A DNA stretch of 64,000 nt from Georgenia subflava (GTDB taxonomy: Bacteria; Actinomycetota; Actinomycetes; Actinomycetales; Actinomycetaceae): assembly GCF_009193155.1 (NCBI RefSeq), contig NZ_VUKD01000001.1, forward strand, positions 124,001-188,000, in the 5' to 3' direction. Positions 1 to 64,000 of the stretch are shown in pieces (the first letter of the stretch is position 1; every line of letters begins with the position of its first letter). A program made the translations under genes and the position numbers. Under the pieces are notes generated by a model. That model worked only from the letters and a program-made list of their open reading frames with translations, searched no databases and was not told where the DNA came from.

Positions 1-561
1 GTGGGTCAGCCCGGCAGCGGCGAGGGGCAGAGCGATGAGCAGCAGGAACGCTTCGACGAACGGGACGAGGTCGACAGCTGCGACGAACTCGGCGCCGACA
101 AACAGCCACAGATAGGCCGGGAGCAGGAGCATCTGGGCGAGCATCAGCAGCGGCGCGGCCGCCAGCAACCGGTCTTTGGCACCGCCGGCGATGCCGGTGA
201 ACACGATGACGTAGTCCACACACGGGGTCAGCAGCACGAACAGCACCCCGACCAGCAGCACCTGGTCGTGAGCCACGATCCGGGACAGCACAAACACCAC
301 CAGCGGGACAAGGACGAAGTTCACGACCAGCACCGTGGCGAGGAACCGCCAATCGCGGAACGATTGCCCGATCCGTACGAACGACACCCCGAGGAACGTC
401 GCATACAGCAACAGCCCGAGCACGGGGTTGATCGCCAGCTCCACCGGACGGGCGACCGTGGGCATGAGCACGCCCACCACAGCCCCCACGGCGAGAGCAG
501 CGAGATAGAGCGGCACCTGATACCGCTCCATCCACTCCACGCCCACTCGCATGCTTCCCAT
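1..561 (-). CDS. Arsenical / bile-acid-symporter-type membrane pump (3' end outside window)
   Basis: The minus strand is open from an ATG at 561 to the window edge (187 codons). It encodes a very hydrophobic protein with about five membrane segments visible. The stretch LLTPCVDYVIVFTGIAGG resembles the segment of ACR3-type arsenite exporters and bile acid:sodium symporters that carries the conserved cysteine. An ATG at 552 is an alternative start; neither has a good ribosome binding site. The gene is divergent from the CmtR-type regulator and shares its operator region, so it is probably induced by the same metal or metalloid. Export of arsenite or antimonite is the family expectation; the substrate is not proven here. 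Confidence 0.75.
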   Translation of the reverse strand, partial: MGSMRVGVEWMERYQVPLYLAALAVGAVVGVLMPTVARPVELAINPVLGLLLYATFLGVSFVRIGQSFRDWRFLATVLVVNFVLVPLVVFVLSRIVAHDQVLLVGVLFVLLTPCVDYVIVFTGIAGGAKDRLLAAAPLLMLAQMLLLPAYLWLFVGAEFVAAVDLVPFVEAFLLLIALPLAAAGLTH

Positions 562-572
562 CTTCCCAGGCC

Positions 573-617
573 ACCGATAGGACACTGTCCGCTGTATAGT
601 CAGTGCATGCTGACTAT
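573..617. promoter_or_regulatory. Divergent promoter and CmtR-type operator over the regulator's start codon
   Basis: Arms ATAGTCAG (596-603) and CTGACTAT (610-617) form an 8-bp inverted repeat around TGCATG, which contains the start codon ATG at 607. A -10-like TATAGT lies at 595-600, which would place transcription start at or next to the ATG, so the mRNA may be leaderless. On the other strand CTGACT, an 18-bp gap and TATCGG could serve the pump gene. A second small palindrome, GGACACTGTCC, lies at 580-590. Repressor binding would cover the regulator's promoter and the -35 of the pump. Confidence 0.6.
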
Positions 618-975
618 TGCTCCTCGTGTTGACGTGATGAACCGGCTGGGCCGGGCGATGGCCGACCCCACGCGCTCGCGCATTCTGTTGTCCCTGTTGT
701 CGGGACCGCGGTATCCGGCGAAGCTGGCCCGCGAGCTGGAGCTGACGCGCACGAATGTGTCGAACCACCTCACCTGCCTGCGCGGCTGCGGCATCGTGGT
801 CGCCGAGCCGGAGGGACGCCAGACGCGATACGAGATCTCGGACCCGCATCTCGCGGCGGCGTTGACAGCGCTGGTGGACGTCACGCTCGCCGTTGATGAG
901 AACGTGCCCTGCCTGGACCCAGGCTGCACCGTGCCCGGCTGCTGCGACACCCCGGACAACGGAGCGGCTCGGTGA
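607..975 (+). CDS. cmtR: ArsR/SmtB-family metal sensor, CmtR type (Cd/Pb)
   Basis: This 122-residue winged-helix repressor matches M. tuberculosis CmtR closely in the recognition-helix region (TRTNVSNHLTCLRGCGIV). The three cysteines that bind Cd(II)/Pb(II) in CmtR are present at the same residue numbers: Cys57, Cys61 and Cys102. The tail adds Cys107, Cys112 and Cys113, which could modify metal affinity. It should repress its own operon and the divergent pump and release DNA on metal binding. The start at 607 is chosen because the family homology begins there and the operator overlaps it. The stop overlaps the GTG start of the efflux gene (GTGA), so the two are translationally coupled. Confidence 0.9.
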   Translation: MLTIAPRVDVMNRLGRAMADPTRSRILLSLLSGPRYPAKLARELELTRTNVSNHLTCLRGCGIVVAEPEGRQTRYEISDPHLAAALTALVDVTLAVDENVPCLDPGCTVPGCCDTPDNGAAR

Positions 976-1646
976 GCGCGGGGACAGTGACAGACGAGCG
1001 GCGGGCCAGACTGCACCGACGGGTCCGGTTCATCGTCACGTTCACGATCACGTACAACGTGATCGAGGCAATCGTGGCGATCTGGGCAGGGTCGGCCGCA
1101 TCATCGGCTGCGCTGATCGGGTTCGGCCTGGACTCGGTGATCGAGGTTGCCTCGGCCGCTGCGGTGGCGTGGCAGTTCACCCGGAAGGACCCGGAGCGAT
1201 GGGAGAAGGTCACCGTCCGGGCGATCGGCATCGCCTTCTTCGCGCTGGCCGGCTACGTCACCGTCGACGCGATCCTCACCCTCACCGGCGTGGAACAGGT
1301 CGAGCACAGCCCGCTCGGGATCGGGATCGCCGCGTTGAGCCTGATCGTCATGCCGGGCCTTGCCTGGTTCGAGTTCCGCACCGGCCGGGAACTCGGATCG
1401 AAGAGCGTGCAGGCGGATGCGAAACAGCTCCTGCTGTGCATCTACCTCTCCGGCACCGTGCTGATCGGTCTACTGCTGAACACGCTGTTCGGGTGGATGT
1501 GGGCCGACTCGGTGGCCGCGCTCGTCGTCGCCATCCTCGCGGTCCGCGAAGGCATCGAAGCCTGGCGCGGCGATGTCGAGTCCCCGTTCGAAGTGCTCGA
1601 AGACCTGGATGACGAAGACGAAGTAGCGAAGGAGACAGCTCGATGA
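972..1646 (+). CDS. Cation diffusion facilitator-like efflux protein
   Basis: This 224-residue integral membrane protein has about six hydrophobic segments and the two CDF-like metal-site regions, GFGLDSVIEVASA after TM2 (about residues 38-50) and WADSVAALVVAILAVREG near the C-terminus. It should export a divalent metal against protons. A long C-terminal cytoplasmic domain is missing; the tail is short and acidic (EDLDDEDE), which could bind metal. The GTG start overlaps the cmtR stop and the stop overlaps the next ATG, so all three genes form one tight operon under the CmtR-type operator. Cadmium, lead or zinc are the likely substrates from context. Confidence 0.8.
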   Translation: MSAGTVTDERRARLHRRVRFIVTFTITYNVIEAIVAIWAGSAASSAALIGFGLDSVIEVASAAAVAWQFTRKDPERWEKVTVRAIGIAFFALAGYVTVDAILTLTGVEQVEHSPLGIGIAALSLIVMPGLAWFEFRTGRELGSKSVQADAKQLLLCIYLSGTVLIGLLLNTLFGWMWADSVAALVVAILAVREGIEAWRGDVESPFEVLEDLDDEDEVAKETAR

Positions 1647-1954
1647 TGTCGATACGACCGTTCAACGATGCCCCGATCGCGTGCACGCTCCCGACGATCA
1701 CCGAGGCCAAGGCGCAGGTGGAGAAGTGGCGGGCCTTCGACGCCGACTATGCGCTCTCGTCCGAGCTCACCGACGCGCAGGTGACGATCCACTACGCGAA
1801 AGACGAGGACTCCATCCGGCGACTGCGAGACCTTGTCGCCGTCGAACGGCAGTGCTGCGCATTTGTGGACTGGAGCATCGACGAAGACCACGACGACCTA
1901 CGCCTGATCGCGCGAGGTACCCCGGACCAACTCGCTGCACTCAACGTCCGCTGA
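1643..1954 (+). CDS. Small Cys-Cys protein of the metal operon
   Basis: This 103-residue soluble protein starts at an ATG that overlaps the stop of the efflux gene. It has no membrane segment. Its one striking feature is a vicinal cysteine pair in the context LVAVERQCCAFVDWSID (about residues 64-80), followed by acidic residues. Short proteins with an ERxCCxF motif are, to my knowledge, found next to mercury and other metal-resistance genes. A role in metal binding or delivery is inferred from this motif and the operon and is not established. Confidence 0.7.
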   Translation: MMSIRPFNDAPIACTLPTITEAKAQVEKWRAFDADYALSSELTDAQVTIHYAKDEDSIRRLRDLVAVERQCCAFVDWSIDEDHDDLRLIARGTPDQLAALNVR

Positions 1955-2062
1955 CACCTCCGCCCAGTCCAGACGCGACAAGAGCGCGCGTAGGCGAACG
2001 GTCGCATCGACGGACAGCCCGAAGATGTCGCAGAGTAGACGCACATCGCGCCTCGGGGGCAT
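1898..2062 (-). pseudogene. Possible C-terminal remnant of an older recombinase/transcription-type protein
   Basis: The minus strand encodes a 54-residue open frame containing DVRLLCDIFGLSVDATVRL. This resembles the short helix-turn-helix-like tail (xDLFGxSxxTAxRY) found at the ends of some actinobacterial tyrosine recombinases and plasmid proteins. It overlaps the end of the small Cys-Cys gene on the other strand and lacks any upstream catalytic part. I read it as a relic of an earlier insertion, marking the junction between metal cargo and transfer genes. It could also be chance. Confidence 0.3.
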
Positions 2063-2100
2063 GGATCTCGTGCAGGGCCCTGGATCTCGTTCAGGGGCCC
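2062..2100. repeat. Short tandem repeat in the gap before the ArdC-like gene
   Basis: TGGATCTCGTGCAGGGCCC (2062-2080) is followed directly by a near copy, TGGATCTCGTTCAGGGGCCC (2081-2100). Each unit ends with the palindrome GGGCCC. It lies in the roughly 300-bp gap (1955-2252) between metal cargo and transfer genes, which otherwise shows no convincing gene on the plus strand. Confidence 0.6.
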
Positions 2101-2252
2101 TTGAGAATCGTCAGCTGAGGATCGCGAATAGCGACCGGAGGCCCAGTACTGAACAGAAGCCACTGACCCGGGACGAACTCGCGGACAACCAGCGACAAGG
2201 ACTGTCGGCGGCGCGTCGCACCTACCTCACACAGCCACGAGAGAGGTGCGTG

Positions 2253-3338
2253 ATGCACACGCCGACAGACACCGGGGTGCGGAACTCCGGGCAGGACGCC
2301 CGGCTCGATGACCTGCACAACAAGCTCGCCACCGAGGTCGACAACCTCGTCACCAGCGCCGACTGGACACGCGCCCTGGAGACGGCCGCCCGCTTTCGTG
2401 CGTACAGCGCGGCGAACTCGCTGCTGATCTGGGTGCAGTACACCGACGCATACGCGAAGGGCCTGGTACCGCACCCGGTGCCGACCTTCGTGGCCGGAGT
2501 CCGTGGGTGGAACAGCCTGGGCCGTACCGTCATCCGCGGTCAGAAGGGGCTGCAGATCCGCCTGCCCGTCCTTGGGCGTTTTGCCGCTGCCTCGCCCGAT
2601 GCAGGGGAGGACACCTGGCGGCGGCTGGCGCACTGGGAGAAGCTTCGCCCCGGCGAGGTGCTGAAGAAGAAGCTGGTCAGTACGAAGGTCGGTCGCGTCT
2701 TTGACGTCGCGCAGACCGAGGGGCGGTCGCTGGAGACGTTTCCCGAACCCGTGCTGCTGGAGGGTGAGGCACCGGTCGGCCTGTGGGACGGGGTCGCGGT
2801 ACAGATCACCGGCCGTGGCTTTACGCTGCGACGGGTCGACAGCGCCCGGGAGATACACGGCGCGAACGGCCTGACCGACTACGCGGCCAGGGTCGTGTCC
2901 GTACGCACGGACATGGACCCCGCCGCCCAGGCGAAGTCGCTCATCCATGAGCTCGGACACGTCATGCTCCACGGTCCCGGCAACGCCGACTCTTCCTCGC
3001 ACCGCGGGATCGGAGAGGTCGAGGCCGAGTCGATCGCGTTGCTGGTCGGCGCCGCGCACGGCATGGACACCTCCCAGTACACGGTGCCCTATGTGGCGAC
3101 GTGGGCCAGCGGTGTTCCGGACAAGGACGAGGTCGACGTCGTCCTCGGCACGCTTGACCGGGTACGCAAGACCGCAAGCAGGATCCTCGACGACCTCGAC
3201 ACCACCCAGATCAGCAACGGGCTGCCGCCCGGCCTGGACCGCGACTCCCTAGCCGCACAGCACGCCGCCAAGCGCGGTGCCGCGAAAGCAGCCCACCACG
3301 AGCACGCCCAGACCACGCGCGAGACGGTGGTCCTGTGA
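2253..3338 (+). CDS. ArdC-like antirestriction protein with zinc-protease motif
   Basis: This 361-residue protein has an N-terminal ArdC/DUF1738-like region (SAANSLLIWVQY... VRGWNSLGRTVIRGQKG, about residues 50-100) that in ArdC binds single-stranded DNA. A metallopeptidase-like second half carries the zinc motif HELGH at residues 232-236. ArdC proteins protect incoming conjugative DNA from restriction. The ATG at 2253 has GAGAGG six bases upstream, so I prefer it over longer frames. The stop overlaps the GTG of the next gene, which starts the transfer operon continuing to about 8.4 kb. Confidence 0.85.
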   Translation: MHTPTDTGVRNSGQDARLDDLHNKLATEVDNLVTSADWTRALETAARFRAYSAANSLLIWVQYTDAYAKGLVPHPVPTFVAGVRGWNSLGRTVIRGQKGLQIRLPVLGRFAAASPDAGEDTWRRLAHWEKLRPGEVLKKKLVSTKVGRVFDVAQTEGRSLETFPEPVLLEGEAPVGLWDGVAVQITGRGFTLRRVDSAREIHGANGLTDYAARVVSVRTDMDPAAQAKSLIHELGHVMLHGPGNADSSSHRGIGEVEAESIALLVGAAHGMDTSQYTVPYVATWASGVPDKDEVDVVLGTLDRVRKTASRILDDLDTTQISNGLPPGLDRDSLAAQHAAKRGAAKAAHHEHAQTTRETVVL

Positions 3339-3907
3339 TCCGCCACGACGCCACCGGGCGCAAGACATCTGTCCCGGTCGTCCTGCCTCTGGTCGAGGCG
3401 ACTATCGAAGACAGCGGGCACATCACCGTCGTCGTCGACGGTGAGGCGTACCTGCCGCGGACTCCGCTGAGCAGGGCAAACCTGCGAGCCCAGATCGCCG
3501 CCCTCGCCGCCGACCGTGCCACCCCGCTGCGGGTGCACGTCCGTGAGCCAGGCGGAGGCACCTTCACCGACGTCGTCACCCCGGAAGATGCCGCCCTCCT
3601 GTCCGCGCCCACTGCCCCGGCGCCAGCACCGGAGTCTCCATCGGCGACCTCCACCGGCGCCGAGGCCGAGCCGTTCCAGGTGACCGGGGAGGGCCCCGTC
3701 GTCGGGCTGACCGGTAGCGGGTTCCTGCCTGGTGAGCACGTCGCGTTCGCCGTCATCGTCCTGCGCCAGCAGGCTGACGCCGACGGCACCGCCGTCCTGC
3801 ACCTGCCCGGATCCCTGACGAACCGGAAGCCAGGACCCTTCGTACTCTTCGGACAGACCTCCGGCACTCTCGTCCTGGCAGACCCGTTCGGCGGCGACCA
3901 GCGATGA
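3335..3907 (+). CDS. Conserved element protein of unknown function
   Basis: This 190-residue protein begins at a GTG overlapping the ArdC-like stop and overlaps the start of the coupling ATPase by four bases. It has no membrane segment and no motif I recognise. An N-terminal half rich in short beta-like stretches (ITVVVDGEAYLPRTPLSRANLRAQIAAL) is followed by an Ala/Pro/Glu linker (about residues 90-110) and a second small domain. Its position between an antirestriction gene and the coupling protein suggests a role in DNA transfer. The function is unknown. Confidence 0.7.
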   Translation: MIRHDATGRKTSVPVVLPLVEATIEDSGHITVVVDGEAYLPRTPLSRANLRAQIAALAADRATPLRVHVREPGGGTFTDVVTPEDAALLSAPTAPAPAPESPSATSTGAEAEPFQVTGEGPVVGLTGSGFLPGEHVAFAVIVLRQQADADGTAVLHLPGSLTNRKPGPFVLFGQTSGTLVLADPFGGDQR

Positions 3908-5703
3908 CCCCACCCTCGAACCGGGGCGGCGGAGACCTGCTGGTCAATCTCGGGCTCGGCATCCTCATCGCCGCCGTCACACTCGGCGGTGTCCTGCGCG
4001 CCGCGGGCATGCTCGCCGCGCTCCTCACCGGCCTTAAGCCACCCACCGGTGGACCAGCGTCCGGCACCCGGGTCTTCCGCACCCCAGGCGACCCGGCGGC
4101 GGCGCTCGGGGTGCCGGGACTGAACCCGATCGTGTTCTGGGCCGTCGCCGCCCTCATGGGCGCTCTGCTCGGCACGGCCGCGTGGGGTGTGTGGCGCCTG
4201 ACGAGGTCGAGACGCACCGCAACTTCGCGCGACCCACACCACCAGCTCGGGACCGCAACGGCCTCCGATGTCGCCAAGGCAGCGTCACGTCGAGCCCTGC
4301 TGAAGCGGTCATTGAACCTGCGGCCCTCGCTCAAGCACCCGCAACCGACCGAGGTCGGCTACCTCCTCGGCCGCTGCCACGGCAAGGAGGTCTGGGCGTC
4401 GGTGGAGGACTCGGTGCTGGTGCTCGGCCCGCCCCGCTCGGGCAAGGGCCTACACATCGTCATCAACGCGATACTCGATGCACCAGGCGCCGTCATCACC
4501 ACCTCGACCCGCCCGGACAACCTCGCCATCACCCTGACCGCCCGCCAACGGCGTGGCCCGGTCGCGGTGTTCGACCCGCAGCAGCTCGCCGGCGGGATCG
4601 CGTCCGGGATGCGCTGGTCACCGGTCCGCGGCTGCGAGCAACCGCAGACGGCAATGATCCGCGCCCACGGCCTCGCGTCCTCGACGGGCCTGTCCACCGG
4701 CAGCACCGACAACGGTGGGTTCTGGGAAGGCAAGACCCGCACCGCCCTCCAGGGCCTCTTGCACGCCGCCGCCCTGGGCCAGTGCACCGCCCGCGACCTG
4801 TTCTCCTGGTCCCTGTCTCCATCCGCCGCGGCGGACGCCGTCGCCATCCTCGCCTCCCACCCGGGCGCGGCACCCGGCTGGGCCGACGCCCTCGAGTCCG
4901 AGATCCACGCCGATCCCCGCACCCGCGACAGCGTCTGGATGGGCGTCTCACTGTCGCTGTCGTGCCTGGCAGACCCGCGCGTGCTCGACGCCGTGAGCCC
5001 CCGGCCGGGTGAGCAGTTCGACCCTGAGGAGTTCCTGCGCAGCAACGGCACCCTCTACCTGCTCGCCACTTCCACCGGTGCCGGCGCCGCCGGCCCCCTG
5101 GTCGCGGCATTCATCGAAGACCTGGCCGAGACCGCCCGGCACCTCGCCGCACCCATGCCCGGCTCCCGTCTCGACCCGCCGCTGCTGCTGGCCCTGGACG
5201 AGATCGGCAACCTCGCACCCCTGCCCTCGCTGCCTGGGCTCATGTCTGACGGCGGCGGCTCCGGCATCACGACCATGCCCGTACTGCAGTCCATGGCCCA
5301 AGCCCGCGCCAAGTGGGGCGACGAACGCGCCGGGACGATCTGGGACTCCTCCATCGTCAAGATCGTCCTCGGTGGCGGGTCCGTCGCCCGCGACCTGCAA
5401 GACGTCTCCGCGCTCATCGGCGAGCGCGACGAAGACACCGACTCCGTCTCGACGGGCGACTACGGCGCACGCTCCGTGCAGCGCTCCACCAGGCGGGTGC
5501 CGATCCTGCCACCCCAGGCCATCCGCACCCTGCCGTTCGGCACCTCCATCGTCCTGCTGCGCTCGGCGGCACCGCTCATCACCGACATGCGTCCCTGGAC
5601 CAGCCGCCCCGACAGCGCGGATCTCGCCGCCGCCCGCACGACCGTCGAGCTGGTGCTGCAGCGGAAGGGAAGCGAGAAGGGAACCACAAGCGAGAGTCGG
5701 TGA
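3904..5703 (+). CDS. VirD4/TraG-type type IV coupling ATPase
   Basis: This 599-residue protein has two N-terminal membrane segments (about residues 12-40 and 75-98) and a cytoplasmic AAA-like ATPase domain. The Walker A motif GPPRSGKG is at residues 175-182, and the Walker B motif LLLALDEIGNL has Asp432 and Glu433. A TraD/TraG C-terminal region follows (GLMSDGGGSGITTMPVLQSMAQ). Such proteins bring the relaxase-DNA complex to the type IV secretion channel during conjugation. The start overlaps the upstream stop. The presence of this gene is the main sign that the element can transfer by conjugation rather than only integrate. Confidence 0.9.
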   Translation: MTPPSNRGGGDLLVNLGLGILIAAVTLGGVLRAAGMLAALLTGLKPPTGGPASGTRVFRTPGDPAAALGVPGLNPIVFWAVAALMGALLGTAAWGVWRLTRSRRTATSRDPHHQLGTATASDVAKAASRRALLKRSLNLRPSLKHPQPTEVGYLLGRCHGKEVWASVEDSVLVLGPPRSGKGLHIVINAILDAPGAVITTSTRPDNLAITLTARQRRGPVAVFDPQQLAGGIASGMRWSPVRGCEQPQTAMIRAHGLASSTGLSTGSTDNGGFWEGKTRTALQGLLHAAALGQCTARDLFSWSLSPSAAADAVAILASHPGAAPGWADALESEIHADPRTRDSVWMGVSLSLSCLADPRVLDAVSPRPGEQFDPEEFLRSNGTLYLLATSTGAGAAGPLVAAFIEDLAETARHLAAPMPGSRLDPPLLLALDEIGNLAPLPSLPGLMSDGGGSGITTMPVLQSMAQARAKWGDERAGTIWDSSIVKIVLGGGSVARDLQDVSALIGERDEDTDSVSTGDYGARSVQRSTRRVPILPPQAIRTLPFGTSIVLLRSAAPLITDMRPWTSRPDSADLAAARTTVELVLQRKGSEKGTTSESR

Positions 5704-5725
5704 GGGGTGAGCAGAGCTCCGACCA

Positions 5726-6160
5726 TCAGGAGGGGTGGCCGGCGATCCAGATGGCATCTCCGACGTCGTGCACCACGGCAGAGGCAACACTCATCGACGG
5801 GTCGGCAAGGCCGCCGACCGCCTCGGTAAGCAACCCTGCCGCGGTGAGGCCTAACCCTACGAGGATCGTCCCGCGCGCCAGCCGGGTGAGTCCGGACGGG
5901 CGGGGACGAGCCCAGCCACACGCTGCCACGACGAGGAGCCACAGCAGGGGAGATGCCGAGGGCCACGTGTGGCAGGCAATGCCTCGGCAGCTCCCCTCCG
6001 GCGGCGGCTGTCCAGAACCCTCAGGGGCCGCTTGGGACTCACCTGGAGCCCGACCCGCGAACGGGGGAAGCGAGCCGGAGCCCCGCACCGCACCCCAACC
6101 CGGCCCCGACCACTGCGCCGGGAGTCCGCCACGCACCTGGTGTGTGAGAGCGGTGGCCAT
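5726..6160 (-). CDS. Possible small membrane protein in the coupling protein-SSB gap
   Basis: The 490-bp gap between the coupling ATPase and the SSB gene has no plus-strand gene I can support. On the minus strand one open frame encodes, in its second half, two hydrophobic stretches (SPLLWLLVVAACGWA and RGTILVGLGLTAAGLLTEAVGGL) with plausible codon use. The N-terminal half looks like non-coding translation, so a real gene would start inside, without a clear start or ribosome binding site. Its orientation opposes all neighbours. It may be a short membrane protein or a relic. Confidence 0.25.
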   Translation of the reverse strand: MATALTHQVRGGLPAQWSGPGWGAVRGSGSLPPFAGRAPGESQAAPEGSGQPPPEGSCRGIACHTWPSASPLLWLLVVAACGWARPRPSGLTRLARGTILVGLGLTAAGLLTEAVGGLADPSMSVASAVVHDVGDAIWIAGHPS

Positions 6161-6191
6161 CCGGGCTCCGCGCCGGCATCAGGAGTATCAG

Positions 6192-6734
6192 ATGTCCGAA
6201 CCGATCCCTACTCGGGAGTCCCTGGCCGGGTTCTTCGCCTCCGAACCGAGACTCGGCACCACGAAGACCGGCAACACCCGCCTGTACGCCAGGGTCGGTG
6301 TCGAGCACTGGTCCAAGGAGCCTGACGGGACCTTCACCGAGCTCGAGCCGACCTACCACGACATGGCGGCGTACGGCCCCCTCGCCGAGCGCCTTGAGGG
6401 GCGCTTCCACAAGGGCGACAGGTTCGTCGCCCACGGCGACACCCGGGTCTACCCGAGCGCCCGTGCGGGTGAGGACGGCATGGCGCTCGAGTTCGTCGTG
6501 CGGCGCATCGGGCACGACATCACCCGGACCCGGTACACCGTCGAGCGAGGTCCGACCGCGAACCATCCGGCGGGCCGCGGCTCCACCCGCGCCGTCGACC
6601 AGGATGCGGCGACCACGGACGTATCGGCGTCGGGATCACGGCTGCGGACGGTGCCGGACCTGTCCGTAGAGCCGAACAACGTCCGGCCCGCCGACGCCCA
6701 GGGCGCCGCCGCCGACTTGCCCCTCGGAAGCTGA
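6192..6734 (+). CDS. ssb: Single-stranded DNA-binding protein (element-borne)
   Basis: This 180-residue protein has an N-terminal OB-fold of SSB type (about residues 10-120; LYARVGVEHWSKEPDGTF, TYHDMAAYGPLAERLEGRFHKGDRFVAHGDTRVY, LEFVVRRIGHDI) and a low-complexity tail. The acidic C-terminal tip of housekeeping SSB (DDDIPF) is missing; the protein ends ADLPLGS. It may therefore bind DNA without recruiting the usual repair partners. The ATG at 6192 has AGGAG six bases upstream. It lies downstream of the coupling ATPase, where element SSBs protect the transferred strand. Confidence 0.8.
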   Translation: MSEPIPTRESLAGFFASEPRLGTTKTGNTRLYARVGVEHWSKEPDGTFTELEPTYHDMAAYGPLAERLEGRFHKGDRFVAHGDTRVYPSARAGEDGMALEFVVRRIGHDITRTRYTVERGPTANHPAGRGSTRAVDQDAATTDVSASGSRLRTVPDLSVEPNNVRPADAQGAAADLPLGS

Positions 6735-6750
6735 CGGGCGGTGGACCCTC

Positions 6751-7371
6751 ATGAGCGACGCGCCCGACCAGCCCACATGGCCGTTCCCGTACCACCCCTC
6801 GCTGTTCGACGAGACCGACCTCGACGAACTGGCAACCGGCCACGTCGTCGACACCATCACCGACGACGAGGAACCGCTGGCACCGATCAACTGGAACACC
6901 CTCACCGCCGAACAGGCCCAGGTGGCCTGGCTCGACCTGAACTCCTGGGTGAACTGGCTCCGCAGGGCCTACGGCCTCTCGCCGAAACTCATCCCGCCCA
7001 TGTGGCACCGCCACGACGAGCTCGTCTGGGAGCTCTCGGCCCTGCACACGCACTGGCTGGCCTGCTACGACCCGGAGGCTTCCCCCTCGGCGCCGACCGC
7101 CTGGCACCGCGACTTCGCCGACGCGCGGCACCGCCTACGCGAATGGGTCGCCAGCTCCGGCACCGGAATCAGCTCCGACCGCCCCACCAGGCAGTCCGCC
7201 TGGCCCGGCGAGAACCCCCTCCCGCCATCACCGGCCCAGGACGTGGTCGACCGCGACGCGGACTTCGTGCGATTCATCGAGGAAGACATCCTCGCCCGAC
7301 GTGATGCCCGACGACGCGCCGAGGCAAACGTCGCCGACCTGCGCCGACACCAACGCGGCGGTGAACCATGA
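6751..7371 (+). CDS. DUF4913-like element protein
   Basis: This 206-residue acidic soluble protein has a central motif (WLDLNSWVNWLRRAYGL, PPMWHRHDELVWELSALHTHWLACY, about residues 60-110) that fits the DUF4913 family as I remember it. That family is common in actinobacterial integrative elements and plasmids and has no known function. It follows the SSB gene by 16 bases and overlaps the next start by four bases (ATGA), so it belongs to the same operon. Confidence 0.65.
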   Translation: MSDAPDQPTWPFPYHPSLFDETDLDELATGHVVDTITDDEEPLAPINWNTLTAEQAQVAWLDLNSWVNWLRRAYGLSPKLIPPMWHRHDELVWELSALHTHWLACYDPEASPSAPTAWHRDFADARHRLREWVASSGTGISSDRPTRQSAWPGENPLPPSPAQDVVDRDADFVRFIEEDILARRDARRRAEANVADLRRHQRGGEP

Positions 7372-8384
7372 TCCTCGACGCTCCCCGCGCCATGCGGATC
7401 ACGGCCGACCTGCTGGCCTACGCGGACCACAACAGCGACCCCGCCACCAAGACCCATCAACTCATCGGCGCGCAAATATGGCACGCATTCCGCGCACTCG
7501 GCTACCGCGAAGGCCTCGTACTCGGCGCAGGAGACGGGACAGCCCCGCTCCTCGAGATCCCGGACGTCGCGAACGCCCGGAGCGCCTCGCTCGTGGCCGA
7601 CCTCGGCGCGAGCCATCGCCTGCGCCGGCCCGTCACCGACCTGCCCGCCTGGGCGGGCACCGAAAACTTCGACATCGTCATCACGACCCTGCCCGGCTAC
7701 GACGTGCGGCTGACCTACGGGCCGAACATCATCCGGCGCAGGGCCGATCAGCTAACCGCAGCCCTGGTGGCGCTACAGCTCACCCGGGAGGGCGGACTTG
7801 CTGCGCTCTTCGCCTCTCACGACCTCATGGACAACCCCGTGCCGTACGAGCGCAGGCAGATCGCCGAGCTTGCCGACCTCATAGGAGCCGTCCGTCTACC
7901 GGCTGGCACCCACCGCCGCGCCACAGGGACCGACGAGGTCGCCGACCTGCTGCTGTTTCGCAGACGGCCTCCCGGCGAGCCTCCTCGGGGACCGGAGTTC
8001 GAGCACGCACCCGAGGTGTATCTCGATGGAGAGACGGTCACGATCAACACGTACTTCGACACGAACATCGATCAGGTCCTCGGCGCACTGCAGTACGACC
8101 CCACTGGGGTGCCGCCGATGAACCTGACCGTCACCGGCCGACCCAACCAGTTCGCACCCGCCTTAGCCGACCGGATGGATCACCTCATCAACACCGGCCG
8201 CCGTCATGGCCTCACGCTGACCACCCGAGTTCGCGGCACAGGGCTCGCCGTGAGCATCGACGACCTCCGTGGCCATCAACCCACCATTCGCCGGCTACGC
8301 CGGCACGACGCCGCGGGCGCAGAGGGGCTCGGCCGGAACAGATCCCCCAGGGACCTGGCCGGTCCGAGCATCGAACAGCCATGA
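7368..8384 (+). CDS. Reduced, probably inactive N6-adenine methyltransferase-like protein
   Basis: This 338-residue protein resembles the methyltransferase half of the large methyltransferase-helicase proteins of actinobacterial elements, most clearly in LALTREGG-like and ADLIGAVRLPAGTHRRATGTDEVADLLLFRRR stretches (about residues 140-205). Two signature sites have changed. The SAM-binding motif reads VLGAGDGT, and the catalytic NPPF/NVPFGD position reads TTLPGYDVRL. The helicase part is missing and the gene ends nine bases before the integrase stop. It may be a DNA-binding antirestriction factor or a decaying remnant; its long intact frame argues against very recent decay. Confidence 0.6.
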   Translation: MILDAPRAMRITADLLAYADHNSDPATKTHQLIGAQIWHAFRALGYREGLVLGAGDGTAPLLEIPDVANARSASLVADLGASHRLRRPVTDLPAWAGTENFDIVITTLPGYDVRLTYGPNIIRRRADQLTAALVALQLTREGGLAALFASHDLMDNPVPYERRQIAELADLIGAVRLPAGTHRRATGTDEVADLLLFRRRPPGEPPRGPEFEHAPEVYLDGETVTINTYFDTNIDQVLGALQYDPTGVPPMNLTVTGRPNQFAPALADRMDHLINTGRRHGLTLTTRVRGTGLAVSIDDLRGHQPTIRRLRRHDAAGAEGLGRNRSPRDLAGPSIEQP

Positions 8385-8392
8385 CGCCGCTC

Positions 8393-9769
8393 TCACCAAC
8401 CCGACACCTCCTCGGCCACCGCCACGTCATCGGCGGTGGCCGACACCGGTTCCGCCAGACGCATCGAAGTCGCCCTGGCGGATCCAGGTCCGGCCGTCCG
8501 TTCGGCTTCGGCGGTGGCCTGCTCGTCACCGATCTCGATGACCTCCTGCAGGACGGAGGAGACGTCAGGCGCCAACCTGAGGCGCTCGACGTAGTGCCGG
8601 GTGGTGACGCCGCCGTTGACCTTGTGGCCCAGGAGAGTGGCCGCATCGGCGACACCGCGCTGCCGTGCCACGAATGTCGCCACCGTGGAACGCAGCAGGT
8701 GCGGGTGGACCTCTCCTCTCATCTCTGCGAGCTCGAGCGCGGCCCGCAGGGAGCGACGGATGTTGTGCGGCGTCTGGGGCGTGAGGTCGAGGCGCCCATC
8801 TTTGAACCGCCGCGACGGAAACACCGGAAGGTCCGGAGTGGTCTGGTGCGGGCGGACCGACTCAAGCGCCTCAACGGTGAACCTGGGGATGATGATCGTC
8901 CGCATGCCGGCGTCCGTCTTTGTCATCTCCTGCCGGACCGTTCCCTCCCCCTTGACGTCCACGAGCGTGGCGGAGACGGCGACGGTCGGAAGGCCGTCCG
9001 GGGACAGGTTGACCTCGCCCCACAGCAGGGACATCACTTCCCCGATCCGCAGTCCGGTGCCGAGCATGACGTCCACGGCGGCAGGAAGATGCCCAGTCGG
9101 CCTGGGGCCTGGCCTGCCCTGCCGCGATTTCTCCCATTCCCGCACGGCCTGGCGCAGCCGGTACACATCCTTGATCGTCATGGCCTTCGGCTCGGGTACC
9201 TTGCGCCTGGGGACCTCGATCTTGTCGGCCGGGTTGTGTCGCAGCGCGTCGTGGAGGATCGCCCTGTCGAGCACGCCCCGGAAAGCGCCACGGGCCTGCG
9301 TGGCGGTGACGACCATGCTGTTCGGACCGCCCTTGCCGGCCTCGACGATTTCGTTGATCCAGTCCTGACACACCGCTGGGGTCAGCTCGTAGAGCCGGTA
9401 GGTGCCCAGCCGCGGCACAAGGTGGTTTGCGAGCAGGCGCTCGTACTCATCGACCGTCTGCGGCCGGATCGGCGGGTTGGGCCACCGGGACTTGGCTCGC
9501 AGCTCGTTGATCCACTGTCGCGCGGCCAGGCCGACCTTGTCGTCGTTCTTGAGCTCGGCCGACCCGCTGGGGGTATCGAGGCGCTCGGCCAACGCGTTCT
9601 GCACAGCGAGCCTCGCCGCTTCTGGCGTCCTGCCCTTGCGGGAGACTTGAGCCTCCGTGCCGTTGAACCGCCGGACGCGGACCTTGGCCCGCCATGTCCC
9701 GTTGTGCGGGGCGATGAAGATCTCGCCGTGTTCGCCGGGCTTGAGCCGCTGACGGGACATCGTCACCAC
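8393..9769 (-). CDS. int: Tyrosine-family site-specific integrase
   Basis: This 458-residue phage/ICE integrase has an N-terminal arm-binding region (about 1-75), a SAM-like core-binding domain (about 75-190) and a catalytic domain (about 195-410). The catalytic set is complete: Arg241 (GTGLRIGEV), Lys284, His357 and Arg360 (HPHLLRST), His382 (LLGHK) and Tyr393 (TTRHYVE). A tail of about 50 residues follows. It should integrate and, with the excisionase, excise the element at the neighbouring tRNA-Ala gene. The start overlaps the end of the excisionase gene by seven bases. Convergent with the methyltransferase-like gene. Confidence 0.95.
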   Translation of the reverse strand: MVTMSRQRLKPGEHGEIFIAPHNGTWRAKVRVRRFNGTEAQVSRKGRTPEAARLAVQNALAERLDTPSGSAELKNDDKVGLAARQWINELRAKSRWPNPPIRPQTVDEYERLLANHLVPRLGTYRLYELTPAVCQDWINEIVEAGKGGPNSMVVTATQARGAFRGVLDRAILHDALRHNPADKIEVPRRKVPEPKAMTIKDVYRLRQAVREWEKSRQGRPGPRPTGHLPAAVDVMLGTGLRIGEVMSLLWGEVNLSPDGLPTVAVSATLVDVKGEGTVRQEMTKTDAGMRTIIIPRFTVEALESVRPHQTTPDLPVFPSRRFKDGRLDLTPQTPHNIRRSLRAALELAEMRGEVHPHLLRSTVATFVARQRGVADAATLLGHKVNGGVTTRHYVERLRLAPDVSSVLQEVIEIGDEQATAEAERTAGPGSARATSMRLAEPVSATADDVAVAEEVSGW

Positions 9770-10017
9770 CCCGTCCCGTCGTCTGCACGGCGCTCGACGT
9801 CGGCGGGGATGGTGGTCTGGCGTGCCTCTAGCCAGGCACGGACGTCGGCCTCGTCAAATAGCAGGTGCTTGCCGACCTTGTACGCCTTCGGTGCGTTGCC
9901 GGCCTGCCTCCAGTGGTGGACCATCCGCCGAGTCGCGTGCACCTTGGCGCAGAGCTCGTCGAGGGTCCACATGGGCGTGTGGGACAGCGGTTCTTGGGTC
10001 GGAGTTTTGTCGCTCAT
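9763..10017 (-). CDS. xis: Excisionase-type MerR/AlpA-like DNA-binding protein
   Basis: This 84-residue protein has a winged helix-turn-helix of the DNA-binding excisionase type (WTLDELCAKVHATRRMVHHWRQAG... YKVGKHLLFDEADVRAWLEAR, residues 17-66). It would bend DNA at the attachment site to favour excision. A longer frame runs upstream to 10104, but homology begins near the ATG at 10017. No Shine-Dalgarno sequence is visible, so leaderless or weak translation is possible. It overlaps the integrase start, a common arrangement for coupled xis-int expression. Confidence 0.85.
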   Translation of the reverse strand: MSDKTPTQEPLSHTPMWTLDELCAKVHATRRMVHHWRQAGNAPKAYKVGKHLLFDEADVRAWLEARQTTIPADVERRADDGTGW

Positions 10018-10150
10018 GTGGGGTAGGTGCGCGTGGCACACCGGGCGAAAGTACCCGTTCGCACCCTGCTTCGACGCTCGATACCGTGGCACAAACCGTG
10101 GCATCTGGGGTCACCGTCCTCAATGTCGGCGCCCCGGCTAGGAAGCACGA

Positions 10151-10188
10151 AAGCCGCTGACCTGCATGTTTCCAGGTTCAGCGGCCTT
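10151..10188 (-). terminator. Hairpin downstream of the tRNA-Ala gene
   Basis: AAGCCGCTGACCTG (10151-10164) and CAGGTTCAGCGGCCTT (10173-10188) form a long hairpin with one or two mismatches. Read on the minus strand it follows the tRNA 3' end by eight bases and is followed by a short CTTT. It probably ends the tRNA transcript and insulates the element from it. Confidence 0.6.
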
Positions 10189-10196
10189 CGACTGGG

Positions 10197-10269
10197 TGGA
10201 GCTAGGGGGATTCGAACCCCCGACCTTCTCATTGCGAACGAGACGCGCTACCAACTGCGCCATAGCCCC
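10197..10269 (-). tRNA. tRNA-Ala (anticodon CGC)
   Basis: The minus strand folds as a complete 73-base tRNA: acceptor GGGGCTA paired with TAGCTCC (one G-T pair), D-arm GCGC...GCGC, anticodon stem TCTCG/TGAGA with loop TTCGCAA (anticodon CGC, reading GCG alanine codons) and T-arm GGGGG TTCGAAT CCCCC. The discriminator is A. CCA is not encoded (CCC follows). The 3' end points at the integrase, so this is the attachment gene of the element and the element restored or kept its 3' sequence. Confidence 0.95.
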
Positions 10270-10355
10270 AGGTTGCTCTCGCGAGCGTGGACAACTCTAG
10301 CACCGGCCGTGCGGGCGTTGCGAAATCGAGCGCCCGTCCGGTGAGGTCGTCTTCG

Positions 10356-11546
10356 TCACTCTCCGGCTGCGCGGCGCCGTGCGAGGACTGCGTCGAGGTC
10401 CAGCGTGACGGCCACGGGCTCCTCGACAGGCGCCGGCGCGGAGGCGGGCGAGGCGGCGGTCGGGCGCTGTGGCACCGAAGCGGACGGCGTGGCCGCCTCC
10501 CCGGCGTAGGGCGCGACGTCGCGGCGCGGCGTCGTCTGCTTCAGGGTGTACGACGGCGCGGGCACGGGGACCGGCGTCCACGGCTCGACCGTCGAGGTGG
10601 CCGTGCTCTCGCCCTCGACAGGTGCCTCGACATCGTCGTCTCCGAGCTCCTCCGTCGCCACGGCAGCCGCTGCGGGTGCCTCGACGACGTCATCGGCCTG
10701 CGCGTTCTCGAGGACAACCTCGGCGGGGGCGTCGTCGTCGGCGCGGTCCACGGCCACGACGACTGCAGCCGGCGCCTCGACGTCGTGCGCGGAGTCGGAC
10801 ACGTCGACCGACGCCTCCACGTCGCCCGAACCGGACCCGGCCGGCGCGGTGGCCGGCGGGCGAGCCCGCCCCGTCGACGTCGCCCCGGCAGGTGCGGCGA
10901 CCGGTCCGGCGGAGCGGCGCGGCGGGGCGGCGGCCGCGCGGCGCGACATCGCCTTCAGCCTCGCCTCGAGCCGAGCCATCTCCGCGCGGTCCCTCTTGTC
11001 GTTCGCGGCGGCCTTGACCGCCGTACGCCGACCGAGCACCAGGACGCTGGTGAGCAGCAGCGTCGGGACGATGGCCAGCACCAGCGCGGCGCCGGCCGTG
11101 GCGACGGCGGCCCACGCGCCGGCAGAGGCGAGCAGCAGGGCGACGGTGAGGATGAGCCGGCGGCGCGCGGCGGCGGCGCGGCGCGAGACCCGGGCCGCGC
11201 GGGCGGCCCTGGCGGCAGCCAGCGCCCGGGCGTCCTCGATGGCGCGCTCGGTGCGTGCGCGAGGCCTGTTCATGGATGCCTCCGGTCGTCGGGCGGGATC
11301 GTGCAGGTAGGGACGCGCAGCCACCTCGCGGTGGTGTGCACCCGGCTCTGCCGACCCGGCCCTCGAGCGGGGACGGCCGCCGTCGACCTGCTCCGAGCCG
11401 ACCGTGGCCAGGATCCGCAGGTCACCGGAGAACCGGTCCTCCACCCGGGAGTCGAGCAGCAGCTGCCTGGTGCGCACCAGGTGCGGCAGCAGATAGCCGA
11501 GGAGAATCAGGGTCAGCGCGATGACCACGTACCCCTGAAGCTCCAC
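10356..11546 (-). CDS. Conserved membrane protein next to galU-moeA-rimJ
   Basis: This 396-residue protein has an N-terminal membrane segment (MELQGYVVIALTLILLGYLLPHLV), a basic Ala/Arg-rich stretch, two close membrane segments (about residues 132-172) and a long Ala/Asp/Glu/Val-rich, probably disordered cytoplasmic or periplasmic tail with a short C-terminal motif LDLDAVLARRRAAGE. A protein with this layout and position is known in mycobacteria (Rv0996). Its function is unknown; membrane anchoring in cell-envelope work is a guess from topology. It starts at a GTG and lies 86 bases after the rimJ stop, so it may be the last gene of that operon. Confidence 0.75.
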   Translation of the reverse strand: MELQGYVVIALTLILLGYLLPHLVRTRQLLLDSRVEDRFSGDLRILATVGSEQVDGGRPRSRAGSAEPGAHHREVAARPYLHDPARRPEASMNRPRARTERAIEDARALAAARAARAARVSRRAAAARRRLILTVALLLASAGAWAAVATAGAALVLAIVPTLLLTSVLVLGRRTAVKAAANDKRDRAEMARLEARLKAMSRRAAAAPPRRSAGPVAAPAGATSTGRARPPATAPAGSGSGDVEASVDVSDSAHDVEAPAAVVVAVDRADDDAPAEVVLENAQADDVVEAPAAAAVATEELGDDDVEAPVEGESTATSTVEPWTPVPVPAPSYTLKQTTPRRDVAPYAGEAATPSASVPQRPTAASPASAPAPVEEPVAVTLDLDAVLARRRAAGE

Positions 11547-11632
11547 GGCTCAAAACTAGGCGCGAGCGGGCACGGCCGACGGGACCGGCAACGGTGTGTC
11601 TTACACAGGTGTCATTCGCCCGAGGCGGACGG

Positions 11633-12244
11633 TCAATTGACGCCGCCGCCCGCGGCCGTCCATCGCCGCACGAGCCCGCCCGGCACCTCCTCGACCGTCA
11701 GCGCGAACGACCGGTGGTCGCGCCAGTCCCCCTGGATGTGCAGCAGGCGGCGCCGCAGGCCCTCGTCCCGGAAGCCGAGCTTGTCCACCACCCGCAGGGA
11801 CGCCGCGTTCTCCGGGCGGATGTTGATCTCGATCCGGTGCAGACCGGCCTCGAACCAGGCGTAGTCGCACGCCATGGCGACGGCCATCGGCGTCACGCCG
11901 CGACCGGCCACCCGCTCGGCGACCCAGTACCCGATGCTGGCCGAGCAGAACGAGCCCCGCGTGATCGAGGAGACGGTCAGCTGACCGACCATCGCGCCGT
12001 CGAGCTCGACGACGAAGGGCAGCGCGGCACCGGCCCGGGCGTTGCGGTCCAGGGTGCGCACGTAGCTGCGGAACGACGCCGGAGCGGCGCCCGTGGGCGA
12101 GGTCGCCTCCCAGCGGTCGAGCCACGCGGCGTTCGCGCGGCGCAGCCGCTCCCACTCCCGGCGGTCACGCATGCGCAGCGGGCGCAGCGTCAACCGGTCC
12201 TCCACGAGGCTGACCGGCCAGCGCGTCGCCCACTCCCCCACCAT
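11633..12244 (-). CDS. rimJ: RimJ/RimL-type GNAT N-acetyltransferase
   Basis: This 203-residue protein has the GNAT fold, with RLTLRPLRMRDRREW at the N-terminus, the acetyl-CoA-binding region GYWVAERVAGRGVTPMAVAM (about residues 108-128) and the RimJ-like IEINIRPENAASLRVVDKLGFRDEG (about 139-163). RimJ-type enzymes acetylate the N-terminus of ribosomal proteins or other targets. The ATG at 12244 overlaps the moeA stop (TGATG), so translation is coupled. Longer upstream frames read through moeA and are not real. Confidence 0.85.
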   Translation of the reverse strand: MVGEWATRWPVSLVEDRLTLRPLRMRDRREWERLRRANAAWLDRWEATSPTGAAPASFRSYVRTLDRNARAGAALPFVVELDGAMVGQLTVSSITRGSFCSASIGYWVAERVAGRGVTPMAVAMACDYAWFEAGLHRIEINIRPENAASLRVVDKLGFRDEGLRRRLLHIQGDWRDHRSFALTVEEVPGGLVRRWTAAGGGVN

Positions 12245-13458
12245 CAGTCGTCCAGGAGGAGGCAGTGCAGCCGGTCGCCGGCACGCACGTCGGTGACGTC
12301 CTCGGGCACCACGCCGAAGGCGTTGGACCGGGCCAGGGCGGAGAGCAGCAGGGACGCGGGCGACCCCATCGGCTCCGCCCGGTAGCCGCCGGACGGCGAG
12401 CCCGTGACCTGGACCCGGACGAACTCGCGCCGCCCGGCCGGCGAGTACCAGCCGGTCGTCACCGCGGCCGGTACGGAGTCGCGGTAGAGCTGGCCGTACC
12501 CGGCCATCGCCCGCAGCGCCGGGCGCACGAACGTCTCGAACGCCACCTGGACGGCGACCGGGTCGCCCGGCAGCGCGAAGATCGGGGTGCCGTCGCCGAC
12601 GTGCCCGACGCCGAGCTGGCGCCCCGGCCACATCGCCACGTTGTCGAACCGCACGGTCCCGAGCGGGCCGAGCACCTCCTTGACGGTGTCGTTCGCGCCG
12701 TAGCTCAGGCCACCGGTCGTGAGGACGAGGTCGGCACGGACCAGCTGGTCCTCGAGGGTCTCGCGCAGCTCGGCGCGGGTGTCCGGCACGGCGGCGACCC
12801 GGTAGGTGGCACCGCCGGCGTCCTGCACCGCGGTGGCCAGGGCGTGGCCGTTGGCGTCGTAGACCTGCCCGGGCGCGGCGGCGCGGCCCGGCTCGACGAG
12901 CTCGTCGCCGACGGAGACGATCACCACGCGCGGGCGTGGGTGCACGCTGACACGGCCGCGGCCCACCCCGGCCAGCAGTGCGATCTGCCGGGCGCCGACC
13001 CGTTCGCCGGCGGGCAGCACGATCTCGCCGTGGCGCAGGTCCTCGGCGCGGCGGCGCACGTTCTCCCCAGCAGCCACTGCGGTCCGGACGGCGACCTGCG
13101 CCGAGCCGAAGTCGGTCTGCTCCACAGGCACCACGGCGTCGGCCTCGACCGGCAGCGGCGCCCCGGAGGCGATGCGCACGGCGGTGTGCGGCACGAGGTG
13201 GATCGGGTCCACCGCACCGGCGCGGAGCTCGTCGATCACGCGCAGGGTCGTCGGGGCGGACGGCCCCGCGTCGGCGACGTCCGCGGCCCGCACGGCGTAC
13301 CCGTCGATCGCCGCCAGGTCGGCCACCGGGAGGTCGCCGGTCGCGAGCACGTCCTCGGCGAGGACGCAGCCGACGGCGTCGGGAAGCACGACCTCGAGCG
13401 GCGGCAGCGGGCCGACGGCGGCCAGGCAGGCGGCCAGGTGCTCCTGGACGCTCCTCAC
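12244..13458 (-). CDS. moeA: Molybdopterin molybdenumtransferase
   Basis: This 404-residue MoeA inserts molybdate into adenylated molybdopterin in cofactor synthesis. It has the N-terminal domains (DAVGCVLAEDVLA, IDGYAVRAADV, PIHLVPHTAVRIASGAPLP, GENVRRRAEDLRHGE), the MPT-binding domain (PRVVIVSVGDELVEPG, TTGGLSYGANDTVKEV, FALPGDPVAVQVAFETFVRPAL, about residues 185-325) and a C-terminal domain IV. The GTG start at 13458 overlaps the galU stop (GTGA). The usual neighbours galU and rimJ are kept as in mycobacteria. Confidence 0.95.
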   Translation of the reverse strand: MRSVQEHLAACLAAVGPLPPLEVVLPDAVGCVLAEDVLATGDLPVADLAAIDGYAVRAADVADAGPSAPTTLRVIDELRAGAVDPIHLVPHTAVRIASGAPLPVEADAVVPVEQTDFGSAQVAVRTAVAAGENVRRRAEDLRHGEIVLPAGERVGARQIALLAGVGRGRVSVHPRPRVVIVSVGDELVEPGRAAAPGQVYDANGHALATAVQDAGGATYRVAAVPDTRAELRETLEDQLVRADLVLTTGGLSYGANDTVKEVLGPLGTVRFDNVAMWPGRQLGVGHVGDGTPIFALPGDPVAVQVAFETFVRPALRAMAGYGQLYRDSVPAAVTTGWYSPAGRREFVRVQVTGSPSGGYRAEPMGSPASLLLSALARSNAFGVVPEDVTDVRAGDRLHCLLLDD

Positions 13459-14462
13459 AGCTGGACGGGATCGTGCGGGCCCACCGGCCCGGGCTCCGGC
13501 GTGGAGCCGAGCTCGACGTGCCGGCCGCGCACCCACGACTCCAGCCAGGCGGTGAAGTCCGGACCGAGGTCGTCGCGGTCGGCGGCGAGCTTCACGACCG
13601 CCTTGAGGTAGTCGAGCTTGTCGCCGGTGTCGTAGCGGCGGCCGCGGAAGACGACGCCGTGCACGCCGCCGCCGTCCGCCGGGTCCATCGCCGCCAGCGT
13701 CTGCAGGGCGTCGGTCAGCTGGATCTCCCCGCCACGCCCGGGCGCGGTCTGCTCGAGCACCGCGAACACGGCCGGGTCGAGCACGTACCGGCCGATGAGG
13801 GCCAGGTTCGACGGCGCCTCGTCCACCGGGGGCTTCTCCACGAGCTCGGTGACCCGCACGACGTCGCCCTCGCCGAGCGAGCCGATCGTCGACGCGCCCT
13901 CGACCGGCTCCACCGCGGCGGCGCCGTAGAGGTTGATCTGGTCCGGGTCGACCTCCAGCAGCGCGATGACCGAGCCGCCCATGCGCTCGCGCACGGCGAT
14001 CATGTCGGTGAGCAGGGTGTCCCGGGCGTCGATGAGGTCGTCGCCGAGCAGGACGGCGAACGGCTCGCCGGCGACGTGGTCCTTGCCCTGGAGCACGGCG
14101 TGGCCGAGCCCCTTGGGCTCGCCCTGGCGCACGAAGTGCACGTGCGCGAGCTCGCCGGAGCGGCGCACGGCCGCCAGCCGGTCGGCGTCGCCCTTGCGCT
14201 CGAGGTTGGCCTCGAGCTCGGGGGCGGAGTCGAAGTGGTCCTCGATGGCGCCCTTGCCCCGGCCGGTGACGAGCAGGACGTCGCTCAGCCCGGCGTCGGC
14301 GACCTCCTCCACCACGTACTGGATCGCCGGCTTGTCGACCACCGGCAGCATCTCCTTGGGGATGGCCTTGGTGGCCGGCACGAACCGGGTGCCCAGGCCC
14401 GCCACGGGGACGACGGCCTTGCGCACGGCGGCTGCATGGCTCTCGGGTGTGTTCGCAGACAT
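13455..14462 (-). CDS. galU: UTP-glucose-1-phosphate uridylyltransferase
   Basis: This 335-residue enzyme makes UDP-glucose from UTP and glucose-1-phosphate. The nucleotide-binding signature AVVPVAGLGTRFVPATKAIPKEMLPVVDKPAIQYVVEE (cited in parts) is at residues 14-50, with FAVLLGDDLID, VELVEKPPVDEAPSNLALIGRYVLDP and RGRRYDTGDKLDYLKA downstream. It supplies activated glucose for cell-wall and reserve polysaccharides. It is the first gene of the galU-moeA-rimJ operon and diverges from the 5-formyl-THF cyclo-ligase gene across 114 bases. Confidence 0.95.
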   Translation of the reverse strand: MSANTPESHAAAVRKAVVPVAGLGTRFVPATKAIPKEMLPVVDKPAIQYVVEEVADAGLSDVLLVTGRGKGAIEDHFDSAPELEANLERKGDADRLAAVRRSGELAHVHFVRQGEPKGLGHAVLQGKDHVAGEPFAVLLGDDLIDARDTLLTDMIAVRERMGGSVIALLEVDPDQINLYGAAAVEPVEGASTIGSLGEGDVVRVTELVEKPPVDEAPSNLALIGRYVLDPAVFAVLEQTAPGRGGEIQLTDALQTLAAMDPADGGGVHGVVFRGRRYDTGDKLDYLKAVVKLAADRDDLGPDFTAWLESWVRGRHVELGSTPEPGPVGPHDPVQL

Positions 14463-14576
14463 GATCCGAGGCTATCCGTGCCGACGGCGGAATTCGCCTC
14501 TGACACCGTCCGCGCTCGGCGGAACTGCTCCGCGGAATGGTGGCCGGGACGCCGTCGGGCTGGGAGACTGAGTGCC

Positions 14577-15278
14577 ATGCACCGCAGCCAGGTCTCCCTT
14601 CCCAGGACCGACGGATACGAGACCGAGGACGCGAAGCAGGCGTTACGCCGGATCGTGCGCGAGGCGCGGAAGCAGCGTCCCGAGGGCGAGCGGGCCCGGG
14701 CCGCCGAGCGCTTCGCGGCGAACGGGCTGGCGGCGGTCGGCGAGGCACGACGCGTGGCCGCGTACGTCTCGCGCCCCACCGAGCCGAGCTCCCTGCCGCT
14801 GCTGGAGGCGCTGCGCGAGCGCGGCACCGCCGTGCTCCTCCCCGTGCTGGGGCCGGGCCTGCACCGCGAGTGGGCCGAGTACCGCAGCGCCGACGACCTG
14901 CAGGTGCGGGCCCCGGGACGCCCGCCCGAACCCTCCGGCGACGTGCTGCCCGCCGAGGCGGTCGCCGACGTGGACGTCGTGATCGCGCCGGCGCTGGCCA
15001 TCGACGCCGCCGGCACGCGGCTGGGCCAGGGCGGCGGCTGGTACGACCGCATGCTCAAGCTCACCCGCCCCGGCACACCCGTCTTCGGCATGATCTTCGA
15101 GGAGGAGCTCATCGCCGACGTCCTGCTGCCGGTGGACGAGCACGACGTGCCGGTGCCCGCCGTGATCACGCCCGAGCGCTGGTTCCTCCTCGCCGGCTCC
15201 CCGTTCCAGACGGAGGCGCTGGCCGCGCAGTCGGCGGCGCTGACCGCGCTCACCGAGCGCCACCCGCTCGACCACTGA
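14577..15278 (+). CDS. 5-formyltetrahydrofolate cyclo-ligase
   Basis: This 233-residue enzyme converts 5-formyl-THF to 5,10-methenyl-THF with ATP. The family signatures are present: KQALRRIVREARKQR at the N-terminus, LLPVLGPG in the middle, and the ATP/folate site LGQGGGWYDRML with FGMIFEEELI after it (about residues 155-180). The ATG at 14577 has GGGAG upstream at a somewhat long distance of 11 bases. The ortholog also sits beside galU in mycobacteria. Confidence 0.92.
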   Translation: MHRSQVSLPRTDGYETEDAKQALRRIVREARKQRPEGERARAAERFAANGLAAVGEARRVAAYVSRPTEPSSLPLLEALRERGTAVLLPVLGPGLHREWAEYRSADDLQVRAPGRPPEPSGDVLPAEAVADVDVVIAPALAIDAAGTRLGQGGGWYDRMLKLTRPGTPVFGMIFEEELIADVLLPVDEHDVPVPAVITPERWFLLAGSPFQTEALAAQSAALTALTERHPLDH

Positions 15279-15302
15279 GGACCGGACCCGACCCGGCTGG
15301 GG

Positions 15303-18044
15303 CTACTCGGGCGGGCGGAGCGTGAGCGTCTCCGCCGCTGACTCCTCCACGGCCTCGCGGCTGAAGGGCCAGGGGTAGGTCTCCCCCGTGGCCCAGGCAT
15401 GCGTCTGGTCCGTGTAGTGCACCGAGCCCGGGTGACCCGACGTCCCGCTCGAGGTGACCCAGGTGGAGGCGTCGAGGTCGGCCAGGTCCACCACCATGCG
15501 CATCGACGGGCCCGCCGTCACGCGGTAGTCGGCGCGGCCGAACTCGTCCCGGCCCGCGGTGTCGAAGCTCGTCGCGTTGACGATCGAGGAGCCACCGGCC
15601 ACCTCGACGGGTGCGGGGTTGAACAGCCGGCGTACGGGCGCGGGGACGCCGTCGCCGCCGAGGACCGGGTGCTGGGGCTGGAACTGGTGCATCCGTCCCC
15701 ACTCCCAGTCGGCGGGGTCCTTGCTGATGGAGTTCGTCAGCTGCTGGCGTGCGCGCACCATCGCCTGGCGCAGGATCTCGTCCCGGCCCTCGACGAGGTT
15801 GACGGTCGTGCGGTCGTCCCACCACGGGTTCTGCGGGTCCTCGAGGAGGACCGTGATGATCTGCAGCCAGCGCGCCCCGCCGTCGGGCACCTGCGAGGCC
15901 GGGAGGTCGTCGGTGAAGGTGAGGTCGAGCAGGTTGCCCCACACCGCGTTGAAGTACGCCGCGCCGGCGGAGTCGACGGAGGTGGGGAACCCGTCCGCGG
16001 ACCACTGGCGCAGCAGGTCCACGGCCTCCTCGACGAACCTGTCCTCGACGTCGACCGAGAGCAGCGCGGGCAGCACCACCGGCCCGAACGGGCTGGCGTC
16101 GTCGAGCATGATCTCGTTCATCGCGGCCACGTCGAGCTTCTCGCCGTCGCCGATCGCCCGCTCGAGCAGCGTCCGGATGCGCTCCGCCCGGTAGCCGGGG
16201 TCGTAGTCGCTGGTGAGGAACGGGCCCTGGCCGGCGGGCATGACGGCCTGGTTCGCGGCGGAGATGAACCCCTCCGCCGGGTTGAGGACCGCCGGCATGT
16301 CGTCCGGGTCGACGAACCCCTGCCAGTCGTAGCGCGAGTCCCAGCCGGGCCGCGGCCACGAGCCGTCCGCCGGGACCGGCGCGTCGGGCACCGCGGCACG
16401 CACGGGAATCTTGCCCGGGGCCTGGTAGCCGATGTCGCCGTCGACAGTGGCGAAGACGATGTTCTGCGACGGCACCTCGAAGTACTCGGCCGCCGCGGCG
16501 ATGTCCGCGGCGTCGGTCGCGCGGTTGATCGCGAAGATGGCGTCCCCGGTGCGCCCAGGCGTGAGCGCCGTCCACTGCAGCGCGACGGCGTAGCCGGAGA
16601 AGCCGGCCGGCGGCGCCCCCTCGGGCACCGGTGCGCTGGCGGTCACGCCGGTCTCGGGCAGGACGTCGGTGACCAACGGTCCGTGCACCGTGCTGGTGAC
16701 CGTGGTGACCACCGGTTCGGAGCCGTTGACCTCGATCGTCTCGCGGCGCTGCTCCAGCGGGACCCGGGCGCCGTCACGCAGGTAGGTGCCGTCGTCGTAG
16801 AGGCGCTCGAGCATGAAGTCGGTGACGTCGGCCCCCAGGTTGGTCAGACCCCAGGCCAGCTGGTCGTTGTGGCCGATGATCACCCCGGGCATGCCGGCGA
16901 AGCTGAAGCCGGCGACGTCGAAGGTGCAGTCCTCGCTCGCCTCGGTGCAGTGCAGCCCCACCTGGTACCAGAGGTTCGGTGCGTCCAGCGCGAGGTGCGG
17001 GTCGTTGGCCAGCAGCGGCGAGCCAGAGGCGGTGTGCTCGCCCGAGACGACGAAGGAGTTCGAGCCGATGCCCTCCCCCTCCCCGAGCAGGACCGGGACG
17101 GCGTCGAGCGCCTCCTGGGCGGAGGCGAGGGCCTGTCCCGCCGCGCTGCCACCGAGCGCGGCGGCGGCTCCGGCGGTGTCGACGTCGTCATCGGCAGCCC
17201 CGGTGGCGGCTGCCTGGGTCGCCGCAGCCTCAGCGGCCGCAGCATCGGTGCCCGCAGTCTCGGTGCCGGCTGAGCCGGTGTCCGCGGGAGTCTCGACGGC
17301 GGCGTCCGTGGCCTCGGCGTCGGCCACCTGGTCCTGGGGCGCGACGATGGGGGTGTTGAGGTCGTAGGGGAACTCCGGGAAGAGCTCCTCGGCGCGGGCG
17401 ACGTCCCCGAGGGTGCGCAGCGCCGCGGCGCGCCCGAGCTCGGCGTCGTAGTTCCCGCGCAGGTCCCAGGCCATCGCCTTGAGCCACGCGAGCGAGTCGA
17501 CCGGCTGCCAGGGCTCGACCTTCTCCAGCGTCGTGGTCGTGCCGAGGACCGTGTACTCCAGGCCGAGCTCGGACGCCTCGTGCCGGGAGATGTAGGCGTT
17601 GACGCCCTCGGCGTAGGCCTCGTACAGGGCCCGCGACTCGTCGGTCAGGAGGTCCCACTCCTGCTCGGCGACCTGGCGCCAGCCGAAGGTCCGGATGACG
17701 ACGTCGGCGGCGAGCGCGGTGTCGTTCTCGCCCACCAGCTCGGAGAGCCGCCCGGCCGTGACGTGCCGCCGGTAGTCCATCTCGAAGAAGCGGTCCTGCG
17801 CGTGGACGTAGCCCTGGGCACGCATGAGGTCCGCGTCGGTCTCGGCGTAGATCTGCGGGACGCCGCGCTCGTCGCGGATCACCTGGACCTGGCCGCCGAG
17901 GTCGGCGAGAGTCACCTCGCCGGCGTGGTCGGGCAGCGGGCGGCGCACCAGGACGGTGCCGAGCCCGACAGCGGCCACGAGAGCCACGACGACCAGTGCC
18001 GCGATGATGATGGCCGCCCTGCGCAGCACCGACGTTCCTCGCAC
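15303..18044 (-). CDS. Exported penicillin acylase / AHL acylase family protein (peptidase S45)
   Basis: This 913-residue Ntn-hydrolase precursor has an N-terminal signal or anchor segment (AAIIIAALVVVALVAAVGLGTVLV, about residues 10-33), an alpha-chain region, an Ala/Asp/Thr-rich spacer (about 240-310) and a beta chain beginning at the conserved Ser in GIGSNSFVVSG (about residue 323), with SPLLANDPHL after it. Such enzymes self-cleave at that Ser and hydrolyse amide bonds of acylated compounds; penicillins, N-acyl homoserine lactones and lipopeptide side chains are known substrates of relatives. The start is GTG. It is convergent with the cyclo-ligase gene and divergent from the FmdB-type gene. 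Confidence 0.88.
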   Translation of the reverse strand: MRGTSVLRRAAIIIAALVVVALVAAVGLGTVLVRRPLPDHAGEVTLADLGGQVQVIRDERGVPQIYAETDADLMRAQGYVHAQDRFFEMDYRRHVTAGRLSELVGENDTALAADVVIRTFGWRQVAEQEWDLLTDESRALYEAYAEGVNAYISRHEASELGLEYTVLGTTTTLEKVEPWQPVDSLAWLKAMAWDLRGNYDAELGRAAALRTLGDVARAEELFPEFPYDLNTPIVAPQDQVADAEATDAAVETPADTGSAGTETAGTDAAAAEAAATQAAATGAADDDVDTAGAAAALGGSAAGQALASAQEALDAVPVLLGEGEGIGSNSFVVSGEHTASGSPLLANDPHLALDAPNLWYQVGLHCTEASEDCTFDVAGFSFAGMPGVIIGHNDQLAWGLTNLGADVTDFMLERLYDDGTYLRDGARVPLEQRRETIEVNGSEPVVTTVTSTVHGPLVTDVLPETGVTASAPVPEGAPPAGFSGYAVALQWTALTPGRTGDAIFAINRATDAADIAAAAEYFEVPSQNIVFATVDGDIGYQAPGKIPVRAAVPDAPVPADGSWPRPGWDSRYDWQGFVDPDDMPAVLNPAEGFISAANQAVMPAGQGPFLTSDYDPGYRAERIRTLLERAIGDGEKLDVAAMNEIMLDDASPFGPVVLPALLSVDVEDRFVEEAVDLLRQWSADGFPTSVDSAGAAYFNAVWGNLLDLTFTDDLPASQVPDGGARWLQIITVLLEDPQNPWWDDRTTVNLVEGRDEILRQAMVRARQQLTNSISKDPADWEWGRMHQFQPQHPVLGGDGVPAPVRRLFNPAPVEVAGGSSIVNATSFDTAGRDEFGRADYRVTAGPSMRMVVDLADLDASTWVTSSGTSGHPGSVHYTDQTHAWATGETYPWPFSREAVEESAAETLTLRPPE

Positions 18045-18077
18045 CGCCCGAGCGTATCCCGCGTGGCCAGGCTCACC

Positions 18078-18132
18078 GTGACCTGCGGCGCGCGGCAGAG
18101 TAGGATTGGCACTCGATGTGGCGGAGTGCCAG
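18078..18132 (+). promoter_or_regulatory. Promoter with CIRCE (HrcA) operator before the FmdB/Ruc-type gene
   Basis: TTGGCACTC (18106-18114), nine bases, then GAGTGCCAG (18124-18132) form the CIRCE inverted repeat bound by the heat-shock repressor HrcA. The left arm overlaps a -10 box TAGGAT (18101-18106), with GTGACC (18078-18083) 17 bases upstream as -35. Repressor binding would block transcription start. The gene starts 32 bases downstream. Confidence 0.85.
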
Positions 18133-18163
18133 CATCCGCCCTCGTCCCGATGGAGGTTCCGCA

Positions 18164-18484
18164 GTGCCTACCTATGCCTACCGGTGCACCGTGTGCAGCA
18201 ACGAGTTCGAGGTCAAGCAGTCGTTCAGCGACGACTCCCTCACCGTCTGCGCCGAGTGCGGGGGCACGCTGCGCAAGCTCTTCAGCTCCGTCGGCGTCGT
18301 CTTCAAGGGCTCGGGCTTCTACCGCAACGACTCGCGCTCGACCTCGACGTCGTCCACCCCGGCGGCCAAGGAGACGTCGAGCAGCTCGACCTCCTCGTCC
18401 GGCTCCTCCGGCACGTCCTCGACCACGAGCTCGTCGTCGACCTCCACCACCTCCACCCCGGCCAAGGCCGCGGCGGCGAGCTGA
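18164..18484 (+). CDS. FmdB-type zinc-ribbon protein, Ruc-like redox-regulated chaperone
   Basis: This 106-residue protein has an N-terminal zinc ribbon (PTYAYRCTVC at residues 2-11, VCAECGGTLRKLFS at about 27-40) with four cysteines for zinc. A long Ser/Thr/Ala-rich disordered tail follows. The M. tuberculosis ortholog by position and form (Rv0991c, Ruc) is a heat-induced chaperone that is activated when oxidation releases its zinc and is controlled by HrcA. The CIRCE element here supports the same regulation. The GTG at 18164 with GGAGG seven bases upstream is the start; an upstream ATG frame is not supported by homology. Confidence 0.88.
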   Translation: MPTYAYRCTVCSNEFEVKQSFSDDSLTVCAECGGTLRKLFSSVGVVFKGSGFYRNDSRSTSTSSTPAAKETSSSSTSSSGSSGTSSTTSSSSTSTTSTPAKAAAAS

Positions 18485-18597
18485 GTCCACACCGCCGGCT
18501 CCAGCCGCACGGTCCACACGCCCGGCTCCTGCCGCACCGTCCACACCGCCGCCCCGACGGCGGAGGCTGGCGCACCGCGGACTTCTAGCGTGCCGGG

Positions 18598-19269
18598 ATG
18601 CGCACCCGTCGTCCCGTGCCGCCGTCGCGATCGGCGGCGGCGCGCGCCCGCCGCTGGCTCTGGCGACGGCGTCACCTCCTGGCGGCCGCCTGCATCGGCC
18701 TGGCGGCCGCGGTCACGGTCGGCGCGCTGCGCCCGCCCGCGCCTCCGGCCGAGCGGGTCCTCACCGTCACCGACGACGTCCCGGCCGGCACCGTCCTGGC
18801 AACCGCCGACCTGACGATGCGCTCCGTACCCGCCGGCACGCACCCTCCGGGCGTGCTGCGGGAACTCGACGACGCTCTCGGCCAGCCGCTCGCCGTCGGC
18901 CTCCCCGCCGGGACAGCACTCGTGCCGGCCATGCTCACGGGGCCGGGCCTCGCCGCCGGCGCTCCCGCCGGGACAGTGGTCCTGCCCGTCCCTGTCGCCG
19001 ACGCCGCGACGGCCCGCCTGGCGCAGCCCGGCCAGCGCATCGATCTCGTCGCGGCGGGCACCGACCTGACCGGGGTCCCCGGCGAGGCCGAGGTGGTCGC
19101 ACGGGACGTCGTCGTCCTGGCGTCCTGGGAGCCGGCGGACGGCGGACCGCTCACGTCGGGCATGGCCGACGTCAGCTTCCTGTACGTGGCGGCGAGCCCG
19201 GGAACCGCTACCGTTCTCGTCGGCTCGAGTGCCTGGGCACCGCTGCGAGCCGTCCTGAACAGCCCATGA
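18598..19269 (+). CDS. SAF-domain (CpaB/RcpC-like) membrane-anchored protein
   Basis: This 223-residue protein has a basic N-terminus, one membrane segment (LLAAACIGLAAAVTVGAL, about residues 27-44) and an SAF domain (ERVLTVTDDVPAGTVLATADLTMRSVPAGTHP... GLPAGTALVPAMLT, about 52-115), followed by a CpaB-like beta domain. CpaB proteins help assemble Flp pili, but no other pilus genes are here. The related SAF-domain gene near mscL in other actinobacteria is also isolated. Function is unclear. Confidence 0.8.
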   Translation: MRTRRPVPPSRSAAARARRWLWRRRHLLAAACIGLAAAVTVGALRPPAPPAERVLTVTDDVPAGTVLATADLTMRSVPAGTHPPGVLRELDDALGQPLAVGLPAGTALVPAMLTGPGLAAGAPAGTVVLPVPVADAATARLAQPGQRIDLVAAGTDLTGVPGEAEVVARDVVVLASWEPADGGPLTSGMADVSFLYVAASPGTATVLVGSSAWAPLRAVLNSP

Positions 19270-19312
19270 CCGGCGCTCGGCCCGTGCGCGGGGCGCCACG
19301 GAGGACGCTTCC

Positions 19313-19732
19313 ATGCTTGCAGGGTTCAAGGAGTTCATCGCACGCGGCAACGCCGTCGACCTCGCCGTCGGTGTCGTCATCGGGGCGGCATTCGGCCTCG
19401 TCGTCACCTCGGTCGTCGAGGGCATCCTCAACCCCCTCGTCGCCGGGCTCGTCGGCGAGCCCAACTTCGACGACGTCCTCGCGTTCACCATCAACGACGC
19501 CACCGTGCGGCCCGGCACCGTGATCACCGCGCTCGTGAACTTCCTGCTCGTCGCAGCAGCCATCTACTTCTTCGTCGTCGTGCCGCTGAACACGCTCGCC
19601 GCGCGCCGCAAGGTCGAGGAGGCCGAGCCCGAGGCGCCGGCCGAGGACGTGCGCGTGCTGACCGAGATCCGCGACCTGCTCGCCGCCCAGGGCGGCGGCA
19701 CAGCTCTCGCCGCACCGCCTGCCGAGCGCTGA
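19313..19732 (+). CDS. mscL: Large-conductance mechanosensitive channel
   Basis: This 139-residue channel has the MscL N-terminus (MLAGFKEFIARGNAVDLAVGVVIGAAFGLVVTSVVEGILNPLV, cited as two parts) with the amphipathic helix and TM1, a periplasmic loop and TM2 (ITALVNFLLVAAAIYFFVVVPLN), then a C-terminal helical bundle segment. It opens as an emergency valve under hypo-osmotic shock. The gene lies 43 bases after the SAF-domain gene, so the two may be cotranscribed. Confidence 0.95.
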   Translation: MLAGFKEFIARGNAVDLAVGVVIGAAFGLVVTSVVEGILNPLVAGLVGEPNFDDVLAFTINDATVRPGTVITALVNFLLVAAAIYFFVVVPLNTLAARRKVEEAEPEAPAEDVRVLTEIRDLLAAQGGGTALAAPPAER

Positions 19733-19900
19733 GAGGTCAAGCACGCGGGCCCCGACTGCACGCCTGCCGCCACACCTGGCCGTCCCCAGCGGGACGAAAG
19801 GTGACATGGCAGGTAGTTCCCTGGGGATTCGGCGCGCACGAACCTGCCGCAGGTAGCAGACTCGGGTGCGGCCCAGACCCCGCCGACCATGGAGCCCTCC

Positions 19901-20437
19901 ATGACCACAGCCGTGCCGCGCGTCCTGATCCACCGGCTTCCCGCCGACGTCGAGGAGACCATCACCACCCTCGGTGCGATGCCCACCAGGTGCTCGGTCT
20001 CCGCCGACATCGTCGTGAGCAACGGGCCGGCGCCGGAGACGCCCGAGGTCGACACGCTCCAGATCGGCGGCGCGATCGGGCTGCCCGCGCGTGGCGGCTG
20101 GTACACGGAGGAGCCGGTGATGACGCCCCGCTGGGACGTCGCCCTCGGCGCCGAGCTCATGGGGCTCTCCGCGCTGGCGCGCGCGACGCTCCTGACCGAC
20201 CCGCCGGGGTCGGGGCAGCGCTGGTGCGGCCCGCGCCCGGTGCCGGACTGGTTCCTGGGGACGACGCCGCTGGTGAGCTCGGACTCCGGGCACCACGCCG
20301 CCATGGTCCTGCGCCGGCCCTGCGGCGCCAAGCTGTGGTGGGTCAGCGGCGCCACGCTCGACTACCTGCCGTGGGTGGAGGTCTTCCTCGAGCACACGCT
20401 CGACCACGCCGACGTCACCGAGGCCGTCACGGCCTGA
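19901..20437 (+). CDS. Conserved protein of unknown function
   Basis: This 178-residue protein has no signal peptide or membrane segment. It contains several Trp-rich motifs (GGWYTEEPVMTPRWDVALGAELMG, GQRWCGPRPVPDWFLGTTPLV, GAKLWWVSGATLDYLPWVEVFLEHTLDHADV). I do not recognise the family. The ATG at 19901 has GGAG six bases upstream, while the in-frame ATG at 19889 has none. The 168-bp gap after mscL shows no further gene. It converges on the next small gene. Confidence 0.7.
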   Translation: MTTAVPRVLIHRLPADVEETITTLGAMPTRCSVSADIVVSNGPAPETPEVDTLQIGGAIGLPARGGWYTEEPVMTPRWDVALGAELMGLSALARATLLTDPPGSGQRWCGPRPVPDWFLGTTPLVSSDSGHHAAMVLRRPCGAKLWWVSGATLDYLPWVEVFLEHTLDHADVTEAVTA

Positions 20438-20441
20438 CGGC

Positions 20442-20672
20442 TCAGCGCCTGCCCCAGTGCGGCGGGACGTCACGCAGCAGCCGCGCGTCGTTCGCCCCCT
20501 CCGCGGTGCCCGGCTCGTCCGCGGCATGCGGCTCAGCGTCGCGGTCGTGCAGCGCCTCGACCGGGTCGTCGATCTCTCCGGCGGCGAGGCGCCGGCGGTC
20601 CACCTCCGACAGCGCCACCACCCGGCGGTGCCGACGACGCCGCGCCGGTTCCCCCGGTTCGGCCACGCTCAT
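20442..20672 (-). CDS. Small conserved partner of the helicase-like gene
   Basis: This 76-residue, basic then acidic protein ends in NDARLLRDVPPHWGRR. It starts at an ATG overlapping the stop of the 1484-residue gene by four bases (ATGA), so translation is coupled. No domain is recognised. The tight linkage suggests that it works with the larger protein. Confidence 0.6.
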   Translation of the reverse strand: MSVAEPGEPARRRRHRRVVALSEVDRRRLAAGEIDDPVEALHDRDAEPHAADEPGTAEGANDARLLRDVPPHWGRR

Positions 20673-23600
20673 CGCGCCCGTCGGCGCACGACGTGGCCGA
20701 GCACCGCGTCCACCTGGGCGCCGCGACGGGTCAGGCTGAGCTCGCCGCGCAGCTCCTCCACCAGCTCGACGTCCTCCCGCCCGGCTCCGTCGGACTCGAT
20801 CCAGGCCACCAGGTCATCGAGCTGGTCGTCGCTGTACGCGGCCAGCGGCAGTCCCGGGACCACCGGCGGCCGCGGTCCGCGCTCGCGCACGGGCACCGCA
20901 CGTCTCGGCTGCTCGGGCTCCGCGGGCACCACCTCGGACGTGCCCGGGTCGGCGGGACCGGCACCGTCTCCCGGGACGTCGACGTCCCCGGGCGTCTGGG
21001 CCCCGCCGTCGCCCGGACCGTCGTAGGTGTGCGGCAGGGCGGTCATCGACGGTGCCGCGGGACGGGCCGCCAGCGCCGCCTCACGACGCTCGTCCACGAC
21101 CGTCATCACGGCGGCGAGGATCGCCTCCGCCTCCGCCTGCGGGTCCATGAACACGGCGGTGGAGAACGCCATGTGCACCCGCCACCCGCGCGCGCCGAGG
21201 CGCTGCACCCAGTGCCGGTCCCGGCGGCGCAGGCTCGGCTCCGCGACGTACTCCGCGTCGTCGGTCAGCACCGCGACGAGCAGCTCCCCAGGCAGCTCGG
21301 GGTGGCCGATCGCCAGCGGGATCCGCACCCCGCCTGCGAGGCCGTAGCGCGGCACCACGATCAGGCCCAGCCGCCACAGCCGCTCGGCGAGGTCCACCAG
21401 GAGCTGGTCCGGGGTCTCGGCCGGCACGGAGCTCGGGGTCTCCCCCGGCAGCGTGCCGGTGGCGGACTGGTCGATGAGATCGGCCAGGAGTTGCGGACCC
21501 GGGTGACGCAGCCGGTCACGGTCCAGGTCGCCGGGGCCGATGCAGCTGACCAGCACGAGCTGGTGGCGCACGGCGTCCAGGGCGTCGACGAGGCAGGCCA
21601 GGCCGTCGGGCTCCGAGATGGCGCCGAAGCGGTGCAGCACCCGTCCGTGCGGCGTCTTGCCGTAGCCGACCGAGAGCACCACGACGTCGCGGCGCAGCCC
21701 GCCGGCGGCGTCGACGTCGAGCACCGTGAAGGGCTCGTCCCGGTCGGCGCGGAAGAACCCGGCCACGGCCGGGCTGTCGGCGACGGCGGCGGCGACGGCC
21801 TCGCGGACCCGCTCGGCGTGCCGGGGGTTGAGGGCGACGACGGCCAGGGACAGCTCCGGGCTGGTGAGCGCGTGGTCGACGACCAGGTCGACCACGTGGT
21901 CGACCTCCGTCTGCACCGACTCCACCGCGTCGGCACCGGGTGCCGGCATGCCGTAGCCCTCGACCAGGTCCAGCCGCATGCGCGAGGCCGACGGCGGGGC
22001 CGGCACCGACCGGATCACGCCGTCGTAGCCGTGGGTGGCCAGGAAGGCGGAGATGCCCTCGTCGCGGGCCGCCCGGCCGGTCGGCAGGGTGACCGCGGGC
22101 AGCAGCGGGGCCAGCGCGCCGACGAGCCCGTCGCCGCCGCGGCGGGAGTCGCCCACGAGGACTACTTGCCTCGCCCGCGCGAGCACCGAGACGGCCTGCT
22201 CGACCGGGAGGTGCTGGACGCCGTCGACGATCAGCAGGTCCACGCTCGGACCCTCGGGCAGCAGGTGGGGCACGAGCATGGGGGCGACGAGCCAGGCGGG
22301 CCGAGCGGCGCCCGTGAGCCGCGGGTAGGCGGCCAGGGTCTCGCGCAGGTGCGCGCCGTGGTCGGCGCCGAGCGCGTCGAAGAGCTGCGCGGCCTCCTCG
22401 CGGTGGTCGCGCACGGTGGTGCGCAGGTTGGTGGCGACCGCCCGGCGCACCGGCCCGGCCAGCGACGCGACCTGGGCGTCGTCGAGCTCGCGGAAGCGGG
22501 CGGCGAGGGCCGTCAGCGCCGGACCGTCCAGGCCCGCCAGCGCAGGGTCGGTCCGCAGGATCTGCTCGAGCACCGAGCTCCACCACGCCAGCTCGAGCTC
22601 GGAACCGACGAGGCCGTTGGGCACCCGACGCTCCCCGAGGTCGTCGACCAGGCCACCCAGGCCGCGCTCGCGCAGCTCTCCGAGCAGACGGGTGCGCTCG
22701 GGCAGCAGCCGCAGGGCGGGGGCGTCGAGCCCCAGCTCCTTCATCCGCTCCACCAGGGCGGGCAGCGCCACGGTGAAGAGGTTCTCGTTGCCGGCCCCGG
22801 AGCCGATGACCTCCTGGAGCGCCTGGACGTCGGCCCGGACCTCGGCCTCGGTGGACTTGATCTCGGCGAGGCCGTCGGGCAGCCGCGGCCAGCCCCCGGC
22901 GGGGTTGTGCCGGCGCCAGATCTCACGCTGCTCCTGCACGCGGACCAGCTCGCCGTGCAGGTCCGCGACCGGCCGGCCGGGGCGCAGGAGGTCCTTGGCC
23001 TGCTTGCGCAGGCGCCGGCGCACCGAGCCCTTCATCGACAGGCTGTGCTCCTTGCGCCACGCGCTGGTCGCGGTGGCGATGACCATGTCCGCGGCGGACC
23101 GCTCGAAGATCTGCGGGAGGAAGACGTCGAGCGCCTCGGCGACCCCGTCGAGCATCGCCAGCTGCTCGGACCACGCGTCGAGGGTGGTGGCGCGGGCGAG
23201 GCCGGTCTGGGTGGTGACGCGCTCGACCTGCTCGAGCAGGGCCGGCAGCGACAGCTCGCCGAGGCGCTGGGTGCGCTCGAGCGCGGCCGAGGCGGCGGGC
23301 GCCTCGGTGAGGCGGGCGCCGTACCAGGGCGTGTCGTGGGGGCGCAGGGTAAAGGCGCCGAGGCCGGCGGCCCGGGCGAGCGACTCGCGGGCCTGCTCCC
23401 GGCCGCCGTCGTCCAGGCGTCGCAGGGCCTCCTCGTCCAGGCGCACCCGGGTGCGCGGCCCGGGCCGCGCGGCCGTGAGGCGGGCGAGCGCCTGCAGCGC
23501 GTCGTACGCGGAGACGCCCCACGGCTCGTGGGTGGCGTGGAGGCCGGCGACGTAGTCACCGAGCTGGGTGCGCACGGCCGTGAGCTCGGTGCGGGTGGCG

Positions 23601-25123
23601 CGCACGGCAGCGTCGTCGACGTCGACGTCGACCGGGCTCAGGCCGGCGCGCAGTCGCTCGGCGGCGGTGGTGCGCCAACGGGCGTCGGCGGACAGGTCCA
23701 GGGTCAGCTCGTCCAGGCCCAGCTCGGTCATCCGCTGGGCGAGCGCCCGCCCGGTCCGGCGGGTGCCCGGCACGTACAGGACGGTGCGGCCCGACGCCGC
23801 GGCGTCGGCGATGACGGCGGCGACGATACCGGGGGTGTCCGCGCCCGGCGCGGCGTCGAGGAAGACGTGCCGGCCGGCGGCGACGGCGTCGACGGCGTGG
23901 GCCTGGTCGACGTCGAGGTCGCCGGCGCCGCGCTCTTCCTCCGGCGCCCGGTCGGTGGCCACGTGCGGCGGCAGGGCGACGTCCAGCGCGCGTCGGGCCT
24001 CCTCGTCGCCGGCGAGGGCGGCGACGACGTCCGAGCCGGGCAGGTGGGCCCGCATCGCGTCGAGGTCGTCGACCAGGACCTGGCCGGGGTGGACGAACGG
24101 GCCGACGACGATCCGCTCGCTGAGCTCGAATCCGGCGAGGTTCTCCCGGCCGAGCTCGGCGAGCCGGAGCAGCGTCCCGCGCGGGGAGAACCCGTGCTCG
24201 GTGTACGCGGTCCGGGCGATGGCACCCACGTCCACGGTCACGCCCGCCGCTCGCAGGGACCGCACGAGGACGGGGTTGACCTCGATGGCGGACTCGAGGT
24301 CGACGTCGAAGTCCGCCTCGGGACCGCCGGTCGCGGTGAGCCGGACGGCGCGCAGCAGCACCGGGGCGTGGATCGTGCGGACCGTTGTCACCGGCGTCGC
24401 CGCCCGGGCGGCTGCGGGCGCGTCTCGGGCTGGGTCGCGGTCGCCCTCGTCGCCGTCGCCGGCATCGGCATCGGCCGGCGGGTGCGCGGGCGCCTCCGCG
24501 CCCGACGGGGCGCTCGGCGCCGAGTCGGCGGAGGACTCGGCGTGCGCGTTGCCGGGGTCGGCGGAGACCTCGAGGACCACCTCGCCGTCCTCGGACAGGT
24601 CCGGTGCGAGCGGGTCCGGCAGCTCGGTCCAGGTGGCGACGCCGATGGCCAGGTAGGTGGGGGCCAGGCCGTAGCGCTGGGCGAGCTCGTCGGCGCGGGC
24701 GCGCACGGTGCGGGCGCCCCGGCGGGCGGCGAGCTGGGCACCGGCCTCGCGCACGAGGTTGCTCAGGCGGGTGGTGCGTCCGGCGTAGAGCTGGGCGATG
24801 CCCGAGGGGTGCGCGGCGGTCAGGTCGATGACGGCGTCGCCGAGCAGCGTCATGTCCGCCAGGGTGCTGGCCCCGCCGAGCGCCACGAGGGACCGGTGCC
24901 ACCGGGCGGCGGCGTCGTCGACGGCGGCGGCCCGGCCCGGGGAGACCGGGCGAGGACGGGCCGGGCGGGTCCCGGGTCCGCGCCCACCGCCACCGAAGGC
25001 GGCGCCGGGCGCCGGCGCGTCGGGCACGACCGGGTCGCCGTGGCCCGGACGGATGCGGTCCTTGACCGTGGCTACCTGGCGGCGGGCGGTGCCGCCGCGG
25101 GAGAAGAGCGCACGAGGGGTCAT
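20669..25123 (-). CDS. Large SF1 helicase-nuclease-like protein with degenerate active sites
   Basis: This 1484-residue protein has the layout of DUF4011/SF1 helicases with a C-terminal MTES_1575-type nuclease domain. A Q-motif-like DVDQAHAVDAVAAG is followed by the Walker A position reading DAAPGADTPG (about residue 425) instead of GPPGTGKS. The Walker B position reads LLIVDGVQHL (about 966). Helicase motifs such as QVVLVGDSRR and DVVVLSVGYGK follow. In the nuclease region (about 1250-1320) the expected RID and ECDG positions read VRIPLAI and VLTDDA. The P-loop lysine and nuclease acids are therefore missing. The frame is intact over 4.4 kb, so a structural or binding role is likely. Start chosen at the ATG at 25123, where homology begins. 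Confidence 0.75.
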   Translation of the reverse strand: MTPRALFSRGGTARRQVATVKDRIRPGHGDPVVPDAPAPGAAFGGGGRGPGTRPARPRPVSPGRAAAVDDAAARWHRSLVALGGASTLADMTLLGDAVIDLTAAHPSGIAQLYAGRTTRLSNLVREAGAQLAARRGARTVRARADELAQRYGLAPTYLAIGVATWTELPDPLAPDLSEDGEVVLEVSADPGNAHAESSADSAPSAPSGAEAPAHPPADADAGDGDEGDRDPARDAPAAARAATPVTTVRTIHAPVLLRAVRLTATGGPEADFDVDLESAIEVNPVLVRSLRAAGVTVDVGAIARTAYTEHGFSPRGTLLRLAELGRENLAGFELSERIVVGPFVHPGQVLVDDLDAMRAHLPGSDVVAALAGDEEARRALDVALPPHVATDRAPEEERGAGDLDVDQAHAVDAVAAGRHVFLDAAPGADTPGIVAAVIADAAASGRTVLYVPGTRRTGRALAQRMTELGLDELTLDLSADARWRTTAAERLRAGLSPVDVDVDDAAVRATRTELTAVRTQLGDYVAGLHATHEPWGVSAYDALQALARLTAARPGPRTRVRLDEEALRRLDDGGREQARESLARAAGLGAFTLRPHDTPWYGARLTEAPAASAALERTQRLGELSLPALLEQVERVTTQTGLARATTLDAWSEQLAMLDGVAEALDVFLPQIFERSAADMVIATATSAWRKEHSLSMKGSVRRRLRKQAKDLLRPGRPVADLHGELVRVQEQREIWRRHNPAGGWPRLPDGLAEIKSTEAEVRADVQALQEVIGSGAGNENLFTVALPALVERMKELGLDAPALRLLPERTRLLGELRERGLGGLVDDLGERRVPNGLVGSELELAWWSSVLEQILRTDPALAGLDGPALTALAARFRELDDAQVASLAGPVRRAVATNLRTTVRDHREEAAQLFDALGADHGAHLRETLAAYPRLTGAARPAWLVAPMLVPHLLPEGPSVDLLIVDGVQHLPVEQAVSVLARARQVVLVGDSRRGGDGLVGALAPLLPAVTLPTGRAARDEGISAFLATHGYDGVIRSVPAPPSASRMRLDLVEGYGMPAPGADAVESVQTEVDHVVDLVVDHALTSPELSLAVVALNPRHAERVREAVAAAVADSPAVAGFFRADRDEPFTVLDVDAAGGLRRDVVVLSVGYGKTPHGRVLHRFGAISEPDGLACLVDALDAVRHQLVLVSCIGPGDLDRDRLRHPGPQLLADLIDQSATGTLPGETPSSVPAETPDQLLVDLAERLWRLGLIVVPRYGLAGGVRIPLAIGHPELPGELLVAVLTDDAEYVAEPSLRRRDRHWVQRLGARGWRVHMAFSTAVFMDPQAEAEAILAAVMTVVDERREAALAARPAAPSMTALPHTYDGPGDGGAQTPGDVDVPGDGAGPADPGTSEVVPAEPEQPRRAVPVRERGPRPPVVPGLPLAAYSDDQLDDLVAWIESDGAGREDVELVEELRGELSLTRRGAQVDAVLGHVVRRRAR

Positions 25124-25503
25124 CTGCCCACGGTAGGCAGCCGCGGGGCCGGGTGGGTGGTGCCGCGCCGGGCCGGTTCGCGCGTGTCGTGGACGACGGC
25201 CGTCGGACCGGGCCGCGTGGGGCCTCGCCGGGCGCCCGGACCGGGCTCGAGGAGGCCGGGCACGAAGGTGGCGGAGCGCGACACGCAGGGGGGGGCAGGC
25301 GTCGCGCTCCGCCATGACCGCAAGCATGGCGCGACCAGCCGCCCCAGCGCAAGCGTTTCGGCGCGTCGAATCGCGGAACTTTCGGCCCCGGGCCCCCACG
25401 CCCCGCGAGGGACGTCCCTCCGGAAGCCCGGGACACCACGACGGTAACCGCCACAAAGGGCAGAACGGAGCCGAAGAGGCCCATTTGCGTGGCCACTTGA
25501 TGC
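25124..25503. other. Intergenic region without a supported gene
   Basis: This 380-bp gap lies between the start of the helicase-like gene and the terminator of nagA. Open frames on both strands are Arg/Pro/Gly-rich and not protein-like. One minus-strand start (25484) opens with a hydrophobic MGLFGSVLPFVAVTVVV stretch but continues as non-coding sequence. It presumably carries the promoter of the helicase-like gene. Confidence 0.5.
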
Positions 25504-25549
25504 CGTGGCAGGAGGCTGCCACGCCTCGGGCGGTCCCGCGGACCGCCCG
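25504..25549 (-). terminator. Tandem hairpins after nagA
   Basis: Two perfect hairpins follow the nagA stop on the minus strand: CGGGCGGTCC/GGACCGCCCG with a 3-base loop (25527-25549) and CGTGGCAG/CTGCCACG with a 4-base loop (25504-25523). No T-tract follows, as is common for actinobacterial terminators. Confidence 0.75.
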
Positions 25550-25567
25550 AAGGCGGCCCAGGGCCCC

Positions 25568-26608
25568 TCAGGCGGCGTAGACCTCGGTGCCGGCGACCGA
25601 GGTGGAGACGACCCGGTCGCCGTCGAGCACGACGACGTCTCGGGCGGTGCGCCCCTCGACCCCGATCAGCCGGGCCGGGTTCGTGGTGGCCATCGCCAGC
25701 AGGTCGTCCGGGTGGACCGGCAGGTGCGCCCGCGCCCACCCGAGGCACGCGTGCAGGGAGCGTCCGGAACCGGCGAGCAGCTCGGTGCCGGTCAGGCTCA
25801 GACGCCCGTCGGCGCGGACGGTGACGCCGCCGCCCACGGGGGTGCGGTAGTCGCCGGGCGGTTTCCCGGCGAGGGCTGCGGAGTCCGAGGTGAGCACGCA
25901 ACGGGCCGGGGACTTGGCCCGGATCATCGCCGTGAGCGTGTCGGCCGGCAGGTGGTGACCGTCGGCGATCAGCATCGCCGTCAGCCGGTCCTCGGCGAGC
26001 TGGGCCCAGATGTGGTTGGGGTGGCGCGGGAGCGTCGCCGCCGCGCCGTTGCCCAGGTGGGTGCTCAGGGTCGCCCCGGCGGACGCCGCCTCACGGACCT
26101 CCTCCGGCGTGGGCGCGCAGTGCCCGACGGACGTCAGCACGCCCCGGGCCCGCGCGCCGGCGATGTACGCGGCGGCGCCGGGGCGCTCGGGGGCGAGGGT
26201 GACGATGCGGACGAGCCCGTCGCCGGCGCGCTGCCACCGGTCGAGCTCGTCCAGGTCCGGGTCGCGCAGGTGCTCGCGGTCGTGGGCGCCGCGCGGGCCG
26301 TCCTCGGCGGCCAGCGCGGGACCCTCGACGTGCACCCCGGCGACCGAGTGGGCCACCAGCGGGTCGGCGGCACGCGCGGCGGCGACGGTGCGGAGCACGT
26401 GGAGGATCTTCTCCTCGGGGGCCGTGACGACCGTCGGCAGGTAGGTGGTGACGCCTTCGGCCCACAGGGCACGGGTCAGGCCGACGACGACGTCCACGCT
26501 CACGTCGTCGGCGTTGACGTCCCAGCCGGCGTAGCCGTTGACCTGCAGGTCCACGAGCCCGGGCCGCGAGCGCGGCCCGGCCGCGTGCGCGGGGGCGTCA
26601 GGCGCCAT
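25568..26608 (-). CDS. nagA: N-acetylglucosamine-6-phosphate deacetylase
   Basis: This 346-residue amidohydrolase removes acetate from GlcNAc-6-phosphate. Signature sites are GLVDLQVNGYAGWDVN at the N-terminus (about 17-32), the metal-ligand Glu in AGVHVEGPALA, His in LTSVGHCAPT and STHLGNGAAA, the substrate loop LIADGHHLP and TSDSAALAGKP, and the C-terminal MATTNPARLIGV. It is shorter than most family members because the N-terminal beta-sandwich strands are trimmed. The start overlaps the nagB stop by 11 bases, so the pair forms one operon under the nagB promoter and its two LacI-type operators. Confidence 0.92.
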   Translation of the reverse strand: MAPDAPAHAAGPRSRPGLVDLQVNGYAGWDVNADDVSVDVVVGLTRALWAEGVTTYLPTVVTAPEEKILHVLRTVAAARAADPLVAHSVAGVHVEGPALAAEDGPRGAHDREHLRDPDLDELDRWQRAGDGLVRIVTLAPERPGAAAYIAGARARGVLTSVGHCAPTPEEVREAASAGATLSTHLGNGAAATLPRHPNHIWAQLAEDRLTAMLIADGHHLPADTLTAMIRAKSPARCVLTSDSAALAGKPPGDYRTPVGGGVTVRADGRLSLTGTELLAGSGRSLHACLGWARAHLPVHPDDLLAMATTNPARLIGVEGRTARDVVVLDGDRVVSTSVAGTEVYAA

Positions 26609-27377
26609 CGACGTCCTTGCCGAGGCGCGAGGCGGCTGCGACGTCGAGGAACATCGAGGCCGCGGGGTGCGTGCGCAGGACGCTGCCGGGCACCCGGGTG
26701 CTCACCGGACCGGTCAGCGCCGCGGCCACGGCGTCGGCCTTGTGGGCGCCGAGGACCGTCGCGACCATGGCGCCGGCGCCGGTGAGCGCCGGCACGGTCA
26801 GCGTGAGCGCACGGGCGGGGACGTCCGCGAGCGTCGGGAAGAGCCCGTCGTCGACCTGCTGGCGCCTCGACACCTCGGTGACCTCGACCTCGCGGACCAC
26901 CTGGTCGTCGTCGAAACGTGCGACGTCGGGCTCGTTGAAGGCGATGTGGCCGTTGACGCCGAGCCCCAGGCAGACGAGGTCGATCGGCGCCTCGGAGACG
27001 AGCGCTGAGTACCGCGCGACCTCCTCCGCGGCCGCACCGGAGGTCCGGATCCGGTTCAGGCCGGGCAGCGCCGCGGCGGGCAACCGGTCCTGGAGCCACT
27101 GCCCGAACGCCTCGGGGTGGTCCTCCGGCAGACCGCGGTACTCGTCCATGTGGAAGGACCGTACCGCCGACCAGTCGACCCGGGGGTCGCGGGCGAGCGC
27201 ACGGATCATGGTCTCCTGCGAGGGGGCGCTGGCAAAGATCACGCGGGCCGAGCCCCGGCTCTCCACCGCACGGGCCAGCACCTGCGCCGCGGCGTCGGCG
27301 GCCGCGGCGCCGACCTCCTCGGCGGTGGCGGCCACCGTCACGGCACCCGTCAGCGACTCGTGTTCCGTCACGGCCAT
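26598..27377 (-). CDS. nagB: Glucosamine-6-phosphate deaminase
   Basis: This 259-residue isomerase-deaminase converts GlcN-6-phosphate to fructose-6-phosphate and ammonia. The family motifs are FHMDEYRGLPEDHPEAFGQWLQDRL (about 95-120) and LGLGVNGHIAFNEPD (about 155-170), with TLTVPALTGAGAMVATVLGAHKA after. The ATG at 27377 has GGGGGA five bases upstream; longer frames run into the operator region. As the first gene of nagB-nagA it links the locus to amino sugars and to glycolysis. Confidence 0.92.
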   Translation of the reverse strand: MAVTEHESLTGAVTVAATAEEVGAAAADAAAQVLARAVESRGSARVIFASAPSQETMIRALARDPRVDWSAVRSFHMDEYRGLPEDHPEAFGQWLQDRLPAAALPGLNRIRTSGAAAEEVARYSALVSEAPIDLVCLGLGVNGHIAFNEPDVARFDDDQVVREVEVTEVSRRQQVDDGLFPTLADVPARALTLTVPALTGAGAMVATVLGAHKADAVAAALTGPVSTRVPGSVLRTHPAASMFLDVAAASRLGKDVDGA

Positions 27378-27401
27378 GGCGTCCCCCAGAGACTCAGGTA
27401 A

Positions 27402-27475
27402 TGCAATCGGTTGCAGAATGGAGTCGACATTAGCCGCGAGATGGATGTGGGTCAACCGTTCTGCAATCGCTTGCA
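27402..27475 (-). promoter_or_regulatory. nagB promoter bracketed by two LacI-type operators
   Basis: On the minus strand TTGACC (27450-27455) and TAATGT (27427-27432), 17 bases apart, form a near-consensus promoter. The operator TGCAATCGGTTGCA (27402-27415) lies just downstream of the expected start, and TGCAATCGCTTGCA (27462-27475) lies just upstream of the -35. The pair is 60 bp apart centre to centre, which would allow cooperative binding or a small loop. Confidence 0.85.
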
Positions 27476-27500
27476 CGACCGCTGGTCACGAACCTAGTCT
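27471..27500 (+). promoter_or_regulatory. Candidate divergent promoter of the epimerase gene
   Basis: TTGCAC (27471-27476), 18 bases, then TAGTCT (27495-27500) could drive the epimerase gene, which starts 90 bases downstream. The -35 overlaps the upstream nagB operator, so one repressor dimer would control both directions. Confidence 0.5.
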
Positions 27501-27589
27501 CGAGAAGGACCTCGGTCCCGCTCGGCCGCCATCGCGCTGGAGAACTACCAGCAGCGCGGCAGCACGCGATCTCGGACGAAGGAGCAACG

Positions 27590-28843
27590 ATGGGCCTGAG
27601 GCAGGCGCCGGCGCAGGCCCGCGAGCAGCTGGAACGGACGATCCTGCCGTTCTGGCTCTCCCGCGGCGTCGACCACCATCACGGCGGCTTCCACACGTGC
27701 TTCGACAACAGGGGTCTGGTACGCACGTCGACCGACAAGTTCACGTGGTCCCAGGGCCGCTTCGTCTGGCTGCTCGCCCACGCCGCCGAGCTGGCCCGTG
27801 AGGAGCTCCTCGACCTCGACGCCCTCGACCTGCTCGCGCTCGCCGGACGCGGCGCGGAGTTCCTCGCCACCAACGCCGTGGGGGCGGACGGCACCTGCGC
27901 CTTCGTGCTCGCCCGCGACGGCTCGCCGTCCACGGTCGCGGACCGGCCCGCACGGAGCGTCTACGCGGACTGCTTCGTGGTGATGGGCCTGGCCGAGCTG
28001 GCGCGGGTGAGCGGAGACGCCGGCTGGCTGAGCACGTCGCGGCCGGTGCTCGAGCGGGCCAGGCAGGACATCCGCTCCGGGACCGCCCCGACGCCGCCGT
28101 ACGACGTACCCACCGGCTACACCGCGTTCGGTCCGAAGATGATCCTGCTGAACACGCTCGTGGTCCACGTCGCGGCCGAGCGTGCGGCAGCCGGCACCGG
28201 CCGCCAGCCCGCCGCGGGCGACGGCTCGGACCTCCTCGCCGAGGCCCTCGAGGAGGTGATGGCGCACCGGCTCGACGACGGCACGTTCGCGGAGATGATC
28301 GGTCCCGAGGCCGACTCGCTCGTGGCCCGGCACCGGGTGCCGGGCCACGCGATCGAGGGCCTCTGGGTGGCGCTCGAGGCGATGGACCTGCTCGGCATCC
28401 ACCACCACGTCGATGCCGTGCTCGAGTCGGTGCCCGCCCTGTGCGCGCTCGGCTGGGACACCGAGCACGGCGGCCTCCTGCGCTACACCGACGCGGCGGG
28501 GCCGGGCCGGCCGCGGGGACGCAGCGACGGCACGCCCTACGAGCAGCTCCTGCAGCGGACGTGGTCGACGAAGCTCTGGTGGGTGCACTCGGAGGCCGCC
28601 GCCACGACGGCGATCGCTGCGCGCCGCTTCGACCACGCCCCCTCGGCCGGATGGTTCGACCGCATCTGGGACTACACCCTCGGCACCTTCCCCGCGGGCG
28701 CGGAGGGGAACGAGTGGATCCAGATCCGCGACCGCGCCGGGCGCCCGCTGGACGAGGTGGTGGCGCTGCCGGTGAAGGACCCGTTCCACCTGGTGCGCAA
28801 CCTCATGCAGATCGTCGAGCTCGGCAGAGCGCCGGCGTCATGA
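27590..28843 (+). CDS. N-acylglucosamine 2-epimerase (AGE) family enzyme
   Basis: This 417-residue (alpha/alpha)6-barrel protein belongs to the AGE/cellobiose-2-epimerase superfamily. Conserved sites include WSQGRFVWLLAHAAE (about 52-66), SVYADCFVVMGLAELAR, the catalytic-His motif HRVPGHAIEGLW (about 246-257) and KLWWVHSEAAATTAIA (about 330-345). Members interconvert GlcNAc and ManNAc or isomerise mannose, glucose or cellobiose at C2. Its place beside nagB-nagA favours an amino sugar, but specificity cannot be read from sequence. ATG 27590 has AAGGAG about five bases upstream. It overlaps the lacI stop convergently by six bases. Confidence 0.85.
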   Translation: MGLRQAPAQAREQLERTILPFWLSRGVDHHHGGFHTCFDNRGLVRTSTDKFTWSQGRFVWLLAHAAELAREELLDLDALDLLALAGRGAEFLATNAVGADGTCAFVLARDGSPSTVADRPARSVYADCFVVMGLAELARVSGDAGWLSTSRPVLERARQDIRSGTAPTPPYDVPTGYTAFGPKMILLNTLVVHVAAERAAAGTGRQPAAGDGSDLLAEALEEVMAHRLDDGTFAEMIGPEADSLVARHRVPGHAIEGLWVALEAMDLLGIHHHVDAVLESVPALCALGWDTEHGGLLRYTDAAGPGRPRGRSDGTPYEQLLQRTWSTKLWWVHSEAAATTAIAARRFDHAPSAGWFDRIWDYTLGTFPAGAEGNEWIQIRDRAGRPLDEVVALPVKDPFHLVRNLMQIVELGRAPAS

Positions 28844-29821
28844 GCGGGGCGCGTCCCCGGTGGTGCCGCGCAGCGTCAGCGTCCCGGTCACGACCTCGTC
28901 CTTGACCGTCTCGCCCGCCACCACGCGGGAGAGCATCTCGACCGCCCGCCCGCCGAGCTCCTCCACGGGCGCGGTGACCGTGCTCAGGCTCGGCGTGACG
29001 GTCCTGGCCAGCAGCACGTCGTCGCAGCCGACGACGCTGCAGTCGGCCGGCACCCGCAGGGAGTGCTCGCTCAGCCCGGCGATGACGCCGCACGCCATGA
29101 GGTCGTCGAAGGCGAAGATCGCCGTGGCGCCGGAGCCGACGAGCTCGCCGACCGCGGCGCGCCCGTCCTCGAACTGGGCCTCGAGGGGGCCGAGCTCGAC
29201 GAGCTCGACGTCGCGCCCCTCGGCCCACCGGCGCACGGCCTGGGCGCGTCGACCTGCCGCCCAGGCGGCGCCCGGTCCCCGCAGCAGGACGACCTTGCGG
29301 TGGCCGCGGGAGTACAGGTGCTCGGCGGCCTCGCGCAGAGCGCCGGAGTTGTCGCACACCACCGTCGGCAGGCCCTGGACCGCACGGTTCACCACGACCG
29401 TCGGCACCCCGGCCACGGCCCGCTTCAGGCCGGCCGTGGCCATCCGCGGGGACGCGACGATCAGCCCGTCGACCTGGGCCTTGATCCGGCCGATCAGCCC
29501 GGGCTCGTTCGACCCGCTGGCGCCGGAGTCGACCAGGAGCACCTCCGCCCCCGCGCCGGCGGCCGCCTGCTCGATGGCGCGCACCAGCGGCGGGAAGAAC
29601 GGGTTGGTGATGTCCGGGATCAGCAGACCGATGAGGCCCGTGCGACCGGTCGCGAGCCCGCGGGCGGCACGGTTCGGCTCGTAGCCGAGCCGCTGCGCGG
29701 TGGCGAGGATCCGCTCGCGCACCGACTCCTTGACGAGCTCCGGCTTGGAGAACGCCCGCGACACGGTGGACGCCGAGATGTCGAGCTCCTGGGCGATCGA
29801 GTAGATCGTGGCCCGCTTCAT
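28838..29821 (-). CDS. LacI-family transcriptional regulator of the sugar locus
   Basis: This 327-residue repressor has the N-terminal helix-turn-helix and hinge (TIYSIAQELDISASTVSRAFSKPELV, residues 5-30; YEPNRAARGLATGRTGLIGLLIPDITNPFF, about 47-76) and the periplasmic-binding-protein-like sugar domain (VVNRAVQGLPTVVCDNSGAL, SVVGCDDVLLARTVTPSLSTV). Its likely operators are the TGCAAYCGRTTGCA palindromes found in front of most operons from 27 to 52 kb, since no other LacI gene is visible. An AGGAGG lies four bases before the ATG. A weak operator copy near its own start (29869) suggests mild autoregulation. Confidence 0.9.
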   Translation of the reverse strand: MKRATIYSIAQELDISASTVSRAFSKPELVKESVRERILATAQRLGYEPNRAARGLATGRTGLIGLLIPDITNPFFPPLVRAIEQAAAGAGAEVLLVDSGASGSNEPGLIGRIKAQVDGLIVASPRMATAGLKRAVAGVPTVVVNRAVQGLPTVVCDNSGALREAAEHLYSRGHRKVVLLRGPGAAWAAGRRAQAVRRWAEGRDVELVELGPLEAQFEDGRAAVGELVGSGATAIFAFDDLMACGVIAGLSEHSLRVPADCSVVGCDDVLLARTVTPSLSTVTAPVEELGGRAVEMLSRVVAGETVKDEVVTGTLTLRGTTGDAPRS

Positions 29822-29868
29822 GGTTCCTCCTGCGAGACGGCTGCGTTGATCAGAGTGACACAGGCGGA

Positions 29869-29882
29869 TGCAAGCGGATGCA
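29869..29882. promoter_or_regulatory. Weak LacI-type operator between lacI and the hydrolase gene
   Basis: TGCAAGCGGATGCA keeps both TGCA ends of the consensus but has a broken centre. It lies 48-61 bases upstream of the lacI ATG, where it could allow autoregulation at low affinity. Confidence 0.45.
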
Positions 29883-29902
29883 GCAATCGCCCATGCTCTC
29901 GC

Positions 29903-30817
29903 TCACACTCCTGGCCCGAGACGGTCACGGAGCCAGGTCACGCAGGCCGCCTGCACGTGGGCCGGGACGGGATGTCCGCCGTCGTGCTGGAGCACGTCCA
30001 GACCTGGCGCCTCCTCCCACGACCGGCGTGCTCGCTCGACCAGGTCCCGGTTGTGCTCGCCGTCACTGTCGCCGCCGCCCACCAGCAGGAACGGGCGCGG
30101 GGCGACCAGGGCGAGCACCTCGTCCAGGTCGCGGTCCCGCGGGACCCGGTCGCCCAGGTACCAGGGCGCGTCCCAGTTCGAGTGCGCGAGCCCGAGGCCC
30201 GGCTCGTGCGCGACGCCGGCGGCGACCCGTCGGTCGAGAGCCGTCAGGTGCAGGGCGAGCTTGCCACCGAGCGAGTGGCCGAGGACGCCGATCCGGTCCG
30301 GGTCGACCGACGGCTGGGCCCGCAGCGCGTCCACGGCGAGCATGAGGTCGCCGACGCTGCGCCCCAGCGCCGTCATCGGCTGCTCCACGCGGTGCCGCTC
30401 GGCCGGTGGCCCGTACCGCCCGGCCAGGTCGCGCGGAGCGTCGGGCGGGACCACGGCCTCGAACCACCAGGGCACGGCCAGGACCGCGAGACCGTGCGCG
30501 GCCAGGTGCGGCGCGAAGGCGTTGCCCGGGACGGGTGGCGCGTGGTGCGTGCGGGCCGAGGGCCGCCCGAGCACGGCGGCCACGTCGTAGAAGGGCACCA
30601 CGACGGCGGGTCCTGGCGTGGCGGGGGCGCCCGGCCTGCCGGGACTCAGCAGGGTGGCGGTGAGGTCGCTGCCGTGGCTGTGCAGGACGATGTCCTGCTC
30701 GCGCCACGTCCGTGGCGCCGGGTCGTCCGCCGGGCGCTCGGGGCCGACGTCCCAGCCGCCCCGCGGGTCGGGCACCGCCCCGAGCCGGTCCGTCCACCAC
30801 TCGCGCTCTCGTTCCAT
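29903..30817 (-). CDS. Alpha/beta hydrolase, dienelactone-hydrolase type
   Basis: This 304-residue cytoplasmic hydrolase has a nucleophile elbow RIGVLGHSLGGKLALHLTALD (Ser in GHSLGG, about residue 176) and a probable catalytic His in QHDGGHPVPAHV near the C-terminus. The N-terminal half has WREQDIVLHSHG and a conserved AHGLAVLAVPWWFEAVVP. No signal peptide is present, so it acts on imported substrates, probably removing an ester group or opening a lactone. The ATG at 30817 is used; a TTG at 30847 would give 10 extra residues. It is divergent from the enolase-superfamily gene across an operator at 30850. Confidence 0.8.
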   Translation of the reverse strand: MEREREWWTDRLGAVPDPRGGWDVGPERPADDPAPRTWREQDIVLHSHGSDLTATLLSPGRPGAPATPGPAVVVPFYDVAAVLGRPSARTHHAPPVPGNAFAPHLAAHGLAVLAVPWWFEAVVPPDAPRDLAGRYGPPAERHRVEQPMTALGRSVGDLMLAVDALRAQPSVDPDRIGVLGHSLGGKLALHLTALDRRVAAGVAHEPGLGLAHSNWDAPWYLGDRVPRDRDLDEVLALVAPRPFLLVGGGDSDGEHNRDLVERARRSWEEAPGLDVLQHDGGHPVPAHVQAACVTWLRDRLGPGV

Positions 30818-30849
30818 GCTCGGAGAACGTAGGCCGCCCGACGGCAATC

Positions 30850-30871
30850 TGCAATCGGTTGCAGGTAGAGT
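30850..30871 (+). promoter_or_regulatory. LacI-type operator and -10 before the enolase-superfamily gene
   Basis: TGCAATCGGTTGCA (30850-30863) is followed after two bases by TAGAGT (30866-30871), a likely -10 box. The operator thus fills the promoter spacer. It is also only 33 bases upstream of the divergent hydrolase start and may control both. Confidence 0.8.
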
Positions 30872-30924
30872 GTCGATCTGAGTCGACCCGATCAGACGGG
30901 CGAACGCCGTCGCGAAGGAGTGCC

Positions 30925-32319
30925 GTGCCGAACGACCTGCACCACCTCGACGGCACCCGGCGCGCCGGCACGCCGGTGCTCGTCCCGACCGCGGAGGCGA
31001 CCAGGGGCACGCGCCCGACCGCGGCGCAGACCAGGGGCACGCACCCGACCGACATCCGGGTCCGCGACGCGAGCACCACCTTCGTGCCGATGACGTTCAC
31101 CACGCCGCTGACGATCAGCGGCCGGGCCATCACCTCCTGCGACCTCGCCGTCGTCGAGGCCGTGGTCGAGGACCGTCGCGGGCGGACCGCCGTCGGCCGG
31201 GGTGCCACCGTGCTGTCGGTGCCCTGGTCCTGGCCCGGGGCGGGCCCGGCGCACGCGGTACGCGAGGAGTCGCTGCGCCGCCTCACCGAGGCCCTCGCCG
31301 CGGCCAGCACGCACCTCGACGCCGCGGACCCGCTCACCCACTGGCAGCAGCTCCACGACGAGCTCGGGGCGACGGCGCGCCGGGCCGGTACCGCGCCGAT
31401 GCCCGCCCTGGCGGCGATGCTCGCCCTCGGTGCTGTCGACAACGCGCTGCACGACGCGTGGGGCCGGGCGGCCGGACGCCCAGTCTGGGAGATGTACACC
31501 GGTGAGCACCTCGGCCGCGACCTCGCCGGCCTCGGGCTGCCCGGCCGCTTCCCCGGCGAGTTCCTCCGCCGCCCGGCCGCGACGCTGCCGGTCCAGCACG
31601 TGGTCGGCGCGCAGGACCTGCTCGTCCCGGACCCGCTGCGGCCGCACGAGCGCTCGCTGGTCGAGTGGATCGCCGAGGAGGGCGTGCACCACCTCAAGAT
31701 CAAGACGGCGTCGCTCGACCCGGCCGAGGACGCGCGGCGCATCGCCCGCACCCACGCCCTCGCGGCCGAGCTGGTCGACGACGTCCGCCTCACCGTGGAC
31801 CCGAACGAGGGGTACGCCGACGCCCACGACGCCGCGGCGATGCTGGACCACCTGCAACGCCTCTCCCCCGCCGCGGCCGCCGCCGTCGCGCTGATCGAGC
31901 AGCCCACGCCACGCGGCCGCGACGCCCCGGCCGGGCTGGCCGAGCTCTCCGCCCGGGTCCCGGTGCTCGCCGACGAGGGTTTCACCGACCTCGCCCAGCT
32001 GCAGACGCTGCGCGCCCGCGGCTGGTCCGGGCTGGTCGTCAAGGCGGCCAAAGGGCAGACCCCGGCCCTGCTCGCGCACGCGTACGCCCGGGCGCACGGC
32101 CTCTTCGTGACGGCGCAGGACCTCACCGCCGTCGACCTCGCGCTGCGGCACTCGGCCCGCCTCGCCGGCGCCCTCGACCTGTCCGCGACCCACCTGGAGT
32201 ACAACTCCCGGCAGTACGTCCCGGCGGGCAACGACGAGCTGACGCGCACCGACCCCGCGCTGACGACCGTGAAGGACGGCCGGGTCCGGCTGCCGGCCGC
32301 CCGCGCCGGCCTGTACTGA
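30925..32319 (+). CDS. Enolase-superfamily (mandelate racemase / muconate lactonizing type) enzyme
   Basis: This 464-residue protein carries the superfamily active-site set: KIK at residues 258-260, metal ligands Asp292 (TVDPNEG), Glu325 (LIEQPTP) and Asp350 or Glu351 (LADEGF), and Lys373 (VVKAAKG). The Lys on both sides of the barrel is the muconate-lactonizing/epimerase arrangement. Family members dehydrate or epimerise sugar acids, or racemise related acids, by abstracting the alpha-proton of a carboxylate. An unusual repeated TRGTxPT segment lies near the N-terminus. GTG 30925 has AAGGAG four bases upstream. With the next gene it suggests processing of a sugar acid. Confidence 0.85.
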   Translation: MPNDLHHLDGTRRAGTPVLVPTAEATRGTRPTAAQTRGTHPTDIRVRDASTTFVPMTFTTPLTISGRAITSCDLAVVEAVVEDRRGRTAVGRGATVLSVPWSWPGAGPAHAVREESLRRLTEALAAASTHLDAADPLTHWQQLHDELGATARRAGTAPMPALAAMLALGAVDNALHDAWGRAAGRPVWEMYTGEHLGRDLAGLGLPGRFPGEFLRRPAATLPVQHVVGAQDLLVPDPLRPHERSLVEWIAEEGVHHLKIKTASLDPAEDARRIARTHALAAELVDDVRLTVDPNEGYADAHDAAAMLDHLQRLSPAAAAAVALIEQPTPRGRDAPAGLAELSARVPVLADEGFTDLAQLQTLRARGWSGLVVKAAKGQTPALLAHAYARAHGLFVTAQDLTAVDLALRHSARLAGALDLSATHLEYNSRQYVPAGNDELTRTDPALTTVKDGRVRLPAARAGLY

Positions 32320-32343
32320 CCGCAACACCCACAAGGAGAACAG

Positions 32344-33360
32344 ATGCTGCACCCGAAGACAGACCTGCGGATCTTCGTCGCGATGACCCAGCCGGAGTTC
32401 GACCGGCTCTTCGCGCCGGAGTCGGCAGCGGCGCTCGAGAGCCTCGGCGAGGTCACCATGGGCACCGGCGGGCCGAAGGTCGAGGTGCCGGCCGACGTCG
32501 GCGCGAGCCACGACGTGCTGGTGACCTCCTGGGCCACCGCCCCGTTCCCGAGCGCGAGCGTCGTGGGGCCGCGGCTCTCCCTGGCCGCCCACGCCGCCGG
32601 CTCGGTCCGCGGGCTGTTCCCGCGCGAGACGCTCGAGGGCGGTCTGCGGCTGACTCAGGGCGGTGCCGCCCCGATGGCGCTCGCCGTCGCCGAGATGGCG
32701 CTCACGCTCTCCCTCGCCCTGCTGCGCAACCTCCACCAGCACGACCGCGAGCTCCAGCGCACCCGCGACTGGCAGGCCGGCGGGTCCGGCCGGCTCGGGC
32801 GGGCGATCCACGCGCGGCGGGTAGGGATCGTGGGGCTGGGCCGCAGCGGGGCGCACTACGCCCGCATGGTCCGCGGGCTCGGCGCCGAGCACGTCGTCGC
32901 GTTCGACCCGTTCGCGACGGCGGAGCGCGCCGCCGAGCTGGGGGTGGAGCTGGTGGGCCTCGACGAGCTGTTCGCCGGGTCCGACCTGGTCGCGATCCAC
33001 GCGCCGTCGACGCCGGAGACCCACCGCATGGTGGGTGCTCACCAGCTGGGCCTGCTGCCGGACGGCGCGGTGATCGTCAACACCGCCCGGTCCTGGAGCG
33101 TGGACCAGGCGGCGCTGCTCGCCGAGCTGGAGTCCGGGCGGCTCAGCGCCGGCCTGGACGTCTTCGACACGGAGCCGCTGCCGGCCGACAGCCCGTTCTT
33201 CGGCCGGGACAACGTGCTGCTCACCCCGCACGTCGCGGGCGGCACGGTGGAGGCTCGCCTCGGCCAGGGCGAGACGGTCGTGGCGGAGCTCCGGCGGCAC
33301 GCCGAGGGCGAGCCGCTGGAGCACGAGGTCACGCTCGCGGCCTACGACAGGTTGGCCTGA
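32344..33360 (+). CDS. D-isomer-specific 2-hydroxyacid dehydrogenase
   Basis: This 338-residue NAD(P)-dependent dehydrogenase has a Rossmann motif VGIVGLGRSG (about residues 160-169) and the catalytic triad of the family: Arg in VNTARSWSVDQAALL, Glu in DVFDTEPLPADSPFF and His in LLTPHVAGGT. It reduces or oxidises a 2-keto/2-hydroxy acid in the cytoplasm. AAGGAG precedes the ATG. It follows the enolase-superfamily gene by 24 bases, so the pair probably handles consecutive steps of a sugar-acid route. Confidence 0.88.
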   Translation: MLHPKTDLRIFVAMTQPEFDRLFAPESAAALESLGEVTMGTGGPKVEVPADVGASHDVLVTSWATAPFPSASVVGPRLSLAAHAAGSVRGLFPRETLEGGLRLTQGGAAPMALAVAEMALTLSLALLRNLHQHDRELQRTRDWQAGGSGRLGRAIHARRVGIVGLGRSGAHYARMVRGLGAEHVVAFDPFATAERAAELGVELVGLDELFAGSDLVAIHAPSTPETHRMVGAHQLGLLPDGAVIVNTARSWSVDQAALLAELESGRLSAGLDVFDTEPLPADSPFFGRDNVLLTPHVAGGTVEARLGQGETVVAELRRHAEGEPLEHEVTLAAYDRLA

Positions 33361-33415
33361 GCGAGGATCGCTGGCACCATGGGGCCCGCACGTCAAGAAC
33401 AGGTTTTCTGAGCGT

Positions 33416-33433
33416 CCGCGGACGGGTCCGCGG
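33416..33433 (+). terminator. Hairpin after the hydroxyacid dehydrogenase gene
   Basis: CCGCGGAC and GTCCGCGG form a perfect 8-bp hairpin with a 2-base gap. It lies 56 bases after the stop and just before the transporter promoter, so it probably ends the upstream transcript. Confidence 0.5.
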
Positions 33434-33462
33434 GTCGTAACAGCACCGTGACCTAGAACCTC

Positions 33463-33508
33463 TTGACACCGGTTTCAGACAGGGTTAGTTTCGCTGCAAC
33501 CGATTGCA
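33463..33508 (+). promoter_or_regulatory. ABC importer promoter with LacI-type operator at the start site
   Basis: TTGACA (33463-33468) and TAGTTT (33486-33491) are 17 bases apart. The operator TGCAACCGATTGCA (33495-33508) covers the expected transcription start. This is the clearest promoter-operator pair in the locus. Confidence 0.88.
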
Positions 33509-33555
33509 ATTGCGCCAAGGTCGGCGCGTCATCGAGAAGGTACAAGGGGACAGCA

Positions 33556-34848
33556 ATGAAGCGTCTGACAGCAGTGAAGAGCCTCTCCGTCGCCGCAGCC
33601 CTCACCATCACCCTGGCGGCCTGCTCAGGGGCCGACGGTGACGAGGGTGCGGAGGAGAACGGCGGGGACCAGGCCGCGTCGGCCGACCCCGCCGACGTCG
33701 AGGGGTCGGTGACCTTCTGGTCCTACCCGATCGGTGTCACCGGCGAGGGGAACTGGTGGGGTGAGCACGTCGACGCGTTCAACGAGATCTACCCCAACGT
33801 CGACGTCGAGGTCGTCATCCAGCCGTGGACCAACCGCGAAGAGACGCTGGTGACCTCGATCGCGGGCGGTCAGGCGCCCGACGTCGTCTACTTCAACCCC
33901 GACTTCATCCCGAAGTTCGCCGAGGAGGGCGTGCTCACCCCGATGGACGAGGTCGCCGACCTGGACGCCTTCGTCCCGTCCTCGCTCGACGCCATGACGT
34001 GGGACGACACCGTCTACAGCGTCCCGCTGCTGATGCAGATCCAGACGAGCTACTGCAACACCGAGGTCCTTGCGGCCGCGGGCGTGGAGAAGTGCCCGAC
34101 CACGTGGGACGAGCTCGCCGAGGCCGGCCCGGCCGTCAAGGAGGCCGGCCACTACCTCACCGAGTACACCGCCGCCCTGGGCATGACGCTGAACCACACG
34201 TTCTACGCCTACCTCTGGCAGGCCGGTGGCGAGGTGCTGTCCGAGGACAATACCGAGGCCACCTTCAACGGCCCGGAGGGACTCGAGGCGCTGGAGTTCA
34301 TCAAGCAGATGGTCGACGAGGGCTGGGTGCCCGAGCAGGCGCTGACCGTGAACGACCCGTTCGAGCAGACCGCGGCCGGGCGTGAGGAGGTCGCCTACAT
34401 GATGGGCGCGAACCTCACGACGACGCGCGAGGTGGTCAACCCCGACGTCATCGAGGTGGTTCCGCCGATGACCGGCAAGGAGCAGGTCTCGACCGGTTCC
34501 GTCGGCGGGCTCTCGATCTTCAACACCGCCGAGTCGCCCGAGGCGGCCGAGGCCTGGGTGGAGTACGTCACCGGCGCGGAGTTCATGAAGACCTTCATCG
34601 AGGAGACGGGCTACCTGCCCCCGCGCACGGACGTGACGGGGCTGTTCGAGGACGACCCGCAGATCGCCGGCGGCCTGGAGTACCTCGACACCGTCCGGGT
34701 CGGCGTCATGCACCCGTCGGCGCGCCAGCTGATCGACACCATCAGCCCGCACATCCAGGCCGTCCTGCTCGGTCAGGTCGAGCCCCAGGCGGGCCTCGAC
34801 GCCGCAGCAGCGGAGGTAGACGAGATCCTCGCCCGCAGCGGCAGCTGA
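33556..34848 (+). CDS. ABC sugar importer, substrate-binding lipoprotein
   Basis: This 430-residue extracellular binding protein of the CUT1 (family 1) type has a lipoprotein signal with lipobox LAAC (Cys23), an acidic linker and a binding domain beginning VEGSVTFWSYPIG, with typical GGQAPDVVYFNPDFIPKFAEEGVL and LTVNDPFEQTAAGREEVAYMMGAN. It would capture oligosaccharides released outside the cell. The ATG at 33556 is the start because the signal peptide begins there and GGGGA lies upstream. No ATPase gene is nearby, so a shared MsmK-type ATPase elsewhere is expected. Confidence 0.92.
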   Translation: MKRLTAVKSLSVAAALTITLAACSGADGDEGAEENGGDQAASADPADVEGSVTFWSYPIGVTGEGNWWGEHVDAFNEIYPNVDVEVVIQPWTNREETLVTSIAGGQAPDVVYFNPDFIPKFAEEGVLTPMDEVADLDAFVPSSLDAMTWDDTVYSVPLLMQIQTSYCNTEVLAAAGVEKCPTTWDELAEAGPAVKEAGHYLTEYTAALGMTLNHTFYAYLWQAGGEVLSEDNTEATFNGPEGLEALEFIKQMVDEGWVPEQALTVNDPFEQTAAGREEVAYMMGANLTTTREVVNPDVIEVVPPMTGKEQVSTGSVGGLSIFNTAESPEAAEAWVEYVTGAEFMKTFIEETGYLPPRTDVTGLFEDDPQIAGGLEYLDTVRVGVMHPSARQLIDTISPHIQAVLLGQVEPQAGLDAAAAEVDEILARSGS

Positions 34849-34876
34849 CCAGCGCAGCGCAGCTGCCCGACGCACT

Positions 34877-34905
34877 GGGCGGGGCACGCAGGGCGTGCCC
34901 CGCCC
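34877..34905 (+). terminator. Strong hairpin between binding-protein and permease genes
   Basis: GGGCGGGGCACGC and GCGTGCCCCGCCC form a perfect 13-bp stem with a 3-base loop, 28 bases after the binding-protein stop. Such hairpins partly end transcription or protect the 3' end, giving more binding protein than permease. The permease start follows 25 bases later. Confidence 0.75.
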
Positions 34906-34929
34906 ACGGCATCTCGAGAAAGGCTCATT

Positions 34930-35853
34930 GTGGCGACACTTGTCGTACCAACGGGGACGAGCCAGGAGGACGGCAGGAAACGACGTTCGATCTTCCGGTC
35001 GAAGGGCGCCGTTGCCGCCTACATCTTCATCCTCCCGTACGTCGTCTTCTTCCTGGCGTTCAGGATCCTTCCCGCGATCTACGCGGGCGTGCTCAGCTTC
35101 GCCGAGTACGGCCTGTCCGGCAGCGTCGAGTTCATCGGCCTCGACAACTACGCGCGGCTGCTGTCCGACGACCTGTTCTGGAACTCGCTGCGGGTCACCG
35201 GGATCTACACGGTCATCGCCATCCCGCTGACGGTCGCCATCTCCCTGGGGATCGCCGCGCTGTGCAACCGGACCCTGCGGGGGATGAGCTTCTACCGGAC
35301 GATCTTCTTCCTGCCCGTCGTCACCTCACCGGTGATGTCCGGCATCATCTGGGTCTGGATCTTCAGCCAGAACGGTCCCCTCACCTGGCTCTTCAACACG
35401 CTGCACGTGCCGTCACCCGACTGGCTGCAGAGCGAGATCTTCGTCCTGCCGGCGCTCGCCATCGTCAGCGCCTGGTCGAACTTCGGCTACGACATGCTCA
35501 TCCTCCTCGCGGGGATGCTCGCGATCCCGACGGAGTACTACGAGGCCGCCGAGCTGGACGGCACCAACGGGTGGCAGCGGTTCCGCCACGTCACCCTGCC
35601 GCTCCTCAAGCCGGCGCTGTTCTTCGTCGTCGTCCTGGAGATCATCCGCTCCTTCCAGGTCTTCGACACGATCTTCGTCATGACGGGCGGCGGACCGGTG
35701 CGCGCGAGCTACTCGCTGACGTTCCTGATCTACGACCAGGGCTTCGGGTACTTCGAGTTCGGCTACGCCAGCGCCGCCGGCATGGTGCTGCTCGCGATCA
35801 CCCTCGTCGTCTCCCTCCTCCAGCGCCGCCTCCTGGGAAGGAGCACGTCATGA
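34930..35853 (+). CDS. ABC sugar importer permease, MalF/UgpA type
   Basis: This 307-residue inner-membrane permease has six hydrophobic segments and the EAA loop YYEAAELDGTNGWQRFRHVTLPLLKPAL (about residues 197-225), which docks the ATPase. The start is a GTG (34930) with AAAGG upstream. The stop overlaps the next start (ATGA), so the two permeases are made together as a heterodimer. Confidence 0.93.
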   Translation: MATLVVPTGTSQEDGRKRRSIFRSKGAVAAYIFILPYVVFFLAFRILPAIYAGVLSFAEYGLSGSVEFIGLDNYARLLSDDLFWNSLRVTGIYTVIAIPLTVAISLGIAALCNRTLRGMSFYRTIFFLPVVTSPVMSGIIWVWIFSQNGPLTWLFNTLHVPSPDWLQSEIFVLPALAIVSAWSNFGYDMLILLAGMLAIPTEYYEAAELDGTNGWQRFRHVTLPLLKPALFFVVVLEIIRSFQVFDTIFVMTGGGPVRASYSLTFLIYDQGFGYFEFGYASAAGMVLLAITLVVSLLQRRLLGRSTS

Positions 35854-36734
35854 CCGCCGTCGCCACACCCGAGCGCAAGACCGCGCCCCGGCCCCGCCAG
35901 GACGCGGGACGGCCCCCGCGCCTCACCCGCCGCCAGCGCGGGCGCCTGTACCACATCCCGTTGGCCATCGGCGCGCTGCTGACGGCGTTCCCGTTCTGGG
36001 CCATGCTCGCCCTGTCGGTGCAGCCGGGGCAGGCCGTGCGGCTGCCGGACTCGCTGCTGCCGACGAGCATCTCCTTCGACGCCTACAAGAGTGCGCTGGG
36101 CAGCAGCACGGTGCCGACCTGGGCGCTGAACTCGACGATCTACTCGGTCGTCTCGGTGGTCTTCGTCCTGCTCTTCGCCTCGATGGCCGGGTACGCCTTC
36201 GCCAAGAAGCGGTTCTTCGGGCGGGAGCTGATCTTCTGGGTCTTCGTGGCGATGCTCATGGTGCCCTACCACCTGACGATCATCCCCCAGTTCATCCTGG
36301 TCTCCGAGATGGGTGGCCTGGACACGATGTGGGGCCTGATCGCGCCGACGATCGCCAACGCCCAGGCGATGTTCCTCATGCGCCAGTTCATCCAGGAGAT
36401 CCCCGACGAGCTCATCGAGGCGGCCCGGATCGACGGCGCCGGGGAGTTCCGGGTCTACTGGTCGATCATCCTGCCGCAGACCAAGCCGATCATGGCGACC
36501 CTCGGCACGTTCGTCTTCCTCTGGCACTGGAACGACTTCCTGTGGCCACTGGTCTCGCAGCGCTCGCCGGACAACTACGTGCTGACGGTGGGTCTGAACA
36601 CCCTGCAGGAGCAGCAGGTCCCGCTGGCGACGATCATGGCGGCCGCCGTCGTCACGTTCATCCCGGCGCTGATCGTGTTCATCCTGCTGCAGAAGTACTT
36701 CGTGCGCGGCGTCATGATGAGCGGGCTCAAGTAG
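35850..36734 (+). CDS. ABC sugar importer permease, MalG/UgpE type
   Basis: This 294-residue permease has a basic cytoplasmic N-terminus, six membrane segments and the EAA loop PDELIEAARIDGAGEFRVYWSIILP (about residues 187-211). It pairs with the upstream permease. The TAG stop shares one base with the GTG of the esterase gene, so the esterase is translationally linked to import. Confidence 0.93.
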   Translation: MTAVATPERKTAPRPRQDAGRPPRLTRRQRGRLYHIPLAIGALLTAFPFWAMLALSVQPGQAVRLPDSLLPTSISFDAYKSALGSSTVPTWALNSTIYSVVSVVFVLLFASMAGYAFAKKRFFGRELIFWVFVAMLMVPYHLTIIPQFILVSEMGGLDTMWGLIAPTIANAQAMFLMRQFIQEIPDELIEAARIDGAGEFRVYWSIILPQTKPIMATLGTFVFLWHWNDFLWPLVSQRSPDNYVLTVGLNTLQEQQVPLATIMAAAVVTFIPALIVFILLQKYFVRGVMMSGLK

Positions 36735-37705
36735 TGCCGAAGATGGACCTCCCCCGGGAGGAGCTGGAGACCTACCTGCCCGGACGCACCGAGCCCGAGG
36801 ACTTCGAGGAGTTCTGGGCGCGCACGATCGCAGAGTCGCGCGCGGCCGGCACCGGCGCCACGTTCACACGGGTGGACGCCGGGCTCGGCGTCTTCGACGT
36901 GTACGACGTCTCCTTCCCCGGCTTCGGCGGCCAGCCCGTCGCCGCATGGCTCGTGACACCGCGGGCGCCGGCCGCCCCGTTGCCCTGCGTCGTGCAGTAC
37001 CTCGGCTACGGCGGCGGGCGCGGCTTCCCGTTCGAGCGGACGCTGTGGGCCTCGGCGGGCTACGCCCACCTGGTCATGGACAACCGCGGCCAGGGTGCGA
37101 GCCTCGGCTCCGCCGGGGCGACGGCGGACCACGGTTCCAGCGCCGGCGCCCATGCGGTCGGCTACTCGACCCGGGGGATCCTCGACCCCGAGCACTTCTA
37201 CTTCCGGCGGCTGTACACCGACGGCGTCCGGGCGGTCGACGCCGCACGTGAGCACCCCGCGGTGGACCCGGCTCGCGTCGTCGTCGCCGGGGGAAGTCTG
37301 GGCGGCGGCACCGCCCTGGCGGTCTCAGCCCTCGCCGACGGTCTCGTCGGCGCCCTGATCGACGTGCCGGCCCTGTGCCACCCGCGCCGGGCGATGGAGG
37401 TCGTGGAGGGCAACACCTACAAGGAGATCTGGACCTTCCTGCGCACGCACCGCGACCGCGCCGCGGACGTCTTCCGCACGCTCTCCTACGTCGACGGCAT
37501 GAACTTCGCCGCCCGCGCCGACGTGCCGGCCCGGTTCTCGGTCGCGCTGATGGACGACATCTGCCCGCCGTCGTCGGTCTTCGCCGCCTACAACCACTAC
37601 GCCGGCCCGAAGGACATCGACGTGTGGCCGTTCAACCGGCACGAGGCCGGCGGCGCCTACCAGATGGCAAACCAGCTGCAGTTCCTGGGCGACCTGCTGG
37701 GCTGA
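36734..37705 (+). CDS. Acetyl xylan esterase / cephalosporin-C deacetylase family (AXE1) enzyme
   Basis: This 323-residue cytoplasmic alpha/beta hydrolase of carbohydrate esterase family 7 type has DLPREELETYLP at the N-terminus and the RGQ signature as DNRGQGAS (about residues 116-123). The nucleophile is Ser188 in GGSLGGG, followed by Asp274 (MDDICPPS) and His303 (FNRHEAGG). Family members remove acetyl groups from imported xylo- or other oligosaccharides. Known relatives have GGSQGGG; the Gln is Leu here. The GTG at 36734 touches the permease stop; an ATG at 36743 is an alternative. Acetylated imported sugars are therefore expected. Confidence 0.88.
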   Translation: MPKMDLPREELETYLPGRTEPEDFEEFWARTIAESRAAGTGATFTRVDAGLGVFDVYDVSFPGFGGQPVAAWLVTPRAPAAPLPCVVQYLGYGGGRGFPFERTLWASAGYAHLVMDNRGQGASLGSAGATADHGSSAGAHAVGYSTRGILDPEHFYFRRLYTDGVRAVDAAREHPAVDPARVVVAGGSLGGGTALAVSALADGLVGALIDVPALCHPRRAMEVVEGNTYKEIWTFLRTHRDRAADVFRTLSYVDGMNFAARADVPARFSVALMDDICPPSSVFAAYNHYAGPKDIDVWPFNRHEAGGAYQMANQLQFLGDLLG

Positions 37706-37794
37706 CGAAGCGTCCGGCGGAGTGCTTGGGCATGGTCTGCGGCCTCCACCGCGCGGGGTCACCTCCTTCCCCGATCCGTGCCACTAGCTGCGGA

Positions 37795-37983
37795 TCAGAA
37801 GCCGTCGGTGCCGCTCAGGTCGTTGTGACCGAAGATCCGATGATCCTCCTGCATGTGCCCCTCCGGACGGTCCTTCGAGTCCCCCGCATGTTGCCGTCGC
37901 CTCGATCCCTTGGCTGTGGAGATGACCCACAGCGCGAGCAGGATGATGATGACCGCCGCAAGGATCCATGTGCCCGTGTCCAT
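37795..37983 (-). CDS. Small single-pass membrane protein
   Basis: This 62-residue protein has one N-terminal membrane segment (TWILAAVIIILLALWVISTA, residues 5-24), a basic KGSRRRQ stop-transfer and a charged tail with HMQEDHRIFGHNDLSGTDGF. GAGGAG lies six bases before the ATG, which supports a real gene. It is convergent with the esterase gene. No family is recognised. Confidence 0.65.
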   Translation of the reverse strand: MDTGTWILAAVIIILLALWVISTAKGSRRRQHAGDSKDRPEGHMQEDHRIFGHNDLSGTDGF

Positions 37984-38274
37984 GTCGGCCTCCTCGCTGT
38001 CGACGCAACACCAGATTCCTCTGCGGCGTCGCGTCGGTCAACGACGCACTCCCGAAAGACGGCCTGACGTGACGAGCTCGGCCGCCCCGCCGATCGCAGT
38101 TGGCGCACGAGCGCTCCGCGTCACGAGCTCACGGGCGCGGCGCCTTCGGCCGTGCATAGTCAACGCGGTTCTTCCAGGACGTCACGTCCGCGCGCAGCCA
38201 CCACGCCACCGTCGTCCCTCACGGTCGGAGTGTGATGCTGCCGGGCTGCGTGACGGTCGGACCTGGGCGGGTCG
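37984..38274. other. Intergenic region before the HNH gene
   Basis: About 290 bp without a supported gene. A minus-strand TTGACC (38036-38041) upstream of the small membrane gene is a possible -35. Nothing else is recognised. Confidence 0.4.
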
Positions 38275-38475
38275 GGATGTCGGAGGGCACCGATAGCGTC
38301 GGAGACATGGTGGAGGGGCAGCGTGGCCTGGGCCGGGGCGGTGAGCGTCCCGGCTCTGCGGCTGCCCGCCCGGCGCCGTTGGACCAACCAGGGGCTACCG
38401 GTGCTCCAGCGTCGTCGTGGATGTCGGCGGGCGCCGATAGCGTCAGCGACATGGTGGAACGGCAGGGTGGCCAGG
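38275..38475 (+). repeat. In-frame duplicated start region of the HNH gene (144-bp offset)
   Basis: A stretch of about 55 bp starting GGATGTCGG at 38275 recurs at 38419 with few changes, exactly 144 bases (48 codons) later. Each copy holds GATAGCGTC followed by GACATGGTGGA. TAGCGT can act as a -10 box, which would place a leaderless start at the ATG of each copy (38307 and 38451). The sequence between the copies is not repeated. Confidence 0.7.
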
Positions 38476-40385
38476 ACCGGGACGCGACGCGTCTCGGGTT
38501 CTCGGTTGCCGCCGCGCCGACGTCTGCCAGGGAGACGAGAGCGCCTGACGCCCGCTCGGCCGCCGACACAGCGGCTCATGCCGATACGGCGTCTCCGGCC
38601 GGTACGGCCTCTACAGCCGGCACGGCCTCTGCTGCCGGTCTTGGCTCTGCTGCCAGTCCTGCCGGTCCTGGTTCTGCTGGGGGTGTGCTGTCGCGAACGG
38701 GTCTTCTCGCGGCGGCGGACGTGGCCCGGTGGCGGGAGGCTGTGGCGAGTCTGGACCGTGATGTCTCGGACGCGGAGCGGGTGGACCAGCTACGGGCGTT
38801 GGAGGAGCTCAAGGCCGCGGCGGCGGCCGCGCAGGCACGGATCGCGGTGGACCTGGAAGCCTCGCAGCTGCAGGCCCAGGCCTCCGCCGGGGTCCCGGCC
38901 GCCCGGCGTGGTCGGGGCATCGGCGCCCGGGTCGCCCTCGCCCGACGTGAGTCGCCCGCCCGCGGCGGGCGACTGCTCGGGCTGGGCAAGGCGCTGGTGA
39001 CCGAGATGCCCCACACCCTGGCCGCCCTGAGCCTGGGGGTGATCAACGAGTGGCGTGCCACGCTGCTGGTGCGCGAGTCGGCCTGCCTGTCCGTGGCCGA
39101 CCGGGCCGTCTTCGACGCCGAGGTCGCCGCCGATCCTGCCGCCCTGGCGGGTCTGGGCGAGCGGCGCCTGGTCGCGCGGGCCAAGCAGGTCGCCTACCGG
39201 CTCGACGCCGCAGCGGTAGTCGCCCGGGCGGCCAGGGCGAGCAACGAGCGGTGCGTGTCGCTGCGCCCGGCGCCGGAGACGATGACCTACCTGACCGGGC
39301 TGCTGCCCGTCACACAGGGAGTCGGGGTCTACGCGGCGCTGACCCGGGTGGCCGACGCGCTGCGCGCCCAGGGCGATGCCCGCAGCCGAGGGCAGATCAT
39401 GGCCGACACCCTCGTCGAGCGGGTCACCGGCCAGGCCCACGCCGAGGACGTCCCCATCGAGGTCCACCTCGTGATGACCGAGCGGACCCTCCTCGGCGGA
39501 GACGACGAACCCGCCCAGATCCCCGGCTACGGCACCATCCCCGCCGAGCTCGCCCGCCAGCTCATCAACGACCGCACCCAGCACCCAGACACCACTCAGG
39601 GCGCCGGGGGCCAGGACACCGCCGGCGGGACGGACACCGGCTCCACTGCTGGCAGGCCCGACACCGGTGCCACTGCCGGCGGACAGCCCGTGCCGAGGAG
39701 TTCCGGCGCACCGATGAGCCGGGTCAGCGGGGACGACGACGGCGCCGGCACTGGTAAGGCGGATTCCGCGGTGCTGTTGTGGCTGCGGCGGTTGTTCACC
39801 GCCCCTACCACCGGGCAGCTGATCGCGATGGACTCGCGGCGCCGGACCGCACCGCCCGGCCTGGCCCGGTTCATCGATGCCCGCGACCAGACCTGCCGCA
39901 CCCCATGGTGCGACGCCCCGATCCGCCACCGCGACCACATCACGGCCCACGCCGACGGCGGCGCCACCACCGCGACGAACCTCGAAGGACTGTGCGAGGC
40001 CTGCAATTACGCCAAACAGGCACCTGGATGGCACGCCCGCACGATCACCGAGAACGAACACGCCAGAGCCGAGACAGACCACCCGCGACGCGCCGGACCC
40101 GAGCCCGACATCGACCAGCGTGCCGGACCCGAAACAGGCCGCGCGCGACGCGCCGGACTCGACCTCGGCCTCGGCCTCGACATCGACCAGCGCGCCGGAC
40201 CCGACCCCGGACACGTCGTCGAGACGACCACCCCGACCGGGCACCGGTACACCTCGAGCGCCCCACCCCTGCCCGGACACCGAGACAGTCCACGACAACC
40301 GGCCACGGCGCCACCGACGACGCCACCCGCAAAGACCGACAGCCCCGTCGAACGACTCCTCGCCGACTACATCCGAGCGGCCTGA
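38307..40385 (+). CDS. DUF222 / HNH endonuclease-domain protein
   Basis: This protein of about 692 residues has an Ala/Thr-rich variable N-terminus, a DUF222 region (VARWREAVASLDRDVSDAERVDQLRALEELKAAAAAAQARI to LPVTQGVGVYAALTRVADALR) and a C-terminal HNH nuclease domain (DQTCRTPWCDAPIRHRDHITAHADGG...NLEGLCEACNYAKQAPGW, cited in parts) with zinc-type cysteines. A repetitive tail carries three to four RAGP/RRAG units with DIDQRAGP. Such genes exist in many copies in Micrococcales and resemble homing or mobile elements; their role is unclear. The start could be 38307 or the duplicated 38451. It interrupts the sugar locus. Confidence 0.85.
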   Translation: MVEGQRGLGRGGERPGSAAARPAPLDQPGATGAPASSWMSAGADSVSDMVERQGGQDRDATRLGFSVAAAPTSARETRAPDARSAADTAAHADTASPAGTASTAGTASAAGLGSAASPAGPGSAGGVLSRTGLLAAADVARWREAVASLDRDVSDAERVDQLRALEELKAAAAAAQARIAVDLEASQLQAQASAGVPAARRGRGIGARVALARRESPARGGRLLGLGKALVTEMPHTLAALSLGVINEWRATLLVRESACLSVADRAVFDAEVAADPAALAGLGERRLVARAKQVAYRLDAAAVVARAARASNERCVSLRPAPETMTYLTGLLPVTQGVGVYAALTRVADALRAQGDARSRGQIMADTLVERVTGQAHAEDVPIEVHLVMTERTLLGGDDEPAQIPGYGTIPAELARQLINDRTQHPDTTQGAGGQDTAGGTDTGSTAGRPDTGATAGGQPVPRSSGAPMSRVSGDDDGAGTGKADSAVLLWLRRLFTAPTTGQLIAMDSRRRTAPPGLARFIDARDQTCRTPWCDAPIRHRDHITAHADGGATTATNLEGLCEACNYAKQAPGWHARTITENEHARAETDHPRRAGPEPDIDQRAGPETGRARRAGLDLGLGLDIDQRAGPDPGHVVETTTPTGHRYTSSAPPLPGHRDSPRQPATAPPTTPPAKTDSPVERLLADYIRAA

Positions 40386-40431
40386 CTCAGTTACCCGTCA
40401 GAGGCGTCACCCGGTCTGAAGGTTGCACGAG

Positions 40432-40469
40432 AGGCCGTGCCGTCCGGATCCCGCTGGACGGCACGGCCT
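40432..40469 (-). terminator. Hairpin after the propeller-1 remnant
   Basis: AGGCCGTGCCGTCC and GGACGGCACGGCCT form a perfect 14-bp stem with a 10-base loop. The sequence is a sister of the hairpin at 43784-43821, which follows the second propeller gene, and so marks a duplication of the whole 3' end. Confidence 0.8.
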
Positions 40470-40482
40470 GTGGTGCAGCTCG

Positions 40483-40619
40483 TCAGAGGTCTGCGCACTG
40501 CCCTCTCGTCGGCCCCTCGACCGTGTTTGCTGCCCCTCATCCGTCCGCGGCGTCGCATTGCCCGCGCAGAAGAGCGGCCGTGCGACAGTGCTGCCGGCGA
40601 CGACGACCTCGCCGGGTGA
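40483..40619 (-). pseudogene. Decayed C-terminal repeat module behind propeller 1
   Basis: The minus strand reads GEVVVAGSTVARPLFCAGNAT and on to TDEGQ, matching the last about 40 residues of propeller 2 (GEVVIAGSTIVGPLFCAGNA...TDEGQ). After GQ a one-base deletion shifts the frame; in the shifted frame NTVEGPTRGQCADL and a stop follow, again as in propeller 2. The module lies in a different frame from propeller 1 and beyond its stop at 40661. So propeller 1 once ended in this module and lost most of it by deletion and frameshift. Confidence 0.8.
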
Positions 40620-40660
40620 TCGCCGCCGAGCCGTCCGCGAGGCTCCGGGTGCCGGACTCC

Positions 40661-43621
40661 TCACCCAGCCGCCGGCGAGATCCGGAAGATCTCGTCCGAC
40701 CGCGTGAAGTAGATGTCCTCCCCGAGGCGGGCGAAGGTGTAGTTCGTGACGCCGTCCGCCAGCTCACGCGACCTGAGGGTCTCCGGGTCGACCTGGAAGA
40801 TCGTCCCCCTGGTCAGCGCGTAGAGCTGCCCGTCCTCCCGGAACTCCAAGTCGCTGCCGACCCACAGCGACGCGCCCTGCCACAGGTAGGGCATCAGCTG
40901 GCTGCTGCGCAAGACGGACCCGTCGGTCGGGTCGAGCTCGTAGAGCTTGCCGTTGTCGATCGCCCACAGGGTGCCGTCCGGTCCCGCCGTCAGCGCCGTG
41001 ACGGCCTGGACCTCGGGCGCGAGCTCGGCCTCCCAGAGCTTGTGCCCCGTCTCGGAGTCCCAGGCGAACACCACAGCGGTCTCCGCCGTCGGGCTGGATC
41101 CGAGCCCCCCGAAGACGGATGTGCCGCCGTAGACGATGTCGCCGATCGCAGTGAGCGAGACGATGCTCTGGTCGGGGACCACGTCCCGGTGACTCTCGAG
41201 CACACCGGTGTCTGGGTCGTAGAGGGCGAGGACGCCTCCGAGCTTGCCGTAGGAGGGGACGGTACCCGTGGCCACCCGGTCACCCACGGACGTCCAGGCG
41301 AACGGTCGATCCTGCTCGAGCTCCTCCAGCGAGCCGAGATGCTCAGGATTGGTGCCGGTCTCCCAGCCCTCCTCGGGGTGGTACCGGAAGAGGTGGGCCC
41401 GGGTGTAGGTGCCGAGATAGAGGTCGCCGTCATGGGCGAGCATCCCTTCGACCTGCCCGAGATATCCGCGCGGAAGTGTCTCCGTCTGCCCCGTCGTCGG
41501 GTCGTAGGCGGCGATGCCCTCGTACATGTACCCGCCGGAGTAGATGCGCCCGTCCGGACCGGTAGCGACCGACTGGATCTTGATCGGTGCGGTCTCCGCC
41601 TCGGTCTGGAGAACCTCGTGCGTCCCCCGCACGGGGTTGTACAGGACGCGCTCGCCGGTCTGGTAGACGAACGACAGCGTCAGCCCGGGGTAATCGGGGC
41701 CGGGCAGGTCGACCCAGCCGAAGTCTCGGGCCGGGTAGAGGTCCGCGACGCCGGTGTCGGTGATCGTTCCCCTGCTGAGCTTGTAGGCCATGAGGCGGTT
41801 CTCGGCGTCGACGTAGTACACCGTGTTGGCCGGCCCGACGGGTGAGACCGACCCGAACGCGGTCGGCCCGAGATCGGTCCACGTTCCGCGCTTCATGTCG
41901 TGAGCCAAGAGGTGGTTACCCGGGGTGACCCGGGCGAAGAGCGTGTCCTTGCGGACGTCGAGGAAGTAGACGAACTCGTTGTCCTGGTGCTCCTCGGGCA
42001 GCTCGAGCGTCGTCCGTTCCCCGCTGGCGACGTCCAGCACCACGATCTTGGGGTCCGAGCTGCCGAGTCCCGCGTAGACCTTGCCGTCGGTCACAGCGAC
42101 GGACCGCACGTACTCCTCGTCGGCGAGGCTGCCGTAGGAGGTGAAGTCGTCCGTCGCCGGGTCGTAGCTGAACAGCTCAGCCCGCGGATACGTGCCGCCC
42201 CACACCACGCCCTCGTCGTCGACCTCGAGATCCCACAGGTACCGCGAGTTCGGCGTGGCGCGGCCGAGGTCCTCGAGCGTCTCGGTCGCGGGCACCCATC
42301 GGTAGAGGTGACCGTTGTTGTAGACACCGACATAGACGGAGCCGTCCGACCCGGTCGTCACCGCCCACGATCCTGTCGCTCCGGCGGGCAGCTCCACGGA
42401 GTGTTCGAGCGCACCGGTCTCGACGTCGAGGACCTGGAAGCGGGCGGGCACGGCGGCGGTGACGGCGTAGACGTCTGGTCGCCCGTCAGCCCCGATGCCG
42501 TAGGAGGTGTCGAGGATGTTGGACGCTTCGACAGGATGTCCGATCGACTCCTCGGCCCAGGCCTGGCCGACCTCGATCGCCACGCCGTCCCACACCACGT
42601 CCGTGACGTCCCCGGTGGAGGAGTACAGGAGCATCTGGGCAGACGTCGCGCCCGCCGGAGCCACTGTGGTCTCGCTCTCCCAGTTCCACTCGCCTGTCGC
42701 GGTGTAGATGCGGTGGGCTACCTGCGAGAGTCGAGCCCCGGTGTCGTCGTAGAAGTACAGGACCCAGGAGGGGATCCCCCGCTCGACAAGTGCCCACACC
42801 CCGACGTCGTAGGTCTCGCCGGCAGTCACCGGCACCTTCTCGCTGAGCAGACCGACCTGCTCGGTGTCGCTCGGATCGGTCATCCGCAGCGCACCGTCGC
42901 CGGCGTGCACGGGGTCGTCGACGACGGTGAACGTCTCCGGGCCCGTCGCGTAACGCGGCGCCCAGCGGGCGATGCTTCCGTCGAGCGCGGGGTCCTCGAA
43001 ACCGGAGTTCGGGAAGCCGGTTCCGGCCAGGGCGACCGTGACGTCGTCCCAGGTCACGCTTGTGACGTCGGCCCTGGATGAGTAGAGCAGGATCCGGGCG
43101 CTCACAGCGTCCTCGGGAGCTGTCGCCCTGACTCCGGCCCACGCCCACGTGCCAGTGGCCTCGCGGATCCGTAGTGCATGGTCGGCCAGCTGCTGCCCTC
43201 CGGCGTCGTAGAAGTAGACGACTACCGAGGGAACACCAGTCTCGACGAGGGCCCAGGCACCCAGCTCGTAGTCCATCCCTCCCTCGACACGCACGGGCGC
43301 CGAGAGCAGACCGATCTGCTCGGTGTCGGAGGGGTCGGACATGCGCAACGCCTGGCCGCCCGACAACACCGGGTCGTCGGTGACGTCGAAGCCGCCGGTG
43401 CCGCTGGCGTACCGGACCGTCCACCCTGGGACCTCGGCATCCGAGGGGGCCTCGAACCCACCGTTGACGACCGGTTCCGGCCCGCTCGAGGGCAGAGCAG
43501 CGGGCTGCGCCTGAGCCACCGCCGGGGCCGCGGCCAGGGCCGAGGCGACGACAAGGCCTGACAGGAGGCCCACCAGGCGTCGTCGGCGAGGAACATCCAG
43601 GGTGTTGTTCGTGCGGTCCAC
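40661..43621 (-). CDS. Secreted beta-propeller protein 1 with two N-terminal jelly-roll modules
   Basis: This 986-residue exported protein has a signal peptide (cut after AQA, about residue 38) and two tandem modules of CBM-like jelly-roll type (about 45-190 and 195-340, each with NGGFE/NSGFE...W, ALRMSDPSDTEQ and a Trp-Asp-Asp or Trp-Asp end). A seven-bladed-type propeller follows (about 345-986, repeated YDPxTG and VYAG/YGGTS blades). The family block has TGTNPEH, EQDRP, SHRDVVPDQS and YGGTS (about residues 755-830). It would bind or act on a polysaccharide outside the cell. The GTG at 43621 has GAGGAG six bases upstream. The C-terminal module seen in paralogs is lost. Confidence 0.82.
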   Translation of the reverse strand: MDRTNNTLDVPRRRRLVGLLSGLVVASALAAAPAVAQAQPAALPSSGPEPVVNGGFEAPSDAEVPGWTVRYASGTGGFDVTDDPVLSGGQALRMSDPSDTEQIGLLSAPVRVEGGMDYELGAWALVETGVPSVVVYFYDAGGQQLADHALRIREATGTWAWAGVRATAPEDAVSARILLYSSRADVTSVTWDDVTVALAGTGFPNSGFEDPALDGSIARWAPRYATGPETFTVVDDPVHAGDGALRMTDPSDTEQVGLLSEKVPVTAGETYDVGVWALVERGIPSWVLYFYDDTGARLSQVAHRIYTATGEWNWESETTVAPAGATSAQMLLYSSTGDVTDVVWDGVAIEVGQAWAEESIGHPVEASNILDTSYGIGADGRPDVYAVTAAVPARFQVLDVETGALEHSVELPAGATGSWAVTTGSDGSVYVGVYNNGHLYRWVPATETLEDLGRATPNSRYLWDLEVDDEGVVWGGTYPRAELFSYDPATDDFTSYGSLADEEYVRSVAVTDGKVYAGLGSSDPKIVVLDVASGERTTLELPEEHQDNEFVYFLDVRKDTLFARVTPGNHLLAHDMKRGTWTDLGPTAFGSVSPVGPANTVYYVDAENRLMAYKLSRGTITDTGVADLYPARDFGWVDLPGPDYPGLTLSFVYQTGERVLYNPVRGTHEVLQTEAETAPIKIQSVATGPDGRIYSGGYMYEGIAAYDPTTGQTETLPRGYLGQVEGMLAHDGDLYLGTYTRAHLFRYHPEEGWETGTNPEHLGSLEELEQDRPFAWTSVGDRVATGTVPSYGKLGGVLALYDPDTGVLESHRDVVPDQSIVSLTAIGDIVYGGTSVFGGLGSSPTAETAVVFAWDSETGHKLWEAELAPEVQAVTALTAGPDGTLWAIDNGKLYELDPTDGSVLRSSQLMPYLWQGASLWVGSDLEFREDGQLYALTRGTIFQVDPETLRSRELADGVTNYTFARLGEDIYFTRSDEIFRISPAAG

Positions 43622-43743
43622 GGCGGCTCCTCGATCGATGGGGAGGCTGTTCAGGTATCGACGGCGACGACGCACGGGATCACAGGACCTCGGAGAAGGA
43701 GGAGAGCATCATCGCTCGGAGAAACCCATTTCTCTTTCTGATG

Positions 43744-43772
43744 AACCTAGGGTGCCCTGCAACCGGTGTCAA
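43744..43772 (-). promoter_or_regulatory. Propeller 1 promoter with a degenerate LacI-type operator
   Basis: On the minus strand TTGACA (43767-43772) and TAGGTT (43744-43749), 17 bases apart, form a good promoter. Between them lies TGCAACCGGTGTCA as read on the plus strand (43758-43771), with one intact TTGCA half-site. The leader to the GTG is about 115 bases. Confidence 0.7.
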
Positions 43773-43783
43773 GGTTCGACAAG

Positions 43784-43821
43784 AGGCTGTGCCGTCCGGC
43801 CTTCGCCGGACGGCACAGCCT
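43784..43821 (-). terminator. Hairpin after propeller 2
   Basis: A perfect 17-bp stem (43784-43800 with 43805-43821) closed by loop CTTC lies 18 bases after the propeller 2 stop. It separates propeller 2 from the propeller 1 promoter. Confidence 0.88.
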
Positions 43822-43838
43822 CGATCGGGATCAGCGCG

Positions 43839-46688
43839 TCACAGGTGTGCGCACTGCCCTCTCGTCGGCCCGTCGACCGTGTTCGACTGCCCCTCATCGG
43901 TCGGCGGCGTCGCATTCCCCGCGCAGAAGAGCGGTCCGACGATCGTGCTGCCGGCGATGACGACCTCGCCGGTGGAGCCGTCGATCCGCACGGGACCGGT
44001 GACCTCGGCACCCCTCAGGATCACGTCCGTGGCGCCGTCGGCCCGCAGCGGCCCGGTGATCGCGGAGTCGGTGACCACGATCGACGCCCCGCCGGAGACG
44101 GTGACTGGACCGTCGACCTCCGCGTCGGTCAGGCAGGTCGTCCCGCTGGTGATGTCCAGGCGTCCCTCGTGCGTACCAGTGACGGTCTGCTCGCACTCGG
44201 GGCCGACCTGGGCCGGGATCCACCGGTACAGGGTGCCGCCCCGGTTGTAGTAGTAGCTGCCCAGCCGGTCGATCGCCAGATTCTGCACGCCGGTCTGGAC
44301 GACCGTCATCTCGAGCGTCTCCGGGTCGATCTCGAACAGCCGGCTGGCCGTCTGCCCGACGAGCTTCCCGTCGTGCCAGAACAGCTCGCGGGTGGTCCAG
44401 TAGGCCGCGGAGTCGTCGACGTCGAAGTAGCGCTGGCGCTCGACCACCTCGAGGGTCTGCGGGTCGAACCGGAACAGCTCGTTCGCGGTCATGCCCCACA
44501 GGTTCCCGTCGGCGTCGAAGGTCAGGCCCGAGACGTTCTCCTCACCCGGCACCGGGACCGTCTGGAAGGTCACCTCGCCGCTGGCCGGGTCGAAGACGAA
44601 CAGCTGGCCCTCGGTCGTGGACGGGTCGATGCCGAGCCCGCCCCAGATGCCGGTGCCGCCGTAGATCAGCCCGTCGCGGTAGGCGAGGGAGATGATCGTC
44701 TGGTCGGCGACGAGCTCCTCGAAGACCTCCATGTCCCCGGTCTCCGGGTCGAAGAGGGTCAGCGCGCCGCCGAGCTGGCCGTAGTCCGGCACGGACCCGA
44801 TGGCGACCACGTCACCGGCCGACGCCATGGCGACGGGGCGGTCCTGACCGTGCCCGATGCTGACCCGCTGCGGCGGGTTCGTCCCGTTGTCCCACGGCTG
44901 GGTGGTGTCGTACGTGTAGAGCCACGAACCGGGGTACGTGCCGATGACCAGGTCGTCGCCGTGGGCGACCATGCCCTCGACCTGCCCGGGCCCGCTCAGC
45001 AGCTCGGAGGCGCCGGACTCGGCGTCGACCCTGGCGATGCCGGGCGGGGAGGCGTAGCCGCCGGCCCACACGTCGCCGTCCGGCCCGGTGCCCAGCGAAC
45101 GGATGAGGAACGGCGTCGGGTCGGCGTCGCTGCGCATGCTGCGCGTCTCGCCGGTCTGCGGGTTCCACACGTGGAAGACGGCCTTCGACGTCGCGGTCAC
45201 CAGCGACTCGCCTGGGAAGCCGTCGAGGTCGACCTCCTGGAGCGACCAGCCCCGCGCCGAGGCGCCGCCGAGGTCGATCGAGACGTCGCGCCGCTCGTAG
45301 GTGTCGACGTCGTAGGCGATCATGCCGCCGCCGATCTTCGGGATGAGCACCTCGGTCCGCTCGGTGCCGCTGTCGACGGTGCGGACGGCCGGGCTGACCT
45401 CGAGCCCCACACCGGACGGGATCGTGTCGACCCACGCCTGCTCGGTCAGCGAGTACACCAGCACGTCGGTCGACGGCGTCGGCCGGGCGAAGAGCAGGTC
45501 GCCCGCCACGCTGAGGTCGTAGACGAACTCCTGGTCCCGGTACTCAGCCGGCAGCTCGATCCGGACCTTCTCCCCCGTGGTGGTGTCCAGGCGGACCACA
45601 ACGGCGTCCGCGGTGCCGCCGCCCGCGTACACGTAGTCGCCGTCCACTGCGATGCTGCGGACGTAGGAGTTGCCCTCGACGACGACGCCGTGGTCGTGCC
45701 ACTCGTCGGCGGCCGGGTCGTAGCTGACGACCTTCCCGCCCGGGTACGTGGCGAAGAAGACCTCGCCCGCGTCGTTGGACTGCCCCTCCCAGAAGTACCG
45801 CTCGCCGAAGGGCTTGTCGGCGATGAGCGTCAGGGTGAGAGCGTCCGGGTCGAAGACGTACACCTCGCCGGACGACGTCGCGACGTAGACGGACCGGTCC
45901 GGGGTCGTGGCGTACGCCCACGTCAGCGTGCTCGCCTCGATCGTCTGCGACATGAGCAGCTCGCCGGTGACGATGTCGACGGCGCTGAAGCGCGACGGCG
46001 ACCCGCCGGCGACGACGAGCCCGATGTCCCGCCCCTCGGCGTTCTCGGTGTAGCCGGCACCGGCGTTGGTCACCCCGCCGATCGGCTCGCCGAGATCTTC
46101 CTCGACGCCGTCGGCGACGTCGGGCACGACGGCGGTGAAGCCCACGTTGTCGATGAGACCGTCCGCGGTCCCGCCCACCGAGGAGTAGATGAGCGGCTCG
46201 GCGAGGACGGCGCCCTCGGGGGCGGTGACCTCCACCGTCTCGGTGACCCAGCCGCCGGGCGCGGGGCTGACCGCCGACGACGGCTGCGCGATCCGGTTGC
46301 CGCTCGCATCGAGGAAGTACACGGTGGGCTGCAGCGTGCCGGACGCGAAGTTCAGGTCGAGGGAGAACTCGTAGGTCTCCCCCGCGGTGACCGCGACGGC
46401 CTCGGGACGCAGCCCGACTCCGGCCTCCGCAGAGTCGTCCAGGACCCGCAGGCTGCGCTCACCGTCGCTGGCGTCCGTGTCGTCCGAGCTGAACGCGGCC
46501 GCCGAGCTCGCCCAGAGCGGCGACCATCCGGTCGGCAGCCCCTCGGGACCGACCTCCTCGAAGCTGGCGTTGCCGAGCAGGTTGCCCGCCGCATCCGCGG
46601 CCATCGGCTGGGCCGCGGCCGCTGGTGCGGCGGCCAGCGCCAACGTCGCGAGCGACGCGAGCGTGATGAGTGTTCTTCTGTGTCTCAC
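43839..46688 (-). CDS. Secreted beta-propeller protein 2 with jelly-roll and C-terminal repeat module
   Basis: This 949-residue protein has a signal peptide (about 1-26), one jelly-roll module (about 35-180; NASFEEV...W, SLRVLDDSAEAG), a propeller (about 195-820) and a C-terminal Cys-rich repeat module (about 831-949; TVTGTHEGRL, GTTCLTDA, VDGPVTV, ITGPLRADG, VTGPVRIDG, IVGPLFC, GQCAHL). The conserved His-Arg of the family block (HRNVVxDQS) reads FEELVADQT here, so any activity that depends on it may be lost. The GTG at 46688 has GGGGGA five bases upstream. It may be cotranscribed with propeller 3. Confidence 0.82.
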   Translation of the reverse strand: MRHRRTLITLASLATLALAAAPAAAAQPMAADAAGNLLGNASFEEVGPEGLPTGWSPLWASSAAAFSSDDTDASDGERSLRVLDDSAEAGVGLRPEAVAVTAGETYEFSLDLNFASGTLQPTVYFLDASGNRIAQPSSAVSPAPGGWVTETVEVTAPEGAVLAEPLIYSSVGGTADGLIDNVGFTAVVPDVADGVEEDLGEPIGGVTNAGAGYTENAEGRDIGLVVAGGSPSRFSAVDIVTGELLMSQTIEASTLTWAYATTPDRSVYVATSSGEVYVFDPDALTLTLIADKPFGERYFWEGQSNDAGEVFFATYPGGKVVSYDPAADEWHDHGVVVEGNSYVRSIAVDGDYVYAGGGTADAVVVRLDTTTGEKVRIELPAEYRDQEFVYDLSVAGDLLFARPTPSTDVLVYSLTEQAWVDTIPSGVGLEVSPAVRTVDSGTERTEVLIPKIGGGMIAYDVDTYERRDVSIDLGGASARGWSLQEVDLDGFPGESLVTATSKAVFHVWNPQTGETRSMRSDADPTPFLIRSLGTGPDGDVWAGGYASPPGIARVDAESGASELLSGPGQVEGMVAHGDDLVIGTYPGSWLYTYDTTQPWDNGTNPPQRVSIGHGQDRPVAMASAGDVVAIGSVPDYGQLGGALTLFDPETGDMEVFEELVADQTIISLAYRDGLIYGGTGIWGGLGIDPSTTEGQLFVFDPASGEVTFQTVPVPGEENVSGLTFDADGNLWGMTANELFRFDPQTLEVVERQRYFDVDDSAAYWTTRELFWHDGKLVGQTASRLFEIDPETLEMTVVQTGVQNLAIDRLGSYYYNRGGTLYRWIPAQVGPECEQTVTGTHEGRLDITSGTTCLTDAEVDGPVTVSGGASIVVTDSAITGPLRADGATDVILRGAEVTGPVRIDGSTGEVVIAGSTIVGPLFCAGNATPPTDEGQSNTVDGPTRGQCAHL

Positions 46689-46738
46689 TGATCTCCCCCT
46701 TGAGTCGTGCGTTGACGGTCTCCGCGAGCCGACCGGGT

Positions 46739-46781
46739 GGCGGTGGACGGTTCCGGGTCGCCCTCGGACCCGCCCACCGCC
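46739..46781 (-). terminator. Nested hairpin between propellers 3 and 2
   Basis: GGCGGTGG (46739-46746) pairs with CCACCGCC (46774-46781), enclosing a second stem CGGGTC/GACCCG. No T-tract follows. It could end or weaken the propeller 3 transcript before propeller 2, for which I see no clear promoter of its own. Confidence 0.5.
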
Positions 46782-46804
46782 GAGCCGTGCTCGCGCTCCG
46801 GGCC

Positions 46805-49336
46805 CTACTGCTCGAGCCGGAAGATGTTGGTGTTGTCGCCGTAGTAGACGGTGCCGCTGCCGTGGACGGCGGAGTACCGGATGCCGCCCGAGGCCAGGAC
46901 CGTGACGTCGGGGTCGTCCGGGTCGAACCGGAAGAGCTGCCCGCCGGCGTTGCCGTACATCAGGCCGTTGTCAGGATGCGGGAACAGCTCGCTCGTGCGG
47001 CCCCAGATGTTGCCGTTGCGGATCCCGGTGTCGATCCGGCGGACGACCTCGTGCGTCTGCGGGTCGTACTCGAAGAGCGTGCCCTCGTCGGCCATGCCCC
47101 ACAGGCGTCCCTCGTCGTCGAACGCGAGGGAGTGGATGATCGTCGCGCCCTCGACGACGACGGACCGGGTGACGAACCGGTCCGCACGCGCGTCCCAGAC
47201 GAAGAGCTCGGCCGTGTCCTGCGTCGGCGTGGAGTTGATCGCACCGTGGATCGAGGTGCCGCCGTACACGAGACCGTCCCGGTACGCCAGCGACGTCACG
47301 CTCTGGTCCGGCACCACGTTGCGGTGCATGACGTACTCCCCGCTGTGCGGGTTGAGCAGGACGAGCGCGCCGCCGAGCTCGCCGTAGTTGGGGATCGTGC
47401 CCACGGCCACCCGGTGCCCGGCCGAGACCATGGTCCCCGGCCGGTCCTGCCCGGCCGCGCGCCCGATCGTGAGCAGGTGCTCCGGGTTGGTGCCCCAGTC
47501 CCAGTCCTTGTTCACGTGGCCGGCGTAGAACTCGGCGTTCGGGTACATCCCCACGACGATCTTGTTCCCGTGGGCGACGATGCTGCCCGCCTGGCTCGGC
47601 CCGCTGAGGCGCTCGACCACGCCTGCCTCGTGGTCCACCCGGGCCATCACGCCCGAGCTGAGGTAGGCCCCGAAGTAGACGTCGCCGTCGGGTCCGACGC
47701 CGACCGAGTGCACCCGCGCGGGGTTGCCCACGATGTCGGTCGAGATGACATCGCCGGTCCGTGTCTCGAGGTTGTAGCGCCAGACCGTCCCGTCGGCGCG
47801 TGTCCCCACGAGGGTCGCGCCCGGGAGCTCCTCGGTTCCCATCTCGACGACGGTCATCCGTGACGTCCCGTCGTACTCGCCGGCCAGCGCACTGTCCTCC
47901 CAGCCGATCGAGCGTGACTGACGCGTCTCGATGTCGAAGGCCTTGACCACGCCACCGGACGCGTAGAAGAACGCGCCGTCGACGGACTCGAGGGTCCACC
48001 GGCCGGCCGCGGCGTCCAGCACGCAGCACCACTCGCCCGCCGTGAGGTCGTAGATCGCGGAGTTCGCCTCGCCGGAGGGCGAGTAGCGGGCCAGGACTAG
48101 GTCGCCGTGCGTCGTGAGCTCGCTGAAGAAGTCGCCGGCGACCTCCATGTCGGGCGGGATGGGCAGCTCGCTGCGAGCGCCCGTCTCGGGGTCGAGGACG
48201 ATCAGCTGCGGGCTCGTCGACGTCCCGACCCACAGGTCGCCGTCCACCATCGTCATGTATCGCGCGTAGTCGCCCTTGTCGGTGATGCTGCCGTAGTCGC
48301 GCAGCTCACCGGTGCCGACGTCGTACGCCAGCACCTTGGCGCTGGGGTAGGTGCTGGCATAGATCGTCGAGCCGTCGGATATCAGGTCGGAGATGGCGGT
48401 CTCCCCCGTCGGGCCGTCCAGGAGCTGCTCGAGGTCCTGCGTGATCGGGTCGTAGCGCCACAGCGACGCGAGGCTCGGGCTGCGTCCGCTGAAGTACAGG
48501 GTGTGGTCCTCGGCGACCACGGCCGAGCTGGCCACGGTGTGCTGGTCGAAGTGGTGGGTGTCCAGCACCTCGCCGGTCCGCAGGTCGACGACGTTGAGGC
48601 TCGTCGGGGCGCCGTTGTTGAAGAGGTAGGCGACCGGGGTGCCGTCGGGCAGCACGTCGGTCTCGCTCGCCCGGACGTTGTTCGTGCGCATCGCGACGCC
48701 GAGGTCGGTGATCTCGAGCGGTTCGAGGGTGTGGACGAGCTCCACGTCGTCGGCGTAGTAGGTCGAGATCTCGTCGCGCTGCGTGTACAGCAGCGCGGCG
48801 GCGCTCACCGCGCCCTCCGGTGCGGTCACCGCCAGTCGGACACCGGTCCACTCACCGGCCGGGATGTCACGCAGGTGCGTGCTCTGCGCGTGCACCCTCG
48901 TGCCGTTCGCGTCGTAGAAGTACAGGTACGCCTTGCCACGCAGGTCACCGGGTTCCCGCGGTTCTTCCACGAGGGCCTGGAACCGTAGCTCGTAGGTGTG
49001 GCCCGCCTGCACCGGCATCTCCTCGCTCAGGAGGCCGTAGGCCACACCGTCCTCCGGGTCGTGGACCTCGAGGCTGGCCCCTCCATCGAAGACCGGCGCG
49101 TCGACGACGGCGAAGCCCCCGTCTCCCACGCCCAGGGTGTGGGTCCATCCGGGGATCTGGCCGTCGTCGACGGGTTGCTCGAACCCACCGTTGACGGGCC
49201 CCCCGGGGCTGCTGCTCTCAGCCTGCGCGGGGACGGCCATCGCGGTGATCCCCAGCGCGACAGCTGCCAGGGCGGCGAGAGCGGTTCTGCGACCGTCCCT
49301 CCGCCCGGCGGGACAGGCACTCATCGTCAGCTTCAC
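46805..49336 (-). CDS. Secreted beta-propeller protein 3 with one jelly-roll module
   Basis: This 843-residue protein has a signal peptide (cut after AQA, residue 39), a jelly-roll module (about 45-190; NGGFEQPVDDGQIPGW, SLEVHDPEDGVAYG, YYADDVEL) and a propeller (about 200-843) with the full family block: WGTNPEH, GQDRP, GTIPNYGELGGAL, MHRNVVPDQSVTSL and YGGTS. There is no C-terminal repeat module. The GTG at 49336 has an AGAGGG ribosome site. It is directly controlled by the paired operators at 49524 and 49581, so it is part of the LacI regulon. Confidence 0.83.
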   Translation of the reverse strand: MKLTMSACPAGRRDGRRTALAALAAVALGITAMAVPAQAESSSPGGPVNGGFEQPVDDGQIPGWTHTLGVGDGGFAVVDAPVFDGGASLEVHDPEDGVAYGLLSEEMPVQAGHTYELRFQALVEEPREPGDLRGKAYLYFYDANGTRVHAQSTHLRDIPAGEWTGVRLAVTAPEGAVSAAALLYTQRDEISTYYADDVELVHTLEPLEITDLGVAMRTNNVRASETDVLPDGTPVAYLFNNGAPTSLNVVDLRTGEVLDTHHFDQHTVASSAVVAEDHTLYFSGRSPSLASLWRYDPITQDLEQLLDGPTGETAISDLISDGSTIYASTYPSAKVLAYDVGTGELRDYGSITDKGDYARYMTMVDGDLWVGTSTSPQLIVLDPETGARSELPIPPDMEVAGDFFSELTTHGDLVLARYSPSGEANSAIYDLTAGEWCCVLDAAAGRWTLESVDGAFFYASGGVVKAFDIETRQSRSIGWEDSALAGEYDGTSRMTVVEMGTEELPGATLVGTRADGTVWRYNLETRTGDVISTDIVGNPARVHSVGVGPDGDVYFGAYLSSGVMARVDHEAGVVERLSGPSQAGSIVAHGNKIVVGMYPNAEFYAGHVNKDWDWGTNPEHLLTIGRAAGQDRPGTMVSAGHRVAVGTIPNYGELGGALVLLNPHSGEYVMHRNVVPDQSVTSLAYRDGLVYGGTSIHGAINSTPTQDTAELFVWDARADRFVTRSVVVEGATIIHSLAFDDEGRLWGMADEGTLFEYDPQTHEVVRRIDTGIRNGNIWGRTSELFPHPDNGLMYGNAGGQLFRFDPDDPDVTVLASGGIRYSAVHGSGTVYYGDNTNIFRLEQ

Positions 49337-49523
49337 GGTTCCCTCTCGGCTCGACCAGAACGTTCAGGCGTTCCAGCTCGACCGTCTGGACGCCCGCGTG
49401 TCGGACAGCCGAGCTCTCGGCGGCGGAGGCCGCCGGAGCCTGTGGCCCCCCGACCGGTCACCCGGATCTCCCGGAACATCCCGCTGCGCCTCTTGCGACG
49501 CTGCTTGCGTTGCGGTGCATCCT

Positions 49524-49594
49524 TGCAACCGATTGCACTCGCAACCTACCGGGGGGATCAGGTTGCCGTCAAGACCTTCCTGCAATCGGTTGCG
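49524..49594 (-). promoter_or_regulatory. Propeller 3 promoter bracketed by two LacI-type operators
   Basis: On the minus strand TTGACG (49567-49572) and TAGGTT (49543-49548), 18 bases apart, form the promoter. TGCAACCGATTGCA (49524-49537) covers the expected start and TGCAATCGGTTGCG (49581-49594) lies upstream of the -35. The design equals that at nagB, with operator centres 57 bp apart. Confidence 0.87.
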
Positions 49595-49639
49595 TAGTGG
49601 CGTCACGGATGCGGAGCGGCTGGACTCCAGGCGACGCTG

Positions 49640-49691
49640 TGCAGTCGGACCCGAGGCGACGGGGGTGCGGTCGGACCCGAGGCGACGGGGA
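49640..49691. repeat. 26-bp tandem repeat in the gap before propeller 3
   Basis: Two adjacent 26-bp units begin TGCAGTCGGACCCGAGGCGA and TGCGGTCGGACCCGAGGCGA and differ at few positions. They lie between the stop of an oxidoreductase gene (49727) and the propeller 3 promoter. No function is evident. Confidence 0.65.
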
Positions 49692-49726
49692 AGCCGGAGA
49701 TCGGCGAGCCACGTCCCCTCCCCTGC

Positions 49727-50725
49727 TCAGCCGGCGTCCGCAGCCCAGTCGAGCTGTCGGCCCCCGGTGTCGGCGCTCGCCTGGGCGGTGAGGGCGACGC
49801 GGGTGGCGAGCAGGCTGGCCGCGGTGGTGATCTCCGGCTCCCGGCCGTCGAGCAGGGCGTCGAAGAAGTACTGCGCGGGCCGCGGGGCCGGAGGCAGCGG
49901 CTCCGCCCAGCCGGGGCGGTCGTGGGTCGCCACGTGCAGCCGCCCGTACGCCCAGTCCAGCTCGGCGGTGCCCTCGGAGCCGGTCAGCCGCATCCGGTAG
50001 TGCCCGTGCACGTCCGCGGCCTGCGGGGACAGCCAGCTCGCCTCGACCGTCGCGGTCACCTGCCCGGCACGCAGCAGCAGCGCCACGTGGTCGTCGAGCC
50101 CGGGGTGCTCCGCGGCGCGGACGTTCCCGGTGACGGCCGAGACGGTGCCGGCGGTGGCGCCGGTCAGGTGCAGGACCAGGTCGATGTCGTGCACCGGCAG
50201 GTCGGCGGCGATCCCCCCGTAGCCGTCCCGGCGCAGGAACCACTCCGGCCGGGCGCCGAGGTTGAGCTTGTGCGGGCCGGTGCTCGCGACCAGGGCGAGC
50301 TCACCGAGCACGCCGTCGGCGATCAGCCGCGCCGCGGCGAGCGTCGGCGGGTAGAACCGCTTCTCCAGCACGAGGGAGACGTGCCGCCCGCTCGCAGCGG
50401 CAGCGGCACTGATCGCGTCGACCTGGTCGAGGGAGGTGCACAGCGGTTTGTCGGCGAGCACGTGCGCCCCGGCTGCGAGCGCCTCGAGCACCGCCTGCGC
50501 CCGGTGGGTGTAGATACCGGCGACGAGCGCGACGTCGACGGTGTGGGCGGCCAGCAGCTCGGGGATGCTCGGGTACACGGGAGCCGGCAGCCCGTCGAGG
50601 TACTGCGCACGCATCTGCGGATCCGCCTCGGCCGCGGCCACCAGCTCCAGCTCGTCCCGGTGGGCGACCTCGTCCAGCGCGTACTGGACGTGCGGGTGGG
50701 CGGCCCCCAGGATCGCGACCCGCAT
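49727..50725 (-). CDS. Gfo/Idh/MocA-family oxidoreductase A
   Basis: This 332-residue NAD(P)-dependent enzyme has a Rossmann start (VAILGAAHPHVQYA, residues 3-16), the catalytic motif HVLADKPLCTS with Lys (DKP in place of EKP, about residue 93) and a C-terminal alpha/beta domain with AADLPVHDIDLVLHLTG (about 175-190). The family oxidises or reduces sugars and inositols, often at C3. The ATG at 50725 overlaps the stop of oxidoreductase B by one base (TGATG). Confidence 0.87.
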   Translation of the reverse strand: MRVAILGAAHPHVQYALDEVAHRDELELVAAAEADPQMRAQYLDGLPAPVYPSIPELLAAHTVDVALVAGIYTHRAQAVLEALAAGAHVLADKPLCTSLDQVDAISAAAAASGRHVSLVLEKRFYPPTLAAARLIADGVLGELALVASTGPHKLNLGARPEWFLRRDGYGGIAADLPVHDIDLVLHLTGATAGTVSAVTGNVRAAEHPGLDDHVALLLRAGQVTATVEASWLSPQAADVHGHYRMRLTGSEGTAELDWAYGRLHVATHDRPGWAEPLPPAPRPAQYFFDALLDGREPEITTAASLLATRVALTAQASADTGGRQLDWAADAG

Positions 50726-51750
50726 CAGAGGTCCGCCGGGTTCACCGCGCGGCCGCTGGCGGCCGCCTCGTACACCGCGCACAGCAGCCGCACGGTCTTG
50801 GCGGCGTCGGCGACGTCGATCGCCGGGGCCCGTCCGGAATCGATCGCGTCGACGACGTCGCGCCACTGGGTGAGGTGCCCCGAGTGGCCGATGGCACCGG
50901 GGTCCCGTGCCCCGCTGGCGGCGCCGTCGTCGGCGGCACCGGGGGCCGGCACGCCCGGGACGTCCCACCGCAGGACCGTGCCCTGGCCGAGCTCGACCGT
51001 GCCGCCGGAGAGGTGCAGCACGATCGAGGCCTCGTCACCGGGCGGCGTCGCCGTCGAGGTCGTGATGACGCCGAGCGCCCCGGAGGCGAACCGGACCGTC
51101 GCGACGGTGGTGTCCTCGGCGTCCATGTCGTGCCCCAGCGTGGCGTGCTGGGCGGTGACCTCGACGACCTCGCCGCACAGCCAGCGGAGCAGGTCGACGT
51201 TGTGCGCGCCCTGGTTCATCAGCGACCCACCGCCGGCCGCCATGGACGTGCGCCACGGCGCGGCGGCGTAGTAGGCGTCGTCGCGAACCCAGTGCACGTG
51301 CGTCCGGGCCAGCCGCAGCTCCCCGAGCGCGCCGGTCCCGAGAAGCTCCCTGACGTGCTCGTGCTCCGGCTCGAACCGGCGGTGCGCGATCATCGACGCC
51401 ACCAGGCCACGGCGCCTCGCCTCGGTCACGACGGCCTCGGCGTCGGCGACCCGCAGCGCGAGCGGCTTCTCGACGACGACGTGGCGGCCTGCCCGCAGCG
51501 CGTCGAGCGCCAGCGCGGCGTGGGTGTCCGACGGCGTGCAGATCGCCACCACCTGCACCCCGGGGTGGTCGATCACCTCTGCCGGCGAGAGCTGGACGGC
51601 GTCCGGCCACCCCGCGTCCGACGCGGCCGCCGTGGTCCCGCCGCTGTACGCGACGAGGTCGACCCGGTCGATCTCCCGCAGCGCGCGGGCGTGGGTGGCA
51701 CCGATGGCCCCCAGACCGACGATGCCGACCCCGATGCGCTGCCCGACCAT
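50725..51750 (-). CDS. Gfo/Idh/MocA-family oxidoreductase B
   Basis: This 341-residue enzyme has Rossmann motif VGIVGLGAIGATHARAL (about residues 7-23), catalytic HVVVEKPLALRVADAE (Lys about 97) and the substrate-domain motif AAGGGSLMNQGAHNVDLLRWLCGEV (about 165-190). The ATG at 51750 has AGGAGG five bases upstream. It forms an operon with oxidoreductase A and diverges from oxidoreductase C across one operator. Confidence 0.9.
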   Translation of the reverse strand: MVGQRIGVGIVGLGAIGATHARALREIDRVDLVAYSGGTTAAASDAGWPDAVQLSPAEVIDHPGVQVVAICTPSDTHAALALDALRAGRHVVVEKPLALRVADAEAVVTEARRRGLVASMIAHRRFEPEHEHVRELLGTGALGELRLARTHVHWVRDDAYYAAAPWRTSMAAGGGSLMNQGAHNVDLLRWLCGEVVEVTAQHATLGHDMDAEDTTVATVRFASGALGVITTSTATPPGDEASIVLHLSGGTVELGQGTVLRWDVPGVPAPGAADDGAASGARDPGAIGHSGHLTQWRDVVDAIDSGRAPAIDVADAAKTVRLLCAVYEAAASGRAVNPADL

Positions 51751-51804
51751 GACGTCCTCCTGCTCTGCCGACTGCGTGCCGCTCCAACGTAGCCGCGCCC
51801 CACC

Positions 51805-51833
51805 TTGACCTGCAACCGATTGCATAGCAGGGT
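51805..51833. promoter_or_regulatory. Divergent promoter region with LacI-type operator
   Basis: The operator TGCAACCGATTGCA (51811-51824) directly follows TTGACC (51805-51810), a plus-strand -35, with a weak -10 CAGGGT at 51828-51833. On the minus strand TTGCAG, overlapping the operator, and TACGTT 18 bases on could serve oxidoreductases B and A. One site thus controls both operons. Confidence 0.8.
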
Positions 51834-51870
51834 GGTCCCTGTACCCGCGAGACGATCAAAGAGGACACGC

Positions 51871-52740
51871 GTGAGACGCATCGGCTTCATCGGCACGGAG
51901 AACTCCCACACCGACCACTTCATCCGGTTCCTCAACGCCGAGGAGCGCCATCCCGGCTTCCGCGCCGCCGCACTCGTGGGCGGGCGGCACGAGCGCAACG
52001 AGACGCTCGCCGCCACGGGTGGCATCGACGTCGTGGTCGAGGCGCCGGAGGACCTGCTGGGACTCGTCGACGCGGCGATCATCTCCAGCCGCGACGGCGC
52101 CACCCACCGGGCACAGGCCGAGCCGCTCCTGGCCGCGGGGGTGCCGGTGCTCGTCGACAAGCCGCTCGCGACGACGGTCCTGGACGCCGAGGCCATCATC
52201 GCCGCGGCCGACGTCGGTGGTGCTCCGCTCGTATCCTGCTCCGCCCTGCGGTTCGTGCCCGAGATGGCAGAGCTGACGGCTCGCGACGACGACCGCGGCG
52301 AGCTGCGCCACCTCGGCGTGGTCGGCCCGGCGGATCCCGACAGCGAGTACTCCGGGCTGTTCTTCTACGGGATCCACCACGTCGAGACCGCCCTGGAGAT
52401 CCTGGGCAACCCGGTCGTCATGCCCGGCCAGCTCCAGCCGGTCGTCACCCGGACCGGCGACACCACCGTCGCCAGCACCCGGATCGCCGGGGTCGACGTC
52501 ACGCTGACGTTCATCACGCCGGGCGAGGCCACGCGGGTGCCCTTCCACGCCACGGCGTCGTTCACGAACGCGGTGCTCGCCCGCGAGCTCACGCTCGGGC
52601 CCGACTACAACGCCCCGGCGCTCGCCCGCTTCGTGGGGGCCGTCGAGTCCGGCCGCACCCCGGCGGGACCCGAGCACCTGCTCTCCCCGGTCGCCGTCCT
52701 CGCGGCGATCGCCGACTCCCTCGAGGAGGACCAGTCATGA
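51871..52740 (+). CDS. Gfo/Idh/MocA-family oxidoreductase C (short form)
   Basis: This 289-residue member is short for the family. It has an unusual start IGFIGTENSHTDHFIRFL instead of a GxGxxG loop, the motif VPVLVDKPLATTVLDAE (Lys about 92) and a compact C-terminal domain with YSGLFFYGIHHVETALEILG. The changed dinucleotide loop resembles that of oxidoreductase F (SFAHTHAAGYA), so both may form a separate subgroup. The GTG at 51871 has AAAGAGG upstream. The stop overlaps the next start (ATGA). First gene of a four-gene operon ending with propeller 4. Confidence 0.83.
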   Translation: MRRIGFIGTENSHTDHFIRFLNAEERHPGFRAAALVGGRHERNETLAATGGIDVVVEAPEDLLGLVDAAIISSRDGATHRAQAEPLLAAGVPVLVDKPLATTVLDAEAIIAAADVGGAPLVSCSALRFVPEMAELTARDDDRGELRHLGVVGPADPDSEYSGLFFYGIHHVETALEILGNPVVMPGQLQPVVTRTGDTTVASTRIAGVDVTLTFITPGEATRVPFHATASFTNAVLARELTLGPDYNAPALARFVGAVESGRTPAGPEHLLSPVAVLAAIADSLEEDQS

Positions 52741-53765
52741 GCACCGACCCGCTGCGCATGGGCGTGATCGGCGTCGGGGTGATCGGCCGGGCCCACGTGA
52801 CCCGTCTGCTCGACGCCGCCTCCCCCGCCACCCTGGTCGCCGTCGCCGACGAGCTCCCCGCGGCGGCGGACGCGCTCGCGCAGGAACGCGGCGTCGAGTC
52901 CGCCACCGTGCCGGACCTGCTCGCGCGTCCCGACGTCGAGGCCGTCGTGGTCGCGATCCCCTCCGGCCTGCACGCCGACGTCACCGTCGCCGCGCTGGAC
53001 GCGGGCAAGCACGTCCTGCTGGAGAAGCCGATCGACGTCACGGTCGCCGCCGCCGACGAGATCATCGCCGCCGAGCAGCGCTCGGGCCGCACGCTGTCGG
53101 TCGTGAGCCAGCGCCGGTTCGCCGCCGAGAACCAGTTCATCCACCGGGCGCTGCGCGAGGGCGCGCTCGGCCGGGTCACCGCGGCGACCGTCGAGGTGGC
53201 GCTGTGGCGGGACCAGGAGTACTTCGACTCCGGTGCGTGGCGCGGGACCTGGGCGCTCGACGGGGGCGGCGCCCTGATGAACCAGGGCGTCCACCTCGTC
53301 GACCTGGCGCTGTGGCTGCTCGGCGACGTCGAGGAGGTCTACGCGCACACCGGCCTGCTCGCGCACGAGCGCATCGAGGTCGAGGACACGGTCACCATCA
53401 CCGCCCGGCTGCGCAGCGGGGCGCTCCTGACGTTCCTGGCCACCACCACCGCGTACGGCGACCTGCCGATCCGCATGGCCGTGATGGGCGACGGCGGCGC
53501 CGTGGTCACGGAGTCGGAGCTGATCACCCGGTTCACCTCCCGCGAGGGCGTCGAGCCTCCCGCGTTCACGCCCGTCGACCAGCAGCTCGCCCAGCTCGAG
53601 GACTTCGTGACCGCGGTGCGGACGGGTGCGGCGCCGTTGGTCACGTCCCACCAGGCCCGCGCCGCCGTCGCCTTCATCGAGGCGGTGTACGAGTCCGGGC
53701 GCACCGGCCGGCCGGTGCGCCCGGCACAGCCCGCCGTCGCGCCGTCCGCACCGACGGTCCGGTGA
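52737..53765 (+). CDS. Gfo/Idh/MocA-family oxidoreductase D
   Basis: This 342-residue enzyme has MGVIGVGVIGRAHVTRL (residues 8-24), catalytic HVLLEKPIDVTVAAADE (Lys about 99) and LDGGGALMNQGVHLVDLALWLLGDV (about 175-200), all typical of sugar dehydrogenases of this family. It shares four-base overlaps with genes on both sides (ATGA and GTGA), so it is made together with oxidoreductase C and the SGNH esterase. Confidence 0.9.
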   Translation: MSTDPLRMGVIGVGVIGRAHVTRLLDAASPATLVAVADELPAAADALAQERGVESATVPDLLARPDVEAVVVAIPSGLHADVTVAALDAGKHVLLEKPIDVTVAAADEIIAAEQRSGRTLSVVSQRRFAAENQFIHRALREGALGRVTAATVEVALWRDQEYFDSGAWRGTWALDGGGALMNQGVHLVDLALWLLGDVEEVYAHTGLLAHERIEVEDTVTITARLRSGALLTFLATTTAYGDLPIRMAVMGDGGAVVTESELITRFTSREGVEPPAFTPVDQQLAQLEDFVTAVRTGAAPLVTSHQARAAVAFIEAVYESGRTGRPVRPAQPAVAPSAPTVR

Positions 53766-54478
53766 GCGCCTCGGTCCCCGCGGGTGCGGAGCTCCCCGCG
53801 CCGGCGGCGGCGCCGGTCTCGCCGGCGCACCCGGACGCCGTCGCCGTCCTCGACGCCGAGCAGCCGCTGGTCTGGTCCTTCGTCGGTGACAGCGTGACGG
53901 CGGCGAGCTGGCACACCTGGGGCTCACGGGGCTTCGCCGAGCTCTTCCACGAGCGGCTCCGCGAGTCCGGGCGCACACGCGACGGCGTCGTGAACACCGC
54001 CGTCAGCGGGTGGCAGGTCACCGACCTGGCCGACCAGCTCGAGCTCGTCTGCCTGCGCTACCGGCCCGACGTCGTCGTGATCGGCACCGGCCTGAACGAC
54101 ACCAGGGGCGGGGCCGACGGCGCGCCGGACTTCGCCCGCCGGTACCGCGACGTCGTGCAGCGAATCCGCGCCGAGACGGGCGCCCTGGTCGTGACGCAGA
54201 CGCCGAACGGGACCCTGCCGACCGGGCCCGAGCACGTGCTCGAGCACCTGCCGGCCTACGTCGAGGCGATCCGGGCAGCCGCCGCTGAGCTGGGCACGGT
54301 GCTCGTGGACCACCACGCGGTGTGGGAGGCGACCGACGTGAGCTCGACGTACCACTGGCTCGGGCACGGGTGCCACCCGAACGCCTTCGGGCACCGGGCC
54401 ATGGCCCGGACCCTGATGGAGACCTTCGCGCTGTGGGACCCGGCGAGCAGCCGCACCTGCCGACTCACGATCCCCTGA
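53762..54478 (+). CDS. SGNH/GDSL-type hydrolase (cytoplasmic)
   Basis: This 238-residue hydrolase has the SGNH blocks: Ser44 in SFVGDSVTAASWHT, Gly and Asn in VVIGTGLNDTRGG and the catalytic His in GHGCHPNAFGHRAMAR. No signal peptide is present; the N-terminus is a Pro/Ala-rich leader. SGNH enzymes of this type remove acyl groups from sugars. The context, between sugar dehydrogenases and a secreted propeller, suggests deacetylation of imported intermediates. The GTG start overlaps the previous stop. Confidence 0.83.
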   Translation: MSASVPAGAELPAPAAAPVSPAHPDAVAVLDAEQPLVWSFVGDSVTAASWHTWGSRGFAELFHERLRESGRTRDGVVNTAVSGWQVTDLADQLELVCLRYRPDVVVIGTGLNDTRGGADGAPDFARRYRDVVQRIRAETGALVVTQTPNGTLPTGPEHVLEHLPAYVEAIRAAAAELGTVLVDHHAVWEATDVSSTYHWLGHGCHPNAFGHRAMARTLMETFALWDPASSRTCRLTIP

Positions 54479-54557
54479 GACTCGCGGTTCTCCCGGGCCG
54501 CCGTGCCCCGGTCGGCCGCCGCGTGCCGTCCAGATCCACGACCACGAAGGAGTGCTC

Positions 54558-56963
54558 ATGCCATCCCGTTCCCGCCTGCCCCGCAGGGCCGGCCCTCCCC
54601 TGGCCGGCGCGGCACTGGCGCTCGGCACGATCGTTCTCGCCCCGGCCGCCGGTGCGACCGACACACCACCGCCGCCACCGCCCGCGGCCGGGACGCTCGA
54701 GGATCTCGGCGTCGCGATGCGCGCACCCAACGTCCGGCTCTCCGACGTCGACGTCCTGGCGGACGGCACCCCGGTGGCATACGTCTTCTCCGACGGCGAG
54801 CCGGTCAGCTTCAACGTCGTCGACCTTCGCTCCGGCACCGTCCTCGACAGCCACGCGATGCCGCCGTACTCGGTCGCGTCCGCTATCGACGTCGCTGCCG
54901 ACGACACCGTCTACCTCAGCGTCCGCAGCCCGAACGACGGAACGCTGTGGAGCTACGACCCGGCCACGAGCGAGCTGACTACCGTCGCCACCGGTGTGGC
55001 GGGCGAGCAGATGCTGCGCACCCTCGACGTCGACGGCACGACGCTGTACGGCACGACCTACCCCAACGCGGAGCTCTACGCGCTCGACCTGACCTCCGGC
55101 GAGCTCACCGAGTACGGCCGCATCGCCGCACAGGGCGACTACGCCTGGGGCCTGGAGGCCGACGGCGGAAACGTGTGGGTGGGCGCCGGCACCCCGGCAC
55201 AGCTCTACGACGTCGACCCGGCCGACGGCACGGTCGCCGAGCTGCCGCTGCCGGGGCCGGTGGCGGAGGGGGCCGAGTTCATCCAGCGCATCGAGACGCA
55301 CGGCGACCTCAAGGTCGTCTCGCACCGCACCGTCGACGGCGTCAACGTCACCGTGACGGACGCGGCAGCCACCGCCGTCGACCAGCTCTACGTCGGCGGG
55401 CTGTGGAACTCCACCGAGGCCTCGGCGGACGGACGGTTCTACTACCTCGACGCCGACAGCCGGCCGCACGCCTACGACATCGCCGCACGCACCGACTCCC
55501 CGGTCCAGCTCGCCCCCGACGTCGAGGCGGCTCTGGCGGGCACCTCTCGCCTGTTCCTCGTCGAGCTCGGCACCGAGCAGCTCCCGGGCCACACCCTGGT
55601 CGGCATGCGCACGGACGGGCGCATCTGGCGGCAGAACCTCGCCACCGGGCACGGCGACGTCCTCGCCGCGCCGGCGATCGGCTCCCCCGTGACGACCATG
55701 TCGATCGGCGAGGGCGGCGACGGGCAGGTCTACGTCGGTGCCTACCTCAGCCCGGGCGTCATGGCCCGGGTGGACCCGACGACCGGCGAGGTGGAGCAGC
55801 TCGACGGTCCCGAGCAGGCGGACGCGATCACCCGGCACGAAGACCTCACCGTCATCGGCAGCTACCCCGAGGCGGTCTTCCACGCCGCCCGGGCCGGCGA
55901 ACCGTGGGCGTGGGGCACCAACCCCGCCCACGTGCTCACCCTGGGCCGGGCCGCCTCCGGGCAGGACCGGCCGCGCAGCCTCGTCTCGGCCGGCGACGTC
56001 GTCGCGGCGGGCACCATCGCCAACTACGGCGAGCTCGGCGGCGCGCTGACGCTGTTCGACCCGGTCACCGGGGAGCACACGATGCACCGCGACGTCGTCG
56101 AGGACCAGAGCGTCACCGCACTCGCCTACGCCGACGGCGTGGTCTACGCCGGTACGTCCGTCCACGGCGGCCTGTCCTCGGTGCCGACGCAGAGCACGGC
56201 CGAGGTGTTCGCCTGGGACGTCGAGACCGACTCGCTCGTCGCGAGCGGCCCGGTCGTCGACGGCGCGACGGTGGTCCACGCACTCGTCGTCGACGGTGTC
56301 GGCCGCCTCTTCGGCATGACCGACAACGGCGTGCTCTTCGAGTACGACACCGACACCCACGAGGTCGTCCGGTCCGTGCAGACCGGCATCCGCAACGCCA
56401 ACATCTGGGGCGACCAGAGCGAGATGGGCTACAACCCGCTCGACGGGCAGATCTACGCCTCGGTCGCCGACCGGCTGGTCCGGATCGACCCGGCGGACCT
56501 GTCGGTGGAGACGGTCCTGACCGACGGCGCGCGCAACTCCACCGTCGCGCACGGTGACGTCTGGCTGACCGACGAGACGAACGTCCTGCGCTACGACCTG
56601 CCCGGCGCGTGCGACGACACGGTCACCGGACGGCACGACGGGCCGCTGCGCGTCACTGCGGGCACGACCTGCCTCGACGGGGCACACGTCACCGGACCGC
56701 TCACCGTGGCCCCGGGCGCGTCCCTCGTCGTCGAGGGGTCGGTCGTCGACGGCCCGCTCCGCACGAGCGGCGCGCAGTCGGTGGCCGTGCGCGGCACCGA
56801 GGTGGGCGGCCCCGTCGAGGTCGTGGGGACCCTCGGACGCGTCGCGCTGGCCGATCTCACGGTGGCCGGTCCGCTCGTGTGCCGGGACAACGCGTACGAC
56901 CCGACCGACGAGGGCGCACCGAACGCCGTCGCGGGCCCCTCGCGGGGGCAGTGCGCCTCGTAG
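54558..56963 (+). CDS. Secreted beta-propeller protein 4 with C-terminal repeat module
   Basis: This 801-residue protein has a signal peptide (about 1-34), a Pro linker, a propeller (about 48-680) and the C-terminal Cys-rich repeat module (about 685-801). It has no jelly-roll module. The family block is complete: WGTNPAH from Trp452, GQDRP at about 468-472, GTIANYGELGGAL, His510 in MHRDVVEDQSVTAL and YAGTSVHGG. AAGGAG lies five bases before the ATG. It is the last gene of the oxidoreductase C-D-SGNH operon (80-base gap), so it shares that operator. Confidence 0.85.
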   Translation: MPSRSRLPRRAGPPLAGAALALGTIVLAPAAGATDTPPPPPPAAGTLEDLGVAMRAPNVRLSDVDVLADGTPVAYVFSDGEPVSFNVVDLRSGTVLDSHAMPPYSVASAIDVAADDTVYLSVRSPNDGTLWSYDPATSELTTVATGVAGEQMLRTLDVDGTTLYGTTYPNAELYALDLTSGELTEYGRIAAQGDYAWGLEADGGNVWVGAGTPAQLYDVDPADGTVAELPLPGPVAEGAEFIQRIETHGDLKVVSHRTVDGVNVTVTDAAATAVDQLYVGGLWNSTEASADGRFYYLDADSRPHAYDIAARTDSPVQLAPDVEAALAGTSRLFLVELGTEQLPGHTLVGMRTDGRIWRQNLATGHGDVLAAPAIGSPVTTMSIGEGGDGQVYVGAYLSPGVMARVDPTTGEVEQLDGPEQADAITRHEDLTVIGSYPEAVFHAARAGEPWAWGTNPAHVLTLGRAASGQDRPRSLVSAGDVVAAGTIANYGELGGALTLFDPVTGEHTMHRDVVEDQSVTALAYADGVVYAGTSVHGGLSSVPTQSTAEVFAWDVETDSLVASGPVVDGATVVHALVVDGVGRLFGMTDNGVLFEYDTDTHEVVRSVQTGIRNANIWGDQSEMGYNPLDGQIYASVADRLVRIDPADLSVETVLTDGARNSTVAHGDVWLTDETNVLRYDLPGACDDTVTGRHDGPLRVTAGTTCLDGAHVTGPLTVAPGASLVVEGSVVDGPLRTSGAQSVAVRGTEVGGPVEVVGTLGRVALADLTVAGPLVCRDNAYDPTDEGAPNAVAGPSRGQCAS

Positions 56964-56981
56964 CACCCACCCGCCGACACG

Positions 56982-57016
56982 AGAGTGCCCGCCCCGCAGG
57001 ACGGGGCGGGCACTCT
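56982..57016. terminator. Bidirectional terminator between propellers 4 and 5
   Basis: AGAGTGCCCGCCCCG and CGGGGCGGGCACTCT form a perfect 15-bp stem with a 5-base loop, followed by TTGTG on the plus strand. It lies between two convergent genes and can serve both. Confidence 0.88.
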
Positions 57017-57043
57017 TGTGCTCACGTGGTGCTCAGGACCTGA

Positions 57044-59110
57044 TCAGCCCGTCGCGCCGAGCTCGACGTGGAACACGTTCGTGTCGTCGACGGCGATGTA
57101 GTTGCCGGCGCCGTCGCGCACGACCTGCTCCATGTCGGTGGACAGCACAGCGACGGTGGAGTCGGCCCGGTGCACCTGGTAGAGCCGGCCGTTGTTCGTC
57201 GCGACGTAGCTGCCGCTGGCGGCGTCCCACACCGTCCGCGCAGAGTACCCCCACGAGGTGTGCGCCCCGCTCTCCGCCGGCGCGGTCCGCACGGTCCGGC
57301 TGACCTCACCGGTGGCCGGGTCGGTCTCGACGAGCAGTCCGTCCGAGGTGTGCGCGACGAGGACGCCGTCCGGGCCCCACGCGAGCCCGCCGACGTACCC
57401 GGCGCCAGGGCTCACCTCGCTCTCCCACACCACCTTCTCGGCGGCGACGTCCCAGGCGAACAGCCGGGCGGAGGAGGCGGTGGGCGTCGAGGACAGGCCA
57501 CCGCTCACCGCCGTGCCGCCGTAGACGATCCCGTCGCGGTGGACGAGCGAGACGATGCTCTGCCCTGGGACCACGTCGCGGTGGACCTCGTACGCACCCG
57601 TCGCCGTGTCGAGCAGCGTCAGCGCACCCCCGACCTCGCCGTAGTCGGGCACCGTGCCCAGCGCCAGGCGGTCACCGGTGGAGACGACGCCGAAGATGCG
57701 GTCCTGGAAGTGCGGCTCACCACGGCCGATGGTGAGCACGTGGCGCGGGTTCGTCCCCCATTCCCAGGGCTGGTCGAGGTCTCCGACGTGGACGACGGCG
57801 CCCGGGTAGGACGTCACGACGAGCTCACCGTCGTGGGTCGTGATGGCGTCGCCCTGCTTGGGCCCTCGCAGCGGCTCCACACCGAGGGTCGCGGCGTCCA
57901 CGCGGCTCATCGACCCGGACGAGAGGTAGGCGCCGATGTAGGCGTTGCCGTCGGGCCCCACACCGAGCCCGTGCGCCTCCGCCGGGGACGGGGCGATCGC
58001 TGCCCGCCGGATGCTCGTGCTGCCGGTGGCGAGGTTGTACGCCCAGATGTCGCCGTCGGTGCTCAGACCGACCACGCTCTGGGCCGGCATGTCCCTGCCG
58101 GGCAGGGACATCACCTCGATGCCGTAGGTGTTGACCTGCTGGGCGAGATGGGCCGGCAGGTCCGTGTCCGCGAAACCCGTCGTCGTCACGGAGTCGGTCC
58201 GGGTGTTGTACGCGGTGAGCATCCCATCGGAGAGGACGAAGCTCCGCCCGCGCACGTCCGTCGCGGTCGGGTCGGAGCCGCCGACCGCGGGGATGATGTC
58301 CTCGTCCCACTCGCCGGTGGCCAGGTGCAGCACCGCCGTGTCGTAGCCGCCGCGCGGGGACAGCCGCACCAGCACGTCGTCGCCGCGCTGGGCGATGCCG
58401 ATGAACCACTGGGTGTTCGACATGAGGCGAGCGGGGACCTCGACCTCGCGCCGCTCGCCGCTCGCGGGGTCGATGGCGTAGAGGTGGGGCACCGGGCCGG
58501 TCCCCGCCCAGACCTCGCCGTCGACGATGCCGAGCGAGAAGACGTAGGCGGCCTCGTCGGTCTGCGAGCCGTAGTCCCGGAAGGCGCCGGTCGCCGGGTC
58601 GTAGGAGACGACCTTCGCGTGCGGGTAGGTGCCGAAGAACAGCTTCCCGTCCTCGGTGACGGCTCCGTCGTAGAGGACCCGCTCCCCGGCGACGTTCTCG
58701 GCGATCTGGACGAGCTCGTGGGTGCGCGGCTCGAAGGAGAAGAGCCCGGCCAGCATCGGGTGCCGGGCGGAGAAGTACACGGTGCCGTCCCCGGCAACCG
58801 TGATGAAGCTGCCGAGCGTCGTCCCGGGCAGCTCGGCGGCGAACAGGCTCTCCCCGGTCGTGACGTCGACCATCGTGAAGGTCGCGGGGTTGCCGTTGGA
58901 GATGGCGTAGACCACCGGTGTGCCGTCGGACAACTCGGCGAACGCGGCGTTGCGGACGTTGACCGACATGATCGCCGGACCGAGGTCGGTCACGCGGGCC
59001 GGCTCGGGGCCTGTCGCCGCGGCGACCGGGGCGGCGACCAGCGCGGCGAGCGCAGTCACTGCAGCGGCCACCAGGGCGACGGCGCGTCGTCCCAGGGACA
59101 GTTGTCTCAT
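57044..59110 (-). CDS. Secreted beta-propeller protein 5 (propeller only)
   Basis: This 688-residue protein has a signal peptide (about 1-32) and a propeller with no extra modules. It is the minimal form of the family. The block reads WGTNPRH, FQDRIFG, GTVPDYGEVGGAL, VHRDVVPGQSIVSL and YGGTA; Asp of DQS is Gly and Pro of QDRP is Ile. AAGGAGG lies upstream of the ATG at 59110. I see no LacI-type operator in the short upstream gap, only a 19-bp palindrome at 59130, so its regulation may differ. Confidence 0.84.
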   Translation of the reverse strand: MRQLSLGRRAVALVAAAVTALAALVAAPVAAATGPEPARVTDLGPAIMSVNVRNAAFAELSDGTPVVYAISNGNPATFTMVDVTTGESLFAAELPGTTLGSFITVAGDGTVYFSARHPMLAGLFSFEPRTHELVQIAENVAGERVLYDGAVTEDGKLFFGTYPHAKVVSYDPATGAFRDYGSQTDEAAYVFSLGIVDGEVWAGTGPVPHLYAIDPASGERREVEVPARLMSNTQWFIGIAQRGDDVLVRLSPRGGYDTAVLHLATGEWDEDIIPAVGGSDPTATDVRGRSFVLSDGMLTAYNTRTDSVTTTGFADTDLPAHLAQQVNTYGIEVMSLPGRDMPAQSVVGLSTDGDIWAYNLATGSTSIRRAAIAPSPAEAHGLGVGPDGNAYIGAYLSSGSMSRVDAATLGVEPLRGPKQGDAITTHDGELVVTSYPGAVVHVGDLDQPWEWGTNPRHVLTIGRGEPHFQDRIFGVVSTGDRLALGTVPDYGEVGGALTLLDTATGAYEVHRDVVPGQSIVSLVHRDGIVYGGTAVSGGLSSTPTASSARLFAWDVAAEKVVWESEVSPGAGYVGGLAWGPDGVLVAHTSDGLLVETDPATGEVSRTVRTAPAESGAHTSWGYSARTVWDAASGSYVATNNGRLYQVHRADSTVAVLSTDMEQVVRDGAGNYIAVDDTNVFHVELGATG

Positions 59111-59129
59111 GGTCGTTTCCTCCTTCGCG

Positions 59130-59148
59130 CCGCCGGACGGTCCGGCGG
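59130..59148. promoter_or_regulatory. 19-bp perfect palindrome upstream of propeller 5
   Basis: CCGCCGGAC and GTCCGGCGG meet around one G, 20 bases before the propeller 5 start codon. It can be a repressor site or a leader hairpin close to the ribosome binding site. It does not resemble the LacI-type operator. Confidence 0.45.
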
Positions 59149-59218
59149 ACGTCTGCGTGCGGGAACCAGCCCCGCGCATTCGACGGGCCGGCCGGAGGGG
59201 GGCCGCGCGTCGTCCGAC

Positions 59219-59258
59219 GCCTGCCGCGTGCAGCAGCCGCTGGCTGCACGCGGCAGGC
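59219..59258 (-). terminator. Terminator after the oxidoreductase F gene
   Basis: A perfect 16-bp stem (59219-59234 with 59243-59258) closed by an 8-base loop starts directly after the oxidoreductase F stop on the minus strand. It ends the operon propeller 6 - oxidoreductase E - oxidoreductase F. Confidence 0.85.
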
Positions 59259-60302
59259 TCAAGTGGTCGTCGCGGGCTCCTCGAGATCGACCGGCCGGCC
59301 CGTCCTGACCGACTCCTGGGCAGCCACCACGGCGCGGACCGTGCGCAGGCCGGCGCCGCCGTCGGGCTGAGGTGGGGTGCCGGTGCGCACGCCGTCGAGG
59401 AACGCAGCGAGCATCAGCTGGTCGAGGTTCGAGCCGAACGGGAGCCAGGCGGCCCCGCCCGTCGCGGGGGTGAACCCGTCGAGACGGTCCGAGAACGGGG
59501 CGATGGCGGCGCTGCCCCGGGTGCCGAAGACCTCGAGCGTGAGCCCGCCCCAGGTCGGTGCCTCGTCGGGCACGCTCCACGAGCAGTCGACGACCACCTC
59601 GACGCCGCCGGCGTAGGTCAAGCTCACGAGCCCGCCGGTCTCGGCGGTCACCTCCGGGCGATCGGCGTGCAGCACGTGGTTGACGGTCGCGCGGACCCGG
59701 GTGAGCGGACGCTCGAGCAGGGCGTCGAGCAGGTCCGCCACGTGCACGGTGTGGTCCACGAGGGCGCCGCCGCCGGCGAGCGCCGGGTCGGTGAACCAGG
59801 CCCGCCCGGCCGGCACCTTGCCGTTGTTCGTACCGGTCGCCAGGAGCACCTCGCCCAGCGCGCCGGCGTCGACCAGCGAGCGCAGGGCGGCGAAGCTCGG
59901 CGCGAACCGCACCGGGTACGCGGTCATGAGGAACACGCCCGCCGCCCGGCACGCCTCGACCATCGCCTCGGCGTCGGCGACGGTGGTGGCGAGCGGCTTC
60001 TCGCACAGCACGTGGGCGCCGGCGCGTGCGGCCAGCTCGACCAGCGGTCGGTGGTTGACGTTCTCGCTGCAGACCACGACGGCGTCCGGCGCCCGATCGA
60101 GCAGGTCCTCGTAGGTAGGCACGTACGGCACATCGAGCTCGGCCGCGAGCGCCGCGCCGCGCAGCTCGGCGGACCCCTCGCCGTCGGGGTCGGTGGTCAG
60201 CAGCTCGACGCCGGGCCAGTCCCGGAGGAGCTGGGCGTACCCGGCGGCGTGGGTGTGCGCGAACGACATCAGCCCGACACGCAGCGGGCGGTCGCCGATC
60301 AT
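59259..60302 (-). CDS. Gfo/Idh/MocA-family oxidoreductase F
   Basis: This 347-residue enzyme has an unusual nucleotide loop (VGLMSFAHTHAAGYAQLL, residues 9-26) like that of oxidoreductase C, catalytic HVLCEKPLATTVADAE (Lys about 97) and ALAGGGALVDHTVHVADLLDALL (about 170-192). The start overlaps the oxidoreductase E stop by four bases (ATGA). Longer upstream frames are translations of that gene on another frame. Confidence 0.88.
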   Translation of the reverse strand: MIGDRPLRVGLMSFAHTHAAGYAQLLRDWPGVELLTTDPDGEGSAELRGAALAAELDVPYVPTYEDLLDRAPDAVVVCSENVNHRPLVELAARAGAHVLCEKPLATTVADAEAMVEACRAAGVFLMTAYPVRFAPSFAALRSLVDAGALGEVLLATGTNNGKVPAGRAWFTDPALAGGGALVDHTVHVADLLDALLERPLTRVRATVNHVLHADRPEVTAETGGLVSLTYAGGVEVVVDCSWSVPDEAPTWGGLTLEVFGTRGSAAIAPFSDRLDGFTPATGGAAWLPFGSNLDQLMLAAFLDGVRTGTPPQPDGGAGLRTVRAVVAAQESVRTGRPVDLEEPATTT

Positions 60303-61291
60303 CGGGCACCGCCCCCCGCCGCCGGGAGCCGGACCGAGTCGCCGGTCTCGATCGACGTCAGGGCGGCCAGGGCCAGCTCGACGGCAGCCACGCCGTCGGC
60401 GGCGCTCACCCGCGGCACGGGTCCGCCGGCGATGGCGCCGGCGAACTCGCGCAGCTGTGTCAGATAGGGGCTCTCGCCCAGACTGATGTCGGGCAGCCGC
60501 CCGCCGCCGGAGCCCGTGCCGACGTCGAGCGTCAGCGCCCTGGCGTCCCGGGAGTCGTAGGTGAGGACGCCGCCGTCGCCGGCGACGTGGAAGCTCGTCG
60601 AGAAGGTGGTCGACGGCGCGCCCCACACGCCGCGAACATGGCTGATGGCGCCGCCCGCGTGCGTGAGCACCGCGTGCGCCATGGCGATCGGCAGGCCGTC
60701 CTCCTCGCCCTGGGCGAGGGTGGCGTAGACGTCCGTGACGTCGCCGGCCACCCACCTGGCGATGTCCAGGTCGTGGATCATCAGGTCCATGACCACGCCG
60801 CCGGACTGGGCGGGGTCGGCGAACCACTCGCGCCACATCGGGAAGGCGCTCGTGCGGGTCAGTCGCAGCACGGCGGGCCGGCCGATGCGACCCGCACGCA
60901 CCGCCTCGGCCATCGTGGCGTAGGCCGGGAAGAAGCGGACCACGTGCGCCGGGTACAGGTGCCGGCCCGTCTCTGCCGCCACCCGCGCCAGGAGGACGGC
61001 GTCGTCGCCGGTGCGGGCGAGCGGCTTCTCGGCGACGACGTCCCGACCTGCCAGCAGGGCGGCCTCGGCATAGTGCCGGTGCACCGGGGTCGGCGTGCAC
61101 ACGTCGATGACGTCGCAGCGCTCCATCAGCTCCTCGAAGCTGGTCACGACGCTCCCGCCGTGCCTGTCCGTGAGCTCAGCGGCGCCCTCGAGCGAGAACG
61201 CGCTCACCTGCGCCCCCAGCGCGTGCCACGCGGGCAGGTGTGCCCCCGCTATCGTGCCGGCCCCGACGAGCCCGACCCTGAGTTCCTTCAC
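60299..61291 (-). CDS. Gfo/Idh/MocA-family oxidoreductase E
   Basis: This 330-residue enzyme has VGLVGAGTIAGAHLPAW (residues 6-22), catalytic DVVAEKPLARTGDDA (Lys about 91) and SGGVVMDLMIHDLDIARWVAGDV (about 160-182). GTG 61291 has GGAGG six bases upstream. It follows propeller 6 by only 40 bases, so it is likely in one operon with it. This repeats the pairing of a secreted propeller with two oxidoreductases seen at 51.9-57.0 kb. Confidence 0.88.
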   Translation of the reverse strand: MKELRVGLVGAGTIAGAHLPAWHALGAQVSAFSLEGAAELTDRHGGSVVTSFEELMERCDVIDVCTPTPVHRHYAEAALLAGRDVVAEKPLARTGDDAVLLARVAAETGRHLYPAHVVRFFPAYATMAEAVRAGRIGRPAVLRLTRTSAFPMWREWFADPAQSGGVVMDLMIHDLDIARWVAGDVTDVYATLAQGEEDGLPIAMAHAVLTHAGGAISHVRGVWGAPSTTFSTSFHVAGDGGVLTYDSRDARALTLDVGTGSGGGRLPDISLGESPYLTQLREFAGAIAGGPVPRVSAADGVAAVELALAALTSIETGDSVRLPAAGGGAR

Positions 61292-61331
61292 CGTTCTGCC
61301 TCCGTCCTGCTGCCACGAGTCGACGGCCGTG

Positions 61332-64000
61332 TCAGAGTCCCGCACACTGGCCGGTCCGTGGGCCGCTGACCGAGTTCGCCTCGCCTTCGTTCGTCGGTGC
61401 TGGGTCGTTGTCCTCACAACGCAGCGGGCCGCTGATCGTGTTGCCCGCGACGACCACGGTGCCCGCACCCGCCCGGGTGCCCGTGACCTGGAGCGGACCT
61501 GTGACGTAGGTGCCGGTGACGACGAGCTCGCCCGTGGTGCCGTGCAGCTCGACCGGCCCGTCGATCGTGCTCTGCAGGACGTGGACGACGGACGCACCGT
61601 CGGTCCTCAGCGGCCCGTCGACCGTCGAGCCCGTGACGACGACGCCGGCACCATCGGTGACGGTGACAGGTCCCTCGATCGTCGCGTCGTCCAGGCACGT
61701 CGTGCCGGCCCCCACCGCGAGCGGACCGCGCCGGTGGCCCGTCACGACGGCGTCGCACGCCGGGGCGCGGTCGGGGGTCCACCGCATCAGTGCCTTGGCC
61801 GCGCCGTAGTAGTAGCGGCCGTCGTCGTCGATCCCCAGACCGGTGCAGGTCAGCGCGTCGGGATGCGTGGCCAGGATCGAGAAGGTCCCGTCATCGGGGT
61901 AGAACTCGAACAACGTGCAGCGGCTGAGCCCGACCATGGTGTCGCCGACCTGGCGGAAGCCACGTCCGACCACATAGGTCGCGCGGTCCGGACGCTGGTC
62001 GTAGACGATGCGGTCGACGACCTGCCGCGTCACCGGGTCGAAGGAGAACAGGGTCGTCCCGGTCATGCCCCAGAGGATCCCGGTCTCGTCGAAGGCGAGA
62101 CCGGCGACGTTCTCCTCACCGGGCACCGGCACCCCCGTGTAGACGACCTCGCGGGCAGCGACGTCGTAGACGAACAGGTGCCCCTCGGTGGTCGTCGGCT
62201 CTGCCCCCAGGCCGACGGCGACCCCCGTACCGCCGTAGATCAGGCCGTCGCGGTACACCAGGGCGAGCGGGGTCTGGTCCTGGACCACGTTCCGGTGCAC
62301 CTCGATGGTGCGGGCATCATGGTCGTAGAACGACAGCGCGCCACCGATCTGTCCCTGGAACGGGTAGGAACCGAAGGCAGTGAGATTCTCGTCCACCGCA
62401 GCGAAGGAGGTGACGCGGTCCTGCTCGTCGGTGGAGTACACGCGCGCCCGCGGGTTCTGACCGTTGACCCACGGCTGGGTGGTGTCGTAGTCGAAGATCG
62501 TCGCACCGCCGTAGGTGCCGATCAGAAGGCTGTCACCGTTGCGTCCGAACTGCTCGATCTGCGGAGGCCCACGCAGCACCTGGACCTCGTCGGTGCCGGG
62601 GTCGTACTGGACGGCGCCGATGTCCGAGGCGTAGCCACCCATGTAGATCTTGCCGTCGGGACCTTCGGAGAGAGAACGGATCCACGCCAGGGACGGCGCG
62701 AACTCTCCCTCCACGCGGTGGACGTCGCCGGTCTCGGGGTTCCAGGCGTAGACGACGCCGCGCTGCGTCGTGCCGATCAGGCTCGTCCCGGGGAAGCCGT
62801 CCAGCTCGAGCTCACCCCAGTACCAGGACATCGAGTTGAGCTCGATGGTGAAGGGGAGCGACCGGATCTCACCGCTCTCCAGGTCGAACGCCCGCACCTC
62901 CCGGCTGGCGCGGTGCTGGAAGTAGGTCTCCAGACGTTCCCCGTCCGGCGTCGGGACCAGGCGCGCGGGGGCCATGCGCCGGTTGGCGACGTCCGCGATC
63001 TCGTGGGTCCACTCCGCCGTCGCACGGTCGTACACCAGCAGGGTGCGCGAGGGGTTGGTGAGTGCGAAGAGCTTGCCCTCGAAAGCACCGAGTGACGAGA
63101 CGTTGCGCTCGTCGTCATAGGGCTCGGGCAGCGGGATCTCTGTCTTCGTCCCGGCGGCCAGGTCGAGCACGAACGTGGTGGCGACCGGCGCGGTGCCGAC
63201 GAAGACCTTGTCGCCGTCGACGTCGAGGCTCTGGGCGTAGGTGACGTCCTCACGCAGCCGGCCGTGATCGACCCACTCGCCGGTGGCGGGGTCGTAGCTG
63301 AGGACCTTCCCGTTGGGGTAGGTGCCGATGAAGACGCGGCCGTCGTCGTGCATGTCCATCGAGTACAGGTGGGTCTCGCCGAGGGGGTCGTCCTGGACCT
63401 GCGTGAGCTCGAGGGTCTCGGGGTCGAACACCCACAGTCCCGAGCCGTACGTCCCGACGTAGGTGGTGCCGTCCTCGGCGACGCCGAAGCTCCACGTCAT
63501 GGCGGTGCCGGGCATCTCCTGCTGCATCAGGAGCTCGCCGGTGGCGGCGTCGACGGCCGAGAAGACGAGCGGGCTCCCGATCGACCCGAACAGCGCGATC
63601 TGGCGGCCGTCGGAGTCGTGGGTGAGTCCGGTCGTCTGTGCGTTGAGCTGGCCGAGGTGCTCTCCCAGGTTCTCCGCGAAGCCTTCGGGCTCGACGGGCT
63701 CGGGCACGTCGATGGCGGTGAAGGCGACGTTGTCGACGTAGGACTCGAGCAGTCCGCCCGATGCGGTGTAGAGCGTCAGCCGGGCCGCGACGGCACCCTC
63801 CGGCGCCTCGACCACCATGGCCGCACGCTCCCACCGTCCCGCCGCGGTGCGCGTGGTCTGGTACGGCTGCGCGACGACGGACCCGTCGGCTGCGTCGAAG
63901 TAGATCGTCGGGTTGATCGCCCCCGACACCATGAACTGGTCGAAGCTCAGCTGGTAGCTCTGGCCCGCCTCGACCGGAACCGGGTCGGAGACGAGCCCGC
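61332..64000 (-). CDS. Secreted beta-propeller protein 6 (5' end outside window)
   Basis: The frame stays open to the window edge; 889 codons are visible. It has the end of a jelly-roll module (DPVPVEAGQSYQLSFDQFM to ESYVDNVAFTAID), a propeller and a C-terminal Cys-rich repeat module with one extra repeat (TVVVAGNTISGPLRC, GQCAGL). The block reads NGQNPRA, EQDRV, GQIGGAL, VHRNVVQDQT and YGGTG. It is closest to propeller 2 (DYDTTQPW, TTEGHLFVYD, GVPVPGEENVAGL), but it keeps the His-Arg pair that propeller 2 lacks. The signal peptide and promoter lie outside the window. Confidence 0.85.
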   Translation of the reverse strand, partial: GLVSDPVPVEAGQSYQLSFDQFMVSGAINPTIYFDAADGSVVAQPYQTTRTAAGRWERAAMVVEAPEGAVAARLTLYTASGGLLESYVDNVAFTAIDVPEPVEPEGFAENLGEHLGQLNAQTTGLTHDSDGRQIALFGSIGSPLVFSAVDAATGELLMQQEMPGTAMTWSFGVAEDGTTYVGTYGSGLWVFDPETLELTQVQDDPLGETHLYSMDMHDDGRVFIGTYPNGKVLSYDPATGEWVDHGRLREDVTYAQSLDVDGDKVFVGTAPVATTFVLDLAAGTKTEIPLPEPYDDERNVSSLGAFEGKLFALTNPSRTLLVYDRATAEWTHEIADVANRRMAPARLVPTPDGERLETYFQHRASREVRAFDLESGEIRSLPFTIELNSMSWYWGELELDGFPGTSLIGTTQRGVVYAWNPETGDVHRVEGEFAPSLAWIRSLSEGPDGKIYMGGYASDIGAVQYDPGTDEVQVLRGPPQIEQFGRNGDSLLIGTYGGATIFDYDTTQPWVNGQNPRARVYSTDEQDRVTSFAAVDENLTAFGSYPFQGQIGGALSFYDHDARTIEVHRNVVQDQTPLALVYRDGLIYGGTGVAVGLGAEPTTTEGHLFVYDVAAREVVYTGVPVPGEENVAGLAFDETGILWGMTGTTLFSFDPVTRQVVDRIVYDQRPDRATYVVGRGFRQVGDTMVGLSRCTLFEFYPDDGTFSILATHPDALTCTGLGIDDDGRYYYGAAKALMRWTPDRAPACDAVVTGHRRGPLAVGAGTTCLDDATIEGPVTVTDGAGVVVTGSTVDGPLRTDGASVVHVLQSTIDGPVELHGTTGELVVTGTYVTGPLQVTGTRAGAGTVVVAGNTISGPLRCEDNDPAPTNEGEANSVSGPRTGQCAGL

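Follow-up and report, generated by a model that had tools for sequence, protein, structure and literature searches.

Exported 14-repeat propeller proteins as candidate glycan cutters or catchers in a putative LacI-controlled sugar regulon of Georgenia subflava

The GH74 xyloglucanases are built of two seven-blade rings and use a catalytic Asp pair, and two rings also make up the propellers of hybrid two-component sensors (3ott, 3va6 and 4a2l). The propeller lyases PL24, PL25 and PL42 (and GH145) are described as acting on uronate glycans with an Arg as neutralizer and a Tyr or a His as base (PMC8377490, PMC11395424). Here we report on a window of 64,000 nucleotides from Georgenia subflava (contig NZ_VUKD01000001.1, positions 124,001 to 188,000), in which six genes for exported propellers, P1 to P6 (40661-64000), lie in one cluster with genes for sugar import and modification. 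The features are listed below in window coordinates; operator sites carry no strand.

25568-26608, minus strand: NagA-like amidohydrolase (TIGR00221, 169.6 bits, under the cut-off of 225.65)
26598-27377, minus strand: NagB-like deaminase (Pfam Glucosamine_iso; under the NCBIfam cut-offs)
27402-27415: operator, exact, between the nagB-like and AGE genes
27462-27475: operator, exact, between the nagB-like and AGE genes
27590-28843, plus strand: N-acylglucosamine 2-epimerase family protein (AGE; NCBIfam 140.5 bits, under the cut-off of 600)
28838-29821, minus strand: LacI-family regulator proposed to read the operator, with a one-mismatch site 48 bp upstream
29869-29882: operator, one mismatch, before lacI
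29903-30817, minus strand: alpha/beta-hydrolase, glucuronyl/acetyl-xylan-esterase-like
30850-30863: operator, exact, between the esterase and MR_MLE genes
30925-32319, plus strand: enolase-superfamily protein (MR_MLE_C)
32344-33360, plus strand: D-2-hydroxyacid dehydrogenase, with homologues beside propellers in other genera
33495-33508: operator, exact, before the importer
33556-36734, plus strand: sugar-type ABC importer (SBP_bac_1 protein and two permeases)
36734-37705, plus strand: acetyl xylan esterase family protein (AXE1)
40661-43675, minus strand: propeller P1, two CBM_4_9 matches, then a 14-repeat propeller (40679-42550); tentative start codon
43839-46688, minus strand: propeller P2, CBM_4_9, propeller (44220-46100) and a C-terminal module of ~115 aa
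46805-49336, minus strand: propeller P3, leading the run P3-P2-P1, with operators 188 and 245 bp upstream
49524-49537: operator, exact, before P3
49581-49594: operator, one mismatch, before P3
49727-51750, minus strand: two Gfo/Idh/MocA oxidoreductases
51811-51824: operator, exact, between divergent Gfo/Idh genes
51871-53765, plus strand: two Gfo/Idh/MocA oxidoreductases
53762-54478, plus strand: GDSL-type esterase
54552-56963, plus strand: propeller P4, propeller (54699-56600) and a C-terminal module (about 56610-56957)
57044-59110, minus strand: propeller P5, 688 aa, propeller only
59259-61291, minus strand: two Gfo/Idh/MocA oxidoreductases, between P5 and P6
61332-64000, minus strand: propeller P6, extending to about 64298 past the window; propeller (61779-63674) and a C-terminal module

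The distribution of TGCAANCGNTTGCA bears out the original prediction of a shared operator: exactly 10 exact copies occur in the 4.32-Mb genome, all inside 46.2 kb and each ahead of a gene start, and both the importer and the catabolic units are preceded by such sites. With one mismatch allowed, the window holds 8 sites against 0.03 in shuffles, the motif having been derived from the same stretch of DNA in which the sites were counted, and the 13 sites of the cluster are located 25 to 245 bp ahead of called gene starts. The genome as a whole yields 14 sites at this tolerance, barely above the 11 of a reversed-pattern control, and the case for the operator therefore rests on exactness and clustering. 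Exact sites adjoin orthologous genes in two Ruania species. The sequence TGCAATCGGTTGCA is a putative DNA target for the LacI-family protein.

The expectation of six exported, paralogous propellers was confirmed for the window, where all six open reading frames (third-position GC of 0.88 to 0.95) encode an N-terminal hydrophobic stretch with AxA sites and share 28 to 49% identity over 15 pairs; the total is larger, with two further propellers just beyond the window (window-equivalent 68351-70783 and 71024-73492, giving P1 to P8) and three more at a second locus (C6:269.6-286.2 kb). The gene at window-equivalent 66046-68253, once counted as a propeller, has a CBM-like start and a remainder without a match. 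P4 is the final gene in a same-strand run that begins at 51871, and the N terminus of P6 is CBM-like by alignment. No lipobox or LPxTG motif was found in P1 to P8, which rules out a sortase- or lipid-anchored protein; P2, alone among the eight, has a moderately hydrophobic stretch close to its C-terminal end. The propeller domain is ~630 aa long and, in a register drawn by hand, accommodates 14 blade repeats, which probably correspond to two seven-blade rings.

Searches of the propeller domain against Pfam, NCBIfam and PDB sequences returned generic blade matches only, in agreement with the earlier claim that no named family covers it. Other propeller enzyme families covered by Pfam were ruled out for want of a Pfam match, as was a sensor kinase, since the Pfam scans contained no kinase domain. 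Among the matches listed in the open-licence literature, no paper dealt with the propeller family, DUF4127, DUF6923, or the gene set.

The motif block thought to unite the six propellers within about 100 residues spans about 80 residues and is common to them in part: W-x-x-G-x-NP and QDR are present in 6/6, whereas G(T/S)xPxYGxxGGAL holds strictly in 3/6 (relaxed, 6/6), HR(N/D)VVxDQ(S/T) strictly in 4/6 (relaxed to (V/L)VxxQ(S/T), 6/6), and YGGT in five, P4 having YAGT. Conservation was counted over 31 members, including the divergent G195, G323 and Streptomyces NBC_00708 sequences, which the 28-row core and the tree omit; a partial second Actinophytocola propeller (L033:2-1423) was left out of the rows. 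Best kept are Y389 (31/31), R424 (31/31), Q422 (30/31), Q373 (27/31) and Q470 (26/31). The His-Arg pair, proposed as a family signature, failed in this role, H463 and the Arg each being kept in 18/31, and is thereby ruled out as catalytic; no His reaches 25/31, and a second invariant loop carboxylate was not found among the 31 members.

Placement of the conserved residues on one face, as originally predicted, was upheld for five of the nine most conserved polar residues other than Asp and contradicted by WxxGxNP, which maps to a C-D loop on the opposite face, in a hand-drawn register for which conservation was already known at drawing. In this register, Y389, R424, Q422, Q373 and Q470 all map to blades 8 to 10, where they occupy D-A or B-C loops, with Y389 at the margin of strand B. 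Of 17 polar positions retained by 25 or more of the 31 members, 5 are in the B-C and D-A loops, to which 18% of residues belong. Compared by loop over the whole chain, there is no general excess of conservation on one face (mean identity of 0.51 for A-B, 0.52 for B-C, 0.48 for C-D and 0.36 for D-A), and the loop Gln residues may be structural rather than functional.

The proposed linkage of the propellers with catabolic enzymes and a sugar importer is real. It lies under one operator and is seen again in further genera as well as in Bacillota. An importer, a 2-hydroxyacid dehydrogenase, and DHDPS-like, epimerase-like and Gfo/Idh genes are found near a propeller in Occultella, Micromonospora and Streptomyces atratus; of this set, the hydroxyacid dehydrogenase is missing from the Actinophytocola stretch analysed, the hydroxyacid dehydrogenase and Gfo/Idh from Paenibacillus, and the hydroxyacid dehydrogenase and importer from Mesobacillus. 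The epimerase-like gene is present in 6/6 named whole genomes from the propeller scan and in at least 1 of 393 genomes of the phylum without a propeller match, with the best 3 or best 5 candidates scored per genome, so that copies may escape; counting the divergent G195 and G323, both without the gene, the figure is 6/8 (Fisher p 3.5e-11). This search began with 8 chosen genomes or records, six of which had already shown the gene, and the count is 9/12 after addition of Georgenia, which has it, and three plasmids, which do not (Natribaculum, Arthrobacter and Streptomyces NBC_00708; on these plasmids only, it was not found). The plasmids and the two genomes without the gene carry more divergent propellers; on that of Streptomyces NBC_00708, in a single case, the propeller lies directly 3' of a PF14099 polysaccharide lyase, followed by an importer. 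Members occur in Actinomycetota, Bacillota and a haloarchaeon. In the tree, P4, P5 and P8 group with Ruania copies (support of 100/100, 100/100 and 100/98), P4 with Georgenia and Ruania copies and P5 with copies from two Ruania species, and these copies are therefore old and kept.

A Pfam scan covered all genes called between 25568 and window-equivalent 78369, apart from a 62-aa open reading frame and an HNH-like gene (38781-40385). It recovered the importer, the esterases and the sugar oxidoreductases, and assigned none of the scanned genes to a GH or PL family. The solved structures matched by the binding protein of the importer include maltose-, acarbose- and arabino-oligosaccharide-binding proteins. 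A DHDPS-like and epimerase-like pair adjoins the cluster, with no copy of TGCAANCGNTTGCA before it and a second LacI gene beside it. A whole-genome search for GH88/105 gave no match, which weakens the classical uronide-lyase route. Because the cluster combines an importer and sugar-modifying enzymes with no recognized glycan-cutting enzyme, the eight exported propellers are good candidates for the missing glycan cutter or catcher.

Judged from sequence, the propellers are probably glycan-active exported proteins, while the chances that they cleave the glycan are evenly poised. The main rival to cleavage is capture, in which non-cutting, exported glycan-binding proteins would hold or present glycan for an enzyme whose gene lies elsewhere, with different copies suited to different epitopes. 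Such a role, which we consider rather unlikely, would suit the CBM_4_9 matches above cut-off in P1, P2 and P8 (Pfam), the weak best PDB matches, which include the sensor propellers 3va6, 3ott and 4a2l as well as tachylectin-2, and loops that have no conserved His or carboxylate pair. However, P1 to P8 have no evident anchor, the scanned genes of the cluster offer no depolymerase family, and the near-invariance of Y389, Q422 and R424 over highly diverged members would exceed what is expected of a binding epitope.

It is improbable that the propellers are secreted to act as sugar oxidoreductases or lactonases, in the manner of quinoproteins or SMP-30, with keto or lactone products that would pass to the Gfo/Idh, DHDPS-like and epimerase-like enzymes. 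The six Gfo/Idh genes, the PQQ-binding-like names of relatives in sequence records, and PQQ_2 matches above cut-off in P1, P3 and P6 point this way, but PQQ_2 is a generic BamB-type blade model, and the PDB matches to regucalcin (E 0.7 to 1) and to one chain of a quinoprotein amine dehydrogenase (1jmx_B, E 0.17) are low in the list and insignificant; the fourteen repeats and the lack of a conserved His also speak against the sites known from quinoproteins or SMP-30. A structural or adhesive role at the cell surface, with an incidental linkage to sugar genes, is a highly improbable reading: surface-layer propellers are weak PDB matches (E 0.006 to 0.009), and the relatives from G195, G323, Nonomuraea and Arthrobacter lie outside any obvious sugar cluster (those of G195 and G323 having no signal peptide, as judged by eye), yet the cluster is under operator control and the same importer and enzymes recur in several genera and two phyla.

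The reading that we prefer, at about even confidence, is that the propellers are the exported glycan-active, perhaps glycan-cleaving, part of one polysaccharide utilization regulon. The LacI-type protein (28838-29821) would repress the cluster via the TGCAANCGNTTGCA sites; with inducer present, the eight paralogous 14-repeat proteins, some with CBM_4_9, would be exported to bind, and most likely cleave, one glycan family, which the neighbour genes lead us to guess is acylated and amino-sugar-containing. Products would enter through the importer (33556-36734), be de-esterified by the AXE1, GDSL and esterase-like gene products, and be handled by AGE, the NagA-like and NagB-like enzymes, the six Gfo/Idh proteins, MR_MLE and the 2-hydroxyacid dehydrogenase; the remaining steps of the route may fall to the DHDPS-like and epimerase-like pair. 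The least certain step is a metal-independent elimination in which Tyr389 would serve as base and a carboxylate would be neutralized by Gln373, Gln422 and Arg424; lyase action is unlikely. In PL28, which has another fold, Tyr as base and acid and Gln and Arg as neutralizers are described (PMC11395424). It is conceivable, though unlikely, that the propellers form a new CAZyme class, consisting of double-propeller lyases that need neither metal nor a catalytic His and act through Tyr, Gln and Arg, feeding an oxidative route (Gfo/Idh, epimerase-like, DHDPS-like and 2-hydroxyacid dehydrogenase) for an acylated glycan.

If the propellers cut glycan, the carbohydrate-active enzymes would gain a new family, built on an unusual scaffold of 14 repeats, and the conserved neighbours would point to a sugar pathway not yet described and shared by at least two bacterial phyla; if they only bind, a large sugar regulon without a recognizable cutter would likewise be outside expectation. 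The tight regulon makes these readings testable, as the inducing glycan can be sought by reporter and the copies are separate proteins to assay.

Like PL24, PL25, PL42 and GH145, the exported proteins of the locus have a propeller fold, here predicted from sequence repeats. R424 (31/31), placed in a D-A loop by the hand register, is a candidate counterpart of the Arg neutralizer on the anterior face of those lyases. Unlike PL24, PL25 and PL42, which are single seven-blade rings with a catalytic His, the propellers have 14 repeats and no conserved His, and Pfam, NCBIfam and PDB sequence searches gave no match to a model or solved member of these three families. The hybrid two-component sensors are among the best PDB profile matches (E of about 1e-6), but these are weak single-stretch matches and no histidine kinase domain accompanies the propellers (Pfam). 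The 14 repeats of the hand register may form two rings, as in the GH74 xyloglucanases, although no GH74 match was obtained (Pfam, PDB) and the catalytic Asp pair is not seen. Finally, while Gram-positive LacI-controlled glycan loci differ in having an extracellular depolymerase, for which the scanned genes show no GH or PL family, the cluster resembles them in bringing a LacI regulator, an ABC importer, esterases, and amino-sugar and oxidoreductase genes together under one operator.

The six exported beta-propeller genes of the original prediction (P1-P6, window 40661-64000) are present as ORFs where it had located them, in a window (bases 124001-188000 of contig C3) with a GC content of 72%, and the propeller set is real and larger than was described. 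The main cluster comprises eight such genes, P1-P8, and three more lie elsewhere in the 4.32-Mb genome, beside a second importer and a second 2-hydroxyacid dehydrogenase.

Propeller genes beyond the window (window-equivalent coordinates continue window numbering past 64000; C6 is another contig)
68351-70783 (window-equivalent), propeller P7, main cluster
71024-73492 (window-equivalent), propeller P8, main cluster
C6:269.6-286.2 kb, three propellers

Pairwise identity is 26-57% among P1-P8 (28 pairs) and 28-49% among P1-P6 (15 pairs). All eight carry hydrophobic N-termini with AxA sites, and neither a lipobox nor LPxTG occurs in the eight sequences inspected. A C-terminal module of ~115 aa is common to P2, P4 and P6, with nothing else matching it in the genome at E 1e-5, and Pfam places CBM_4_9 above cut-off in P1, P2 and P8 and weakly in P3. 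Georgenia and Ruania supply the nearest named DNA found to carry the domain in the propeller scan. In a 28-row tree, whose deep branches have weak support, P4, P5 and P8 cluster with Ruania copies (P4 also with Georgenia) at support of 100/100, 100/100 and 100/98, respectively, indicating that the copies are older than these genera; the three C6 propellers form one clade. Their surroundings (C6:256001-295000) make up a second cluster with its own importer, 2-hydroxyacid dehydrogenase and nitrilase-like gene.

The operator, TGCAANCGNTTGCA, came from words common to intergenic stretches. The shared operator claimed for this locus held up: all 10 exact genomic copies fall within the cluster (C3:151402-197618, the contig carrying the window). 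At ≤1 mismatch there are 14 places in the genome, 13 of them in the cluster, and 8 sites in the window against 0.03 in shuffles; a reversed-pattern control also finds 11 places genome-wide at this threshold, so that the case for the operator rests on exact matches and clustering. The 13 cluster sites lie 25-245 bp upstream of called starts and precede nagB-like/AGE (N-acylglucosamine 2-epimerase family), lacI, esterase/MR_MLE, the importer, P3, divergent Gfo/Idh, P6/DUF4127, P7 and P8, while P1, P2, P4 and P5 are later genes of same-strand, putatively co-transcribed runs starting at operator sites. The propellers belong to a single tight regulon. Three exact sites adjoin orthologous genes in Ruania albidiflava, and Ruania gallistercoris has one between importer and lacI; no exact copy was found near the C6 cluster, in an 8.5-kb Georgenia piece or in the other organisms' loci, nor does any copy lie upstream of the DHDPS-like and epimerase-like pair in the own genome.

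Pfam identifies in the cluster an importer, esterases, NagA-like, NagB-like, AGE, MR_MLE and hydroxyacid dehydrogenase genes, six Gfo/Idh genes, and further GDSL, DUF4127, DHDPS-like, epimerase-like, Nramp and second LacI genes. The NagA-like, NagB-like and AGE proteins score below NCBIfam cut-offs, so they are candidates for those reactions; solved sugar-binding proteins are among the matches of the importer binding protein. Among the cluster genes scanned with Pfam (all but two small or unrelated ORFs), no GH or PL family was found. Adjoining P7 is a 735-aa protein (window-equivalent 66046-68253) whose N-terminus looks export-like and whose start resembles a CBM, the remainder being unmatched and beta-helix-like by eye; neither Pfam nor PDB sequences matched it to a depolymerase. 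The own genome has five DUF4127 genes, one in the cluster and the other four about 50-70 kb from it (C3:188529-189980 and 241309-258261), and the term is absent from the open-licence literature searched. Between P1 and the importer unit, and so within the cluster, lies a putative HNH-like gene (38781-40385) that looks unrelated to sugar use. Window ~3300-10000 presumably holds integrated-element genes, among them an integrase-like gene (8393-9769) with a small gene beside it.

Several of these neighbours recur with propellers in other organisms.

Neighbours of propeller genes elsewhere
Mesobacillus: propeller, isomerase, Gfo/Idh, epimerase-like, DHDPS-like
Paenibacillus: epimerase-like, DHDPS-like, importer, propeller
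Streptomyces atratus: hydroxyacid dehydrogenase, DHDPS-like, epimerase-like, importer, Gfo/Idh, propeller
Occultella, Micromonospora: full neighbour set
Actinophytocola: full set without hydroxyacid dehydrogenase, within the stretch seen

Among plasmid records, 14 have the propeller domain and 20 the DHDPS-like gene; nine have both ≤10 kb apart (seven being Streptomyces with similar loci), and a tenth, Nonomuraea, has both far apart. The epimerase-like gene, found in 2/396 phylum genomes including the own one, occurs in 6/6 whole genomes from the propeller scan and on the Mesobacillus, Paenibacillus and S. atratus plasmids. With the misses G195 and G323 counted, it is in 6/8 whole genomes that have propellers versus 1/393 phylum genomes with no propeller hit (Fisher p 3.5e-11). 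It is missing from G195 and G323, two genomes with divergent propellers, and from the Natribaculum, Arthrobacter and Streptomyces NBC_00708 plasmids, so it is the full-length core of the family, rather than its divergent edge, that shows the association. Loci with no propeller can also carry the DHDPS-like gene, as in Nitratireductor, where it lies beside Gfo/Idh, isomerase and enolase-superfamily genes. In Streptomyces NBC_00708 a divergent propeller has a PF14099 polysaccharide lyase immediately before it and an importer and hydroxyacid dehydrogenase after it. A ~400-aa protein near propellers in Occultella, Micromonospora, Actinophytocola and C6 (L023:1144-2367, L032:4-1047, L033:6784-7992 and L005 ~16100-18600), with a winged-helix match at the end of the Actinophytocola copy, is perhaps a second kind of regulator.

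The ~630-aa propeller domain belongs to no named family in Pfam, NCBIfam or PDB sequences, as had been proposed: Pfam returns generic blade matches (PQQ_2, DUF6923, Kelch, DUF5074), NCBIfam nothing above cut-off for P1-P6, and PDB profiles weak matches (best E 8e-7 for an 8-sequence profile and 1.3e-7 for a 17-sequence one). Fourteen repeats fit the domain in a register drawn by hand, for which two seven-blade rings would be the natural reading, with the N-terminal strand probably completing the last blade. An Occultella chain of 2005 aa (L031:12270-18287) has two tandem propeller domains and more sequence after them.

D-A and B-C loops of propellers lie on one common face. The argument that the conserved residues share a face became weaker on checking. 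We aligned 31 sequences, namely P1-P8, the three C6 copies and relatives from Georgenia, Ruania, Occultella, Micromonospora, Actinophytocola, Mesobacillus, Paenibacillus, Streptomyces, Nonomuraea, Arthrobacter, the archaeon Natribaculum, G195 and G323. Of the polar positions, 17 are conserved in ≥25 members; eight are Asp of blade turns, and the others are Y72, T120, Y148, Q373, Y389, Q422, R424, Q470 and T486 (P4 domain numbering). In favour, five of these nine lie in D-A or B-C loops of blades 8-10 (hand register), and mean identity is 0.57 in D-A loops of blades 8-11 versus 0.36 in all D-A loops. Against it, (i) when every blade is counted, B-C and D-A loops (0.52 and 0.36) show no conservation advantage over A-B and C-D loops (0.51 and 0.48); (ii) 5 of 17 is a modest excess for loops holding 18% of residues; and (iii) the register was drawn with conservation already known. 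Of the motif residues first singled out, H463, R464 and D469 are kept in 18/31 each and N408 in 21/31; WxxGxNP falls in a C-D loop of this register, hence on the other face.

Being exported and under one operator with a sugar importer and esterases, and with no known cutter, the propellers would be the likeliest cutters or catchers of the locus. They are likely glycan-active, and the chances that they cleave glycan seem about even. Lyase chemistry would be a minority bet, argued by analogy; a search of the genome found no GH88/105 match, which speaks against it. The sites of PL24 and PL42 are His-based, unlike the propellers' conserved Tyr, Gln and Arg. These residues recall instead the chemistry reported for PL28 (PMC11395424), and likewise that of metal-independent lyases in general (PMC8377490), a likeness that would be one of analogy and not of membership.
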